Source of the DNA: Siniperca chuatsi
Lineage: Eukaryota; Chordata; Actinopteri; Centrarchiformes; Sinipercidae
Length of the DNA stretch: 64,000 nt
NCBI RefSeq assembly: GCF_020085105.1
Contig: NC_058063.1
Coordinates: 6,482,501-6,546,500 of the forward strand
Reading direction: 5' to 3'
Shown here: piece by piece, positions 1 through 64,000 of the stretch
Layout: each line of letters opens with the position of its first letter
Position numbering within the stretch: the first letter of the stretch is position 1
The notes under the pieces: model-generated
What the model saw: the letters and a program-made list of their open reading frames with translations, nothing else
What the model was told of the DNA's origin: nothing
Databases searched by the model: none
Position numbers and translations under genes: made by a program

Positions 1-185
1 TGGCGAAGCGTATTTTCCTCAAGAACGAACATGTCAGATAGAAAACAAACTTTGGAGATGTCATTGTGACTGAGAGAAAAAAAAATCTTGATCTTTTCTC
101 CACTCTTCACAGACAAGACTGTGTTTGGTTGGCCAACCTGAAGTGACACTCTATGTCCTATTAAGGAAACGTGATCACATGTTCA
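1..185 (-). pseudogene. Orphan NITR leader exon with proximal 5' flank
   Basis: On the minus strand this reads as a signal-peptide exon like those of the intact genes (MTSP, then FVFYLTC), followed upstream by the usual 5' flank. The splice donor that should follow GGGGAAAATGG is replaced by unrelated sequence, and no V-I exon lies downstream. The CCAAT present in intact genes has become CCAAC. Base 1 coincides with the left end of the same fragment at 15722 and 25640, so the window opens at a duplication junction. It is probably inert. Confidence 0.75.
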
Positions 186-605
186 CTGTCACCTATAGTG
201 TCAAATTTGGTTCTTGAGAATCTTTGCATGGTGAGATGTATATGAAGAACATAATGGCTTCTCAACTTTGTCAACAATGACAGTAGCTTTAAAATGACCA
301 AAATGTTTTTAACCATAGTCATCATCACTAATGTAAGATTGTGCCTTAATGCTGATCTCACTGATGAGCCAAATCAACCCGTTCTCATTCCCAGGTCGTC
401 ATATACTGACTTTTTGTCACGCCCCTTGGCATCTCATACAAATGCATGTGGTACTCTTTAGCATCTGTATGAGACGTATCAGGTTTTCAATTAAACTCCA
501 ATGTAAAACCATCTGCGACAGTATTAGATGTTCAGAGGAACTGTCCCAGGCCGTCCATTCACTCCAATATTAACCTGACCGTGGCGCTATAAGACGCTGT
601 GAGCA
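186..605. repeat. NITR 5'-flank remnant and unclassified repeat
   Basis: Up to about 370 this continues the upstream flank of the orphan leader. From about 373 an unclassified repeat runs to the hAT fragment. The same arrangement recurs at 15906-16330 and 25827-26250. No gene is seen. Confidence 0.55.
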
Positions 606-1320
606 TCAGTCCCATCGGAGAACCAAGGACCCACCGCCCAGAAGTATTTTCCTCACTGTTAATTCCCACGTTAAGGTTTGCTGTGTCTTCATCGGATTTG
701 CTTTGAGGGGGGCAATTACTGAGATTGTGGGCTGCTCGTCCTCACACACGATAGCGGTCACAACTTTGACAGGTGCCATCTTTTTGACTATGTCTTCAGC
801 GGTGCAGATGTAATTCTCATTAAGAGTGTTCACCTCCTCCCTTTTTCTGAGCTCTCTTGACATGAGTGTGGCAAAAACCAGTTTGTTGCTGCAAAAAGCG
901 TTCTAGAATGTCATGGGAGCTGTCCCTTCAAGTGGAAACATCTTGAATGAGCTTGTGGGAAGGCAAAGCCAGTTGCTGCTTTTTCTCCCGTAGGATTACA
1001 GCTCTCCTTATGTTGCAATGTAAAAACCCAACCACCCTCCTCACTCTTCCCAGCAACTTTGGAGCAGTGTCCACTTGAAAGGCTTTCTGTGAGGCCAGAT
1101 TTAATGTGTAAGCAAAGCACCTGAGGTGAGGGGTCATCTCTGCTTCCACTTCAGCTACAATCATGTTTCTGGCATTATCAGTTCCCAGGGCTGGTTCTTT
1201 ATCAGCAATGTTCCAGTCAACACATGCTTCTTTCAATAAACTCCTATATTTTTCCCTGTGTATGATTCATTGAATACTCTCCTCTGTAAGACATGACACA
1301 GCATATCTTGGCAAACTAGA
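606..1320 (-). pseudogene. hAT transposase, C-terminal half (broken)
   Basis: Minus-strand frames encode a ZBED/hAT-type transposase segment. Recognisable pieces are GTDNARNM, LRCFAYTLNLA, VSTRWNSSHDILERFLQQ and a late MAPVKVVT segment. The frame is interrupted, so no full transposase is coded. The part missing here (AITTDAW region) is found at 19695-20040 and 27800-28140 in the related copies, on the far side of a LINE. One hAT copy was therefore split by a LINE before the block was duplicated. The family call rests on motif memory, not a search. Confidence 0.75.
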
Positions 1321-1424
1321 AAGTAAGCTGAATGTCCGTGGCCAAGTAATTTAATGTTATCTGGCACACAAATCGTGGCTGGAATTGTGTGGCTCGGTCC
1401 GAGCCATTTTGTTTATTTCCAATT

Positions 1425-1512
1425 TCCAATTCAGTTCAATTCAATATTATATTTATTTACCACCAATTCATAACAGAAGTTATCTCATTACACATTTCCT
1501 ATAGAGCAGGTC
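1425..1512 (-). mobile_element. LINE 3' terminus (L2/CR1-type), tail fragment
   Basis: The plus strand shows the complement of a common fish LINE 3' end: repeated TTCAATTCAA followed by a tract ending in TTATCTCATT. It is the 3' tail of the same LINE that continues at 1956, with other sequence placed between. Confidence 0.6.
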
Positions 1513-1955
1513 TGTCACAGTAATGCCAGGCCTCACCAGCCAGTAATCACATACACCTACTCCCAATCACACTCCTGCTCCACATCAGTCCCAATCACAA
1601 CATGCATAAAAGCACACAACTCACCTCATTCAGTGTCCGACCACATTCATATCTAGGACTCCTCATACCAGCCTCCAGTTCCGAGGCCCAGCCGCCGCCA
1701 GCCTCCAGTTCCGAGGCCCAGCCACCCGTTTCCAGCCCGGAGGCCCAGCCGCCCATTTCCAGCCCTGCTGTCCCGTCTCCAGAGTGTCCCAGCCTTCGCC
1801 GTCACCTCCCCGAGGTGACCAGCCTTTGCCCGGGTCCAAGCTCTGGGCCGTCCGCCCGAGGTGACCAGCTCCACCCGGGTCCAAGCTCCGGGCCGTCCGC
1901 CCGAGTTCCCAGGCGCCACTCCGGTATGGCAGGAGTGGCGCAGCAGGGCTGCCTT
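1513..1955. mobile_element. LTR-retrotransposon fossil fragment with GC-rich minisatellite
   Basis: The segment begins TGTCACAG, passes a CATAAAAGC TATA-like motif and then becomes GC-rich. Imperfect tandem units follow: about 27-30 bp at 1670-1770, and two copies of about 50 bp at 1805-1910. It interrupts LINE sequence on both sides. The start motif and composition resemble fish Ty3/gypsy-type LTRs. It is a broken fragment with no coding domain and is clearly older than the block duplication it lies beside. Family assignment is uncertain. Confidence 0.4.
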
Positions 1956-4900
1956 ATTTTTGCAATGTTGCATAGGTGAAAAAAGGCAGTCCTTGAAGTT
2001 TATTTCTTGTGGGAGTTAAAGGATAAATCCTGATCAAAGATAACTCTGAGGTTCCTTACGGTGGTGCTAGAGTACAATGCCATCTAGAGAAACTGTGTCT
2101 TTAGATAATGTGTCTCGGAGGTGTTTGGGGCCAAGTACAATAACTTCAGTTTTGAGTTTAACATCAGAAAATTGCAGGTCATCCAGGTTTTTATGTCCTT
2201 AAGGCATGCTTGAAGTTTAGTTAACTGGTTAGTCTCATCTGGCTTGATCGATAGATTTAATTGGGCATCATCTGCATAACAATGGAAGTTTATGGAGTGT
2301 TTCCTAATAAAATTGCCTAAGGGAAACATATATAAGGTGAATAGAATTGTTTCAAGCATAGACCCTTGTGAAACTAACGGGGGATTCACTGTTAACATGT
2401 ACAAACTGAGATCGATCTGACAGGATTTAAACCAGCTTAGTGCGGTTCCTTTAATGCCAATTGAATGTTCCAGTCTCTGTAATAGGATGTGTTGGCCAAT
2501 AGTGTCAAATGCAGCACTAAGATCTAACAGGACAAGTACAAAAACAAGTCAATTGTCTGATGCAATTAAAAGGTAATTTGTAATTTTCATCAGTGCTGTC
2601 TCTGTGCTATGATGCACTCTAAATCTTGACTGAAAATCCTCAAATAAACTATTGTTATTCAGAAAGCCACACAACTGATTGGCGACTGCTTTCTCAAGGA
2701 TCTTAGAGAGAAAGGGATGGTTAGATATAGGTCTGTAGTTGGCTGAAACCCCTGGATCAAGAGTGGGCTTTTTAAGAAGACGTTTAATTACAGCTACTTT
2801 TAAGGATTGTGGTACATTGCCTGTTAATAAAGACAGATTGATCATATCCAGTAAATAAGTGCTAACTAAGGGTAAAATGTCTTTAAGCAGCCTCATTGGA
2901 ATGGGGTCTAAGAGACAGGTCAATGGCTTTGATTAATTAATCGTCAAAGTTAGTTGAAGAAGGTTGATAGGAGCAAAGGAGTCAAAACATATATCAGGTT
3001 TTATAGTTGTTTCTAAGATTCCTGTGTTTGAAGATAAATCGGAACTGGTTGAGGGCAGGACATGATGAATTTTTCCTCTTATAGTTTTAATTTTATTATT
3101 AAAGAAGCTCATGAAGTTGTTACTACTGAAGGCTTTGGAATACATGGCTCAATAGAGCTGTGATTCTCTGTCAGCCTGGCTACAGTGCTGAAAAGAAACC
3201 TGTGGTTGTTTTTATTTTCCTCTATTAATGATGAGTAGGAGGCTGCTCTGGCATTACGGAGGGCCTTCCTATATGTTCTAAGCATATAAGTTCTTGCCAG
3301 ACTAAACGAGATTCTTCCAGGTTGTTGGAACGCCATTTCCTTTCAAGTTTTCGCGATGTTTGCTTAAATTTGCGGGTTTGGGGGTTATACCAAGAGGGAC
3401 GATAGAATCGAGTGTCGTTCGCAGTGAGCTTGCAGCACTATCAACAAGATGGTCAATTTGGGAGGGGTTGAAATAGGAGTCGTCTGTTATATTGAGACAT
3501 AGCACTGAATTAAATACAGATGGTATTTCTTCCTTAAATTTAGCTACAGCACTATCAGGTAGACATCTAGAGTAGGAGTTTTTGCCTAATGGCGTGTAGT
3601 CCAGTAGTAGGAGTATAAAAGTTATTAAATAATGGTCCGATAATGAAGGATTCTGTGTAAAGACTATTAAATGTTCAATTTCAATGCCATATTCCAGAAC
3701 AAGTTCGAGGGTGTGGTTAAAACAGTGAGTGGGTTTATGTACACTCCGACAAAAGCCAATAGAATACAATAATGAGATAAACGCAGTATTAAGGCTATCA
3801 TTTTCAACGTCCACATGAATATTGAAATCACCTACAATAATTACTTTATCTGTTTTAAATTGTTCACAAGTACAGCTTTTGATAACAGAGATCTGATGTT
3901 TAAGAGTCCACATTTAATTCTCCTATTTTGTTGTACTATTTCAGCGTTTTTGTTTAGATTTTTATGTATAACTCCTCTTCTGTTAACTTTTGGTTTAATT
4001 AATTTAAGTGGTCGAGGGGCAGACACTGTCACTAAGGAGTTTTGGGTGGGTAACTGCTCTGGAACCGCAGAGAAGCGTGTAGGACTGCAACTCTGCTTCC
4101 TGGTCTCATCTGTGAGTTGTCATGGTTTAGGTCCACTAAAGAACTATTAATGATTTCTAGATATGAGAGCTGCTCCATCCAAAGTGGGATGAATGCCGTC
4201 TTACCCAATGAGACCAGGTCTTCTCAAGTCCACCAATTATGTACAAAGCCCACATCGTTTGCTGGACACTACCTCGACAGCCAGTGGCGGAATGAAGACA
4301 TGCGGCTAAACATGTCATCACTGGTCAGGTTTGGCAGGGGCCCAGAGAAAATTGTCTTTGCATATGTACACACCGACTTGACATTAACTTTAGTGACCTC
4401 CGATTGGCGTAATCGGTAGTCATTACCGCCAACATGAATAACAATCTTACTGTATTTACGTTTATCCTTAGCCAGCAGTTTTAAATAGGATTCAACGTCG
4501 CCTGCTCTGGCCCCAGGAATACATTTGACTATGGTCGCTGGTGTTGTTAACTTCACGTTTCTCAAAATGGACCTGCCAATATTCAGAGTTGGTTTCTCAG
4601 CGGGAAATGTGAACAGCTTCGGTGGTTTAACCGTGGGCTTCGGCTTAGGGTTATGCTCCCTTTGAATAGTCACCCAGCCTCCCTGGTTTCGGATACCAGG
4701 AGCTACCTCTGGTCAGTCCGCACCGGCTACTGGGGTCTGGCTAACTACAGCAGCTAATGATTGAGTTCCCATGGTGTGGAACCGCGTTTCCAATTCACTT
4801 ATCCTCGCCTCCAATGCTACAAATAAACTACATGTATTTCATGTACCATTATCACTAAAGGAGGCAGAGGAATAGCTAAACATTTGACACACCATGTAGG

Positions 4901-5165
4901 AGAGAGCAGTAAAGTGAGAGGAAGAGAGAGAAGCTGTTGCTAGGTGCTAAGCTAAAGAACGGTAGCTAGCAAAAACAAATAGCGTGTGGGATTAACGAGA
5001 AAGTCGTTAAAAGAAGGAGAGTGCTATGAGTGCTTGAGCAGAACTAGTGTACGTTTAAATGTACCCAAATATGCGCTACTAATAACACACAAACACCGGT
5101 GACCAGAAATGAGATAATACGCCTACTGCAGCACGTCAGCACATCTAACTGGACAAGCAAACTGG
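1956..5165 (-). mobile_element. L2/CR1-type LINE, long degenerate copy with ORF1 and ORF2
   Basis: Minus strand, 5' end near 5165. ORF1 shows a Cys-rich/coiled-coil start near 4680-4900, then an SGNH-esterase-like segment at 4269-4673 ([19 protein letters not shown]). ORF2 starts near 4030. It has an APE-type endonuclease at about 3300-3990 (GDFNIH, SDHYL) and reverse transcriptase at about 2080-3150 (NYRPIS, AAFDTI, CYADD). Several frame breaks make it inactive. Copies at 16635 and 26715 occupy the equivalent position between the hAT fragments. Confidence 0.8.
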
Positions 5166-5177
5166 AAAGGATTCAAG

Positions 5178-5830
5178 AAGGGAAAAGGATAGCAAATTAA
5201 TTGATTCAGTCTCATAAAATACACTACACTATCAGTTTGGAACTCTGATTAATACTTAATTTAATGAAGGATTTGGAGTTCAGCATAGAAGAGCATGGCA
5301 AATTATTCACTCTTGTGCAAAATGAAAGAAACCAGCATAATTATACACAAGCATTTATTAAAAGATAATAAAAGCAAAAACACATAATGAAGTCTAACAA
5401 TGCACTAAGCTAAAGAACAAAACGGTGTGTGTGTCTGTGTGTGTGATCCAAAATGGCTGTTTGGGTCCAAAATGGCATCAAACAAAAGAAATCTAATTCA
5501 AAATGGCAGCTGAGCAGTGAATGCATGGTTAGACAAAGAAAGGAAATTCAAAATGGCGGCTAGGCCATGTTTGAAAAGAGTGTGGCTCTGTTAAAGGGCC
5601 AAATTGAAGTGTATGTGTGAACTGTGTAGGATAAACGGTGCCAGGTTAGTAAACAGGATAGTTGCATGCAAGACCCTGTGTCTGTGTGAAGTCACTGACA
5701 TCAGCTTAGCATGTGGCTACCAAATTCAAACAGGGGGAAGCACATCACATCAATTAAACTCAATGAACCAAATAAATACAGATACATTCAGAAAAGCAAT
5801 ACAGTCCCGTGTACTCTGCTATGCTCTGTT
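5178..5830. repeat. Repeated intergenic module with four AAAATGGC motifs (5'-truncated copy)
   Basis: A block seen also at 10770, 20100, 28840, 34170, 40520 (truncated) and 55440 (partial). Here its left part is replaced by the LINE. At 5449-5560 four motifs occur: CCAAAATGGCTG, CCAAAATGGCAT, TCAAAATGGCAG and TCAAAATGGCGGCT. They resemble YY1 sites. The class of the block is not recognised. Confidence 0.7.
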
Positions 5831-6300
5831 ACGCCCAGTTGTATGTTCAGTAGTTATACGGTTCGATGGCTCAGTGATTAAGAGAACTCAAACTGTTAAG
5901 TACTTTTCACTAACCTCTTCTTTAATCCCTTAATGTAATGAGTAATACACTGGCTCATTTCTTTAAAAATGTTGTGATCCCACCTCAGATTTTTTGCAGG
6001 CTAATCTATAAACGTGTATATATAATAACCATCAGTGATATAGCACTTTTCAAAAACAAGTTTACAATGTGCTTAACAGACAAACAAGCAGAACATTATC
6101 TTAATATTCACGAATAAACCATCCTGGCTTGTCAGTTTATGTTGTCCTCACCACCCTAGAAAATAGCATCATTGAATTTGAGAATAATGTTGAAAAAACG
6201 GTTCCTGCTTTTGAAAAAGACAAATTACAAATTACACTTTAAAAGACAGTAATGGGCTCATGTCCTGTTACACAGAGACAAAGATGGAATATGTCCAGCT
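5831..6300. other. 3' flank of the first NITR gene
   Basis: AT-rich flank duplicated downstream of the genes at 13130, 22997, 30571 and 35908. No gene is seen in it. The terminal stretch, 6240-6300, is probably 3' UTR. Confidence 0.5.
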
Positions 6301-6306
6301 TTATTG
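6299..6306 (-). terminator. AATAAA hexamer overlapping the stop codon
   Basis: The minus strand reads CAA TAA AGC, so the stop codon sits inside a canonical AATAAA. The same arrangement occurs at the ends of the gene copies at 13130, 22997, 30571 and 35908, but not in the four right-hand genes. Whether it is used for polyadenylation is unknown. Confidence 0.4.
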
Positions 6307-7828
6307 CTTTACACGGGAGTACACACATTCATCTTCTGTGTCGTCCCTCTGTTTTCTTGATCTGCTGGCCTTGTTTACCCTTAGAGCAGCGTAATGGAGA
6401 TTATCCTCATTATTGTAATCCTAGCAATGAAATATAAAAGAGTAAATAACAATATGGTACTCGACAGAAATGAGAAACAAATTCAACAGAAATTGTTAGG
6501 ATATAAAATATATATTTAAATGGTAATAGAATTGTTAATCTAGACAGAAAATACCTCTGCATTTGTTGTGGAGGAAGCAGAAAATCTCACGAAAGACTCT
6601 GAAAAACAATTTTAAAGCTGTGATTCTATAATGACACGTTCAGCAATTACACACTGTAGATACAAACAGTACCATTTACCTCTACATTGGCCGTTGTTTC
6701 TCTTACTCATAATGTACAGTGAGAAAGCCAGTAAAACACTCAGGATGGTAGTGAATGTCAAAGCGCCAATCAAGAAATACACCAAGACAAGAGAGTCTTT
6801 CTCATCTGCAGAGACGGAGACATTACAGAGGAGATTTTTTTAAAACTTTGTGTTCATCAAATGTTTAGTTAGAGAGTAACCATAACTATTTATCAGATAA
6901 AACAACTTCTGCTAGAAAGTTACTTACGTTCAAAGTCCAGCTTGGTCCCATTTCCAAACAGTATGTGTCCACATGAGGCAACAGCACAGTAGTAGGTCCC
7001 AGCATGAGAAAGATTCAGACTCTTCAATGGCAAGTTGTAGAAACAGGTGTGTGTTTGTGTGTTGAGTTTCCTCTCACACTGATCATTCCTGCCTCCATGG
7101 GTGTACATGAGTCCTGGATGAGATTCTTCAGAGTTCCTGAACCAGTAAACACTGTGTTCTCCATCACAGGTCCCAGTGTGTACTGTACAGTTCAGAGTCA
7201 CAGAGCCTCCTGGCTGGATGGTCTCAGATGCTGACTGATGGACCGAAGCTTGGATGTTCAAACCTGAACCCTTTACACTGACAATAGTCCCCTCAACTTC
7301 AAATTTGACTGAAAAGCTACTTGCACAGTAGTATGTAGCTGAGTCTGAAATGTGTAAATCTGAGATCTTCAAGTGATTTTTACCTTTTTCAGTATCCAAT
7401 GTGAAGCGTGGATTGTTCTTGAATTCATCATAAAAAATGCCTTTTTTATTAGACATGTCATTGGTAGAGATGAGTCTTGGTTTCTGTCCCAGAGTTTGCT
7501 TATACCAATAAAATATTACATCTTCTACGCCATCTTCATAGAAACATAGCAAAGTTATGCTATCACCAATATTAGCTGATACAAAACCACTCTCTTGAAG
7601 AACCGATGAGGACAGATCAGTCATCTGAGCTGAAGTGATAGGAGAGACAGAGCAAATACACAATTAATTCAATGTGACAGTAAGTATGTTATACTGAATA
7701 AATGATTAGAAGCAATGACACTTAGAGTGACCAAATAGATACAAATGGAGGCAAAAAAAAAACAACTCACCCATTTTCCCCAAGAACAAATATGTCAGAT
7801 AGAAAACAAACGTTGGAGATGTCATCAT
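6301..7828 (-). CDS. NITR gene 1, inhibitory-type, 349 aa
   Basis: Predicted surface immune receptor of the teleost NITR family. Exons (complement): 7771-7828 leader, 6928-7629 V+I, 6680-6805 transmembrane, 6555-6598 linker, 6301-6420 tail. All junctions are GT-AG and the phases match. Signal peptide about 1-19 (MMTSPTFVFYLTY). V domain about 21-140 has C48, W61 and DSATYYC (C121) with a weak J-like FEVEGTIVSV. I domain about 143-252 has six Cys (167, 174, 204, 215, 234, 239) and a perfect J-like FGNGTKL. TM about 259-286 is uncharged. The tail has ITIM LHYAAL (Y320) and ITIM-like CVYSRV (Y344). CDR2-like TNDMS groups it with the genes at 31184 and 36531. Ligand is unknown. Orthology to named NITR subfamilies is not determined. 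Confidence 0.92.
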
Positions 7829-8450
7829 GGTCAAATTGCTGACTTGAGTGAAAAGAATCTTGATCTTTTCTCCACTCTTCACAGACAAGACTGTGTTTGA
7901 TTGGCCAACCTGAAGTGACACTATATGACCTATTAAGGAAACATGATCACATGCTCACTGCCACATATAGTGTCAATTTCAGTTCTTTTGAAGACTCACT
8001 TGGTGACAGGTATATGAAGAACATAAAGGCTCTTTGACTTGACATTAGATTTAAAATCACCTAAATATAAACAACTATACATCCACACCCATTTAACACC
8101 ACACTGATCTCACTGATGGGCCATTTTCACTTTACATGTTTGGTTAATATTTGCTTTCTTTAACAGTACAGGAAAGGGACATAAGGATGAGGACAAGGAT
8201 AACAAAAAACTCTTGTTTGAAAACAAATTGGTTATCCAATATCCAATTATTAACATTTTCCTTAAATCAAATTCTTTCTTGATAGTGTTTTAGTCAGCAT
8301 TTTTCCTGTAATGGCCATTCAGTGTATTTACCTTCTGTAATTAACTCTGTATAGTAGTTTGTTGCTAATGGCAGGTTCCCCCATTCTCATGCTGGATTCA
8401 AATTACCTGCATATTTACAAGGTATTCATGGGAAATGACGCATGCATGTA
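7829..8450. other. 5' flank of NITR gene 1
   Basis: Conserved upstream region shared with the flanks at 14627-15240 and 24527-25200. Apart from the CCAAT block no further element was recognised. Confidence 0.5.
7899..7908 (-). promoter_or_regulatory. Conserved CCAAT box upstream of NITR gene 1
   Basis: The minus strand reads TTGGCCAATC about 70 bp upstream of the ATG. The same position holds it in other genes: 14697-14706, 24597-24606, 37508-37517, 42790-42799 and 54341-54350. The gene at 58631 has the variant CTGGCCAATC at 60261-60270. It lies in a well-conserved block that includes AAGAGTGGAGAAAAGATC. An NF-Y type role is inferred. No TATA box was convincingly placed. Confidence 0.5.
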
Positions 8451-8454
8451 ATCC

Positions 8455-8589
8455 AGCATTACCATTTGTAACTGTCACCAAGAGCAAGCACTTTGCCAAC
8501 AGTGGCAAGAAAAAACCTTCTTTTAAGGGTCAGAAACCTCGACCAGAACCAGACTCAGGGTGGGCGGCCATCTGCCGCTGCTGTGTTGG

Positions 8590-8622
<33 letters not shown>

Positions 8623-8735
8623 ATACAGTAACATAATGCAAATTCCACATAGGATTTTAAAATAATAAAAATGTAATGGTGGTGGTAATATTAATGAAAC
8701 AATAATAGTAAAAACTGTCATATGAATAATAATTA
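8455..8735 (-). mobile_element. LINE 3'-end fragment with GA microsatellite
   Basis: This matches the 3' UTR of the L2/CR1-type LINE at 16640-17290 (the gcaagcactt, aaccagactcag and ccatctgccg landmarks). It contains a (GA)n tract at 8591-8621. Positional copies sit upstream of the genes at 13130 (15245-15620) and 22997 (25210-25610). Confidence 0.65.
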
Positions 8736-9190
8736 AGGACAAAGATAACAAAATACTCTTGTTTAAAAATGCTGGTTATCCAATATGTGGCTCAGTGATG
8801 GAGGTGACTACTGGTGGTTACTTACAGTATTAATCTCCTCTTTAATCCCTTAAATGTATAATTCTCAACAGTTTCATTAAATTTAACTCTTTTTTATACT
8901 GTTTTTGTACAGCATTTTTCTGTAATGGCCATTCAGTGTATTTATCTTCTGTAATTAACTCTGTATAGTAGTTTTCATTGCTAATGGTGTAATCTGCCAT
9001 TCCCACGCCGGATTCAAATTACCTGCATATGTAGAAGGTATTCATGGGAAATGATGCATGCATGTATTCCAGCATTGCTGTTTGTAATTGTATCTCACTG
9101 ATATCAGCCTCATTGGTTACTGTTAACTCACCTACTACCTGCCCCTCGGACGTCCTCTTCAGTTCCCTAACTGATGCCTCTCTCTCTCTC
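8736..9190. repeat. Second copy of gene 5'-flank sequence
   Basis: The stretch at about 8910-9095 repeats 8300-8480: a shared ATGGCCATTCAGTGTATTTA, and the same run of landmarks through the ATGCATGCATGTA region. This indicates a local tandem duplication of about 610 bp. No gene is seen. Confidence 0.6.
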
Positions 9191-9545
9191 CCTTCCCCTC
9201 CTCCTGTGTGTGTGTGTGTGTGTTTGAGTGATTGTGTGCAGGTGTGCCGAAGTCAGGGTGGAACCTCCCAGCTGCACTGCATCTCTGAATCAAGCCGTTG
9301 AGCTTGTATTTTTTGCTATCACCTTCCGTTTTTACCTGTTATAAACTGTTCTCCGTCTCCTCGCAGTCTTGCCAGCTCTGATTTCAGCCTCTGTTCCTTC
9401 CACTGCCTCCTGAACTACTCTACTCCAGTCTCCTGCTTCCCCTGCATCACCATTCGCTGAGTTTTTTCCAAATACTTTAAATATGCTACCTGGCCTCTTG
9501 TCTGTGTCTGCTCCTGAGTTCACTAATTCTTATCCCCATAACACC
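9190..9545 (+). mobile_element. LTR-like fossil fragment (probable Ty3/gypsy solo LTR remnant)
   Basis: A CT-rich region with a (GT)n tract runs to a CCATAACA end. Composition and phrase order resemble fish gypsy-type LTRs. No internal coding region adjoins it. A short related piece, sharing the end and its flank, recurs at 31941-31990. Broken and old; family tentative. Confidence 0.35.
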
Positions 9546-10211
9546 TACACCTAGAGGAGGGGGCCATCATCAGTTGTAGAAATGGGAAATGGGAGCCAAA
9601 TCAAAGTCTGCTCTTAATATTTTGCATTAGCCCTGTTGATTTTATTATTTGGGATGTAGTGGAGAGTAAATACAAATACACACAGTTTACCCACCTTTTT
9701 CAAATGCAACAGGGTTTACTCACCTTTTCATGAGTTTACCATTACCTTTACCATTGGACAGTTTAGCCAGCAGACATTTATAGTTTAATCAACTTTTTTT
9801 TTTACCACTACATCCCCTGTGTGATGACTAACCTAGAATAATGTTTCCCAATCCTTTATTAGAGGTCCAGGATGTTTTCCATCCAACCCTGCTTCACCAC
9901 AACTGGCTCAAATGGTAATTTTATGAGCCATGCAGTTATATTCAATAAAGCGAGGAACACACAATCTCTAGATGTGTCATTATTATTCATGTAACTGTAA
10001 GATTGGATAGGGCCTATATAAAATTATGGAATTATTTTATATTTTGGAAATGATCCTCTGTTGTTACCATAACTCAGGTTAGGCGGTGTATATGCAGAGA
10101 ATTTGTTTTAAATTACTTTTTGGTTATCTGGGGGAGGACCCCCAGCCCCCATCATAATATTGTTATGATAATATTTCTTTTCAAGTTTGCTCCCCCATTT
10201 TAAAACATAAC
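9546..10211. other. Intergenic, nothing recognised
   Basis: AT-rich sequence without a supportable gene or a known repeat. Confidence 0.4.
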
Positions 10212-10705
10212 CAGGTGCCCATGAACACAGGTGCGGGTTTGTGTTGAGTTTCCTCTCACACTGATCATTCCTGCCTCCATGGGTGTACATGAGTCCTGGA
10301 TGAGATTCTTCAGAGTTTCTGAACCAGTAAACACTGTGTTCTCCATCACAGGTCCCAGTGTGTACTGTACAGTTCAGAGTCACAGAGCCTCCTGGCTGGA
10401 TGGTCTCAGATGCTGACTGATGGACCAAAGCTTGGATGTTCAAACCTGAACCTGAACCCTTTACACTGACAGTAATGCCCTCTGCCAATTCAATTGTTAC
10501 AAAAAAGCTGATTCTGAAATGAGTAATGCTGAGATCTTCAAGTGGTTTTTACCATTTTCAGTATCCAATGTGAAGCATGGATTGTCATTTCATGTAGAAG
10601 GTAGAGATGAGTCTTGATTTCTGTCCGAGAGTTTGCTTATATCAGGAAAATCTTGCTACCACGTCATCTTCATAGAAACATTGCAAAGTTACGCTGTCAC
10701 CATGA
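10212..10705 (-). pseudogene. NITR pseudogene, partial V-I exon
   Basis: The minus strand codes a clear I-domain segment (IQPGGSVTLNC, CDGEHSVYWFRNSEE, GGRNDQCERK) preceded by a degraded V domain. The end of the I domain and all transmembrane and tail exons are missing. The V part lacks the YYC region and breaks near its N terminus, where it fuses directly to promoter-like sequence (10705-10765). Shared V-region features (the GTTACAAAAAAGCT tract and GCATGGATTGTCATTT) pair it with the pseudogene at 33311. Confidence 0.88.
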
Positions 10706-10769
10706 ATTCATGTTTGAATTGCTGACTTGAGAGAAAAGAATCTCGATCTTTTCACTCAGCTGATCTGCA

Positions 10770-11870
10770 GATCAGGACTGTGTGGGTGTGGTTTGATCAG
10801 ATTTGACTGACAGTTTCTTGGCAAAATAATCTGATGGCAACCCAACTGCCATCAGATTATGATCCAAATTTTGCAAAATTGTGATTGGTGGACAGAAATA
10901 TGTGACATATTTTTTTCCCAACTGAGCCCACAAAACAGCACAGACAGAAAATGTTGTGTTTATCTAAGATCCCATTTTTCATAGTAGGAAGCTGTTTAAC
11001 AACATGTTTTCAGGAGCTTTACATGCAGAAGTCAATGTATGTACTGTTGGGATTTACAATGGTTAAAGGGGGACCAAATTGTGTAGGTGCAATAAATTGA
11101 TTGTGGCTATCAGAATTATCAAAGATAATCATAAATAATAACTTTAATGAATAAAGTCTGCGGGGGGCACCACCCTTAAACAAGGGAAAAGGATAGCAAA
11201 TTAATTGATTCAGTCTCATAAAACACACTACAGTATCAATTTGGTATTCTGATTAATAATTAAATGCATAATTAAAATTACCATTAATAGCTATTAGGTT
11301 GAAGGATTTGGAGTTCAACATAGAAGAGGTTGGCAAATTATTCACTCTTGAGAAAAATTAAAGAAACCAGCATAATGATACACAAGCATTTATTAAAATA
11401 TAATAAAAGCAAAAACATATTATGAATTCTAACAATGCACTAAGCTAAAGAACAAAAAGGTGTGTGTGGCTGTGTGTGATCCAAAATGGCTGTTTGGGTC
11501 CAAAATGGCATCAAACAAAAGAAATTGAATTCAAAATGGTGGCTGAGCAGCAGATGCATGGTTCGACAAAGAAAGGAAATTCAAAATGGCGGCTAGGCCA
11601 TGTATGAAAAGAGTGTGGCTCTGTTAAAGGGCCAAATTGAAGTGTATGTGTGAACTGTGTAGGATAAACAGTGCCAGGTTAGTAAACAGGATAGTTGCAT
11701 GCAAGACCCTGTGTCTGTGTGAACGTCACTAACATCAGCTTAGCATGTGGCTACCAAATTCAAACAGGGGGAAGCACATCACATCAATAAAAGTCAATGA
11801 ACCAAATAAATACAGATACATTCAGAAAAGCAATACAGTCCCGTACATTGTGCTTAAAAGTCATAAAAGC
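10770..11870. repeat. Repeated intergenic module with AAAATGGC motifs (full copy)
   Basis: Full-length copy. It starts with a dyad-containing ATCTGCAGATCAG, then TTTACAATGGTTAAAGGGG, an AATAAAG, a GGGGGGCACCACCC palindrome-like run, and the four AAAATGGC motifs at about 11480-11590. It has no lasting ORF. It could be an unclassified retroelement terminal region or an MITE. Confidence 0.65.
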
Positions 11871-13129
11871 AGAAAATGATCTTAATATTCATGAATAAAC
11901 CATCCTGGCTTGTCAGTTTATGTTGTCCTCACCACCCTAGTAGATAGCATTTATGGTTTGTACGTGCAAACACAATTATACACACACATTCTTGCTCAAT
12001 ATGTCCCAGTAGCTCATCACACAGCATCATTGAATTGGAGCAAAGTGTATTAGTTTGATCCCAAAAATCTAATTAATTCAAATTCTAATTCTAATCTACT
12101 ATAAAATCTGTTGTTTCACTCTGTGGAAACACTCTGCTTGAAAGCACACACACACAATGAGAAATTGTTTAGATGATCCTACATATGCACAGGACACAAC
12201 CATAGAGACATCATTACACTGTCGAACATGGAAACTATAGAAAAGAGTTTGGGTTTCAAACACTCAATCAACACAATTACTACAAGTACTGATAGCTGTG
12301 ATCGCTGTCTGAGATGACTCTACGTATGCATTTGCATTAGCTGTCACTTGAAAAACAAATCACTTTTTAAAAATCGTTTGCACTGCAGCCCTCATAGCCT
12401 AATCTTAAACTACGCTGTAGAATAAATGATGGTCTGTTCATTTGCATGTCTCCACTGCCACACTAAATGATAAGGTCACAGGTGATTCAGATGAGTAGTT
12501 GTGGTAATTTTACCTCTAAGGCAGTTGCATTTTACAAAGGCAGCAAAAAGCCTCACCTTTATCCAACATTTTGCAATCTGTGGAGTAGAGTTCAAAATGG
12601 ATTCATATATTATGTCTCAGATGGTTTGGAGTCGTATCCATTCAGCACGACTCACTGGTTTACACCATTTTTCATCAACAAAGAACAATATCCTAGATTA
12701 CTGATAAGTCAATAGAGCAGAGTCACAGCGGATTTTAATAACTCACTCCACTGTAGTACAAGGCATGCCCTGTTGCACTTATATGCTGTGATTATTGAAT
12801 TTGGACAGATCATCAACAATTTAATGTTTTTCCCCATGATAAGTAGCAAGTAGCTAACAGCAACAGAAAAGAACAAAAGATGTAAGGTCATTGCAACCCA
12901 TTTGCACAGAGAAAGTGGAAATCATGTACTTCATATATTGCCATTGTTAGAGCTTCTTTAGTTAGTTAGTTTATTACAAAGTAAAGCTTTACACTAAACA
13001 GTTTTAGATGAAATTATGTTGAAAAAACGATTCCTGCTTATAAAAAAATCAAATTACAAATTACACATTAAAAGACAGTAATGGGCTCATGTCCTGTTAC
13101 ACAGAGACAAAGATGGAATATGTCCAGCT
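11871..13129. other. 3' flank of NITR gene 2
   Basis: Duplicated intergenic sequence, nearly colinear with 21430-22996. That copy carries an extra insertion at 22550-22854. The ORFs here (12467-12715) are not supported as genes. Confidence 0.5.
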
Positions 13130-14626
13130 TTATTGCTTTACACGGGAGTACACACATTCATCTTCTGTGTCGTCCCTCTGTCTTCTTGATCTGCTGGCCT
13201 TGTTCACCCTTACAGCAGCGTAATGGAGATTATCTTCATTTTTGTAATCCTAGCAATGACATGAAAACAAATTCAACAGAAATTGTTAGGATATAAAATA
13301 TATATTTAAATGGTAATAGAATTATTAATCTAGACAAAAAATACCTCTGCATTTGTTGCGGAGGGAGCTGAAAATCTCACGCAAGATTCTGAAAAACAAT
13401 TTTAAAGCTGTGATTCTATAATGACATGTTCAGCAATTACACACTGTAGATACAAACAGTACCATTTACCTCTACATTGGCCGCTGTTTCTCTTACTCAT
13501 AATGTACAGTGAGAAAGCCAGTAAAACACTCAGGATGGTGGTGAATGTCAAAGCGCCAATCAAGAAATACACCAAGACAAGAGAGTCTTTCTCATCTGCA
13601 GAGAAGGAGACATTACAAAGGAGATTTTTTTAAAACATTGTGTTCATCTTATGTTTAGTTAGAGAGTAACCATAACTATAAATCAGATAAAACAACTTCT
13701 GCTAGAAAGTTACTTACACTTAATGTCCAGCTTGGCCCTGTTTCCAAACAGTATGTGTCCACATGAGGCAACAGCACAGTAGTTGGTCTCAGCATGAGAA
13801 AGATTCAGGCTCGTCAGTGGCAAGTTGTAGAAACAGGTGTGTGTTTGTGTGTTGGGTTTCCTCTCACACTGATCATTCCTGCCTCCATGGGTGTACATGA
13901 GTCCTGGATGAGATTCTTCAGAGTTCCTGAACCAGTAAACACTGTGTTCTCCATCACAGGTCCCAGTGTGTACTGTACAGTTCAGAGTCACAGAGCCTCC
14001 TGGCTGGATGGTCACAGATGCTGACTGATGGACCGAAGCTTGGATGTTCAAACCTGAACCCTTTACACTGACAGTAATGCCCTCTGCAAATTCAAATATT
14101 TCTGAAAAGCTACTTGCGCAGTAGTATGTAGCTGAGTCTGATATATGTAAATCTGAGATTTTCAAGTGATTTTTACCTTTTTCAGTATCCAATGTGAAGC
14201 GTGGATTATTCTCGCATTCATCATAAAATTTGCCATTTTTATCAAACATGTAGAAGGTAGAGATGAGTCTTGGTTTCTGTCCCAGAGTTTGCTTGTACCA
14301 GGAATATCTTGCTACCATGTCATCTTCATAGAAACATCGCAAAGTTAAGCTTTCACCAACATTAGCTGATACAAAACCACTCTCTTGACGAACTGATGAG
14401 AACAGATTAGTCATCTGAGCTGAAGTGACAGGAGAGACAAAGCAAATACACAATTAATTTAATGGAACAGTAAGTATATTATACTGAAAAAATGATTAGC
14501 AAGCAATGACACTTAGAATGACCATACACTCTAAAAGATACAAATGGAGGCAAAAAAACACAACTCACCCATTTTCCCCAAGAACAAACATGTCAGATAG
14601 AAAACAAACGTTGGAGATGTCATCAT
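13130..14626 (-). CDS. NITR gene 2, inhibitory-type, 349 aa
   Basis: Exons (complement): 14569-14626, 13718-14419, 13470-13595, 13345-13388, 13130-13249, same phases as gene 1. The V domain has CDR2-like STFYMFDKN and J-like FAEGITVSV. The I domain departs from its sisters. The conserved AGTYYC before the last core Cys reads AETNYC, so the tyrosine-corner Tyr and the Gly are lost. The J-like motif reads FGNRAKL instead of FGNGTKL, a change shared with the gene at 22997. The uncharged TM is followed by ITIM LHYAAV and ITIM-like CVYSRV. The reading frame is open throughout. Folding of the I domain may be affected; this is inferred. Confidence 0.9.
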
Positions 14627-15240
14627 GTTTGAATTTCTGACTTGAGTGAAAAGAATCTTGATCTTTTCTCCACTCTTCACAGACAAGACTGTGTTTGATT
14701 GGCCAACCTGAAGTGACACTGTATGTCCTATTAAGGAAACATGATCACATGCTCACTGCCACATATAGTGTCAATTTTGGTTCTTAAGAAGACTCACTTG
14801 GTGAGAGGTATATGAAGAATATAAAGGCTCCTCGACTTAACATTAGATTTAAAATCACCAAAATATAAACAACTATACATCCACACTTTTAACAGTAAAG
14901 AAAGGAACATAAGGATGAGAACAAGGATAACAAAAAACTGTTATTTGAAAATGCTGCTTATGCAATAGGTATTCAGTGATGGAGGGGACTACTGGTGCTT
15001 ACTTACAGTATTAAACTCCTCTTTAATCCTCAGTCATGAATCTAAAAATTTTCTTTATACTATAACTTTTTTGATACTATTTTGGTCATCATTTTTTCAG
15101 TCATGGCCATTCAGTGTATTTACCTTCTGTAATTAACTCTGTATAGTAGTTTGTTGCTAATGGCAGGGTCCCCCATTCTCATGCTGGACTCAAATTACCT
15201 GCATATTTACAAGGTATTCATGGGAAATGATGCATGCATG
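14627..15240. other. 5' flank of NITR gene 2
   Basis: Carries the CCAAT block at 14697-14706. Otherwise duplicated flank with no gene. Confidence 0.5.
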
Positions 15241-15244
15241 TACT

Positions 15245-15381
15245 CCAGCATTACCATTTGTAACTGTCACCAAGAGCAAGCACTTTAGCCATAGTGGCAA
15301 GGAAAAACCTTCTTTTAATGGTCAGAAACCTCGAACAGAACCAGACTCAGGGTGGGCTTCCATCTGCCGCTGCTGTGTTGG

Positions 15382-15444
<63 letters not shown>

Positions 15445-15620
15445 ATACAGTGACATAATGCAAATTCCAGATAGGATTTTAAAATAATAATAATGTAATG
15501 GTGGTGGTAATATTAATAAAACAATAATAGTTATAATGATATGAATAATAATGATAATAATAGTAATAAGACTAATAATAATAATAATTGTGGTGTGGTT
15601 GTCAAGCAGGAACATGATAG
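15245..15620 (-). mobile_element. LINE 3'-end fragment with long GA microsatellite
   Basis: Same LINE 3' end as at 8455. Here the GA tract (15383-15443) is about twice as long as in the copies at 8591 and 25327. Confidence 0.65.
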
Positions 15621-15721
15621 CAGGAGGAGGCCCGCAGTCATAGATCTAGACTCTGCAGGTCCGGAGACCTGCTGAATCCAACATTTCTTACTGCTGCTAG
15701 TTCACATTAAAAGCATTCAAC

Positions 15722-15905
15722 TGGCGAAGCGTATTTTCCTCAAGAACGAACATGTCAGATAGAAAACAAATTTTGGAGATATCATTGTGACTGAGAGAAA
15801 AAAAATCTTGATCTTTTCTCCACTCTTCACAGACAAGACTGTGTTTGGTTGGCCAACCTGAAGTGACACTGTATGTCCTATTAAGGAAACATGATCACAT
15901 GTTCA
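15722..15905 (-). pseudogene. Orphan NITR leader exon, second copy
   Basis: Nearly identical to 1-185: leader-like minus-strand sequence without a splice donor and with CCAAC instead of CCAAT. It marks the left border of the second duplication unit of about 9.9 kb. Confidence 0.75.
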
Positions 15906-16329
15906 CTGCCACCTATAGTGTCAAATTTGGTTCTTGAGAATCTTTGCATGTTGAGAAGTATATGAAGAACATAATGGCTTCTCAACTTTGTCAACAATGG
16001 CAGTAGCTTTAAACTGAACAAAATGTTTTGAACCATAGTCATCATCACTAATGTAAGATTCTGCCTTAATGCTGATCTCACTGATGAGCCAAAACCAACC
16101 CGTTCTCATTCCCAGGTCGTCATATACTGACATTTTGTCACGCCCCTTGGCGTCTCATATAGATGCATGTGGTACCATTTAGTGACTGTATGAGACGTAC
16201 CAGGCTTTCAATTAAACTCCAATGTAAAACCATCTGCGGCAATATTAAACACTCAGAGGAAATGCTCCGGGCCGTCCATTCACTTCAATATTGACCTGAC
16301 CATGATGCTATAAGACACTGTGAGCATCA

Positions 16330-16634
16330 GTCCCATTGGAGAACCGAGGACACACCGCCCAGATATATTTTCCTCACTGTTAATTCCCATGTTAAGGTTT
16401 GCTGTGTCTTCATCGGATTTGCTTTGAGCGGGGCAATTACTGAGATTGTGGGCTACTCGTTCTCACACATGATAGTGGTCACAACTTTGACAGGTGCCAT
16501 CATCTTGATTATGTCTTCAGCGGTGCAGATGACATTCTCATTAAGAGTGTTCACCTCCTCCACTTTTCTGAGCTCCCTTGACATGAATGTGGCAAAATCC
16601 ACAGTTTGCTGCTGCAAAAAGCATTCTAAAATGT
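16330..16634 (-). pseudogene. hAT transposase C-terminal fragment, second copy
   Basis: Corresponds to 606-905. The minus strand shows FATFMSRELRKVEEVNTLN and MMAPVKVVT. It is cut by the LINE 3' tail at about 16635, earlier than in the first copy. Confidence 0.7.
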
Positions 16635-19600
16635 TATTTATATAGTGCCAATTCATTGCACTTTTCCTATAGAACAGGTCTAGACCGTACTCTTTATAAT
16701 ATTATTTACAGAGACCCAACAAATCCCACCATTAGCAAGCACAGGCGACAGTGGCAAGAAAAAACTAACTAACAGGCAGAAACCTTGGACAGAACCAGAC
16801 TCAATGGTGGGTGGCCATCTGCCGCTGCCATGTTACGTTTTGAGAGAGAGATAGAGGTAGAGAGAGAGAGAGAGAGAGAGGGAGAGAGGTTTGGGGGGAG
16901 AAGGAAGCACAATGCAAATACCACTTAGAATTTTAAAATAGTAATAATGCAATGGTAGTGGTAACATTAATGTTAATAAATTAATAATAGTAGGATTGGC
17001 AGTTATAGGAATAATAATGACAGAATTAGTAACATAGCCAATACAAATAACTGCAGTAGCAGTTGTCGAGCAGGAACACAGGGGCAGCAAGTGGCCCACA
17101 ACCACAGATCCAGTCTCTGCAGCTCCGGAGGTATAAATACCTGCTGAAAGCAACAGAAGGAGAGAGGAGAGAAACGAGAAAGCACAGAACTACGGGAGAG
17201 AGAAGATGTTGAGTTAGTAACATGCAGTAATGGGATAAAAATGCATACAGATGGAGAGGGAGAGGAGGAGATAGGAAAGAGGTGCATCATGGGAAGTCTC
17301 CCAGCAGTGTAGGCCTATAGCAGCATAGCTAAGGGATGGTTCAGGACTCATCCAAGCCATCCCTAACCTATAAGCTTTATCAAAGAGTCAAGTCTTAAGC
17401 CTACTCTTAAATATGGATATGGTGTCTGCCTCCTGACCCCAAAACTGGGATCTGATTCCACAAGAGAGGAGCTTGATAACTGAAGGCTCTGGCTCCCGTT
17501 CTACTTTTTGAGACTCTAGGAACCACAAGTAACCCTGCATTCTAGGAGTGCAGTGTTCTAGTCGGGTAATACGGTATTATGAGCTCTTTAAGATGCGATG
17601 GTGCCTGACCATTAAGAGCTTTGTAGGTGAGGAGAAGGACTTTAAATTCTATTCTGGATTTTACAGGGAGCCAGTGCAGAGAGGCTAATATTGGAGAAAG
17701 ATGATCTCTTTTCCTAGTTCTTGTCAGTGCACGTCCCGCAGCATTCTGGATTAAATGGAGACTCTTAAGGGACTTTTTCAGGCAGCCTGATAATAAGGAA
17801 TTGCAATAGTCCAACCTAGAAGTAACAAATGCATGGACTAGTTTTTCAGCATCATTTTGAGACAGGATGTGCCTGATTTTTGCAATGTTGTGTAGGTGAA
17901 AGAAGGCAGTCCTTGAAGTTTGTTTCATGTGGCAGTTAAAGGATAAATCCTGATCAAAGATAACTCTGAGGTTCCTTACGGTGGTGCTAGAGTCCAGGGC
18001 AATGCCATCTAGAGCAACTATGTCTTTAGATAATGTGTCTCTGAGGTGTTTGGGGCCAAGTACAAAAACTTCAGTTTTGAGTGTAACATCAGAAAATTGC
18101 AGGTCATCCAGGTTTTTATGTCTAAGTTTTGCTAACTGATAGTTTCATCTGGCTTGATCGATATAATTGGGTATCATCCGCATAACAATGAAAGTTTATG
18201 GAGTGTTTCCTAATAATATTGCCTAAGGGAAGCATATATAAGGTGAATAGAATCGGTCCAAGCAAGGAACCTTGTGGAACTCTGTGACTAACTAGGATGT
18301 GATGATCAATGGTGTCGAATGCAGCTCTAAGATCTAACAGAACAAGTACAGAGACAAGTCCATTGTCTGATGCAATTAAAAGGTCATTTGTAATTTTCAT
18401 CAGTGCTTTCTCTGTGCTATGATGCACTCTAAATCCTGACTGAAAATCCTCAAATAAACTATTGTTATTCAGAAAGTCACACAACTGACTGGCGACTGCT
18501 TTCTCAAGGATCTTAGAGAGAAAGGGAAGGTTAGATATAAGTCTATAGTTGGCTAAAATGTCTTTAAGCAGCCTTGTTGGAATGGGGTCTAAGAGACAGT
18601 TCGATGGCTTAGATTAATTAATCGTCGAAGTTAGCTGATGAAGGTCGATAGGAGCAAAGCAGTCAAAATGTATATCAGGTTTTACAGTTGTTTTTAAAGT
18701 TCCTGTGTTTGAAGATAAACTGGTACTAGTTGAGGGCAGGACGTGATGAATTTTTTTCTCTAATAGTTAAAATTTTATTATTAAAGAAGCTCATGAAGTC
18801 ATTCCTACTGAAGACTATAGGAATACATGGCTCAATAGAGCTGTGATTCTCTGTCAGTCTGGCTACAGTGCTGAAAAGAAACCTGGGGTTGTTTTTATTT
18901 TCCTTTATTAATGATGAGTAGTAGTAGGCTGCTCTGGCATTACGGAGGGCCTTCCTATATGTTCCAAGACCATCTTGCCAGACTAAATAAGATTCTTCCA
19001 GGTTGTTGGAATGCCATTTCCTTTCAAGTTTTGGCGATGTTTGCTTTAATTTGTGGGTTTGGAGGTTATACCATGGAGCTAACCTTCTTAGTGTTATTGT
19101 CTTCTTTTTAGAACGACGATAGAATCGAGTGTCGTTCGCAGTGAGCGTGCAGCACTATCAAAAAGATGGTCAATTTGATGACAGAGATCTGATGTTTAAG
19201 AGTCCACATTTAATTGTCCTATTTTGTTGCGCTATTTCAGCGTTTTTGTTTAGGTTTTTATGTATAATTCCTCTTCTGTTAACTTTTGGTTTTAATAATT
19301 TAAGTGGTCGAGGGGCCAGACACTGTCACTAAAGAGTTTCCCTTTGTGGATAAATAAAGTATTTCTGATTCTAAAGAGTTTTGGGTGGGTAACTGCTCTG
19401 GAACCGCAGAGAAGCGTGTAGGAATGCAACTCTGCTTCCTGGTCTCAACTCTGTTGTCATGGTTTAGGTCAACTAATGAACTTGGTCAGATTTCTAGATA
19501 TGAGAGCTGCTCCATCCAAAGTGAGATGAATGCCGTCTCTCCTTATAAAGACCAGGTCTTCTCCAAAAAGTCTGCCAATAATCTACAAAGCCCACATCGT

Positions 19601-19690
19601 TTGCTGGACACAAGACCCAGAGAAGACTACGGAGTCTGACATTGGCTTTGCATATGTACACACTGACTCGACATTAACTTCAGTGACTTT
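16635..19690 (-). mobile_element. L2/CR1-type LINE, second copy
   Basis: The 3' UTR (about 16635-17540) includes a GA tract at 16844-16880. RT C-terminal coding at 17542-17928 shows LDYCNSLLSG and LASLHWLPVKSR. RT core at 18122-18484 shows [21 protein letters not shown] and CYADDTQLY. Between DHHIL and VPQGS about 60 residues usual for this family are missing. Endonuclease and ORF1 parts are reduced (18900-19690). Not autonomous. Confidence 0.8.
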
Positions 19691-19694
19691 AGTA

Positions 19695-20040
19695 TTTACA
19701 GAGCCAGGGCTGTGTACAAACACCACAGTTGTTTTTCAGCGGACACAAAGAATGGACAGCTAGCGTACCGTGAAGAGATATTTGCAGAATTTGACAAAGA
19801 GACGCGTATTGGATTAGAATCGCATACCCCATTTTTAACTCCCAGCCTGGAGAGATGTGGAGCGTTGTGATTGTCACATAGTAATCAGTTGCACATGATG
19901 TCCAGGCATCGGTTGTTATTGCCACTTGCTCTGCAATTCTTGTTCTCGTCATCTCTAACGTATTTATCATGTCATGAAAGCCACCAATCAACTCCAGTGT
20001 AAGGTATCCAGAGTGTTATATCTCAACAAATATTCGCTGG
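19695..20040 (-). pseudogene. hAT transposase N-terminal/central fragment
   Basis: The minus strand codes RIAEQVAITTDAWTSCATDY and YVTITTLHISPGWELK, the start of the hAT catalytic region. It is the complement of the C-terminal fragment at 16330, with the LINE between them. Confidence 0.72.
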
Positions 20041-20099
20041 ATTGCCATTCATAAAAAGTTCATAAAAAAACATAATTCGGTATTATTTGTTAGGAGTTT

Positions 20100-21215
20100 A
20101 ACACTCAAAAACTCAGCTGATCTCCTGATCAGCACTGTGTGGGTGTGGTTTGATCAGATTTGACTGACAGTGGCTTGGCCAAATTAACAACCTGACTGCC
20201 ATCAGATTCAGATTCAAATATAGCAAAATTCTGATTAGTGGACATTTTACCCACGGAGCCCTGTCCACTTCAAACCAGTGAGAAGAGCGCAGACAAAAAA
20301 AGCACAGACAGAAAATATTGTGTTTATCTAAGATCCCATTTTTCATTGTAGGAAGCTGATTGACAACATGTTCTCAGGAGCTTTACATGCAGCAGTCAAT
20401 GTATGTACTGCTGGGATTTACAATGGTTAAAGGGGCACCAAATTGTGTAGGTGCAATCAATTGATTGTGGCTATCAGAATTATCAAAGATAATCATAAAT
20501 AATAACTTTAATGAATAAAGTCTGCGGGGGGCACCACCCTTAAACAAGGGAATAGGATAGCAAATTAATTGATTCAGTCTCATAAAATACACTACAGTAT
20601 TAGTTTGGAACTCTGATTAATAATTCAATTAATAACTAAAATTACCATTAATAGCTAGTAGGTTGAAGGATTTGGAGTTCAACATAGAAGAGGTTGGCAA
20701 ATTATTCACTCATGTGCAAAATGAAAGAAACCAGCATAAATAAACACAAGCATTTATTAAAATATAATAATAGAAAAAACACATTATGAAGTCTAATAAT
20801 GCACTAAGCTAAGGAACAAAAGGGTGTGTGTGTCTGTGTGTTCGTGATCCAAAATGGCTGTTTGGGTCCAAAATGGCATCAAACAAAAGAAATCTAATTC
20901 AAAAGGGTGGCTGAGCAGCAGCTGCATGGTTAGACAAAGAAAGGAAATTCAAAATGGCGGCTAGGCCATGTATGAAAAGAGTGTGGCTCTGTTAAAGGGC
21001 CAAATTGAAGTGTATGTGTGAACTATGTAGGATAAATGGTGCCAGGTTAGTAAACAGGATAGTTGCATGCAAGACCCTGTGTCTGTGTGAAGTCACTGAC
21101 ATCAGCTTAGCATGTGGCTACCACATTCTAACAGGCGGAAGCACATCACATCAATAAAAGTCAATGAACCAAATAAATACAGATACATTCAGAAAAGCAA
21201 TACAGTCCCGTGTAG
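20100..21215. repeat. Repeated intergenic module with AAAATGGC motifs
   Basis: Full copy like 10770-11870. The motifs lie at about 20847-20960; the third reads AAAAGGGTGG, so only three of the four keep AAAATGGC. Confidence 0.65.
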
Positions 21216-22549
21216 TTATACGGTTCGATGGCTCAGTGATTAAGTGAACTAAAACTATTAAGTACTTTTCATTTTAACCTCCTCTTTAATCCCTTAATGT
21301 ATTGACTGGCTCATTTCTTTAAAAATATTTTGATCCCAACCCAGATTTTGTTCAGGCTAATCTATAAATGTGTATATATATAATAACTTTCAGTGATTTA
21401 GCACTTTTCAAAAACAAGTTTACAATGTTTCTTAGCAGACATACAAGCAGAAAATTATCCTAATAGTCACGAATAAACCATCCTGGCTTGTCAGTTTATG
21501 ATGTCCTCACCACCCTGGTAGATAGCATTCATGGTTTGTGCGTGCAAACACAATTGTACACACACATTCTTGCTCAATATGTCCCAGTAGCTCGTCACAC
21601 AGCATCATTGAATTGGAGCAAAGTGTATTAGTTTGATCCCAAAAATCTAATTAATTCTAATTCAAATTCTAATCTACTATAAAATCTGTTGTTTCACTCT
21701 GTGGAAACACTCTGCTTGAAAGCACACACACACAATGAGAAATCATTTAGATGTTCCTACATATGCACAGGACACAACCATAGAGACATTTAACATTACA
21801 CTGTCGAACATGGAAACTATAGAAAAGAGTTTGGGTTTGAAACACTCAATCAACACAATTACTACAAGTACTGATAGCTGTGATCGCTGTCTGAGATGAT
21901 TCTACATATGCATTTGCATTAGCTGTCACTTTAAAAACAAATCAATTTTTAAAAATCATTCGAAATGCAGCCCTCATAGCCTAATCTTAAACTACGCTGT
22001 AGAATAAATGATGGTCTGTTCATTTGCATGTCTCCACTGCCACACTAAATGATAAGGTCACAGGTGATTCAGATGAGTAGTTGTGGTAATTTTACCTCTA
22101 AGGCAGTTGCATTTTACAAAGGCAGCAAAAAGCCTCACCTTTATCCAACATTTTGCAATCTGTGGAGTAGAGTTCAAAATGGATTCATATATTACGTCTC
22201 AGATGGTTTGGAGTCGTATCCATTCAGCACGACTCACTGGATTAATCCAGTTTTCATCAACAAAGAACAATCAAAGAACAATATCCTGGATTACTGATAA
22301 GTCAATAGAGCAGAGTCACAGTGCATTTTAATAACTCACTCCACTGTGATCATTGAATTCGTACAGATCATCAACAATTTAATGTTTTTCCCCAAGTAGC
22401 AAGTAGCTAACAGCACCAGAAAAAAAAAAAAAGATGTAAAGTCATTGCAACCCATTTGCACAGAGAAAGTGGAAATCATGTACTTCATATATTGCCATTG
22501 TTAGAGCTTCTTTAGTTAGTTAGTTTAATACAAAGTAAAGCTTTACACT
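21216..22549. other. 3' flank of NITR gene 3
   Basis: Duplicated flank, colinear with 11880-13000. No gene is seen. Confidence 0.5.
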
Positions 22550-22854
22550 CAGCGCCGCCGCTCCCACCACGCGCATCACGCACTGTGCGTAGGGCACCAA
22601 GTGCTGAGGGGCACCAAAAATAGCCTAATGAATTTTTTTTTTTAAATGCCGGTATTATTTCATTAGCCTATAGAAATATTAGGCACATTTTAGCTATGTA
22701 TATGTAACAAAAAAGGGGGAACAAGAAAGATATTTAATAATTGCTGTAGTCTAGTGCCCCCCCCCCCGCGCCGGATGGTCCGTTCCGGTTGTTCGCGCGG
22801 GCGAATAATAAAGGAATTATGCTTAGGGCACCAAAATGGCTAGCAGCGGCACTG
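22550..22854. mobile_element. hAT-type MITE, 305 bp, with 8-bp target duplication
   Basis: Flanked by TTTACACT on both sides (22542-22549 and 22855-22862). The ends are imperfect inverted repeats, CAGCGCCGCCGCT and CAGTGCCGCTGCT. The paralogous site near 12986-13000 has a single TTTACACT and no insert. An 8-bp duplication and CAG ends fit the hAT superfamily. It is GC-rich at both ends and non-coding. Confidence 0.8.
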
Positions 22855-23004
22855 TTTACACTAAACAGTTTTGGGTGAAATAATGTTGAAAAAACGATTC
22901 CTGCTTTTGAAAAAGACAAATTACAAATTACACTTTAAAAGACAGTAATGGGCTCATGTCCTATTACACAGAGACAAAGATGGAATATGTCCAGCTTTAT
23001 TGCT

Positions 23005-24526
23005 TTACACGGGAGTACACACATCCAACTTCTGTGTCGTCCCTCTTCTTGATCTGCTGGCCTTGTTCACCCTTACAGCAGCGTAATGGAGATTATCCTC
23101 ATTTTTGTAATCCTAGCAATGAAATATAAAACAATAAATCACGATATGGTACACGACAGACATGAAAACAAATTCAACAGAAATTGTTAGGATATAAAAT
23201 ATATATTTAAATGGTAATAGAATTATTAATCTAGACAGAAAATACCTCTGCATTTGTTGTGGAGGAAGCTGAAAATCTCACGCAAGATTCTGAAAAACAA
23301 TTTTAAAGCTGTGATTCTATAATGACATGTTCAGTAATTACACACTGTAGATACAAACAGTACCATTTACCTCTACATTGGCCGCTGTTTCTCTTACTCA
23401 TAATGTACAGTGAGAAAGCCAGTAAAACACTCAGGATGGTGGTGAATGTCAAAGCGCCAATTAAGAAATACACCAAGACAAGAGAGTCTTTCTCATCTGC
23501 AGAGACGAAGACATTACAGAGGAGATTTTTTTTAAACGTTATGTTCATCTTAAGTTTAGTTAGAGAGTAACCATAACTATAAATCAGATAAAACAACTTC
23601 TTCTAGAAAGTTACTTACACTTAATGTCCAGCTTGGCCCTGTTTCCAAACAGTATGTGTCCACATGAGGCAACAGCACAGTAGTAGGTCCCAGCATGAGA
23701 AAGATTCAGACTCGTCAGTGGCAAGTTGTAGAAACAGGTGTGTGTTTGTGTGTTGGGTTTCCTCTCACACTGATCATTCTTTCCTCCATGGGTGTACATG
23801 AGTCCTGGATGAGATTCTTCAGAGTTTCTGAACCAGTAAACACTGTGTTCTCCATCACAGGTCCTAGTGTGTACTGTACAGTTCAGAGTCTCAGAGCTTC
23901 CTGGCTGGATGGTCTCAGATGCTGACTGATGGACCGAAGCTTGGATGTTCAAACCTGAACCCTTTACACTGACAGTAATGCCCTCCGCAAATTCAAATAT
24001 TTGTGAAAAGCTACTTGCACAGTAGTATGTAGCTGAGTCTGAAATGTGTAAATCTGAGATTTTCAAGTGATTTTTACCTTTTTCAATATCCAATGTGAAG
24101 CGTGGATTGTTCTTGAATTCATCATAAAATGTGCCTTTTTTTTTAGACATGTAGAAGGTAGAGATGAGTCTTGGTTTCTGTCCCAGAGTTTGCTTATACC
24201 AGGAAAATCTTGCTACCACGTCACCTTCATAGAAACATTGCAAAGTTACGCTGTCACCAATATTAACTGATACAAAACCACTCTCTTGACGAACTGATGA
24301 GATCAGATTAGTCATCTGAGCTGAAGTGATAGGAGAGACAAAGCAAATACACAATTAATTTAATGTGACAGTAAGTAAATTATACTTTATAAATGATAAG
24401 AAGAAATGACACTTGAGTGACCATACACTCTAAAAGATACAAATGGAGGCAAAAAAAACACAACTCACCCATTTTCCCCAAGAACAAACATGTCAGATAG
24501 AAAACAAACGTTGGAGATGTCATCAT
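23005..24526 (-). CDS. NITR gene 3, with shortened cytoplasmic tail, 345 aa
   Basis: Exons (complement): 24469-24526, 23619-24320, 23371-23496, 23246-23289, 23005-23112. The V domain has STFYMSKKK and FAEGITVSV. The I domain has PGSSETLNC where the sisters have PGGSVTLNC, plus FGNRAKL. The tail exon lacks 4 bp relative to every paralogue (GTCT lost near 23046), which shifts the frame after RSRR. The protein ends LDVCTPV, so the ITIM LHYAAV stays and the distal CVYSRV motif is lost. The old stop position is 22997-22999. A real allele, an assembly error or a decaying gene are all possible. Confidence 0.88.
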
Positions 24527-25205
24527 GTTCAAATTGCTGACTTGAGTGAAAAGAATCTTGATCTTTTCTCCACTCTTCACAGACAAGACTGTGTTTGATT
24601 GGCCAACCTGAAGTGACACTGTATGTCCTATTAAGGAAACATGATCACATGCTCACTGCAACCTATAGTGTCATTTTTGGTTCTTTAGAAGACTCACTTG
24701 ATGAGAGGTATATGATGAACATAAAGGCTCCTCGACTTGGAAATGGATTTAAAATAGAAAAGACCATACAGCCTCACCCATTCAACACCATACTGACCTC
24801 ACTGATGAGTTTGGTTAATATTTGCTTTCTTTAACAGTACAGGAAAGGAATATAAGGATGAGGACAAGGATAACAAAAAACTGTTATTTGAAAATGCTGC
24901 TTATGCAATAGGTATTCAGTGATGGAGGGGACTACTGGTGGTTACTTACAGTATTAACCTCCTCTTTAATCCTCAGTTATAATTCTCAACATTTTCCTTA
25001 AATCAATTTTTTTTTTGATACTATTTTGGTCAGCATTTTTTCTGCAATGGCCATTCAGTGAATTTACCTTCTGTAATTAACTTTGTATAGTAGTTCATTG
25101 CTAATGGTAGGGTCCCCCATTCTCAAACTGGATTCAAATTACCTGCATATTTACAAGGTATTCATAGGAAATGATGCATGCATGTAAACCAGCATTACCA
25201 TTTGT
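24527..25205. other. 5' flank of NITR gene 3
   Basis: CCAAT block at 24597-24606, then duplicated flank. No gene is seen. Confidence 0.5.
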
Positions 25206-25209
25206 AACT

Positions 25210-25327
25210 GTCGCCAACAGCAAGCACTTTGGCAACAGTGGCAAGAAAAAACCTTCATTTAATGGTCAGAAAACTCGTGCAGAACCAGATTCAGGGTTGG
25301 CGGCCATCTGCCGCTGCTGTGTTGGGT

Positions 25328-25361
<34 letters not shown>

Positions 25362-25610
25362 CATACAGTGACATAATGCAAATTCCAGATAGGATTTTAA
25401 AATAATAATAATGTAATTGTGGTGGTTATATTAATAAAACAATAATAGTAATAATGATGATATGAATAATAATGCTAAGAATAGTAATAAAACTAATAAT
25501 AATAACTGTAGTGTGGTTGTCAAGCAGGAACATGGTAGCAGGAGGAGGCCCGCAGTCATAGATCTAGACTCTGCAGGTCCGGATACCTGCTGAATCCAAC
25601 ATTTTCTACT
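25210..25610 (-). mobile_element. LINE 3'-end fragment with GA microsatellite
   Basis: Third positional copy of the fragment at 8455 and 15245. GA tract at 25327-25361, with one CA interruption. Confidence 0.65.
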
Positions 25611-25639
25611 GCTGCTAGTTCACATTAAAAGCATTCAAC

Positions 25640-25826
25640 TGGCGAAGCGTATTTTCCTCAAGAATGAACATGTCAGATAGAAAACAAACTTTGGAGATAT
25701 CATTGTGACTGAGAGAAAAAAAAAATCTTGATCTTTTCTCCACTCTTCACAGACAAGACTGTGTTTGGTTGGCCAACCTGAAGTGACACTGTATGTCCTA
25801 TTAAGGAAACATGATCACATGTTCAC
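25640..25826 (-). pseudogene. Orphan NITR leader exon, third copy
   Basis: As at 1 and 15722. It opens the third duplication unit. Confidence 0.75.
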
Positions 25827-26249
25827 TGCCACCTATAGTGTCAAATTTGGTTCTTGAGAATCTTTGCATGTTGAGAAGTATATGAAGAACATAATGGCTT
25901 CTCAACTTTGTCAACAATGGCAGTAGCTTTAAAATGAACAAAATGTTTTGAACCATAGTCATCATCACTAATGTAAGATTGTGCCTTAATGCTGATCTCA
26001 CTGATGAGCCAAACCAACCCTTTCTCATTCCCAGGTCGTCATATACCGACATTTTGTCACGCCCCTTGGCGTCTCATACAGATGCACATGGTACCATTTA
26101 GTGTCTGTATGAGACGCACCAGGCTTTCAATTAAACTCCAATGTAAAACCATCTGCGGCAATATTAAACACTCAGAGGAAATGCTCTGGGCCGTCCATTC
26201 ACTCCAATATTGACCTGACCGAACGCTATAAGACTCTGTGAGCATCAGT

Positions 26250-26660
26250 CGCATTGGAGAACGAAGGACCCACCGCCCAGATATATTTTCCTCACTGTTA
26301 ATTCCCACGTTAAGGTTTGCTATGTCTTCATTGGATTTGCTTTGAGGGGGGCAATTACTGAGATTGTGGGTTGCTCGTCCTCACACATGATAGTGGTCAC
26401 AACTTTGACAGGTGCCATCATCTTGACTATGTCTTCAGCAGTACAGATGTCATTCTCATTAAGAGTGTTCACCTCCTCCACTTTTCTGAGCTCCCTTGAC
26501 ATGAATGTGGCAAAATCCACAGTTTGCTGCTGCAAAAAGCGTTCTAGAATGTCATGAGAGCTGTTCCATCGGGTGGACACATCTTCAATGAGCTTGTGGG
26601 AAGGCAAAGCCAGTTGCTGCTGTTTCTCACGTAGGAGTAATTTAACGTTTCCTGGCACAG
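26250..26660 (-). pseudogene. hAT transposase C-terminal fragment, third copy
   Basis: The minus strand is open over 112 codons (26320-26658): LALPSHKLIEDVSTRWNSSH, DILERFLQQQTVDFATFMS and MAPVKVVTTIM. This is the least broken copy of this part. Confidence 0.75.
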
Positions 26661-26714
26661 ATATCGTGGCTGGAATTGTGTGGCTTGGTCCGAGCCATTT
26701 TGTTTACATCCAGT

Positions 26715-27795
26715 TTCCAATTCATTTCAATTTTATTTATATAGTGCCAATTCATAACAGAAGTTATCTCATTGCACTTTTCCTATAGAACAGGTCTAGA
26801 CTATACTCTTTATAATATTATTTACAGAGACCCAACAAATCCCACCATGAGCAAGCACTTGGCGACTGTGGCAAGAAAAAACAAAGAGAGAGAGGTTTTT
26901 GAGAGAGAGACAGAGAGGGAGGTTTTGAGGGGGGGGGGGGTGCACAATGCAAATACCACCTACAATTTTAAAATAGTAATAATGAAGTGGTAGTGGTAAC
27001 ATTACTATTAATAAATTAATAATAATAGGAATGACAGTTATAGGAATAATAATGACAGTAATAGTAACAGAACCAATAACAACAACTGCAGTAGCAGTTG
27101 TCAAGGAGGAACACAGGGGCAGCAAGTGGCCCACAACCACAGATCCAGTCTCTGCAGCTCTGGAGGTAGAAATAGCTGCTGAAAGCGACAGAAGGAGAGA
27201 GGAGAGAAATGAGAAAGCACAGAACTACGGGAGAGAGAAGATGTTGAGTTAGTAACATGCAGTTATGGGATAAAAATGCATACAGATGGAAAGGGAGTCA
27301 CCCAGCCTCCCTGGTTTTGGCTAACAGGAGCTACCTCTGGTTGGTCCGTACAGGCTACTGGGGGCTGGCTAACTAATTGATTGAGCTAATGACTGAGTTC
27401 CCATGGTGCGGAACTGCGTTTCCAATTCACTAAGCCTCGCCTCCAATGCTCCAAATAAACTACATTTATTACATGTACCATTATCACTAAAGGAGGCAGA
27501 GGAATAGCTAAACATTTGACACACCGTGCAGGAGAGAGCAGGAAAGTGAGAGGAAGAGAGAGAAGCCATTGCTAGCTGCTAAGCTAAAGAACGGTAGCTA
27601 GCAAAAACAAATAGCGTGTGGGATTAGCGAAAAAGTCGTTAAAAGACGGAGAGTGCTATGAGAGTTTGAGCAGAACTAGTGTACGTTTAAACGTACGCAA
27701 ATATGTGTTACTAGTAACACACAAACACCGGTGACCAGAAATTAGGCCCACTGCAGCACGTCAGCACATCCAACTGGACAAGCAAACTGGAAAAC
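26715..27795 (-). mobile_element. L2/CR1-type LINE, third copy with internal deletion
   Basis: The 3' UTR at 26715-27296 is joined directly to the ORF1 5' part at 27297-27795. All of ORF2 is absent. The ORF1 start (27369-27569) shows a CTVC...CNKC zinc-ribbon-like pair and a coiled-coil-like GALEARLSELETQF. Confidence 0.75.
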
Positions 27796-27799
27796 AACC

Positions 27800-28140
27800 A
27801 AAAACAACGTATTTCCAGGGCTGTGTCTAAACACCGGACTTCTTTTTCAGCGCAGACAAAGAACGGACAGCTAGCATACCGTGAGGAGATACTTGCTGAA
27901 TTTGACAAAAAGATGTGTATTGGATTAGAATCGCATACCCCATCTTTAACTCCCAGCCAGAGAGATGTGGTGTGTTGTGATTGTCATGTAGTAATTGGTT
28001 GCAAATGACGTCCAGGCATCGGTTGTTATTGCCACTTGCTCTGCAATTCTTGTTCTCGTCATCTCTAACGTATTTATCATGTCATGAAAGTCATCACTCA
28101 ACTACACTGTAAGGTGTCCAGAGTGTTATATCTCAACAAA
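27800..28140 (-). pseudogene. hAT transposase N-terminal/central fragment, second copy
   Basis: Homologous to 19695-20040, with the AEQVAITTDAW-type region on the minus strand. Frame broken. Confidence 0.65.
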
Positions 28141-28144
28141 TATA

Positions 28145-28840
28145 CGCTGGATTGCCATGGTGTTTTGTACACACACTCATGGTCCCCAGAGGATGACTCT
28201 TTACGACTTTGGGAAGCCCCTGTATTTTGCTCTATCACCACCAAGAGGTTGATGTTGGTATTGTTTGAAATGTCTCAACAACTATTTGGTTGAATGGCAC
28301 GAAATTTGGTAGTAGTACATACATGGTATGGCTGTAGAGTTATTTTAACGATGTCCATGGTCTGGGTCTGATTTTATTGCATCTAACAGAGACACTCCTA
28401 CAGTACCACCCTGGCATCTGGACTTTCATGAGAAAAGTCAAAATAAAGTATAGGGTTTTTTTAACTGTTATGATTTGTGTAAGTTTAGAGGCTCAACTCA
28501 TCAGGTATATACCTATATAGAGAATTTAGCCCATAGAGTTGAGTTCATAGACACTGGCAGATGGTTGGGGGTGGGGGTGCACCTTATCTCTTCTCAGCAC
28601 ATACAGTAGATGACACAACCTCATGACATGCTATAAGGTTTTGTGTATAAAGCATAGCAAATATAGTAGGCTCACAGGCAGAAAGTTTTGCTCATTCATC
28701 ATGCAAATGTATTACTACTGCACAAAATTCATGCAAGTTATTAAACCACACTGAAAGCCCCTGGAAATGTGGTTTCAAATTTAAAGTATTTCTTTATAAA
28801 AATATAACATTTATAGACAACAATCAAAGTTAAAGTTCAT
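28145..28840. repeat. Dispersed repeat, duplicated at 39845-40515
   Basis: Begins GGTCCCCAGAGGATGACT and includes CACCACCAAGAGG and GAAATGTCTCAACAACT. Both copies run on into the AAAATGGC module, so this is one duplicated block. A distant internally repetitive relative is at 49520-50010. No gene is seen. Confidence 0.6.
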
Positions 28841-30000
28841 AAAAAAAACATAATTCGGTATTATTTGTTAAGAGTTTAACACTCAAAAACTCAGCTGATC
28901 TGCGGATCAGGACTGTGTGGGTGTGGTTGGATCAGATTTGACTGACAGTGGCTTGGCAAAAAAAGCAAACAACCTAACTGCCATCAGATTCAGATTCAAA
29001 TATTGCAAAATTCTAATTAGTAGACATAAATACGTAACATCTTTTTTTTCTAACTGAGCCCTGTCCACTTCAAAACAGTGAGAAGACAAAATTACAGACA
29101 AAACAGCACAGACAGAAAATATTGTGTTTATCTAAGATCCCATTTTTCACTGCTCAAGCTGATTGACAACATGTTCTCAGGAGCTTTACATGCAGAAGTC
29201 AATGTATCTACTGTTGGGATTTACAGTGGTTAAAGGGGGACCGAATTGTGTAGGTGCAATCAATTGATTGTGGCTATCAGAATTATCAAAGATAATCATA
29301 AATAATAACTAATGAATAAAGTCTGCGGTGGGCACCACCCTTAAACAAGGGAAAAGGATAGCAAATTAATTGATTCAGTCTCAAAATAATCTACACTATC
29401 AGTTTGGAACTCTGATTAATAATTAAATAAGTAAAATTACCATTAATAGCTAGTAGGTTGAAGGATTTGGAGTTCAACATAGAAGAGGTTGGCAAAGTAT
29501 TCACTCTTGTGCAACATTAAAGAAACCAGCATAATGATACACAAGCATATATTAAAAGATAATAAAAGCAAAAACACATTATGAAGTCTAACAATGCACT
29601 AAGCTAAAGAACAAAAGGGTGTGTGTGGCTGTGTGTGATCCAAAATGGCTGTTTGGGTCCAAAATGGCATCAAACAAAAGAAATTGAATTCAAAATGGTG
29701 GCTGAGCAGCAGCTGCATGGTTAGACAAAGAAAGGAAATTCAAAATGGCGGGTAGGCCATGTTTGAAAAGAGTGTGGCTCTGTTAAAGGGCCAAATTGAA
29801 GTGTATGTGTGAACTGTGTAGGATAAACGGTGCCAGGTTAGTAAACAGGATAGTTGCATGCAAGACCCTGTGTCTGTGTGAACGTCACTAACATCAGCTT
29901 AGCATGTGGCTACCACATTCAAACAGGGGGAAGCACATCACATCAATAAAAGTCAATGAACCAAATAAATACAGATACATTCAGAAAAGCAATACAGTCC
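28840..30000. repeat. Repeated intergenic module with AAAATGGC motifs
   Basis: Full copy. The motifs lie at about 29640-29760; the last reads AAAATGGCGGGT. Confidence 0.65.
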
Positions 30001-30570
30001 CTTGTACTCTGCTATGCTATGTTAAACTCAGTTGTATGTTCAGTAATTATACGGTTTGATGGCTCACTGATTAAGAGAACTCAAACTGTTAAGTACTTTT
30101 CATTGACCTCCTCTTTAATCCCTTAATGTAATGACTAATACACTGGCTCATTTCTTTAAAAATTTTGTGATCCCACCTCAGATTTTTTGCAAGCTAATCT
30201 ATAAATGTGTATATATAATAACCTTCAGTGATATAACTCTTTTCAAAAACAAGTTTACAATGTGCTTAACAGACATACAAGCAGAAAATTAACATAATAT
30301 TCATGAATAAACCATCCTGGCTGGTCAGTTTATGTTGTCCTCACCACCCTAGTAGATAGCATTTATGGTCTGTGCGTGCAAACACAATTATACACACACA
30401 TTCTTGCTCAATATGTCCCAGTAGCTCGTCACACAGCATCATTGAATTTGTGAATAATGTTGAAAAAACGGTTCCTGCTTTTGAAAAAGACTAATTACAA
30501 ATTACACATTAAAAGACAGTAATGGGCTCATGTCCTGTTACACAGAGACAAAGATGGAATATGTCCAGCT
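30001..30570. other. 3' flank of truncated NITR gene 4
   Basis: Duplicated flank without a gene. Confidence 0.45.
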
Positions 30571-31744
30571 TTATTGCTTTACACGGGAGTAAACACATTC
30601 ATCTTCTGTGTCGTCCCTCTGTCTTCTTGATCTGCTGGCCTTGTTCACCCTTACAGCAGCGTAATGGAGATTATCCTCATTTTTGTAATCCTAGCAATGA
30701 AATATAAAACAGTAAATAATATGGTACACAACAGAAATTAAAACAAATTCAACAGAAATTGTTATGATATTAAACATATTTAAATGGTAATAGAATTGTT
30801 AATCTAGACAGAAAATACCTCTGCATTTGTTGTGGAGGAAGCTGAAAATCTCACGCAAGATTCTGAAAAACAATTTTAAAGCTGTGATTCTATAATGACA
30901 TGTTCAGTAATTACACACTGTAGATACAAACAGTACCATTTACCTCTACATTGGCCGCTGTTTCTCTTACTCATAATGTACAGTGAGAAAGCCAGTAAAA
31001 CACTCAGGATGGTGGTGAATGTCAAAGCGCCAATTAAGAAAGACACCAAGACAAGAGAGTCTTTCTCATCTGCAGAGACGAAGACATTACAGAGGAGATT
31101 TTTTTTAAACGTTATGTTCATCTTAAGTTTAGTTAGAGAGTAACCATAACTATATATCAGATAAAACAACTTCTTCTGGAAAGTTACTTACACTTAAAGT
31201 CCAGCTTGGTCCCGTTTCCAAACAGTATGTGTCCACATGAGGCAACAGCACAGTAGTAGGTCCCAGCATGAGAAAGATTCAGGCTCGTCAGTGGCAAGTT
31301 GTAGAAACAGGTGTGTGTTTGTGTGTTGGGTTTCCTCTCACACTGATCATTCCTGCCTCCATGGGTGTACATGAGTCCTGGATGAGATTCTTCAGAGTTT
31401 CTGAACCAGTAAACACTGTGTTCTCCATCACAGGTCCCAGTGTGTACTGTACAGTTCAGAGTCACAGAGCCTCCTGGCTGGATGGTCTCAGATGCTGACT
31501 GATGGACCGAAGCTTGGATGTTCAAACCTGAACCCTTTACACTGACAATAGTCCCCTCAACTTCAAATTTGACTGAAAAGCTACTTGCACAGTAGTATGT
31601 AGCTGAGTCTGAAATGTGTAAATCTGAGATCTTCAGGTGATTTTTACCTTTTTCAATATCCAGTGTGAAGCGTGGATTGTTCTTATATTTATCATAAAAA
31701 ATGCCCTTAGACATGTCATTGGTAGAGATGGGTCTTGGTTTCTG
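30571..31744 (-). pseudogene. NITR gene 4, 5'-truncated
   Basis: Tail (30571-30690), linker (30819-30862) and TM (30944-31069) exons are complete and in phase. The I domain and V framework 3 (31192 upward) are intact. The V exon stops at 31744, in the stretch coding QKPR, where it joins a LINE fragment. V framework 1, the CDR1-like loop, the splice acceptor and the leader are missing. The remaining V part (STNDMS, FSVKFEVEGTIVSV) matches the genes at 6301 and 35908. Without a leader it is unlikely to make a receptor. Confidence 0.88.
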
Positions 31745-31940
31745 CTCTGGCCCTTCCTGTAAAGAGCTTGGTTGTTCTTAGCCCAGTCCAGTTTATTGTC
31801 CATATGTAGTGTACTTGTAGTCCTCAACAATATCCACACTGACCCCCTGGATAGAAACCAGGGTCACTGATGCCTTGGCCTGTGTGTCCTTAACATTAGC
31901 ATACAGCAGGTCCAGTGTCCTCTCCTCTCTAGTAGGGCAA
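31745..31940 (-). mobile_element. LINE fragment (Rex1/jockey-like)
   Basis: Minus-strand pieces EERTLDLLYANVKD and VDIVEDYKY, then MDNKLDWAKNN and ALYRKGQSR, are typical of fish APE-type LINEs. Endonuclease and late RT segments are joined, so it is internally deleted. It forms the breakpoint with the truncated V exon. Confidence 0.65.
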
Positions 31941-33059
31941 CTCACATATCCCCATAACTCCTACACCTAGAGGGGGACATCATTGGTTGTAGAATTCCTG
32001 TAAGATTCCTGTAGTTTTTGTTAATATATTAGAATACTGTGCATATATCACCATTTATAATTTTAGCTGTTATATAGTTTTTGTGTGTAAAATCGCAGCA
32101 GTGAAAACGACTGTGCTGTCAGGCGCACAGAGCGCACTGGAGACACCGTGGCGCGCACACACTCTGCCTTCTTACCTCGACTCACCTGGCACAACTTCAC
32201 CACCTGCACCTATGGACTGTACAAATTAGCATACGTCTAGAAATAAAGCCAGTGCCAGCTAACGCACAATCGTTACACTCCGTACCCTCATTATCAGTAA
32301 TCATAATGCAGGCCAAGCATATCAAAACCGACATTAAAAAGATGATTTCCTGGCCCATGATGATGGCTAATAGGCCTATGCCAATTTAGATTCCCTAGAG
32401 CCATGCCCTTGGATCTATGTGCTGAACTGGGTCCAGCATTAGACAGACCAACCCGACGGAACCGCACCATCCCAGAAATACAAGTAGGCTACTAACCACT
32501 CTGGGGTTTCTGGCAACTGTCTGTTACCAGCGAGAATTAGCCGACAGGTGTGTGTTTCATATGATCAACGATATATAATTTTTAACTTTCTGTCTGAAGC
32601 CCCTTTTGGGAATGTTATAATTATGTTCAACTCGCTGCATTTTCTTTTGTTTGTGACCCTGCTGCTGTGGCCATCAAACAATATGTGCTTTCTAACCTCC
32701 ACCTCACAAGAACCTCGATTTCTGTGGCAGAAAAATTCATTTTTTCGTCTTCCTCTTGGTTGTTGTTGGTATGATTCATCGTAAGCAGGCTCATTTATAT
32801 AGATCAATATTCATGTAGTGCTTTGAATTGACATTTATGGTTGAATGTGGGTGTGAAGAGGGTGGGATATGAGGCTGATCCACATGTGCACATTTCCAGG
32901 TGGACTGTGATTTATAAAGGAAAAGTTGCCTGCAGGTGTGCGTGCGTACAGTTTTATAAATTAGTTTTTGTTTTGTTTTTTGGGTGCACGCCATTTTCAG
33001 CGTTTGTGCACAGTACACTTGCAGCAGACCTGCAGTTTTCTGGGAGTTTGTTCTAGATA
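31941..33059. other. Unclassified repeats, no gene
   Basis: 31941-31990 resembles the end and flank of the LTR-like fragment at 9190-9570. 32080-32540 is GC-richer and contains AATAAAGCCAGTGCC. 32830-33010 resembles a common fish repeat. None could be classified with confidence. Confidence 0.35.
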
Positions 33060-33310
33060 TAAGGTGCATTAATACTGAATGCTGCTTTTCCATGTTTAGT
33101 TTTAACTCTGGGGACAGACCAGTCCCCAGAGAGGTCTGGATGGTTCATAATGTAGCACAAGATCAGAAATGTATTTTGGCCCTAAACCATTCAGTGCTTT
33201 ATATACCAACAGCTGTATTAAAATCACTTATTTGACAGGTAGCCAGTGTAAAGACCTCAGAACTGGAGTGATGTGATCCACTTTTTTGGTCTTAGTGAGG
33301 ACTAGAGCAG
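33060..33310 (-). mobile_element. LINE RT C-terminal fragment
   Basis: The minus strand gives a degenerate LTKTKKVDHI-type segment and a YKALNG-like segment. This is the conserved C-terminal end of L2-type fish LINEs. Confidence 0.5.
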
Positions 33311-33841
33311 CAGCAAACCTGAACCCTTTACACTGGCAATTCAGTTGTTACAAAAAAGCTACTTGCGCAGTAGTAAGCGGCTGAGTCTGAAATGTGTAAA
33401 TCTGAGAACTTCAGGTGGTTTTTACCATTTTCACTATCAAATGTGAAGCATGGATTGTCATTTTTTTTTTTTCAAACATGTAGAAGGTAGAGATAAGTCT
33501 TGGTTTCTGTCCCAGAGTTTCCTTATACCAGGAATATCTTGTTACCACGTCACCTAACCAACTTTAGCTGATACAAAACCACTCTCTTGACGAACTGATG
33601 ACGACAGATTAGTCATCTGAGCTGAAGTGACAGGAGAGACAGAGCAAAAACACAATTAATTTAATGTGACAGTAAGTATATTATACTGAATAAATGATTA
33701 GAAGTAATGACACTTAGGTGACCATACACTGAAGAGAAGAAACACACAGAAGAAACAAATGGAGGCAAAAAAACACAACTCACCCATTTTCCCCAAGAAC
33801 AAACATGCCAGACAGAAAACAAACGTTGGAGATGTCATCAT
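33311..33841 (-). pseudogene. NITR 5' half: leader exon plus broken V domain
   Basis: The leader exon 33784-33841 is intact (MMTSPTFVFCLACLFLG) with a good donor. The V exon starts at 33621 with QMTNLSSSVRQESGFVSA. It loses about 30 bp around the first core Cys and stops after the YYC/CDR3 region. There is no I domain, TM or tail. It is not simply the missing half of the gene at 30571, because both carry V framework 3. Its relative is the pseudogene at 10212. Confidence 0.85.
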
Positions 33842-34169
33842 GTTCAAATTGCTGACTTGAGTGAAAAGAATCTTGATCTTTTCTCCACTCTTCACAGACA
33901 AGACTGTGTTTGACTGGCCAACCTGAAGTGACACTATTTGTCAGAAAAAGGAAACATGATCACATGTTCACTGCCACATATAGTGTGGCATGGTGAGAAG
34001 TATATGAAAAAAATAATGGCTCCTCAACTTTGTCAACAATGGCAGTACCTTTTAAAATGACCAACATATAAAAAAACATAGTCATCCTTACTAATGTAAG
34101 ATCATGCCTTCATGCTGATCTCACTGATGAGCCATACTCACTCTATATGTGAGTTTGGCTCATTGGAAT
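33842..34169. other. 5' flank of the NITR fragment
   Basis: The usual upstream block. Its CCAAT equivalent reads GACTGGCCAAC on the plus strand. Confidence 0.45.
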
Positions 34170-35160
34170 TTGTTAAGAGTTTAACTCTCAAAAACTGTGT
34201 GGGTGTGGTTTGATCAGATTTGACTGACAGTGGCTTAGCCAAATAGCAAACAACCCAACTGCCATCAGATTCAGATTCAAATATTGCAAAATTCTAATTA
34301 GTAGACAGAAATACGTAACATATTTTTTTTCCAACCTGAGCCCTGTCCACTTCAAACCAGTGAGAAGAGCGCAGACAAAACAGCACAGACAGAAAATATT
34401 GTGTTTATCTAAGATCCCATTTTTCACTGCTCAAGCTGATTGACAACATGTTCTCAGGAGCTTTACATGCAGAAGTCAATGTATGTACTGCTGGGATTTA
34501 CAGTGGTTAAAGGGGGACTGAATTGTGTAGGTGCAATCAATTGATTATGGCTTGATTATCAGAATTATCAAAGATAATCATTAATAATAACTTTAATGAA
34601 TAAAGTCTGCGGGGGGCACCACCCTTAAACAAGGGAAAAGGATAGCAAATTAATTGATTCAGTCTCATAAAATACACTACACAATCAATTTGGAATTCTG
34701 ATTAATAATTCAATTAAAGCAAAGACACATTATGAAGTCTAACAATGCACTAAGCTAAAGAACAAAAGGGTGTGTGTGGCTGTGTGTTTGTGATCCAAAA
34801 TGTCTGTTTGGGTCCAAAATGGCATCAAACAAAAGAAATCTAATTCAAAATGGTGGCTGAGCATCAGCTGCATGGTTAGACAAAGAAAGGAAATTCAAAA
34901 TGGCGGCTAGGCCATGTTTGAAAAGAGTGTGGCTCTGTTAAAGGGCCAAATTGAAGTGTATGTGTGAACTGTGTAGGATAAACGGTGCCAGGTTAGTAAA
35001 CAGGATAGTTGCATGCAAGACCCTGTGTCTGTGTGAACGTCACTAACATCAGCTTAGCATGTGGCTACCACATTCAAACAGGGGGAAGCACATCACATCA
35101 ATAAAAGTCAATGAACCAAATAAATACAGATACATTCAGAAAAGCAACACAGTCCCGTGT
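34170..35160. repeat. Repeated intergenic module with AAAATGGC motifs
   Basis: Slightly shortened copy, missing the segment with ATTCACTCTTG. The motifs lie at about 34793-34910; the first reads AAAATGTC. Confidence 0.65.
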
Positions 35161-35382
35161 ACTCTGCTATGCTCTGTTACGCCCAGTTGTATGTTCAGTA
35201 GTTATACGGTTCGATGGCTCAGTGATTAAGAGAACTAAAACTGTTAAGTACTTTTCATTAACCTCCTCTTTAATCCCTTAATGTAATGAGTACTGGCTCA
35301 TTTCTTTAAAAATGTTGTGACCCAACCTCAGATTTTTTGCAGGCTAATCTATAAATGTGTATATATAATAACCTTCAGTGAT
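35161..35382. other. 3' flank of NITR gene 5
   Basis: Duplicated flank that ends in the 13-bp target site of the next element. Confidence 0.45.
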
Positions 35383-35556
35383 CGTAGAAAAGGTTTTCTG
35401 AGTTCCGGTCCCATTTTTTTCACAATTGAGAATGACTTCCGGATGGGAGCCGAAACATCTTGATTCTGAAAACAGTGTCCAGATGACTACGACTGAAACC
35501 TTTTCTACGATAGAACACTCTGGACGAATGAGGGACTACACCGTCTTATTTTGAAG
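35383..35556. mobile_element. 174-bp insertion with inverted-repeat arm and 13-bp target duplication
   Basis: Flanked by AACCTTCAGTGAT on both sides (35370-35382 and 35557-35569). The paralogous site near 30220 has it once with no insert. The left end CGTAGAAAAGGTTT is inverted at 35497-35511. The internal GACTTCCGGATGGGAGCC followed by GAAAC resembles fish Penelope-like 3' sequences. Family call tentative; insertion boundaries firm. Confidence 0.75.
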
Positions 35557-35907
35557 AACCTTCAGTGATATAACACTTTTCAAAAATAAGTTTACAATGT
35601 GCTTAACAGACATACAAGCAGAAAATTAACATAATATTCATGAATAAACCATCCTGGCTGGTCAGTTTATGTTGTCCTCACCACCCTAGTAGATAGCATT
35701 TATGGTCTGTGCGTGCAAACACAATTATACACACACATTCTTGCTCAATATGTCCCAGTAGCTCGTCACACAGCATCATTGAATTTGTGAATAATGTTGA
35801 AAAAATGGTTCCTGCTTTTGAAAAAGACAAATTACAAATTACACTTTAAAAGACAGTAATGGGCTCATGTCCTGTTACACAGAGACAAAGATGGAATATG
35901 TCCAGCT
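35557..35907. other. 3' flank of NITR gene 5 (continued)
   Basis: Duplicated flank. The last part is probably 3' UTR. Confidence 0.45.
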
Positions 35908-37437
35908 TTATTGCTTTACACGGGAGTAAACACATTCATCTTCTGTGTCGTCCCTCTGTCTTCTTGATCTGCTGGCCTTGTTCACCCTTACAGCAGCGTA
36001 ATGGAGATTATCCTCATTTTTGTAATCCTAGCAATGAAATATAAAACAATAAATCACGATATGGTACACGACCGACATGAAAACAAATTCAACAGAAATT
36101 GTTAGGATATAAAATATATTTAAATGGTAATAGAATTGTTAATCTAGACAGAAAATACCTCTGCATTTGTTGCGGAGGAAGCTGAAAATCTCACGCAAGA
36201 TTCTGAAAAACAATTTTAAAGCTGTGATTCTATAATGACATGTTCAGCAATTACACACTGTAGATACAAACAGTACCATTTACCTCTACATTGGCCGCTG
36301 TTTCTCTTACTCATAATGTACAGTGAGAAAGCCAGTAAAACACTCAGGATGGTGGTGAATGTCAAAGCGCCAATCAAGAAATACACCAAGACAAGAGAGT
36401 CTTTCTCATCTGCAGAGACGGAGACATTACAGAGGAGATATTTTAAAACGTTGTGTTCATCTTATGTTTAGTTAGAGAGTAACCATAACTATATATCAGA
36501 TAAAACAACTTCTGCTGGGAATTTACTTACACTTAATGTCCAGCTTGGTCCCGTTTCCAAACAGTATGTGTCCACATGAGGCAACAGCACAGTAGTAGGT
36601 CCCAGCATGAGAAAGATTCAGGCTCTTCAATGGCAAGTTGTAGAAACAGGTGTATGTTTGTGTGTTGGGTTTCCTCTCACACTGATCATTCTTGCCTCCA
36701 TGGGTGTATATGAGTCCTGGATGAGATTCTTCAGAGTTTCTGAACCAGTAAACACTGTGTTCTCCATCACAGGTCCCAGTGTGTACTGTACAGTTCAGAG
36801 TCACAGAGCCTCCTGGCTGGATGGTCTCAGATGCTGACTGATGGACCGAAGCTTGGATGTTCAAACCTGAACCCTTTACACTGACAATAGTCCCCTCAAC
36901 TTCAAATTTGACTGAAAAGCTACTTGCACAGTAGTATGTAGCTGAGTCTGAAATGTGTAAATCTGAGATCTTCAGGTGATTTTTACCTTTTTCAATATCC
37001 AATGTGAAGCGTGGATTGTTCTTGAATTCATCATAAAAAAAAGCCTTTTTTTTAGACATGTCATTGGTAGAGATGAGTCTTGGTTTCTGTCCCAGAGTTT
37101 GCTTATACCAATAAAATATTACGTCTTCTATGTCATCTTCATAGAAACATCGCAAAGTTACGCTGTCACCAACATTAGCTGATACAAAACCACTCTCTTG
37201 ACGAACTGATGAGGACAGATTAGTCATCTGAGCTGAAGTGACAGGAGAGACAGAGCAAATACACAATTAATTTAATGTGACAGTAAGTATGTTATACTGA
37301 ATAAATTATTAGAAGCAATGACACTTAGGTGACCATACACTCTAAAAGATACAAATGGAGGCAAAAAAACACAACTCACCCATTTTCCCCAAGAACAAAC
37401 ATGCCAGATAAAAAACAAACGTTGGAGTTATTATCAT
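35908..37437 (-). CDS. NITR gene 5, inhibitory-type, 349 aa
   Basis: Exons (complement): 37380-37437, 36531-37232, 36284-36409, 36159-36202, 35908-36027. The leader start is MIITPTFVFYLAC, because the usual ATG-ATG-ACA has become ATG-ATA-ATA, which leaves a single ATG. The V domain resembles gene 1 (EDVIFYWYKQ, STNDMS, FEVEGTIVSV) but differs in the loop KKKAFFYDE. The I domain is complete with six Cys and FGNGTKL. The tail has LHYAAV and CVYSRV. Stop and AATAAA overlap as in gene 1. Confidence 0.92.
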
Positions 37438-38210
37438 GTTTGAATTGCTGACTTGAGTGAAAAGAATCTTGATCTTTTCTCCACTCTTCACAGACAAGAC
37501 TGTGTTTGATTGGCCAACCTGAAGTCACACTATATGTCCTATTAAGGAAACATGATCACATGCTCACTGCCACATATAGTGTCAATTTCAGTTCTTTAGA
37601 AGACTCACTTGGTGAGATGTATATGACAAACATAAAGGCTCCTTGACTTGACATTAGATTTTAAATCACCTAAATATAAACAACTATACATCCACAGCCA
37701 TTTAACACCATATTGATCTTACTGATGGGCCATTTTCACACGGAAACTATTAAAATGTATTGCTGAGTGTGTGACACGCAGTCACCATGTTTACTGCAGC
37801 TACTGATAGGTGTAGTCTGTTTGTGTAAAGACAATGATGAAAGCTTGGTTTTATGAAAATGTTAAATGTGCTTTGACAGGTTGTACATCTTCCGCTGTGA
37901 ACTGAATTCAGTTCAGCACTTTCTTACTTTATAATTGTGGAAGCCCTCAGTACTGTAGCTAATGGCACCAGAAACACAGAAGTCTATTGCAACCTATTGG
38001 CACAGAGATAGCAGAAATCATTGCACTTTATGTTTTCTCTTTGAAAAAGCTTGTTTAATGAAATTACTGAGAGGTGAGGCCTTACATGAATCATTCTGAG
38101 GTAAAATCATATTTACAAAACTGTTTATGTTTCAGGAAAAGCAAAATGACACTTTTAGAGAGACGCTAAAGTGGTCACGTCTTATTTTGCAGAGAGAAAG
38201 ATGTCCAGCT
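37438..38210. other. Intergenic between gene 5 and the next pseudogene
   Basis: 5' flank of gene 5 (CCAAT 37508-37517) to about 37740. Beyond that is an older, diverged version of the gene 3' flank; for example 37970-38040 resembles 22400-22500. No gene is seen. Confidence 0.45.
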
Positions 38211-39003
38211 CTATTGCTTTACACTAAAGTACACACATTCACTCCAGGTGTCGTCTGTCTGCCTTCTTGATCTGTTGATCTTTATGTCTGTTAAAGCAAT
38301 GTAATAGTCTTCTTTTTGGTAACCCTGGACATGAGAAACAGTACTTTACAATGAGGCACATGGCAGAAATATAAACATTGTGCATTGAAACTATTGTGCT
38401 ATAAAAATGTGTTTGAGTGGTTATACAGTAGCTCATCTAAGAAGATAATACCTTTCTATTTGTTTTGGAGGAATCTGCATGTCTTGCCTGAGACTCTGAA
38501 AAACAGAACGAAACCATTACTACGATGCCATGTTCAGCGAATACATGCTATAGACAGAAACAGTACCACTAACCTGTCCAAAGGCAGCTGTTTCTCTTGT
38601 TCATCATGCGCACTAAGAAAGCCAGTAAAACACTCAGGATGGTGGTGAATGCAAAAGCCCCATGCCAGAAATACACCAACACAAGAGACTCTTCCTCATC
38701 TGCAGAGAGACAGAAACTAGGAGACATTTGCAGCAGTGTTTTTTACTCTGCGATCATATTTTGTTTGTTTGATTAGGAATTATTCATAACTATTTATCAG
38801 ATAAAACAACTTCTGCTAGAAAGTTACTTACGCTCAAAGTCCAGCTTGGTCCCGTTTCCAAACAGTATGTGTCCACATGAGGCAACAGCACAGTAGTAGG
38901 TCCCAGCATGAGAAAGATTCAGGCTCTTTGTAGAAACAGGTGTGTGTTTGTGTGTTGGGTTTCCTCTCACACTGATCATTCCTGCCTCCATGGGTGTACA
39001 TGG
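38211..39003 (-). pseudogene. NITR gene 6, 3' half only
   Basis: Complete 3' exons: tail 38211-38324 (37 codons plus TAG), linker 38452-38495, TM 38574-38699. The partial I domain at 38832-39003 has an internal 11-bp loss and ends in the stretch coding MYTHGG. V domain and leader are absent, and the break joins directly to 5'-flank sequence. The TM (VYFWHGAFAFTTILSVLLAF) and tail (DYYIAL, CVYFSV) are the most diverged in the left half, so this is an older lineage. D at the -2 position makes the first tail motif a weak ITIM. Confidence 0.85.
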
Positions 39004-39364
39004 AGGCAGGTATGCTCCGTAACTTTGACAACAATGGCATTACCTTTTAAACTGACCAAATTATAAATAAACATAGTCATCATCACTAATGTAAGATCAT
39101 GCCTTCATGCTGATCTCACTGATGAGCCATACTCACTCTATATACTCTCTTTTTTCTTTCTCCAAATCTACAGAAACAAAATAGGTGTTAGTTGTGTCGG
39201 TGGTCTTACCATCAGCTCTTGGAAATATCATAAATAGCTTATTTCCTCCTATGTAGTTTTTTATGCTTGTATTGTCCTTTATTTCCAGGTTCAAGCGCTT
39301 AGTTAAAAACAGTTGCAATGTTTTTTGTCACACAGAGAAAACTGTCCAAATATACAATATTGTT

Positions 39365-39634
39365 ACGGTGGCCCGGAGAGCTCAATGCACTGCAGCTTAA
39401 GAAAACACATGCAAATAGGCAAAACACAAGCAAATTAAGAAAACATCTTCACCAACTTCACCACACATGAGCAGCATTTAGTTTGTCAGTTTAGTTCAAT
39501 AATTTAAGTGTCTCCCACAAACAGTTTCCATTGTCATGTGTGCTACATGCAGCACGTTACTGTATTTGGTTGTGTTTTGTCTATTTGCATGTGTTTTCTT
39601 AAGTTGCAGTGCGTTGAGCCCTCAGGGCCACCGT
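39365..39634. mobile_element. Foldback MITE with ~54-bp inverted ends
   Basis: The left end ACGGTGGCCCGGAGAGCTCA is mirrored by the right end. Arms run about 54 bp with a few mismatches, down to CACATGCAAATAG. There is no ORF. A related TTAAGTTGCAGTG arm appears at about 57222-57245. The target duplication is not clear. Confidence 0.65.
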
Positions 39635-39844
39635 TTACTGCTCTACCTCAGGTGTCCTGTTTTTTGTGTGATTGACAGGTGATTTGTGTGGTTACATAAT
39701 TAGAGTTGAGAGAAGTCAACTCGCTGACTCCCGTGCAGTGCCATGACTGTTACAGAAGAAGGCGGTCCATTTGGCTGGAATTGTGACCCTAAAAATATAC
39801 TGTATGTATGCAGTGTGAAACAAGAAGTGCAGTTTTGCATGAAG
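39635..39844. other. Short intergenic spacer
   Basis: No gene or known repeat is supported. Confidence 0.4.
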
Positions 39845-40885
39845 TTTTGTACACACACTCACGGTCCCCAGAGGATGACTCCTAACGACTTTGGCGAGCC
39901 CCTGTATTTTGCTCTATCACCACCAAGAGGTTGATGTTGGTATTGTTTGAAATGTCTCAACAACTGTTGGGTTGATTGGCATTAAATTTGGTAGTAGTAT
40001 ATACATGGTATGGCTGTAGAGTCATTTTAACGATGTCCATGGTCTGCGTTTGATTTTTTTGCATCTAACAGAGACACTCCTACAGTACCACCCTGGCATC
40101 TGGACTTTCATGAGAAAAGTCAAAATAAAGTATAGGGATTTTTAACTGTTATGATTTGTGTAAGTTTAGAGGCTCAACTCATCAGATATATACCTATATA
40201 GAGAATTTAGCTCATAGAGTTGAGTTCATAGACACTGACAGATGGTTGGGAGTGCGGGTGCACCTTATCTCTTCTCAGCACATACAGTAGATGACACCAC
40301 CTCATGACATGCTAGAAGGTTTTGTGTATAAAGCATAGCAAATATAGTAGGCTCACAGGCAGAAAGTTTTGCTCCTTCATCATGCAAATGTATTACTACT
40401 GCCCAAAATTCATGCAAGTTATTAAACCACACTCTGCCCCTGGAAATGTGGTTTCAAATTTAAAGTATTTCTTTATAAAAATGTAACATTTATAGACAAC
40501 AATCAAAGTTAAAGTTCATACAAAAACATAATTCGGTATTATTTGTTAAGAGTTTAACACTCAAAAACTCAGCTGATCTGCGGATCAGGACTGTGTGGGT
40601 GTGGTTGGATCAGATTTGACTGACAGTGGCTTGGCAAAAAAAGCAAACAACCCAACTGCAATCAGATTCAAATATTGCAAAATTTCTATTGGTGGACAGA
40701 AATACTTAACTTTTTTTCTTTTTTTTTTAACAACAGAGCCCTGTCCACTTCAAACCAGTGAGAAGAGCGCAGACAAAACAGCACAGACAGAGAATTTTGT
40801 TTTTCTAAGATCCCATTTTTCATAGCAGGAAGCTCATTGACAACATGTTCTCAGGAGCTTTTAATGCAAAAGTCAAAGTATGTAC
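39845..40885. repeat. Copy of the 28145-29210 block (repeat plus truncated AAAATGGC module)
   Basis: Closely matches 28145-29210, then stops after GTATGTACTG, before the AAAATGGC motifs. It marks the right limit of the recent duplication field. Confidence 0.65.
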
Positions 40886-41228
40886 TGTAATATTCGGTTG
40901 GTCTAAAACGCAGTACATGTGGACTCGAGATTACAAAGGTGACTGTCTTGAAGGTTGTTTGGCCTCTGAGACGATATTAAAGCTTTGCTTGCCTTAAAGA
41001 CTAATCGTTCAAGCTTCCCATATGTTATGAAGGTCATGTTTCCGCTTTGTAGTACTATACCTGCTCTTTCTCCCTAGTCACAAGAAAGAATACTGATAAT
41101 ATGACCTAATATGGGCTTGCTTACAAAGACAAATAAGCCTTTATTAGTCTTGGTACACACAAACAAATCAGAATCAGAAAAACTTTATTGATCACCATGA
41201 GGAAACTTTTTACAAAACATGTACAGTT
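40886..41228. other. 3' flank of NITR gene 7
   Basis: An AATAAA on the minus strand (41184-41189) lies 40 bp past the stop of gene 7 and is a plausible poly(A) signal. No gene is seen. Confidence 0.45.
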
Positions 41229-42719
41229 CTACTGCTTTATACTTGAGTATACACATTCAGTCTTGGTGTTGTTCTTTTGTCTTCTGGATCTGTTGACCTT
41301 GTGTTCCCTTAAAGCTGCGTAATGAATGTTTTCTTCATTTTGGTCACCCTGATAATAAAATATTAAACAATAAATCACAAGATAGAAAAGAAGAGAGAAA
41401 TTAAAACTGTATCCAAAAAACGGTTGCACTGTGAAAATGTTTGAATGGTAACACGATAGTTTATCTAAACCAAAAATACCTCTGCATTTGTTGGGGAGGG
41501 AGCTGAAAATCTTGCTTGAGACTCTGAAAAAGAATGAAAAGTGCCCTTACTATAATATCATGTTTAGTGAGTACACACCGTCAACTACAAAGAATAGCAG
41601 TTACAGTACCTGTACATTTGTAGTTGTTTCTCGTGTTGATTACACACATTGAGAAGGCCAGTAAAACACTCAGGATGGTGGTGAATGCCAAAGCCACACT
41701 CAAGAAATACACCATGACAAGAGAGTCCCCCTTATCTGTAGAGAGACAGACACCAGGAGACATTACAAAGCTTGAGTTTTAATAGAGCATATTATACTTA
41801 AGACAACCCCTGCTAGAAAGTTACTTACGTTCAAAGTCCAGCTTGGTCCCGTTTCCAAACAGTATGTGTCCACATGCGGCAACAGCACAGTAGTAGGTCC
41901 CAGCATGAGAAAGATTCAGACTCGTCAGTGGCAAGTTGTAGAAACAGGTGTGTGTTTGTGTGTTGGGTTTCCTCTCACACTGATCATTCCTGCCTCCATG
42001 GGTGTACATGAGTCCTGGATGAGATTCTTCAGAGTTCCTGAACCAGTAAACGCTGTGTTCTCCATCACAGGTCCCAGTGTGTACTGTACAGTTCAGAGTC
42101 ACAGAGCCTCCTGGCTGGATGGTCTCAGATGCTGACTGATGGACCGAAGCTTGGATGTTCAAACCTGAACCCTTTACACTGACAGTAGTGCCCTCCTCAA
42201 ATTTGAATTTGTACAATTGACTACTCGCACAGTAGTATGTAGCTGAGTCTGAAACGTGCAGATATGTTATCTTCAGGTGATTTTTACCTTTTTCAGTATC
42301 CAGTGCGAAGCGTGGATTGCTGTTGAATTCATCATAAAAAGTTCCATTTCTTTCGTACTTATAGAAGGTAGAGATGAGTCTTGGTTTCTGTCCCAGAGTT
42401 TGTTTGTACCAGTAAAATCTTGCTGCAACATCACCTTCATAGAAACATCGCAAAGTCAAGTTGTCCCCTGTTTTGACCGATACAAAACCACTCTCTTGAC
42501 GAACAAATTTCAGATTAGTCATCTGAGCTGAAGTGATAGAAGAGACAAAGTAAATGCACTATATGAACATATGAAAAACAAAGAAATATCAGAAGCAATG
42601 TCATGAGGAGTGGCCATACACTTTTAAAAATCCAAACTGCAGTCACATCAAAAAAACTCACCCATTTTTCCCAAGAATAAACATGTCAGATAGAAGACGA
42701 ACTTAGGAGATGTCATCAT
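41229..42719 (-). CDS. NITR gene 7, inhibitory-type, ~348 aa
   Basis: Exons (complement): 42662-42719, 41829-42527, 41610-41735, about 41481-41523, 41229-41348. The leader is MMTSPKFVFYLTC. The V domain is distinct (FVRQESGFVSVKTGDNLTL, STFYKYERN, YYCASSQLYKF) and ends in the better J-like FEEGTTVSV. The I domain is almost identical in DNA to the other genes, with AVAACGHIL for AVASCGHIL. TM MVYFLSVALAFTTILSVLL is uncharged. The tail has ITIM IHYAAL and CVYSSI. The linker exon sequence is 44 nt by alignment; my end coordinate may be off by one. Confidence 0.9.
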
Positions 42720-43235
42720 GTTCAAATTGTCGTGCTGAATGAAAAGAATCTCAATCTTTTCTCCTCTCTTCAGAGACAAGACTGTGTTTGATTGGCCAAC
42801 CAGAAGTGACACTGTACGTCCTATTTAGGAAACTTGATCACATGTTCACTGCCACTGTAGTAAAAATTCATGGTGTGTTTGGTTACAGTCTTAAGGAGAT
42901 AAGATATTGATTCATAAATCATTATGTGGTTTCATGATAATGTTAACACTAATAACTACATACAGTGGAGTTCAGTCATGATAAACCTTTGGCAATGAAC
43001 TGATCATTATTAGATTATTATAATTATTTTGAAACTATCTGTCAAATACACTAAGAATACAACAGGTCAATGATTATTTGCTAGATTTTGTGAATACAAA
43101 TTGAATGAATACAATAAATACACCTTATCACTATTATTTTGAACAATTCATCAACGATAATCGTCCAATGCTATTGACCATGTTATCCAGAATGTCATCT
43201 GTGTTGCTGTAAAGGGTCAGAATTTAATAATACAT
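42720..43235. other. 5' flank of NITR gene 7
   Basis: CCAAT block at 42790-42799. The rest is AT-rich with nothing recognised. Confidence 0.45.
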
Positions 43236-43237
43236 AA

Positions 43238-43370
43238 AATATTGAGAATGACTTCCGGATGGGAGCCGAAACGTCTTGATTCTGAAAACAGTGTCCAGAT
43301 GACTACGACTGAAACCTTTTCTACGATAGAACACTCCTGGACGAATGAGGGACTACACCGTCTCATAAAA
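43238..43370. mobile_element. Second copy of the 35383 element, 5'-truncated
   Basis: Shares GAGAATGACTTCCGGATGGG through CTACACCGTCT with 35435-35545 but lacks the left inverted arm. It carries the GAAACGTC form where the other copy has GAAACATC. Confidence 0.65.
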
Positions 43371-43470
43371 TATGTGCTTTGTAAATTATATGTCCTGTGT
43401 TCTCTTTTGAGAAAATACCTAGACTGTTCAAAGTGCTAAAGCAGACCTGCAAATGTTAATATGATTAGGC

Positions 43471-43768
43471 TTAAAGGAGCAGTGTGTAAGATTTACAGGG
43501 CTCTATTTGCAGAATATGGGGTTAATATTCATAAGTATGTTTTCATTAGTGTATAATCACCTAAAAATAAGAATTGTTTTCATTACCTTAGAATAAGCCC
43601 TTTATATCTACAGAGGGAGCGGGTCCTCTTCCACAGAGGTTTCTACAGGTTTCTTCATGTTTCTACAGTAGCCCAGAATGGACAAACCAAACAATGGCTC
43701 TAGATAGGGCCTTTCACGTTTTTTTCCAAGAGTTTCGTGGTAGTTTCTCCTGCACACTGCTCCTTTAA
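43471..43768. mobile_element. TTAA-flanked MITE, 298 bp
   Basis: TTAA at both outer ends, with perfect inverted AGGAGCAGTGTG inside. TTAA targeting suggests a piggyBac-type non-autonomous element. There is no transposase. Confidence 0.65.
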
Positions 43769-44010
43769 ATGCTAATGGAGTGGTCCTCATTCTTCAATAC
43801 CACCACTGACAAGATGCTGTCTGTCTTTGGCTTGTAAGCCACAGTTCTGCCACAAGTTTGTTTACAATGTGTCTTGTTGGCCCTGCCAGTTCAACTGTCA
43901 ATCAAACCTGCCCACTCAGGGGGCCTGCAAGCTAAAAGAAGAATTGTTGATGGATCTCCAAAGACATTTTCTTCAATAATAATAAAATAATAATAATAAG
44001 AGCTAAATAC

Positions 44011-44902
44011 TAAGGGTGCTCCGATCAATCTGCCACAATCATAATGAGCCGATATTCGTACTAAAAAGTTTGATCGGTGGTCTCTATTAAGGCCGATCAG
44101 ATGACGGACAGCAAGTGAGTGTTTGCAGAGAAACACAAAAAGAGAGAGAGAGAAACGTTAACTGGTAGAAGACGCAGACATGGTGAATATTTTACAAGCA
44201 TGGACCAGGTCAAGCAACAGTGAACACACCTGATGGTGCAGATGTAATTTGGTACCACGTTGGTTTCGATCGTTTCGATAGGCTACGTCATTAACAACAA
44301 GCCTCCTCACCTGCTGTTGTGAAAACGGAATCGCGGGTGAAAAAATCCAAAATGCGAGTTGTGTTTTTTTTTTTGGGCGACTTTATAAAACATATTGGTG
44401 ACCAAGAAAGTGAACAGAGCAGACACATAAAGGGAGAAACAGAAGGGGGGGGTAAGCTGGTGTGTGTGCAGTAAGAGACAGAGAGACAGAAGTGTAGGTG
44501 TGTGCGTGTGTGTGTGTGTGGGGGGGGGGGGAAAGAGAAGTGAAGGGAAAAGCAAGCAATTAAAGTAGTTTGTGAGTAAACACTAAAATAATAATCATTA
44601 TGTGGGAAGCTGTATATCTGTTAAGCTCTAAGCTGCACCCGATAAAGCGTAGGCTGCTATGGTTTAAGTTGTGTCTCTAAGAGAGACAGTGGAATATATT
44701 GCACATGTTGCCTGCCAATTAATAAACAGTTGTCAATTCATGATACTTTCTCATCTCTTAATTTTGATACTTAATATACAACGTTGTTAAGAATAGTTCA
44801 ATAAATAAATAATGCAACACAATATATAGAAGGCTTCAAACAGACACTGCTGCTTCCAGTGATCGGTGATCCGCCCCAAAAATCCTGATCGGAGCACCCT
44901 TA
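44011..44902. mobile_element. Non-autonomous hAT element, 892 bp, exact ends
   Basis: Perfect 17-bp terminal inverted repeats, TAAGGGTGCTCCGATCA. The flanks CTAAATAC (44003-44010) and CTAAATGC (44903-44910) form an 8-bp target duplication with one mismatch. Inside are a GT microsatellite and G run (44500-44531) and no transposase ORF. Confidence 0.8.
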
Positions 44903-44910
44903 CTAAATGC

Positions 44911-45279
44911 TAACATTAGCATGCAAACATGCTCACAGTGACAAAGCTAGCATGCTGATACAACCATATTGCCCATCTTAGTTTAGCTTGCCAACATTTG
45001 CTAATTAATACCAAACACAAAGTACTAATAAAGTGAACATAGATGTTAAGATATTTCACTGGATAAGTGACCTGCTGTTGGTGTTAGCAGAAAAGTCAGG
45101 GAATCACCAAAGTAAATTAGAATCCATCCTCTAGGCACCATGAATATCTATACCAAAAGTCAAAGTAATCCATCTAATGCTGTGGGCACCACAAACTAAA
45201 TTTTCTTCACTTTCACTACACTGGCGAGGCAGCAGAGATCTAGTAAAACCAAAATCTACCACTAAGGTGTAATTGCCAT
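44911..45279. other. Intergenic, nothing recognised
   Basis: AT-rich. Has ATCCATCTAATGCTGTGGGC, reminiscent of the repeat at 49520. No gene is seen. Confidence 0.35.
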
Positions 45280-45475
45280 GGTTTGGGGGTTTTGTCCTGT
45301 TATTTCCTGTGTTATTTTGTAATCATTTTTTTTCTTGTGTCGGTTAGTTTTGCTTCCTGTCGTTTTTGCTTCCTGTCGTTGATTGCTTTGAGTGTTTTCA
45401 CCTGTGTCATTGGTTTCACCTGTGTCGCGTAGTCTCCCTCACCTAACTGTATTTAAGTCTGTGTAATTTTAACAT
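45280..45475 (+). mobile_element. LTR-like fossil fragment
   Basis: Runs of TTTTGTCCTGTTATTTCCTG, TTCACCTGTGT and CCCTCACCTAACTGTATTTA resemble a fish gypsy-type LTR. A possible end (GGGCTGTGACA) is near 45800. Broken, old and non-coding. Confidence 0.35.
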
Positions 45476-46108
45476 AATTCTTTTTTTTTTTCATAATTGT
45501 GTAGATTTTATATTTTACATACCAAAGTTTTTTGAGATATCTGTTCTCATGGATGAGTTTTTTTTCTATCAAATTATTTTACCCTCTTCTCAAGTTTAAT
45601 GTTATTATCTGCATTCTCTCTTTGTAAATTGTATTTTCTGCATTTGATATAGCACCTCGTCTTATTCCATCTCTTGTTTTTGTACCTGTTGTAAGTTTTG
45701 TAGTATTTCAACTAAGTGTTGTAACGATACTGATACCGATGCTTTAAAATGGTCTTAAATCTTGTGTGGTTTCCCTCTTTGTCTAGCTCACTGAGCCTGG
45801 GCTGTGACAATGGAGTTAGCAGGCACTATAAGGATTTGAAAGAAAACTAAGTAACATTGAGGAGACATCCTGTTACTACACAGACAGAAACAACAAAAAC
45901 AGCAGGGGCTAAATATGCATGTGAGCAAAGGCTAAAGAGATCACATCTTTTGAACCCTGACCAAAAAGAATATATAAAAGGAGATTTAAATCTCTCTCTC
46001 TCTATATGTATATATATATATATATATAAATAAAATAGTAATCAACATTACACCTTGAAAAAAAATACATTTTCATCTTACTCACAAAGTACAAATGAAA
46101 CATCCAGT
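45476..46108. other. Intergenic upstream of the NITR gene 8 stop, with TA microsatellite
   Basis: T-rich stretch, then (CT)n/(TA)n at about 45990-46028. No gene is seen. Confidence 0.4.
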
Positions 46109-47616
46109 CTACTGCTTTATGCTGGAATACACGCATTCATTCTTAGTGTTGTTCCTCTGTCTTCTTGTTCCTTTGGCCTTGATTTCCCTTAAAGCAACAT
46201 AATGTAGGTCGTCTTGGTAACCCTGTTGACCAAATATAAATCACAATAGTGGACCTGTCAGAAGTGATGTGTTTTACAATAAAAATGTGTTTCAATTGTA
46301 ATTCAACAGTTGGTCAAAACAGACTCACCTCTTCATTTGCAGAAAATCTTGCTTGAGGCTCTGTCCAGAAAACACAGGAAATGGTATTTAATTTAAAAGC
46401 CATGCTTTCTAAATATACAAACAGCACTACTCACCTGTAGATTGGGAGCTGTTGATCTTGTACATTGAGAAAGCCAGTAAAACAACCAGGATGGTGGTGA
46501 ATGCCAAAGCGCCACTCAACATATACACAAAGACAAGAGAGTCCACCTCATCTGCAGAGATACAGGAGACATTACAGAGCTTTCAGCTTTTATTCTTCTG
46601 TTTATATCGAAGATGAGGTGTAACAGAATCACATTTTATCAGATGAGACGATCTCTGCTAGAAAGTTACTTACGCTTAAAGTCCAGCTTGGTCCCGTTTC
46701 CAAACAGTATGTGTCCACATGAAGCAACAGCACAGTAGTAGGTCCCAGCATGAGAAAGATTCAGACTCGTCAGTGGCAAGTTGTAGAAACAGGTGTGTGT
46801 TTGTGTGTTGGGTTTCCTCTCACACTGATCATTCTTGCCTCCATGGGTGTACATGAGTCCTGGATGAGATTCTTCAGAGTTCCTGAACCAGTAAACGCTG
46901 TGTTCTCCATCACAGGTCCCAGTGTGTACTGTACAGTTCAGAGTCACAGAGCCTCCTGGCTGGATGGTCTCAGATGCTGACTGATGGACCGAAGCTTGGA
47001 TGTTCAAACCTGAACCCTTTACACTGACAGTAATGCCCTCTGAAAACTCAAAAATAAACGTATAGCTACTTGCGCAGTAGTATGTAGCTGAGTCTGAAAT
47101 ATTTAAATCTGAGATCTTCAAGTGGTTTTTACCATTTTCAGTATCCAGTGTGAAGCGTGGATTTTTCTTGAATTCACCATGAAAAGAGCCATTTCTTTCA
47201 TACTTATAGAAGGTAGAGATGAGGTTCGGTTTCTGTCCCAGAGTTTGTTTATACCAGTAAAGCCTTGCAGCATCACCATCATAAAAACATCGCAAAGTTA
47301 CCTTGTCTCCAACATTAGCTGATACAAAACCACTCTCTTGGTGCACAGATGAGGACAATTTCAGTTCAGTTGTCCAAGCTGAAGTGAAATGAGAGACAAA
47401 CCAAATGCAAATTGCTAATTGATTTCTTGAATTGAAAATATATTACAATCAACACACAATGATTTGAAGCAATTTCATGAGAACCATACACGCTAAAAGA
47501 TACAAATTTGAACCACAAAAACACAACTCACCCGTTTTCCCCAAGAACAAACATGTGAGATAGAATGCAAACATCGTAGATGTCGTGTTCAAACTGCTGT
47601 GTTGAATGAAAAACAT
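46109..47616 (-). CDS. NITR gene 8, inhibitory-type, start codon shifted
   Basis: Exons (complement): leader 47532-47616 or -47574, V+I 46674-47378, TM 46435-46551, linker 46329-46360, tail 46109-46222. The ATG used by the paralogues reads ACG here. In-frame ATGs exist upstream at 47616 (MFFIQHSS, 350 aa) and downstream at 47574 (MFAFYLTC, 336 aa). I chose the longer. The linker is 12 bp and the TM exon 9 bp shorter than in most genes. The V domain starts with WTTELKLSSSVHQESGF and ends FSEGITVSV. The I domain has six Cys and FGNGTKL. The tail has LHYVAL and CVYSSI. Confidence 0.87.
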
Positions 47617-48270
47617 CTCGATGCTCTCTCCACTCTTAAGAGACAAGACTGGCCAATCAGAGGTGACACTATAGGAAACATGATCACATGTTCACATCCA
47701 CCTACAGTGTCAATTTGTTTCTTGAATAAAATCAAATGGGGAGAGAGATATGAAGAACATAACAGCATCTCATCTTGGCATTACAATAGAAATCACTGGG
47801 GGAAAAAAAACTCCATAGACAGTAACAATTGTGCTCAACATTAATGGACTTGACATAGTCAAGCAGGGATGATCATTTGCTAGTTACCTGTCAAATACTT
47901 AAAATGAACCCTATTGTTATGATTTTCAGTAGTTTATCCACATGTGAGGATACAATTGACTCTCTTCCTAAGCTAAAATCCAGTTAACTAAGACTGTAAT
48001 CTGTGCCATTGTGAAGTCAAAGGCAATCTTACATACAAGTAATTAAGTGCATTCTTTTCAACTTTCTAAATATTTATTATCTGGCATATTCAGGACATTG
48101 TTTTCTGGAAAGATTTGTTGCTGTCTTTTTTGTTATGTTTTTCTAAAGTAATTTTTGATGCTTTTGTGCATCCCAAAGACAATTATTCACTTCCATTGTA
48201 CTCTGGGTGTTGGCAGAAGTAAAGTGAAATCAAAACTATTTAATCAATAGATACTGTCATAATTTGTCGT
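47617..48270. other. 5' flank of NITR gene 8
   Basis: The conserved promoter block is shortened. GGCCAATCAG lies on the plus strand at about 47651, so the CCAAT points the other way than in the sister genes. The rest is AT-rich without a gene. Confidence 0.45.
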
Positions 48271-48470
48271 AATCCCTTGCTCTCTGGCATCAGTAAAAAA
48301 TCCCTCTCCCATCTCCAGCTCATCCAAAACTCTACTGCCAAGATTTTGACTCAGAAGAAATATGATCACATCACATCGACCCTGGCTTCCTTACACTGGC
48401 TACCTGTTGCTTTTAGAATTGATTTTAAGATATTGTTGATTACATGCAAAGCCCTGAGAGTTCAAACACA
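48271..48470 (+). mobile_element. LINE RT C-terminal fragment
   Basis: The plus strand codes LQLIQNSTAKILT, then LASLHWLPVAFRIDFKILL, the conserved end of L2-type LINE ORF2. It has the opposite orientation to the large LINE copies. Confidence 0.7.
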
Positions 48471-48849
48471 CTTACATCCTGCCGAAAACCACAAAGCTCA
48501 TTGCAATAAAAGAGACAGAAAGCAAAAAGCAAGGGGGTAAGGGCCAACTGGTCTCAGAGTAACTTGGATGTCGACAGGCCAAACTGTAACCACTTCAGTA
48601 GTATAGTGAGATGATTTCAAAAATGTCAACTGTCTGAACTACATTGCCATTGGAAGGTGCTATCACAGCTCATCAGTCACATGATCAAATTTGGACATTG
48701 AATACAAATGCTTGAAAGTAAATTGAAAACCTTCTGTGCGTTGATACTGATGATGACCATCACACACAGCTGTCAGAAATATTATCCAAAATGGGAAAGA
48801 AATGTGAACAACTACAACACTTGTAGTTGACAGACTTTCAATAGGCTTT

Positions 48850-49015
48850 GGCTGTAGCTCAGTTGGCAGAGCGGGTTTGCCGTTAATGCTAAATTGATGG
48901 TAGCTGGTGGCAGACACTGCTTGAGACATTGAAATCCATATAGCTCCCAATGTATGTGTATGCAAAAATCTAAGTCATGTTGGACAAAAGCGTCTGCCAA
49001 ATGACTGTAATATAC
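48850..49015 (+). repeat. tRNA-derived SINE
   Basis: A tRNA-like head has a box A (TAGCTCAGTTGG, 48855-48866). The tail GTTGGACAAAAGCGTCTGCC, then AAATGACTGTAAT (48979-49011), is a widespread fish SINE/LINE tail. Box B is degenerate. It is not a functional tRNA. Confidence 0.65.
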
Positions 49016-49520
49016 TGTACTGGTGTCTACATGTGGCAGAGGTATGTGGAAAGTATGCATTAGCTAGTCAAAAAAACAATGGCATGAGAATTTAATGTAA
49101 ATTCTGATTGGCTCCATGATTTTGTCAGCTGAAAAAGAGTCTGAATATAATATAGTTGGTCAAGAAAAAACACTGTTGCTCCCATAAGTCATATTGCTAT
49201 GGGCCAAGGTCTCAGTGATAATGCAGCAGTGAAAAGGGAGAAAATAGAGTGAAAAGTGAAAGCAACTCCCGGCTCCAAACAGAGATCACAATGATGAGGA
49301 AAAGAAACAGATGGAAAAATAAAAACACATAACCCCTGTTGAGAAAGGTTTATGTAAATGTCTGGTGGTCTCCCAGTCCAGTTAAACTTTTGTTATGTTT
49401 TAAACATCTGTTGAAGTGTAAGTGGGTGTCAAACTGGCATGAAGTGAAATGTAAACGGTCAATGACATGTCTGTCTGTTGTTCGTTTAGGCGATCCACCA
49501 CACTGGTCCAGATTGAAATA
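49016..49520. other. Intergenic, nothing recognised
   Basis: Part (49020-49140) is repeated in diverged form at 50410-50540. No gene is seen. Confidence 0.4.
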
Positions 49521-50010
49521 ACTTGATAACTATTGGATGGATTGCCACGAACTTTTCTACATGCATTCATGTTCCCCAGAGGATGAACTCTACTACTTTG
49601 ATAATCCTCTGACTGTTCCTCTTTTGCCACCATGAGGTTGACATTTGTGGTTCTGACTATTAGATGGATTGCCCTAAAATTTGCTACAGATATAAAAGGT
49701 TACTTTAGGATGAATTCTATTGACTTGGTGATCCCCTGACCTTTCCTATAGCACCATCAGCAGGTCAAAGTTTCCACTTATCCTGTGAAATATCTCAACA
49801 TCTAGATATTTTTACTGACTTTGGTAATCCAACAATCCCCCAACTTTCCCTCTGTTGCCACCATTAGGTTGATATTTCAGTTTTAATTTAAATATCTCCA
49901 CTATTTGATGGATTGACATTTTGTACAGTCAGTCATGGTGATGATGAGTATAAACTGTTAAAACTTGTATCCCCTGACCTTTCATCTAGCACCATTCAGG
50001 TCAAAATGTT
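49520..50010. repeat. Internally repetitive dispersed repeat
   Basis: Several diverged units of about 100-130 bp, each with TGGATGGATTGCC- or GACCTTTC-like phrases and a GCACCAT core. It resembles the repeat at 28145 and 39845. Confidence 0.55.
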
Positions 50011-50284
50011 AATTTGTCCAATGCTTTGGTTTATGACCAAATAACTGCACAACTAATGACATTCCCATAAGACTCAGCTGTACTTTGTGTTTTCTAAACT
50101 AAGATGGTAAACAGTGCATGGTGATGTTTAGTAAGCACAGCTGTTGGATGAATCTTTTCAAATTAGCCTATTTTGGCGAAAATCCTGTACTGTTTACCAT
50201 GGACAGTCTAAGTCTTGTCCACCCAAGAGTGAGGGCCAGGAATGGCTTTAGTATAGACACTCCACACTCTGGGAAGTTGACAGA

Positions 50285-50420
50285 AACCTTCTATTGGTGT
50301 TGGCTGTTGCTCAGCTGGAAAAGCAGGTTTGCCATTAATCCCAAATTTGGTGGTAGTTGGTGGCAGACACAGTTTAAGCCAATGTATGTGTACACAGAAA
50401 TCTAAAATGTACTGATGTCT
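50285..50420 (+). repeat. Diverged SINE copy
   Basis: Related to 48850-49015 (GTTGCTCAGCTGGAAAAGCA, GTGGCAGACACAG). Together with the following 120 bp it shows that 48840-49140 and 50280-50540 are old duplicates. Confidence 0.5.
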
Positions 50421-52671
50421 ACATGGGGACAAGGCATGATGAAAGTTAATATGTAGTGGCCAGTCAAAAATACAATGCCATGAGAATTTAAGATGAATCC
50501 TGGTTAGCTCCATAATGAGTTTCGTCAGCTGAAAAAGTAAATAATGAATAATGAATATAATGAATAATAAACATTTAGTAAACATCAAATGTTCACTGCC
50601 ACATATAGTGTCAAGTTTTGTTTTTTAGAAATGGTTCACATGGTGAGAGATATGTGAAGAACACAGCAGCTCCCCATCTTGGCATTAGATTAATATCAGT
50701 TTAAAAAAAAAAGATCTTCATATCCAAAATAAACAAGTAACACGACACAGTGGACTTTTTTGAATGTGTTTGTATCATCAGTCATTCAGTTTCATTTACC
50801 TCCATTGTACTGGACTTGCAGCAGAAGTCAAGTGAAATCAGTTATATCTACATGAATAACTAGAACTAGGCATAAAGTTGGACATGCTTTTAACTTTTAA
50901 ATAGCAGGATTTTCATCTCACAGAGTCACTGTAATCATATAAATGTGACCTGACAAGGACCCTGCTGTTTGAGTGTTTAATTGGTCTTTGGCTGAAAGGA
51001 TATCCTTGTGAGAGTGCAAACACCCTTACATCCTGCTGAAAACCACAAATGCACTGCAGTGAAAGAGATCCAATGCAAAAAGTACAAGGGTTAAAAGGTT
51101 AACATGTCTGAGAGTAATGAACGCTTCATTTATTTTCTGCATATGTTCATAGCAAAAATGGTGGCAAAACAATTTAGCATGCATGACTATTGTATCTCAT
51201 AAAGGCTTTGCTCCTGTTACACCTGGTCTACACCAGCAGGTCTAAAGCAGCACGTCTGCAGCAGCTGCAGTCCACCGTCAGTATCAGCCTTATGCATGTA
51301 AAGTGCCGTTACATGTAGACAGCTGTATTGATTAAAGGTGCCTTGTAGAGTTTCTTGTAAACAAAGTTCTATTTACATTCAGTGTTACTCACCAAAATGC
51401 ATTGCGTGTGTCCTTGAGGTCTAACAAACATGAGTGCATTTGTTTCCTCATAAAACATCTGCAAATATTGAATATTTAAATTTGTGCAGTGTTTACATCC
51501 ATGGTCGCTAGCTTGCAGTCTTCTTCGTGCTTGCCTATGTTGGTGTAATTCTATGGGTTTTTTTTAGCGTTACCACCGCCAGCTCTCAGTCAGCAGAGTA
51601 GCATAATGCCAGGCTCAAGAATGTGTATTGCGTCACCCGCATGCTCGTGTGTTCATGTGCATTCTCATTTGCATGCACGATACAAACACAACGGGGACCC
51701 ACTTGTAAAAACATTGCTCCATAGAGCTACTACTGGTTAAAAACTCCACAGGTTACCTTTAAATGTAAGTGTCAAATTCAAGTCAGACGACAGACAACTG
51801 AAAAACACTCATCCAGTGCAGGGTTTTAGACTGTGCCCTTCTACGCTCTATAAAGCAATGCCTGACTACATCCCCTACTCTGCAACATGATCATTCCAAT
51901 AACACATCCCACTAAGAACTCATCAATTTTCACTGTTAGCACAAGAAAGCCAACACCATTTTCAGCTACTACCATCGGAAAGAGAATTCTGGTTTGAAGA
52001 TGTGGGTATTGTCAATGATTTGGTTTGCTCCTGTCGTGGTAAAGGCATAGTTGAAGGCATTAGAGTTCAGACTTATACTGTGAAGATGCAGATGTAAAAT
52101 GTCACAGGTATCCTTTCTAGGTGTTCCAATCAAGGACAAAGTCATTGATGCAGACAGGGGCCAACTGCGACATTTAACAGTAACATAGTAACTTTCATAC
52201 ATATTTGATCTTTAATGACATAAAATGCATATACAAAAGTACATACAGAGGTGAGTTAAAACCACTATGAGCAAAACAAAAAAGTCCATGACATACTTGA
52301 TCCTCAAAGTTCATGCGTCACTTGTGTAGCATCAATGAATCTGACCTTATCTACTGGTTTGATTAGAAAGACATTTTTATGTAATAAAAATAAGATTTTG
52401 GATGGATGGTTTCTTAGTAAGACAACAAGGTAAGAATAGGGAGGCATCCTGCTTGAAACCACAGACAAACAACGACAAGAGAAGAGGGCCCTAAATGTGC
52501 ACATTACTTAACCTTACTGAAGCGTAGAGATATCGTATCCTTTGACTGCAGACCACAAATAAGATATAAAAAGATATTTATCTCAAGATGTACATCTAAA
52601 TCTACATTATCCTTTAAAGGAATAGTAAAAAAAAAATGCAGTTTTACTTCAAAAGTGAAAATGAAACATGT
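50421..52671. other. Long intergenic region, 3' of NITR gene 9
   Basis: No gene was supported. Diverged pieces recur upstream of the last gene (60990-61400 and 62640-62900), such as the CACATCCCACTAAGA stretch at 51900-51920. 52310-52380 has a relative at 63918-63970. Confidence 0.45.
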
Positions 52672-54268
52672 CTACTTCTTGACACTGGAGTACACGCATT
52701 CATTCTCAGGGTTTTTCCTCTGTCTTCTTGATCTGTTGGGAAGGTTAATACTTAAAGCAGCATAATGGAGGTTGTCGGCTTCTCTGGAACCCTGTTAACA
52801 AAATATATATAAATATTTCATAATATGGACCCTGAAAAAAATTAAAACAATGTCCAAAAAACAAAAACAATAATAAATAAATAATAATAATAATAAATAA
52901 TAATTAATAATAAATGCAATAAAAATGTGTTTGAATGGAAATTCACCAGGTAATTTGAAGAGAAAAATCTTACCTCAACGTTTGTTGTGGAGGTAGCTGA
53001 AAATCTTGCGTGAAACTCTGGTTGTTAAAATTAAGAAAAAAGCTGTTATATTCAAAAGCCATGTTCAATGGACACAGGCAGATTTAAACAGTGTTAGTTA
53101 GTGTACCTGTAGATTGTAAAATATTTCTCTTGTTCATCTTGTGGGCCAGTAAAACCAACAGGATGGCGGTGAATGCCAAAGCTCCACTTAAGAAATACAC
53201 CACGACAAAACAGTCCACCTCATCTGCAGAGAGACAGACATCAGAAACAGAGCTTTCAGCTTTTTTTCTATATGTTCATGTTAAGTTTGATTAAGGAGTA
53301 AACATGTATTTATCAGATGAGACAACCCTTGCTAGAAAGTTACTTACGCTTGTTACTTAAGTCCAGCTTGGTCCCGTTTCCAAACAGTATGTGTCCACAT
53401 GAAGCAACAGCACAGTAGTAGGTCCCAGCATGAGAAAGATTCAGGCTCGTCAGTGGCAAGTTGTAGAAACAGGTGTGTGTTTGTGTGTTGGGTTTCCTCT
53501 CACACTGATCATTCCTGCCTCCATGGGTGTACATGAGTCCTGGATGAGATTCTTCAGAGTTTCTGAACCAGTAAACGCTGTGTTCTCCATCACAGGTCCC
53601 AGTGTGTACTGTACAGTTCAGAGTCACAGAGCCTCCTGGCTGGATGGTCTCAGATGCTGACTGATGGACCGAAGCTTGGATGTTCAAACCTGAACCCTTT
53701 ACATTGACAGTAATGACCTCCGCAAATTCAAATGTGTGTGATTCACTACTCACACAGTAGTAAGTAGCTGAGTCTGAAATACGTAAATCCGAGATCCTCA
53801 AGTGATTCTTACCATTTCCACTATCCAATGTGAAGCGTATATTCTTCTGGAATTCATGATAAAAAGTGCCTTTCTCATCAAACACATAGAAGGTAGAGAC
53901 GATTCTTGGTTTCTGTCCCAGAGTTTGTTTGTACCAGTAAAGCCTTTTTGAAATTTCACCTTCATAAAAACATTGTAAAGTCAACTTGTCTCCTGCTTTA
54001 ACTGATAAAAAACCACTCGCTTGACGCTGAGACGAAGACAATTGCAGTTCAGTCATCTGAGCTGAAGTGAAATGAGAGACAAAGCTAATACACAGTTACG
54101 TTTATGTGATAGAATTCAGCGTAATCAGTACTTTAGAAATATTCAAAACATTTGAGGAGTGACCTTTCATTATATTAAAAAATAAAAACTGGAGTCATAA
54201 AAACACAACTCACCTATTTTCCCCAAGAACAAACATGTCAGGTAGAAAACAAACTTTGGAGATGTCAT
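52672..54268 (-). CDS. NITR gene 9, inhibitory-type, 349 aa
   Basis: Exons (complement): 54214-54268, 53348-54061, 53107-53223, 52974-53017, 52672-52791. There is a single ATG (MTSPKFVFYLTC). The V domain is the most diverged of the middle genes (LQLSSSQRQASGFLSVKAGD, STFYVFDEKG, YYCVSSESHTF). Its J-like motif has lost the Gly (FAEVITVNV). The I domain has six Cys and FGNGTKL and ends LDLSNK, a few residues longer. The 117-bp TM exon codes VVVYFLSGALAFTAILLVLL and then HKMNKR. The tail has LHYAAL and CVYSSV, ending VKK. Confidence 0.9.
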
Positions 54269-55145
54269 CGTGTTAACGTTGCTCTGCTGAATGAAAGAAT
54301 ATTAATAGCTTCTCCACTCTTCACAGACAAGACTGTGTTTGATTGGCCAACCTGGTAACACTGCATAACATATAGGAAACATGTTCACATGCTCACTGCA
54401 ACACGGTGTTTGAGCAGACTCACATGGTGAGAATTACATGAAAACATTATCCTGGCCTTCCTGGAAAAATAAATGATCTGTATATCAAATATAAACACTA
54501 GTATGAATGCACAATAGGAGTATATCCATGCTCAACATTCAGCAATGGACTAGTTGCCATTATGCCAAACAGATATCAAATACATGATTTTGAGCAGATG
54601 ATCCATAGTAATACCATATAATGATATAAACTAATATTATTTCAAGCTGTAGTCTTGATAATTAAATACTTTATTTAACTATCTAACTTTGCATTACCCT
54701 GAGTGAACAGGACACATGTTTCTGGTGCTTTAAGTGCCATAATCAAAAGTCAATTCACCTCCAATGTAAAAGACTGGCAAAGCCTGTCAAACAAAAGCAA
54801 TATTTAGGGTAAAGTTGGACATACTTTTGACTTTTAAATTATGTGCTTTTTGGCTAACAAATAATCTTCTTTTTACTGACTTGTTTTAATGGAATGTTAA
54901 AATGCTTACCTTTTTAAAAAAAATGTTAAAGTATTCTGTCCCTTACTATTCTACAATGAGTTATTCTGAGTTATGGCCCTTTCCGACATAACACGGTTGG
55001 CGCTGCGCTCAAAAGTGTTTGGGGAAGTCGCAGAGGACAAAGCAAAATAGACAGAGTTTTCAAAGCTTCGAGTGGGACTACGTCATTTTGTTGTTGCAAG
55101 CAACTAAGATGCATATGTCCCGTGCTGAGAAACATGCGCTATCAC
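54269..55145. other. 5' flank of NITR gene 9
   Basis: CCAAT block 54341-54350. AT-rich beyond, with no gene. From about 54975 the sequence may already belong to the following DNA transposon. Confidence 0.45.
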
Positions 55146-55412
55146 TAGTAGGAAGAGGAAGGGAAGCAGCAAGGGAGAAGAGGCTGTGGGTGCCATGAGA
55201 CCCTCCAGTCCAGAGAGCAGTTTAGGGAATTCAGGCTTATGAAGGAGCTTCGTTTCCACAGCGACCGGTTCCAGGTCTACTTTTGACTCAGTAGGGAGCA
55301 TTTTGACAGTCAGCTGAGGAGAGTCAGACCTAGTATCTCAAGGATCTGGACAGATTACCAAGAGCCAATTTCTCCAACAGAGCGTCTAGTAATTTGTCTA
55401 AAGTGGGTGATT
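55146..55412 (+). pseudogene. PIF/Harbinger transposase fragment
   Basis: Plus-strand frames give LQSREQFREFRLMKELRFHS, then DRFQVYF, LSREHFDSQLRRVRPSIS and PTERLVICLKW, the N-terminal part of HARBI1-like transposases. At least two frame breaks are present: one base near 55196 and a stop after QVYF. The rest of the transposase is absent. Confidence 0.7.
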
Positions 55413-55439
55413 AATGTGAAAATAAAATGTGATATCACT

Positions 55440-55870
55440 ATTGTTGGGATTTACAATGGTTAAAGGGGCACCAAATTGTGTCGGTGCAATCAATTAAAAT
55501 TGGCTGTCAGACTTATCAAAGATAATCATAAATAATAACTTTAATGAATAAACTCCTCAGGGGCACCACCCTTAAACAAGGGAAAAGGATAGCTAGTTAA
55601 TTCATTCAGTCTCATAAAATACATTAAACTATCAATTTGGAACTCAGATTAATAATTGAATTAATAACTATAACCAAAATGAACATTAATTGTTAGTAGG
55701 TTGAAAGATTTGGAGTTCAACATAGAAGAGGTTGGCAAGAAATCAAATTCAAAATGGCGGCTGAGCAGCAGCCGCATGATTAGACAAAGAAAGGAAATTC
55801 AAAATGACAGCAAGGCCATGTATGTTAAAGAGTGTGGCTCTGTTAAAGGGCCAAATTGAAGTGTGGCCTG
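55440..55870. repeat. Partial, older copy of the AAAATGGC module
   Basis: Has TTTACAATGGTTAAAGGGG, the GGGGCACCACCC run and one AAAATGGCGGC (55751), with the middle part deleted. It is the only copy right of 41 kb. Confidence 0.6.
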
Positions 55871-56099
55871 TTCCCTTCTGCTCTTCTCTTATGGCAGCAG
55901 GTACAGTAGCAAGAGGAGAGTAACTTTTTTGCCTGGACAATGAGAAACTCATTAGAGAGTAAAGACTCAATTTAACATTTTGAGTCATTACCAGGAAATC
56001 CAAAATTCCATCATAGCTGTAGCCATCATGGAAGTACTTTCGAATCAGAACCTCTTCTGTGGGGCTGTCTGATGCTGACCCTGACTAACATAAAGAGGG
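55871..56099. other. Intergenic spacer
   Basis: No feature is supported. Confidence 0.35.
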
Positions 56100-56500
56100 A
56101 AAAAGGTAAAGAGACTACGTTTTCAGCAAGGACATGCTGCAGCACATCATTCGGTCTGCAGAGAAGACCTTCAGCTGCAGTCTGCCATCTCTTCAGGTAC
56201 TGTTTGCCTCGAGGACCAGGAGGCGTGCAGGAAAGACTATGGACCCCTGGACACCATCTGTTTTAACCTCTTCCCTCTGGTAAGAGGTTGAGGTCTATCA
56301 AGACCAAAACCTCACGCCATAAGAACAGTTTCTGCCACATGGCAGTGAGACTTATAAACACTTTCCCTGTTTTATTTACCTGCACTTAGTTTGTCATCTG
56401 CTTTCTGCTTCTCTTCTTTTTGCCCTCTGCACCTCTCCCTTTTAACACTTCCAGTTGTCCTCTCTCCCCCTTCCTCTCATGCAACGTCCCCTTGCTGGTC
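56100..56500 (+). mobile_element. LINE 3' end (Rex1-like) fragment
   Basis: The plus strand shows MLQHIIRSAEKTFSCSLPSL and, across frames, a SRHKNSF-type terminus followed by a 3' UTR. This is the C-terminal end of a Rex1-like fish LINE. Broken. Confidence 0.6.
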
Positions 56501-57516
56501 AATAAAGTATCCACTACGGATATCGTTAGCAATGCAAGATCTGGACACGATGTTGTTGCTAGCAAGCTCCTGTAGAAGTCAGTCTCTAACACGCTAACGC
56601 TAACTGCAGAAACCTGTTGCTCTTTTATAATATTGCAAAAGACTTGAGCCAAAGGTAAAAAAGAAAACTACCTTTTTATGCCGCCTCTTTAATCAACTTT
56701 CCTTCCCACTTCCAAAACAAACACTCTCTCATCTGGTCTATCTGTCTCGGGTCGAAAATCAAGCTGTTCCACTTAGCGCTCCCCCTGGAGGCCTGAAGAA
56801 CTTCCGTTGTGTAGACTGGATATGCAGCGTTTTTTTGTTGCTTTTGTTTTTGGGGTTTGTGTGTTTTTGATTTTGAATTGTTTCTGTATTTGCAGCGTGT
56901 TTGCTGTTAATGTGTTTGTTTTGGCTTTCTGCTGCACTTATTTTTTTTTCATTTGAAGGACATTTCAGTTGTATTTGTTTTGGATTTTTGTTTGTCTTTT
57001 GGAACTGGCATTGTTTCTGAAGCTTCAGCACATTTCTCCTAATGGAAATTGTTTGTGTATTTGCAGTGCATTCGTGTATTTGGTTGTGTTGTGTGTATTT
57101 GTAGCACGTTTGTGTATTTGGTTGTGTTGTGTGTATTTGCAGCAAGTTTGTGTATTTGCAGCGTGTTTCCTAAATGCTGTGCATGTGTTGTCAAATTAAT
57201 GCAGATGTTTTCTTAATTTACATGTGTTTTCTTAAGTTGCAGTGCTAAAGTTAGCGTTTTTAGTTTTTAGAGAATTAAAACAAGAAGACAAACTTGAATA
57301 TTCTGCATTATTTACTTGGTGGTTTCTAACCTACAGTCCTGCGGAGTTGGTAGAGACAGCTACAGAAATTTCAAAGTCTTTGTTACCGTGCAAAATTTGT
57401 GTGGGCCCGCCACTACTCATACTTCAGGTGAATGCAAGTAGTGGAAGCACTAGAGGAAAGGTTATGTGGTCAGGGTTTTGGTTAGGTTCAACTTTATACA
57501 GACATTTTTGAATATC
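56501..57516. other. Intergenic with GTATTTGCAGC-type tandem phrases
   Basis: 56880-57180 repeats phrases such as TTTGTGTATTTGCAGC and TTTGGTTGTGTTGTG. 57222-57245 matches one arm of the 39365 MITE, so a decayed relative is likely. No gene is seen. Confidence 0.45.
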
Positions 57517-58140
57517 TCAGCAACTATGGCGCAGTATTTTGTTTCCAAATATAATACAATATAGTACAAGAACAATATAAGTCTGAACTTTACCAGAAAG
57601 ATATTTGAACCAGGTGTAAGCAGAATCATCAAGACCAATGGAAATCATCATATATATTATGATCAACAGCATCAAAAGCCTTGGACAGATCTGCAAAGAG
57701 TGCAGCACAATGTTGCTTTTTATCAAGCAAGTTAACAATGTTATCCACAACAGCAGTTGAAGCAGTTATTGTAATATGAATAGGTATCCTGAACTCTGTG
57801 GATGACGGACAGTATTTTCTTCCAGAAAGGCATGTAGGCTACTGTGAGTTGACCAGTGATTCTGCAATTTTAGACAGAGAGAAAAGCTTGGATTTAGGTC
57901 GATAGTTGTTGAGGTCATATGCGTCACCACCTTTGTGTAATTAAACTGCCTGAGTTGTTTTCCATATTACAGGAAATTATCCAGAGGTAAAAGTTGAATT
58001 AAAAATATGCACAAGTGAAGCTGTAACAATAGTGAGGCCTAGGTACTGCAGGTCAAATGCGTCCTGATCAAGAGACGTTCCTATGTTCTGGTGTATTATA
58101 TATCCAGAGTATTTAACAGGTCTGAGAGAACATTTTCTAT
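57517..58140 (-). mobile_element. Degenerate LINE reverse-transcriptase fragment
   Basis: Minus-strand pieces IGLDDSAYTWFKYLSGKVQT and, across frames, NNYRPKSKLFSLSKI and KATLCCTLCRS. These are RT motifs of a different LINE lineage from the one in the left half. Confidence 0.6.
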
Positions 58141-58630
58141 TATGGTTGAACTGGTTGAACTAGGAAGGATACGCTCTTGTAATGGTGGGGTAGCAAAGCC
58201 TGATCCTTCACCCTGCTCTGCAACATGATCAATCCAACAAGATCAACAAGAAGTGTCCCATGAATATGTTAGCTTTATTTAATCATTAATGACATAGAAT
58301 GGACATATGAAAACACACACTGTACATGATTCAGTTTGGTTGAATTCCATGGGTCCAGATAATGTTGTTACATCCAATGCAAACTCCCACACCGTACTTT
58401 CCGACTCGCAACATAAAGGGCGCACTTAATCTTGCATTGGTACTGAATGTTGGCATTGGGCGTAAATCATGAGGAGCACAATCATTCAATACGAATATAA
58501 TTATTGGGAATACTGCGCTGCATCTTTTGACTGCAGACCACAAATATATCTCAAAATCTACATCTAAATCCTCATTACACTTGAAATACCACCAAATCCA
58601 ATTTTATTGAAAAAGTTGAAATGTCCACTT
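58141..58630. other. 3' flank of NITR gene 10
   Basis: An AATAAA on the minus strand at 58613-58618 lies 13 bp beyond the stop. The flank resembles 52180-52670. No gene is seen. Confidence 0.45.
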
Positions 58631-60190
58631 CTAATGCTTTACACTAGAGTACACACATTCACGCATGGTTTGATCTCTCTGTCTTCTTGATTTGTTGGGC
58701 AGGTTAACACTTAAAGCCGCATAATGGAGGTTGTCTGCGTCTTGGTAACCCTGGAAACAAAATATGTAGAACTGGATTAGGATATTGATCCTGACAGAAA
58801 AAAAAAAAAAAAAAAAACTTACAAAACAATTGGTTGTTGGGCAAAAGAAAAGATGTTTAAATAGTAATTCATGTATTATTAAGATATATTTCACCTCTGC
58901 ATTTATTGTGGAAGGAGCTGATAATCTTGCGTGAGACTCTGGTTGTAAAACAAAGAAAATACTCTTTTATTCAAAAGTTATAGTTAGTGAATACACGCTA
59001 TCAGATAGAGTAACACTTACCTGTACATTGGCAGTTGTTTTTCTTGATCAACTTGTATGCTAAGAAAGGCAACAGAACAACTAGGATGATAGTGAATGTC
59101 AAAGCTCCACTCAAGAAATACACCAAGAGAAGAGAATCCACCTCATCTGCAGAGAGCCAAACATCAGAAACAGAGCTTTCAGCTTTTATCTGTATTCATA
59201 CAAAGTTTGATTGGAAAGTAACCCTAAGTATCTATTGATCAAATGGGACAACCTTTGTTCGAAAGTTACTTACCTTCAAAGTCCAGCTTGGTCCCGTTTC
59301 CAAACAGTATGTGTCCACATGCAGCAACAGCACAGTAGTAGGTCCCAGCATGAGAAAGATTCAGACTCGTCAGTGGCAAGTTGTAGACACAGGTGTGTGT
59401 TTGTGTGTTGGGTTTCCTCTCACACTGATCATTCCTGCCTCCATGGGTGTACATGAGTCCTGGATGAGATTCTTCAGAGTTTCTGAACCAGTAAACGCTG
59501 TGTTCTCCATCACAGGTCCCAGTGTGTACTGTACAGTTCAGAGTCACAGAGCCTCCTGGCTGGATGGTCTCAGATGCTGACTGATGCACCGAAGCTTGGA
59601 TGTTCAAACCTGAACCCTTTACACTGACAGTAGTGCCCTCCGCAAAAGTCAAGACTAATGTATAACTAATTGCGCAGTAGTAAGTAGCTGAGTCTGAAAT
59701 GCGCAAATCAAAGATTGTCAAGCGATTTTTACCATTTTCAGTATCCACTGTGAAGCGTGGATTGTTCTTGAATTCATGATAAAAAGTGGTTCTTGTATCA
59801 TACACATAGATGTTAGAGATGAGCCTTGGTTTCTGTTGCAGAGTTTGCTTATACCAGTAAAGCCATGCTGAATCATCACCTTCATAGAAACATTGCAGAG
59901 TCACATTATCTCCAACATTGGCTGATACAAAACGTCTCTCTTGACGAACAGACAAGGAAAATTTCAGATCAGTCATCTGAGCTGAAGTGAAATGAGAGAA
60001 AAGTAAATACACAATTGATTAAATCGAATAGATTTAACGTAGTTATTATATTAAAATATATTAGAAGTATTTCCGTGAACAGTTGCTATAAACTAAAAGT
60101 GGGGCTGCTGGAGCCATCAAAACACAACTCACCTATTTCCCCCAAGAACAAGCATGCCAGATAGAAAACATACTTTGGAGATGTCATCAT
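58631..60190 (-). CDS. NITR gene 10, inhibitory-type, 351 aa
   Basis: Exons (complement): 60133-60190, 59274-59981, 59021-59146, 58895-58938, 58631-58750. The leader is MMTSPKYVFYLAC. The V domain has LSVRQERRFVSANVGDNVTL, SNIYVYDTR, YYCAISYTLVL and J-like FAEGTTVSV. It is well diverged from the left-hand genes, yet its I domain is almost the same at DNA level (CVYNLPL for CFYNLPL; AVAACGHIL). TM LLVYFLSGALTFTIILVVLL is uncharged. The tail has LHYAAL and CVYSSV, ending VKH and TAG. Confidence 0.91.
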
Positions 60191-60402
60191 GTTTGAATTT
60201 TTATGTTGAATGAAAAGAATCTCGACACTTTCTCCACTCTTAAGAGACAAGACTGTGTCTGATTGGCCAGCCTGACGTGACACTGTATGTCCTATTAAGG
60301 AAAGATGATCACATGCTCACTGCCACCTATAATGTCTAGAAAATTTACATGGTGAGAGGTATATGAAGAAAATAATGGTTTTTCATCTTGGTATCAAATT
60401 AA
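60191..60402. other. 5' flank of NITR gene 10
   Basis: Promoter block with CTGGCCAATC on the minus strand (60261-60270). No further element is recognised. Confidence 0.45.
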
Positions 60403-60414
60403 AATATATATCTA

Positions 60415-60456
<42 letters not shown>
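60403..60456. repeat. TA microsatellite
   Basis: Almost pure (TA)n after a short TATC interruption. Confidence 0.9.
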
Positions 60457-60458
<2 letters not shown>

Positions 60459-63400
60459 CGTAATGACGGACAGTAGAGTCTAGTTATGCATTTGGCAACA
60501 TTTGGCAATGGACTGACTCATTATGTCAAGCTGATAAAGTAACATGCAGGCATGATAATTGACCTACCTGTCAAAAAAAGAAAAAGCATCAGTAATAATA
60601 ATCTTCAGTATTCATAAAAATGAAAAATATATATTTTGCCGATATATTGGCTGCAAGTTCCAAGCATCCTGATTCAGGTACAGCCCTAATAGCTAGATAC
60701 CAGTAGTGGTAGTGTAAGTGGGAATTTATGGTTTTGGAGAATTTTGGTGAACTGACCCTTGACAATTAAAGTTTAAAAGACTCACCTGCCTAAGAGCTTA
60801 GATCGTAGGCCTTATGTTTATTAATAAAAATAATGGTAATTTCTAAATGTCAGCTTGTATCCACTTATTAGAGCACACAATCTGATGTTTCATTCCCCAA
60901 ATTCCCTGTGCAACTATTGTATTCTATCCATTGTTTATTTCAATTAAGTAGATTGCATGAGTAGTTTTACTAATATTAGTGTTGCTGGTATTAGTGTTAG
61001 TATTAGCCTTGTCTGTGTGATCAAATGTGACTGAATAAGAACTCCCATGTTTTTTGGATGTTTTAGTGGTCTTTGGCTTAAGAAGCATTTATGTGGGAGT
61101 TCAACCACCTCTGCATCCTGCTGAAAACCACAGTAGCTGCTGCACTGACAGAGATACAAAGCAAAAGCATGGGGTAATGATCAAAAGGCCTTAATGTAAT
61201 GACTGCTTCATTTCTTTTTTGCATTCATCATAGGAGCAGTGCCAAAACGAAACATTTTGCTATGCCTAACTACTGCTGTACGTCATAAAAAAATATTCTA
61301 CAGAGCAAAGCACGGTAACTTCACCCTGCTCTTCAGCATGAGTAATGCCAGTAACACATCCCACTAAGACCTGATCAGTTATCACTGTGCACACAACAAA
61401 GTCAGCCAGGGCCAACACCTTGTTCGTCCTCTACCAACCAGAGGTGTAGTGATGCGTGTACGCAGGTATACCAGATATGTGTCGGTGCACATCTTGCAGG
61501 GTAAGGCTGCAGGGAATGCTGCAGGGAACGCTACGATCTTTCATGTAATTTGTGGCGTTAACCATGCACCACCCCTATTTGCAGAATGACATCATTAGTC
61601 TGTGCTATTCCAAACCATTACATAATACTGTTGAAAAATACATCTGTTTTATGGCGCTATGGTTAAGGTTTGGTTAGTTTTAGCCACAAAAAGATCTTGG
61701 TTTAGGGAAAGATCAAGGTTTGGATTAAAATAAGTACTTTGTTAAGATTAGGGGACAGTCACCTCACGTCCTCCTTTGCTCATGTCATAGAGGGCTAGAA
61801 AGCAACTGATGCTGTTGTTTTTCTTGGGAGAACAGTCTCCAACATACAGTAAGTATCCCTCTAAAACTGCACCAAGTGTGGGGAGAAGCCCTGTCTTAAG
61901 GACAAACTGCTGTGTAGCTCACATAAAGTGAACACACCAAAGCACTTTTTAAAAAAAACAGTGACATTGTGGTGGAGGAAATATGCCAATCCTGAAAGTA
62001 GCAATACTGCAGTAAAAAAATCCTCCATTACAAGTCAAAGTTAAGCATTGAGTCTCAAAAGTAAAGGAAGGCTGCTCTTCATTCAGAAAAATGGGCCCAT
62101 GTTATACAAAATTATATTAGTAAATTATTTATATTGACGCATTCATGTGGAGGCAGCATTATACTATCGTAGGTTAAGGTGGAGCTAATTTTATGCATAA
62201 TCCTAATCTGTAAAGAAAATAGTATCTAAAGCTGTCAAAAAATGCAATGGAGTAAAAAGTACAATAATTCCTTCTGAATTGTTAGAAGTATAAAACAGAC
62301 CAAATTAAGTACAAGTGCCTTTAATTTGTACTTGAGTACAGGTTGTTGGATAAACAGTAGGCTAGGCCTAACTCAAAATATAGCGTTGACATTAAAACAA
62401 ACAAAACCTACTGCAAGAAAATGCTCAACTGCTCTGCAGGAGCAATGGACTCCCTGTAGTTAGTAGTTATTTTTGTGATGCTAGGCCCGACGATTGACAG
62501 CAATTGTCAAACTGTCCCTGACTCATCCTAAAATAAGCCTTGAACCAACCATCATCCTGGCGAAGCTTCTGGACTAGCTGCTGGTAGCCCACTCCCTGTG
62601 AATTCTCCTCTTTCTGAGGGTCTCATGTACCCACATGGATCTCCGTTTTCCTGTGTCCAGTCTACTAACTCTGTCTGATCGAGGCCTAAGAGTGGAAACA
62701 CCTCTACATGCTGCTGACAATCACAAAGGCCAAGAAATACACAGTAAAATGCCTGCAAGGTCAAAAGGTCTCAAGACTGCCTCATTTATGTGTTCACAGT
62801 AGAAACAGAGCCACAATGATAGTTAAACATAATTAGAGCAAAGCCTGATTACTCCACCCTGTTCTTAGACATTATTATTTCAACAACATACCCCACTAAG
62901 ATCTGATCAAGTGGTCTATTTTGACAATATTGCGACCAAAAATTGTTGGAAGTCAAACTGATATTTCCAGAATTTGTCAGACTTTTGACAAAAAACCTCT
63001 TGTTTGCTGCCTTATTCATAGTTAGCTAGATAAGAAATTGATGTCAGTTTCATCGCTGTATGTTGAGTCCAGCAACATTATAGCCTAGCTTAGCATAAAT
63101 GCTGGAAGTGAAGGGAAACAGCTAGCCTTCATAAATAGAGCAAGGTCTTCCAACAACCCCTAAACTGTCTTATTTAAATGTTCTGTCATATTAGCTAGCA
63201 AGCTAGTCACCCATACCTCCAAGAGCCATCTGGGTCGTAGTCAATGTTAGTGCTCAAAGCTGGCAAACCCAAAAACAGGACAGGTTTGGAATGCTGCACA
63301 CATCACTGCAACCTGCTATTCACAGTCAAGAAAGAGTTACAGTGTGTAAACTAACTAGACAGAATGTGTAAATAAGCAGCTTTGAAGGCAGCTTTATATT

Positions 63401-64000
63401 TTATACATTTTTGCAGATTTTTCTAAATTGTTCACATTTTTTCACCCTAACTTTGAATGCTAAATTCCCTGTGCACTGTAGTTAGGGTTGCCAACCGTCC
63501 CATAAAATACGGAATCATCCCCTAATTGAAAACTAAAAGACATGTTCCGTATTGAACTGATACAGAACAAGCTTTTTTCTGTATTTTTGAGAATCAATCC
63601 ACCGCAAGTAAATGAGAGAGAAATAGGTTAGACTATTAAGACAGGGCGATTTGTATGAGACAGAAGGAAACCCTCCTGCTCTGTTATCTCTCAGCCTGTC
63701 TGTCATGTTATATTCCATTACCCAAACAGAGAATGTGCTTCTCATTGGCCGTGACTAACAACCAATGAGAAGCTTGAGTAACAGTGTTGCTACTATACAC
63801 CTGACAGTGGCTTTCAACGGGCAGGACCAGGATGAAGTTACATTTCCAGGTGTGTTCAACAGACAACTGGACACACGAAATAGTTCAAGATTTATTTCCA
63901 TTATGGTCTTTCACTTACAGCATCATTGAATCTGGCCTTTTAAATATACCGGTTTTGTTGGAAAAAAATAATTCATTGTCTACTAAAAGAATTAAAGGAT
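60457..64000. other. Long intergenic region to the right edge
   Basis: No gene was supported in 3.5 kb. Diverged repeats of other NITR intergenic DNA occur at 61000-61400 and 62640-62900. 63918-63970 resembles the flank 300-360 bp past the stop of gene 9. The next NITR gene may therefore lie just outside the window. Confidence 0.45.
63737..63773. repeat. Perfect 12-bp inverted repeat
   Basis: GCTTCTCATTGG and CCAATGAGAAGC are separated by 13 nt, giving a strong hairpin or cruciform with a CCAAT on each strand. Confidence 0.7.

Follow-up and report, generated by a model that had tools for sequence, protein, structure and literature searches.

Within a single exon of the NITR genes of Siniperca chuatsi, the V half is diverged while the I half has been homogenised. 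Between lineages, the silent divergence of the I copies is about 8 to 11 times below that of the adjoining V. The pattern, seen in one genome assembly of one species, is very probably best explained by repeated ectopic gene conversion that stays within I.

The sequence analysed, here called the window, is a stretch of 64,000 nucleotides that forms part of a teleost NITR cluster on C22, at about 6.45-6.56 Mb (719-Mb genome). V-I exons listed in a preliminary description of this DNA were found where it had placed them, on the minus strand. Judged by their sequences, the genes of the cluster are NITR genes. The g1 translation matched Pfam V-set (2e-24) followed by Ig_3 (1.2e-12), and both domains were also found in o2 and o3, these being the three genes tested. 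Each I translation has six cysteines (counted by eye), matching a published NITR description (PMC2442602); the exception is o7, with one fewer. The end of I carries a J-like motif, FGXGTXL, which reads FGNGTKLD in 12 of 15 translated I copies and FGNRAKLD in n6, g2 and g3 (o8, printed out of frame, was left out of this count). By pattern, a TM-like segment was recognized in 13 of 13 genes and an ITIM-like exon in 12 of the 13 genes searched, in keeping with the inhibitory class (a TM core free of charged residues together with an ITIM-like tail); the search for ITIM-like tails gave LHYAAV in g3. Copy n4, which lies outside this set of 13, had no typical TM within 2.6 kb and no ITIM-like exon there either. 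PDB sequence searches returned almost solely antibody-type Ig domains among the best 60 of 8993 and the best 60 of 2514 matches, and did not help with the family name. The features located within the window are:

6304..6420, minus strand, g1 open frame holding the ITIM-like exon (unhomogenised control; frame limits, not exon ends)
6615..6839, minus strand, g1 open frame holding the TM exon (unhomogenised control; frame limits, not exon ends)
6935..7273, minus strand, g1 I tract, homogenised
7274..7627, minus strand, g1 V part, diverged
10219..10452, minus strand, psi10 (pseudogene of recent type), I tract lacking its 3' end
13725..14063, minus strand, g2 I tract
14064..14417, minus strand, g2 V part
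23626..23964, minus strand, g3 I tract
23965..24318, minus strand, g3 V part
31199..31537, minus strand, I tract of p31, whose V is truncated (absent from the preliminary list)
33337..33655, minus strand, psi33, V-only pseudogene fragment, no adjoining I matched
36538..36876, minus strand, g4 I tract
36877..37230, minus strand, g4 V part
38839..39019, minus strand, pseudogene psi38, 3' half of the I tract, one gap
41836..42174, minus strand, I tract of older gene o1
42175..42525, minus strand, V part of older gene o1
46681..47019, minus strand, I tract of older gene o2
47020..47376, minus strand, V part of older gene o2 (5' end set from V length)
53361..53699, minus strand, I tract of older gene o3
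53700..54059, minus strand, V part of older gene o3
59281..59619, minus strand, I tract of older gene o4
59620..59979, minus strand, V part of older gene o4

We compared 14 intact V-I exons, eight inside the window and six outside it. The codon counts for V and I left out n5 (frameshift), p31 (truncated V), o8 (unconverted I) and the fragments psi10, psi33, psi38 and fr39, the last a decayed fragment with 55 bp of I (best identity 89%). The plus-strand NITR-like gene at C22:6449460-6450601 was left out of all comparisons. The six recent copies (g1-g4, n4 and n6), a group that is young throughout and whose flanking 300 bp are about 95% matched, were represented by g1 alone in the block-edge fit and in both GENECONV-like runs.

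In 91 of 91 pairs of intact exons, dS in I was lower than dS in V; the pairs are mutually non-independent, with about nine lineages behind them. Between lineages the median dS was 0.040 for I and 0.439 for V, and the pooled V/I dS ratio was 8.5 (51 pairs, without n1 and o7). Among the six recent copies (15 pairs), the medians were 0.133 for V and 0.040 for I. Along the exon, third-position differences between lineages in 48-bp windows ranged from 0.25 to 0.38 in V and from 0.00 to 0.07 in I, with the drop at the hinge. When a low-divergence block was fitted to the nine lineages, its best edges lay 4 bp before the start of I and 2 bp beyond its end, with 8.4% variable columns inside the block versus 70.5% outside (likelihood ratio 404).

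The I segment is the exceptional part, the introns and the TM and ITIM exons being diverged like V. Values of pi were 0.22-0.60 in the 1 kb preceding the V part of the exon (leader region and intron) and 0.34-0.47 in the 3' intron, and within the same genes pS was 0.284 for the TM exon, 0.356 for the ITIM exon, 0.37 for V and 0.046 for I. The CDR3-like stretch located 30-50 bp before I has a divergence of 0.46-0.49. On the other side, the copies stay partly alike for about 19 bp into the 3' intron, with pi of 0.07 and 0.18, before pi reaches 0.38-0.44 further on (eight lineages; o5, which has an insertion, was left out of this ungapped count). Extended splice-site conservation could also mimic such a spill into the intron. 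Since anchored alignment overstates intron identity (over 300 bp, shuffled controls reached 0.744 when the lineages themselves gave about 0.78-0.80), intron divergence was taken from a multiple alignment; a first one with long flanks was discarded as too gappy. The preliminary description was right that I is homogenised beside a diverged V, that the change is abrupt at the V-I hinge and near the exon end, and that V, introns and TM exons of the older genes differ; the sharp fall of windowed silent divergence over I only, which it had named as support for conversion, was seen.

Divergence in I does not track divergence in V: the Mantel r is -0.11 (p 0.68) when o7 is left out and 0.39 (p 0.077) when it is included. 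Physical distance accounts for little of the I distance, with r of 0.15 (p 0.11) and 0.24 (p 0.038) respectively. The trees of the two halves are discordant: in the AU test the V tree was rejected by the I data (p 7.9e-5) and the I tree by the V data. Among 16 I copies there are 39 segregating sites in mosaic combinations. Four-gamete conflicts within I involve 46 of 91 site pairs (Rmin 7), a count with p 0.001 against 1000 recombination-free simulations with uniform rates and only 0.025 under strong rate variation; PHI on I alone was not significant (p 0.064). The I of o7, which differs from the majority at 14 sites, all within the first 251 of 339 bp, looks like a mosaic. A GENECONV-type check, which had been proposed beforehand, gave a divided answer. 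On the nine lineages alone, no pair of 36 was significant by permutation, but such a run is blind because a tract homogenised in all copies has few variable sites (29 of 540 columns in I). When the unconverted neighbour o8 was added, 16 of 36 pairs reached global p<0.05, although this run assumes exchangeable columns and a slow-evolving I would raise the score too; the longest shared run started at I or no more than 12 bp from it in 35 of the 36 pairs. GC3 was dropped as a mark of conversion, for it is 0.50 in I versus 0.36 in V and equally high in unconverted controls (o8 I 0.52, TM 0.56, ITIM 0.49).

A similar island was found in three further NITR subfamilies in which I is a separate exon. 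In the out23/out35 pair, dS was 0.475 for V and 0.027 for I. Pooled pS in C8A was 0.280 for V and 0.053 for I, and I was the lower in all 15 pairs; in C8B the values were 0.280 and 0.069, with I below V in 9 of 10 pairs, the exception being 9059580/9048747 (I dS 0.082, V dS 0.065). For the C8B pair 9025918/9119526, identity was 0.94-1.00 in the I exon and 0.28-0.54 in the adjoining intron, and some C8A pairs have a soft left edge to the island. These C8 comparisons used 11 of 16 I matches, no V exon having been recognised for the other five; 9052984 entered with a partial V only.

Pseudogenes at 10212 and 38832 had been said to share the common I. Both do carry I sequence, but the V of psi10 is 96% identical to g3 over 112 bp, which makes it a recent-type copy and weak evidence for homogenisation, and psi38 keeps the 3' half of I only (best match with 2 substitutions and one gap in 175 bp), with no V found in the 1.5 kb searched. 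The better case is n5, located outside the window, whose frameshifted V is 89% identical to o2 and about 80-84% to the next matches, and whose I is up to 98.8% identical to other copies. The copy p31 (31184-31777) likewise joins a truncated V to the same I.

The silent-site divergence, the discordant trees, the mosaic variants and the replication in three other subfamilies together argue for conversion limited to I, as first proposed for this exon. We suggest that neighbouring genes have repeatedly received a segment of about 340 bp from one another, through ectopic gene conversion acting on DNA in short tracts. The tract would be hemmed in by poor homology on either side, with the CDR3-like end of V at one edge and the diverged 3' intron at the other, and I, which is slower as a protein over long times, would stay alike enough to go on being converted. 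What causes this confinement is the least secure part of the account.

A variant compatible with this explanation holds that conversion is real and is limited to I since selection removes conversions that enter V. This is possible, though doubtful. Within V, divergence is highest in the CDR-like codons (assigned by eye), with dN of 0.42 versus 0.17 in the framework, but their pooled dN/dS is 0.54, below 1 (framework 0.39), and the introns, TM and ITIM exons have diverged without any such reason. The same figures do not bear out the earlier suggestion that V diversity is kept by selection.

Four other causes were rejected: RNA templates, constraint on protein or silent sites, an assembly artefact, and recent duplication with V replaced afterwards. 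Copying from spliced RNA or cDNA would be expected to respect exon ends, as does the island of the C8B pair 9025918/9119526, which stops where the I exon does, the intron on either side aligning poorly. We nevertheless find it very unlikely: TM, ITIM and V sequences are unhomogenised, the left edge lies inside the exon in the fused genes, and the fading similarity includes some of the 3' intron, which DNA templates fit better than spliced RNA.

Highly improbable, too, is purifying selection as the reason for the identity of I, whether it acts on the protein or on silent sites within a splicing or RNA element. The I domain is indeed more conserved between subfamilies as protein (about 44-58% identity, versus about 24-46% for V). 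However, dN/dS in I is 0.49, no lower than in V (0.39-0.54), and the silent sites of I differ by 41-70% between subfamilies in the same genome, so constraint does not explain the island. Moreover, segregating I sites among the 16 copies fall at codon positions 1, 2 and 3 in numbers of 10, 16 and 13, and both the frameshifted n5 and the truncated p31 retain the same I. An assembly artefact, in which consensus building or short-read polishing has equalised the I copies, was judged from the assembly itself and is given equally little credence. Misplaced short reads can be drawn to near-identical 340-bp blocks, but the 39 segregating sites remain in their mosaic combinations, and four subfamilies that differ in their I sequences all show the pattern. 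Least likely of all are recent duplicates in which I gives the true age and V was replaced or mutates fast: g1-g4, n4 and n6 are young throughout, but between lineages both flanking introns and the TM and ITIM exons have diverged too, V is no more diverged than the introns, and the flanks of the older genes, where near-identity was looked for, proved diverged.

With conversion confined to I as the preferred explanation, the exon holds two histories, and trees built from I or from whole V-I exons mix them. With I separate or fused to V, the four subfamilies lend themselves to testing what determines where conversion tracts end. As a tentative and rather improbable extension, NITRs might follow the variable-plus-constant plan of antigen receptors, but with no rearrangement: every gene would have its own constant-like I, kept alike within the subfamily by conversion while V diversifies, and in all four subfamilies the unit exchanged would be the I segment, separate exon or not. 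If so, a uniform I would be favoured by a predicted shared binding partner.

Regional gene conversion is already known as a process, from the clustered protocadherins of fugu (PMC1852091); for NITRs, we found no report of it in the literature searched. The protocadherins resemble these NITRs in being tandem genes with a variable exon whose 3' part is about 99% identical in nucleotides within a subcluster and whose 5' part is about 60-80% identical, with a discrete boundary and with converted regions that differ among subclusters. Unlike NITRs, they are neural adhesion receptors, the boundary lies in EC4 or EC5 according to subcluster, and raised GC3, undiagnostic in these NITRs, is read as a sign of conversion. 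In CEACAM1 paralogues (PMC7042247) and Siglec-11/Siglec-16 (PMC5701461), which are also immune receptors of the Ig superfamily, conversion is exon-biased or regional. It makes their ligand-binding end alike in inhibitory and activating partners; these NITRs show the reverse, with the membrane-proximal I homogenised, the V end diverging and ITIM-like tails in nearly all genes. The medaka and pufferfish NITR clusters (PMC2442602) share with this cluster V and I in one exon, six I cysteines, J-like ends and ITIM tails. The authors of that paper, whose text has no words starting with "conversion" or "homogen", explain the family by birth and death and consider concerted evolution less likely to have played the main part. 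Set against this account, one half of the NITR ectodomain evolves in concert and the other half does not.

A tandem NITR cluster lies on contig C22 of the 719-Mb, 65-contig genome assembly, and part of it falls in the window (6482501-6546500), where all V-I exons are on the minus strand. The region studied was 144 kb, comprising the window and its flanks, and contained 16 full-length I copies of the window's subfamily, nine of them inside the window, besides fragments. Each intact V-I exon (three tested) encodes a V-set domain followed by another Ig domain; V and I in a single exon is a described NITR class (PMC2442602). The I domain has six cysteines (the flanking copy o7 lacks one) and a J-like motif at its end. 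Downstream TM-like open frames were found for 13 of 13 genes searched, and ITIM-like frames for 12. A scan of the 2.6 kb that follow n4, a recent copy outside these 13 (cluster 42542-41799, C22), showed no exon of typical TM or ITIM-like form, which would fit a defective gene or one whose intron is longer. A neighbouring NITR, o8 (C22:6561399-6561719), has an I domain of only ~50% protein identity; its I has stayed out of the exchange discussed below, and it was used as the unconverted control. A second NITR-type cluster, at C8:9018001-9162000 (L017-L032), has V and I each in an open frame of its own, with copies on both strands, and carries its own homogenised I exons. Other sequence in the window was as follows.

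2549-3913, minus strand: non-LTR retrotransposon-like fragment, by resemblance
17542-19154, minus strand: non-LTR retrotransposon-like fragment, by resemblance
77-376, 15797-16096, 25717-26016: 96-97% copies of a 300-bp block, outside V-I exons
57050-57168: tandem array of 19/38-bp units

A reverse transcriptase match (2.8e-24) was located at 18122-18613; a weaker one (1.3e-6) at 2549-2932 was just under the curated cut-off, and an endonuclease match at 3302-3913 was weak (0.0035) and below cut-off. The domain search gave no match at 17542-18144. The 300-bp block possibly marks larger duplications near the recent copies g2 and g3.

Fourteen intact exons were compared using Nei-Gojobori counts, and dS was lower in I than in V in all 91 pairs. 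Between lineages, excluding the flanking copies n1 and o7, median dS was 0.439 in V and 0.040 in I (51 pairs); the corresponding values were 0.746 and 0.054 for n1 against 12 others, 0.520 and 0.054 for o7 against 13 others, and 0.133 and 0.040 for the 15 pairs formed by the six recent copies. I dS is thus much the same whether a pair is close or distant, and I is similarly young throughout. I distance did not track V distance without o7 (Mantel r -0.11, p 0.68); with o7 included, r was 0.39 (p 0.077). In a nine-lineage alignment, with g1 representing the six recent copies, the best low-divergence block began 4 bp ahead of I and ended 2 bp past it, with 8.4% variable columns within the block versus 70.5% outside, and divergence was not low upstream of V or in the 3' intron. 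Neither the TM exon (pS 0.284) nor the ITIM exon (pS 0.356) was low, and aligned intron identity between lineages was near 0.80, barely over the 0.744 of shuffled controls.

In AU tests, the I data rejected the V tree (p 7.9e-5) and the V data rejected the I tree (1.3e-49). Informative I sites formed 91 pairs, of which 46 carried four-gamete conflicts (Rmin 7). In recombination-free simulations (1000 each), this count had p 0.001 when rates were uniform and p 0.025 when they varied strongly; PHI on I alone was not significant (p 0.064). The GENECONV-type check suggested in the preliminary description was blind when applied to the group alone (0 of 36 pairs), but with the unconverted o8 added it detected 16 of 36 pairs at global p<0.05. 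For 35 of the 36 pairs, the longest shared run then started no more than 12 bp from I; in the exception, o2 with o5, it begins 34 bp earlier and continues into I. All 14 differences between o7 and the majority are in the first 251 of the 339 bp of I, a distribution by which o7 looks half converted.

The same contrast was found in other subfamilies. For out23 and out35, genes of the same cluster in which an intron separates V from I, dS was 0.475 in V and 0.027 in I. Pooled pS in the C8 cluster was 0.280 in V and 0.053 in I for six minus-strand genes (I below V in 15 of 15 pairs), and 0.280 and 0.069 for five plus-strand genes (9 of 10 pairs). By sliding identity, the I exon was the most similar stretch in eight pairs, reaching 0.94-1.00 in one of them versus 0.28-0.54 in neighbouring introns; the left edge was soft in some pairs of the C8A subfamily. 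The intron of out23 and out35 is positioned where the tract starts in the fused genes, so that, in our reading of these sequences, the V-side end of the fused-gene tract would lie no more than about 8 bp from that of the old I exon. Gene conversion of the I tract, as originally proposed, is thus supported by silent divergence, V/I tree conflict, four-gamete conflicts and replication.

V divergence is 0.46-0.49 at 30-50 bp upstream of I, and 3' of the exon similarity dies away across ~19 bp of intron (eight lineages). We infer that the conversion tract would be fenced by these two poorly homologous stretches, the V end and the 3' intron, and that the slow-changing I would remain over the similarity level required for exchange. 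Selection against conversions entering V is also possible. Spliced RNA as the conversion template is disfavoured, as similarity fades gradually into the intron and the TM and ITIM exons are not homogenised.

Selective constraint as the cause of the likeness of I is rejected. The dN/dS of I, 0.49, is within the range of V (0.54 in CDR-like and 0.39 in framework codons, with CDR limits placed by eye), and by this ratio I is therefore under no more constraint. Segregating I sites in the 16 copies numbered 10, 16 and 13 at codon positions 1, 2 and 3. Silent sites of I differ by 41-70% among the window's subfamily, o8, the out23 type and the two C8 types, and are therefore free to change. The same I occurs in p31, which has a truncated V, and in n5, whose frameshifted V matches o2 at 89% (next matches about 80-84%). 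The pseudogene at 10212, included in the preliminary description among the sequences sharing this I, is a recent-type copy and so carries little weight.

Regional conversion is already known as a process. For NITRs, PMC2442602, the one paper of the freely available literature searched that mentions both NITRs and concerted evolution, judged the latter less likely as the primary process. Two papers there that mention NITRs and gene conversion concern other subjects, going by their titles, and no earlier report of I-tract conversion was found in this literature. The half-exon pattern of conversion in fugu protocadherins (PMC1852091) is like that in these NITR V-I exons. CEACAM (PMC7042247) and Siglec (PMC5701461) genes also exhibit regional conversion, but at the ligand-binding end.
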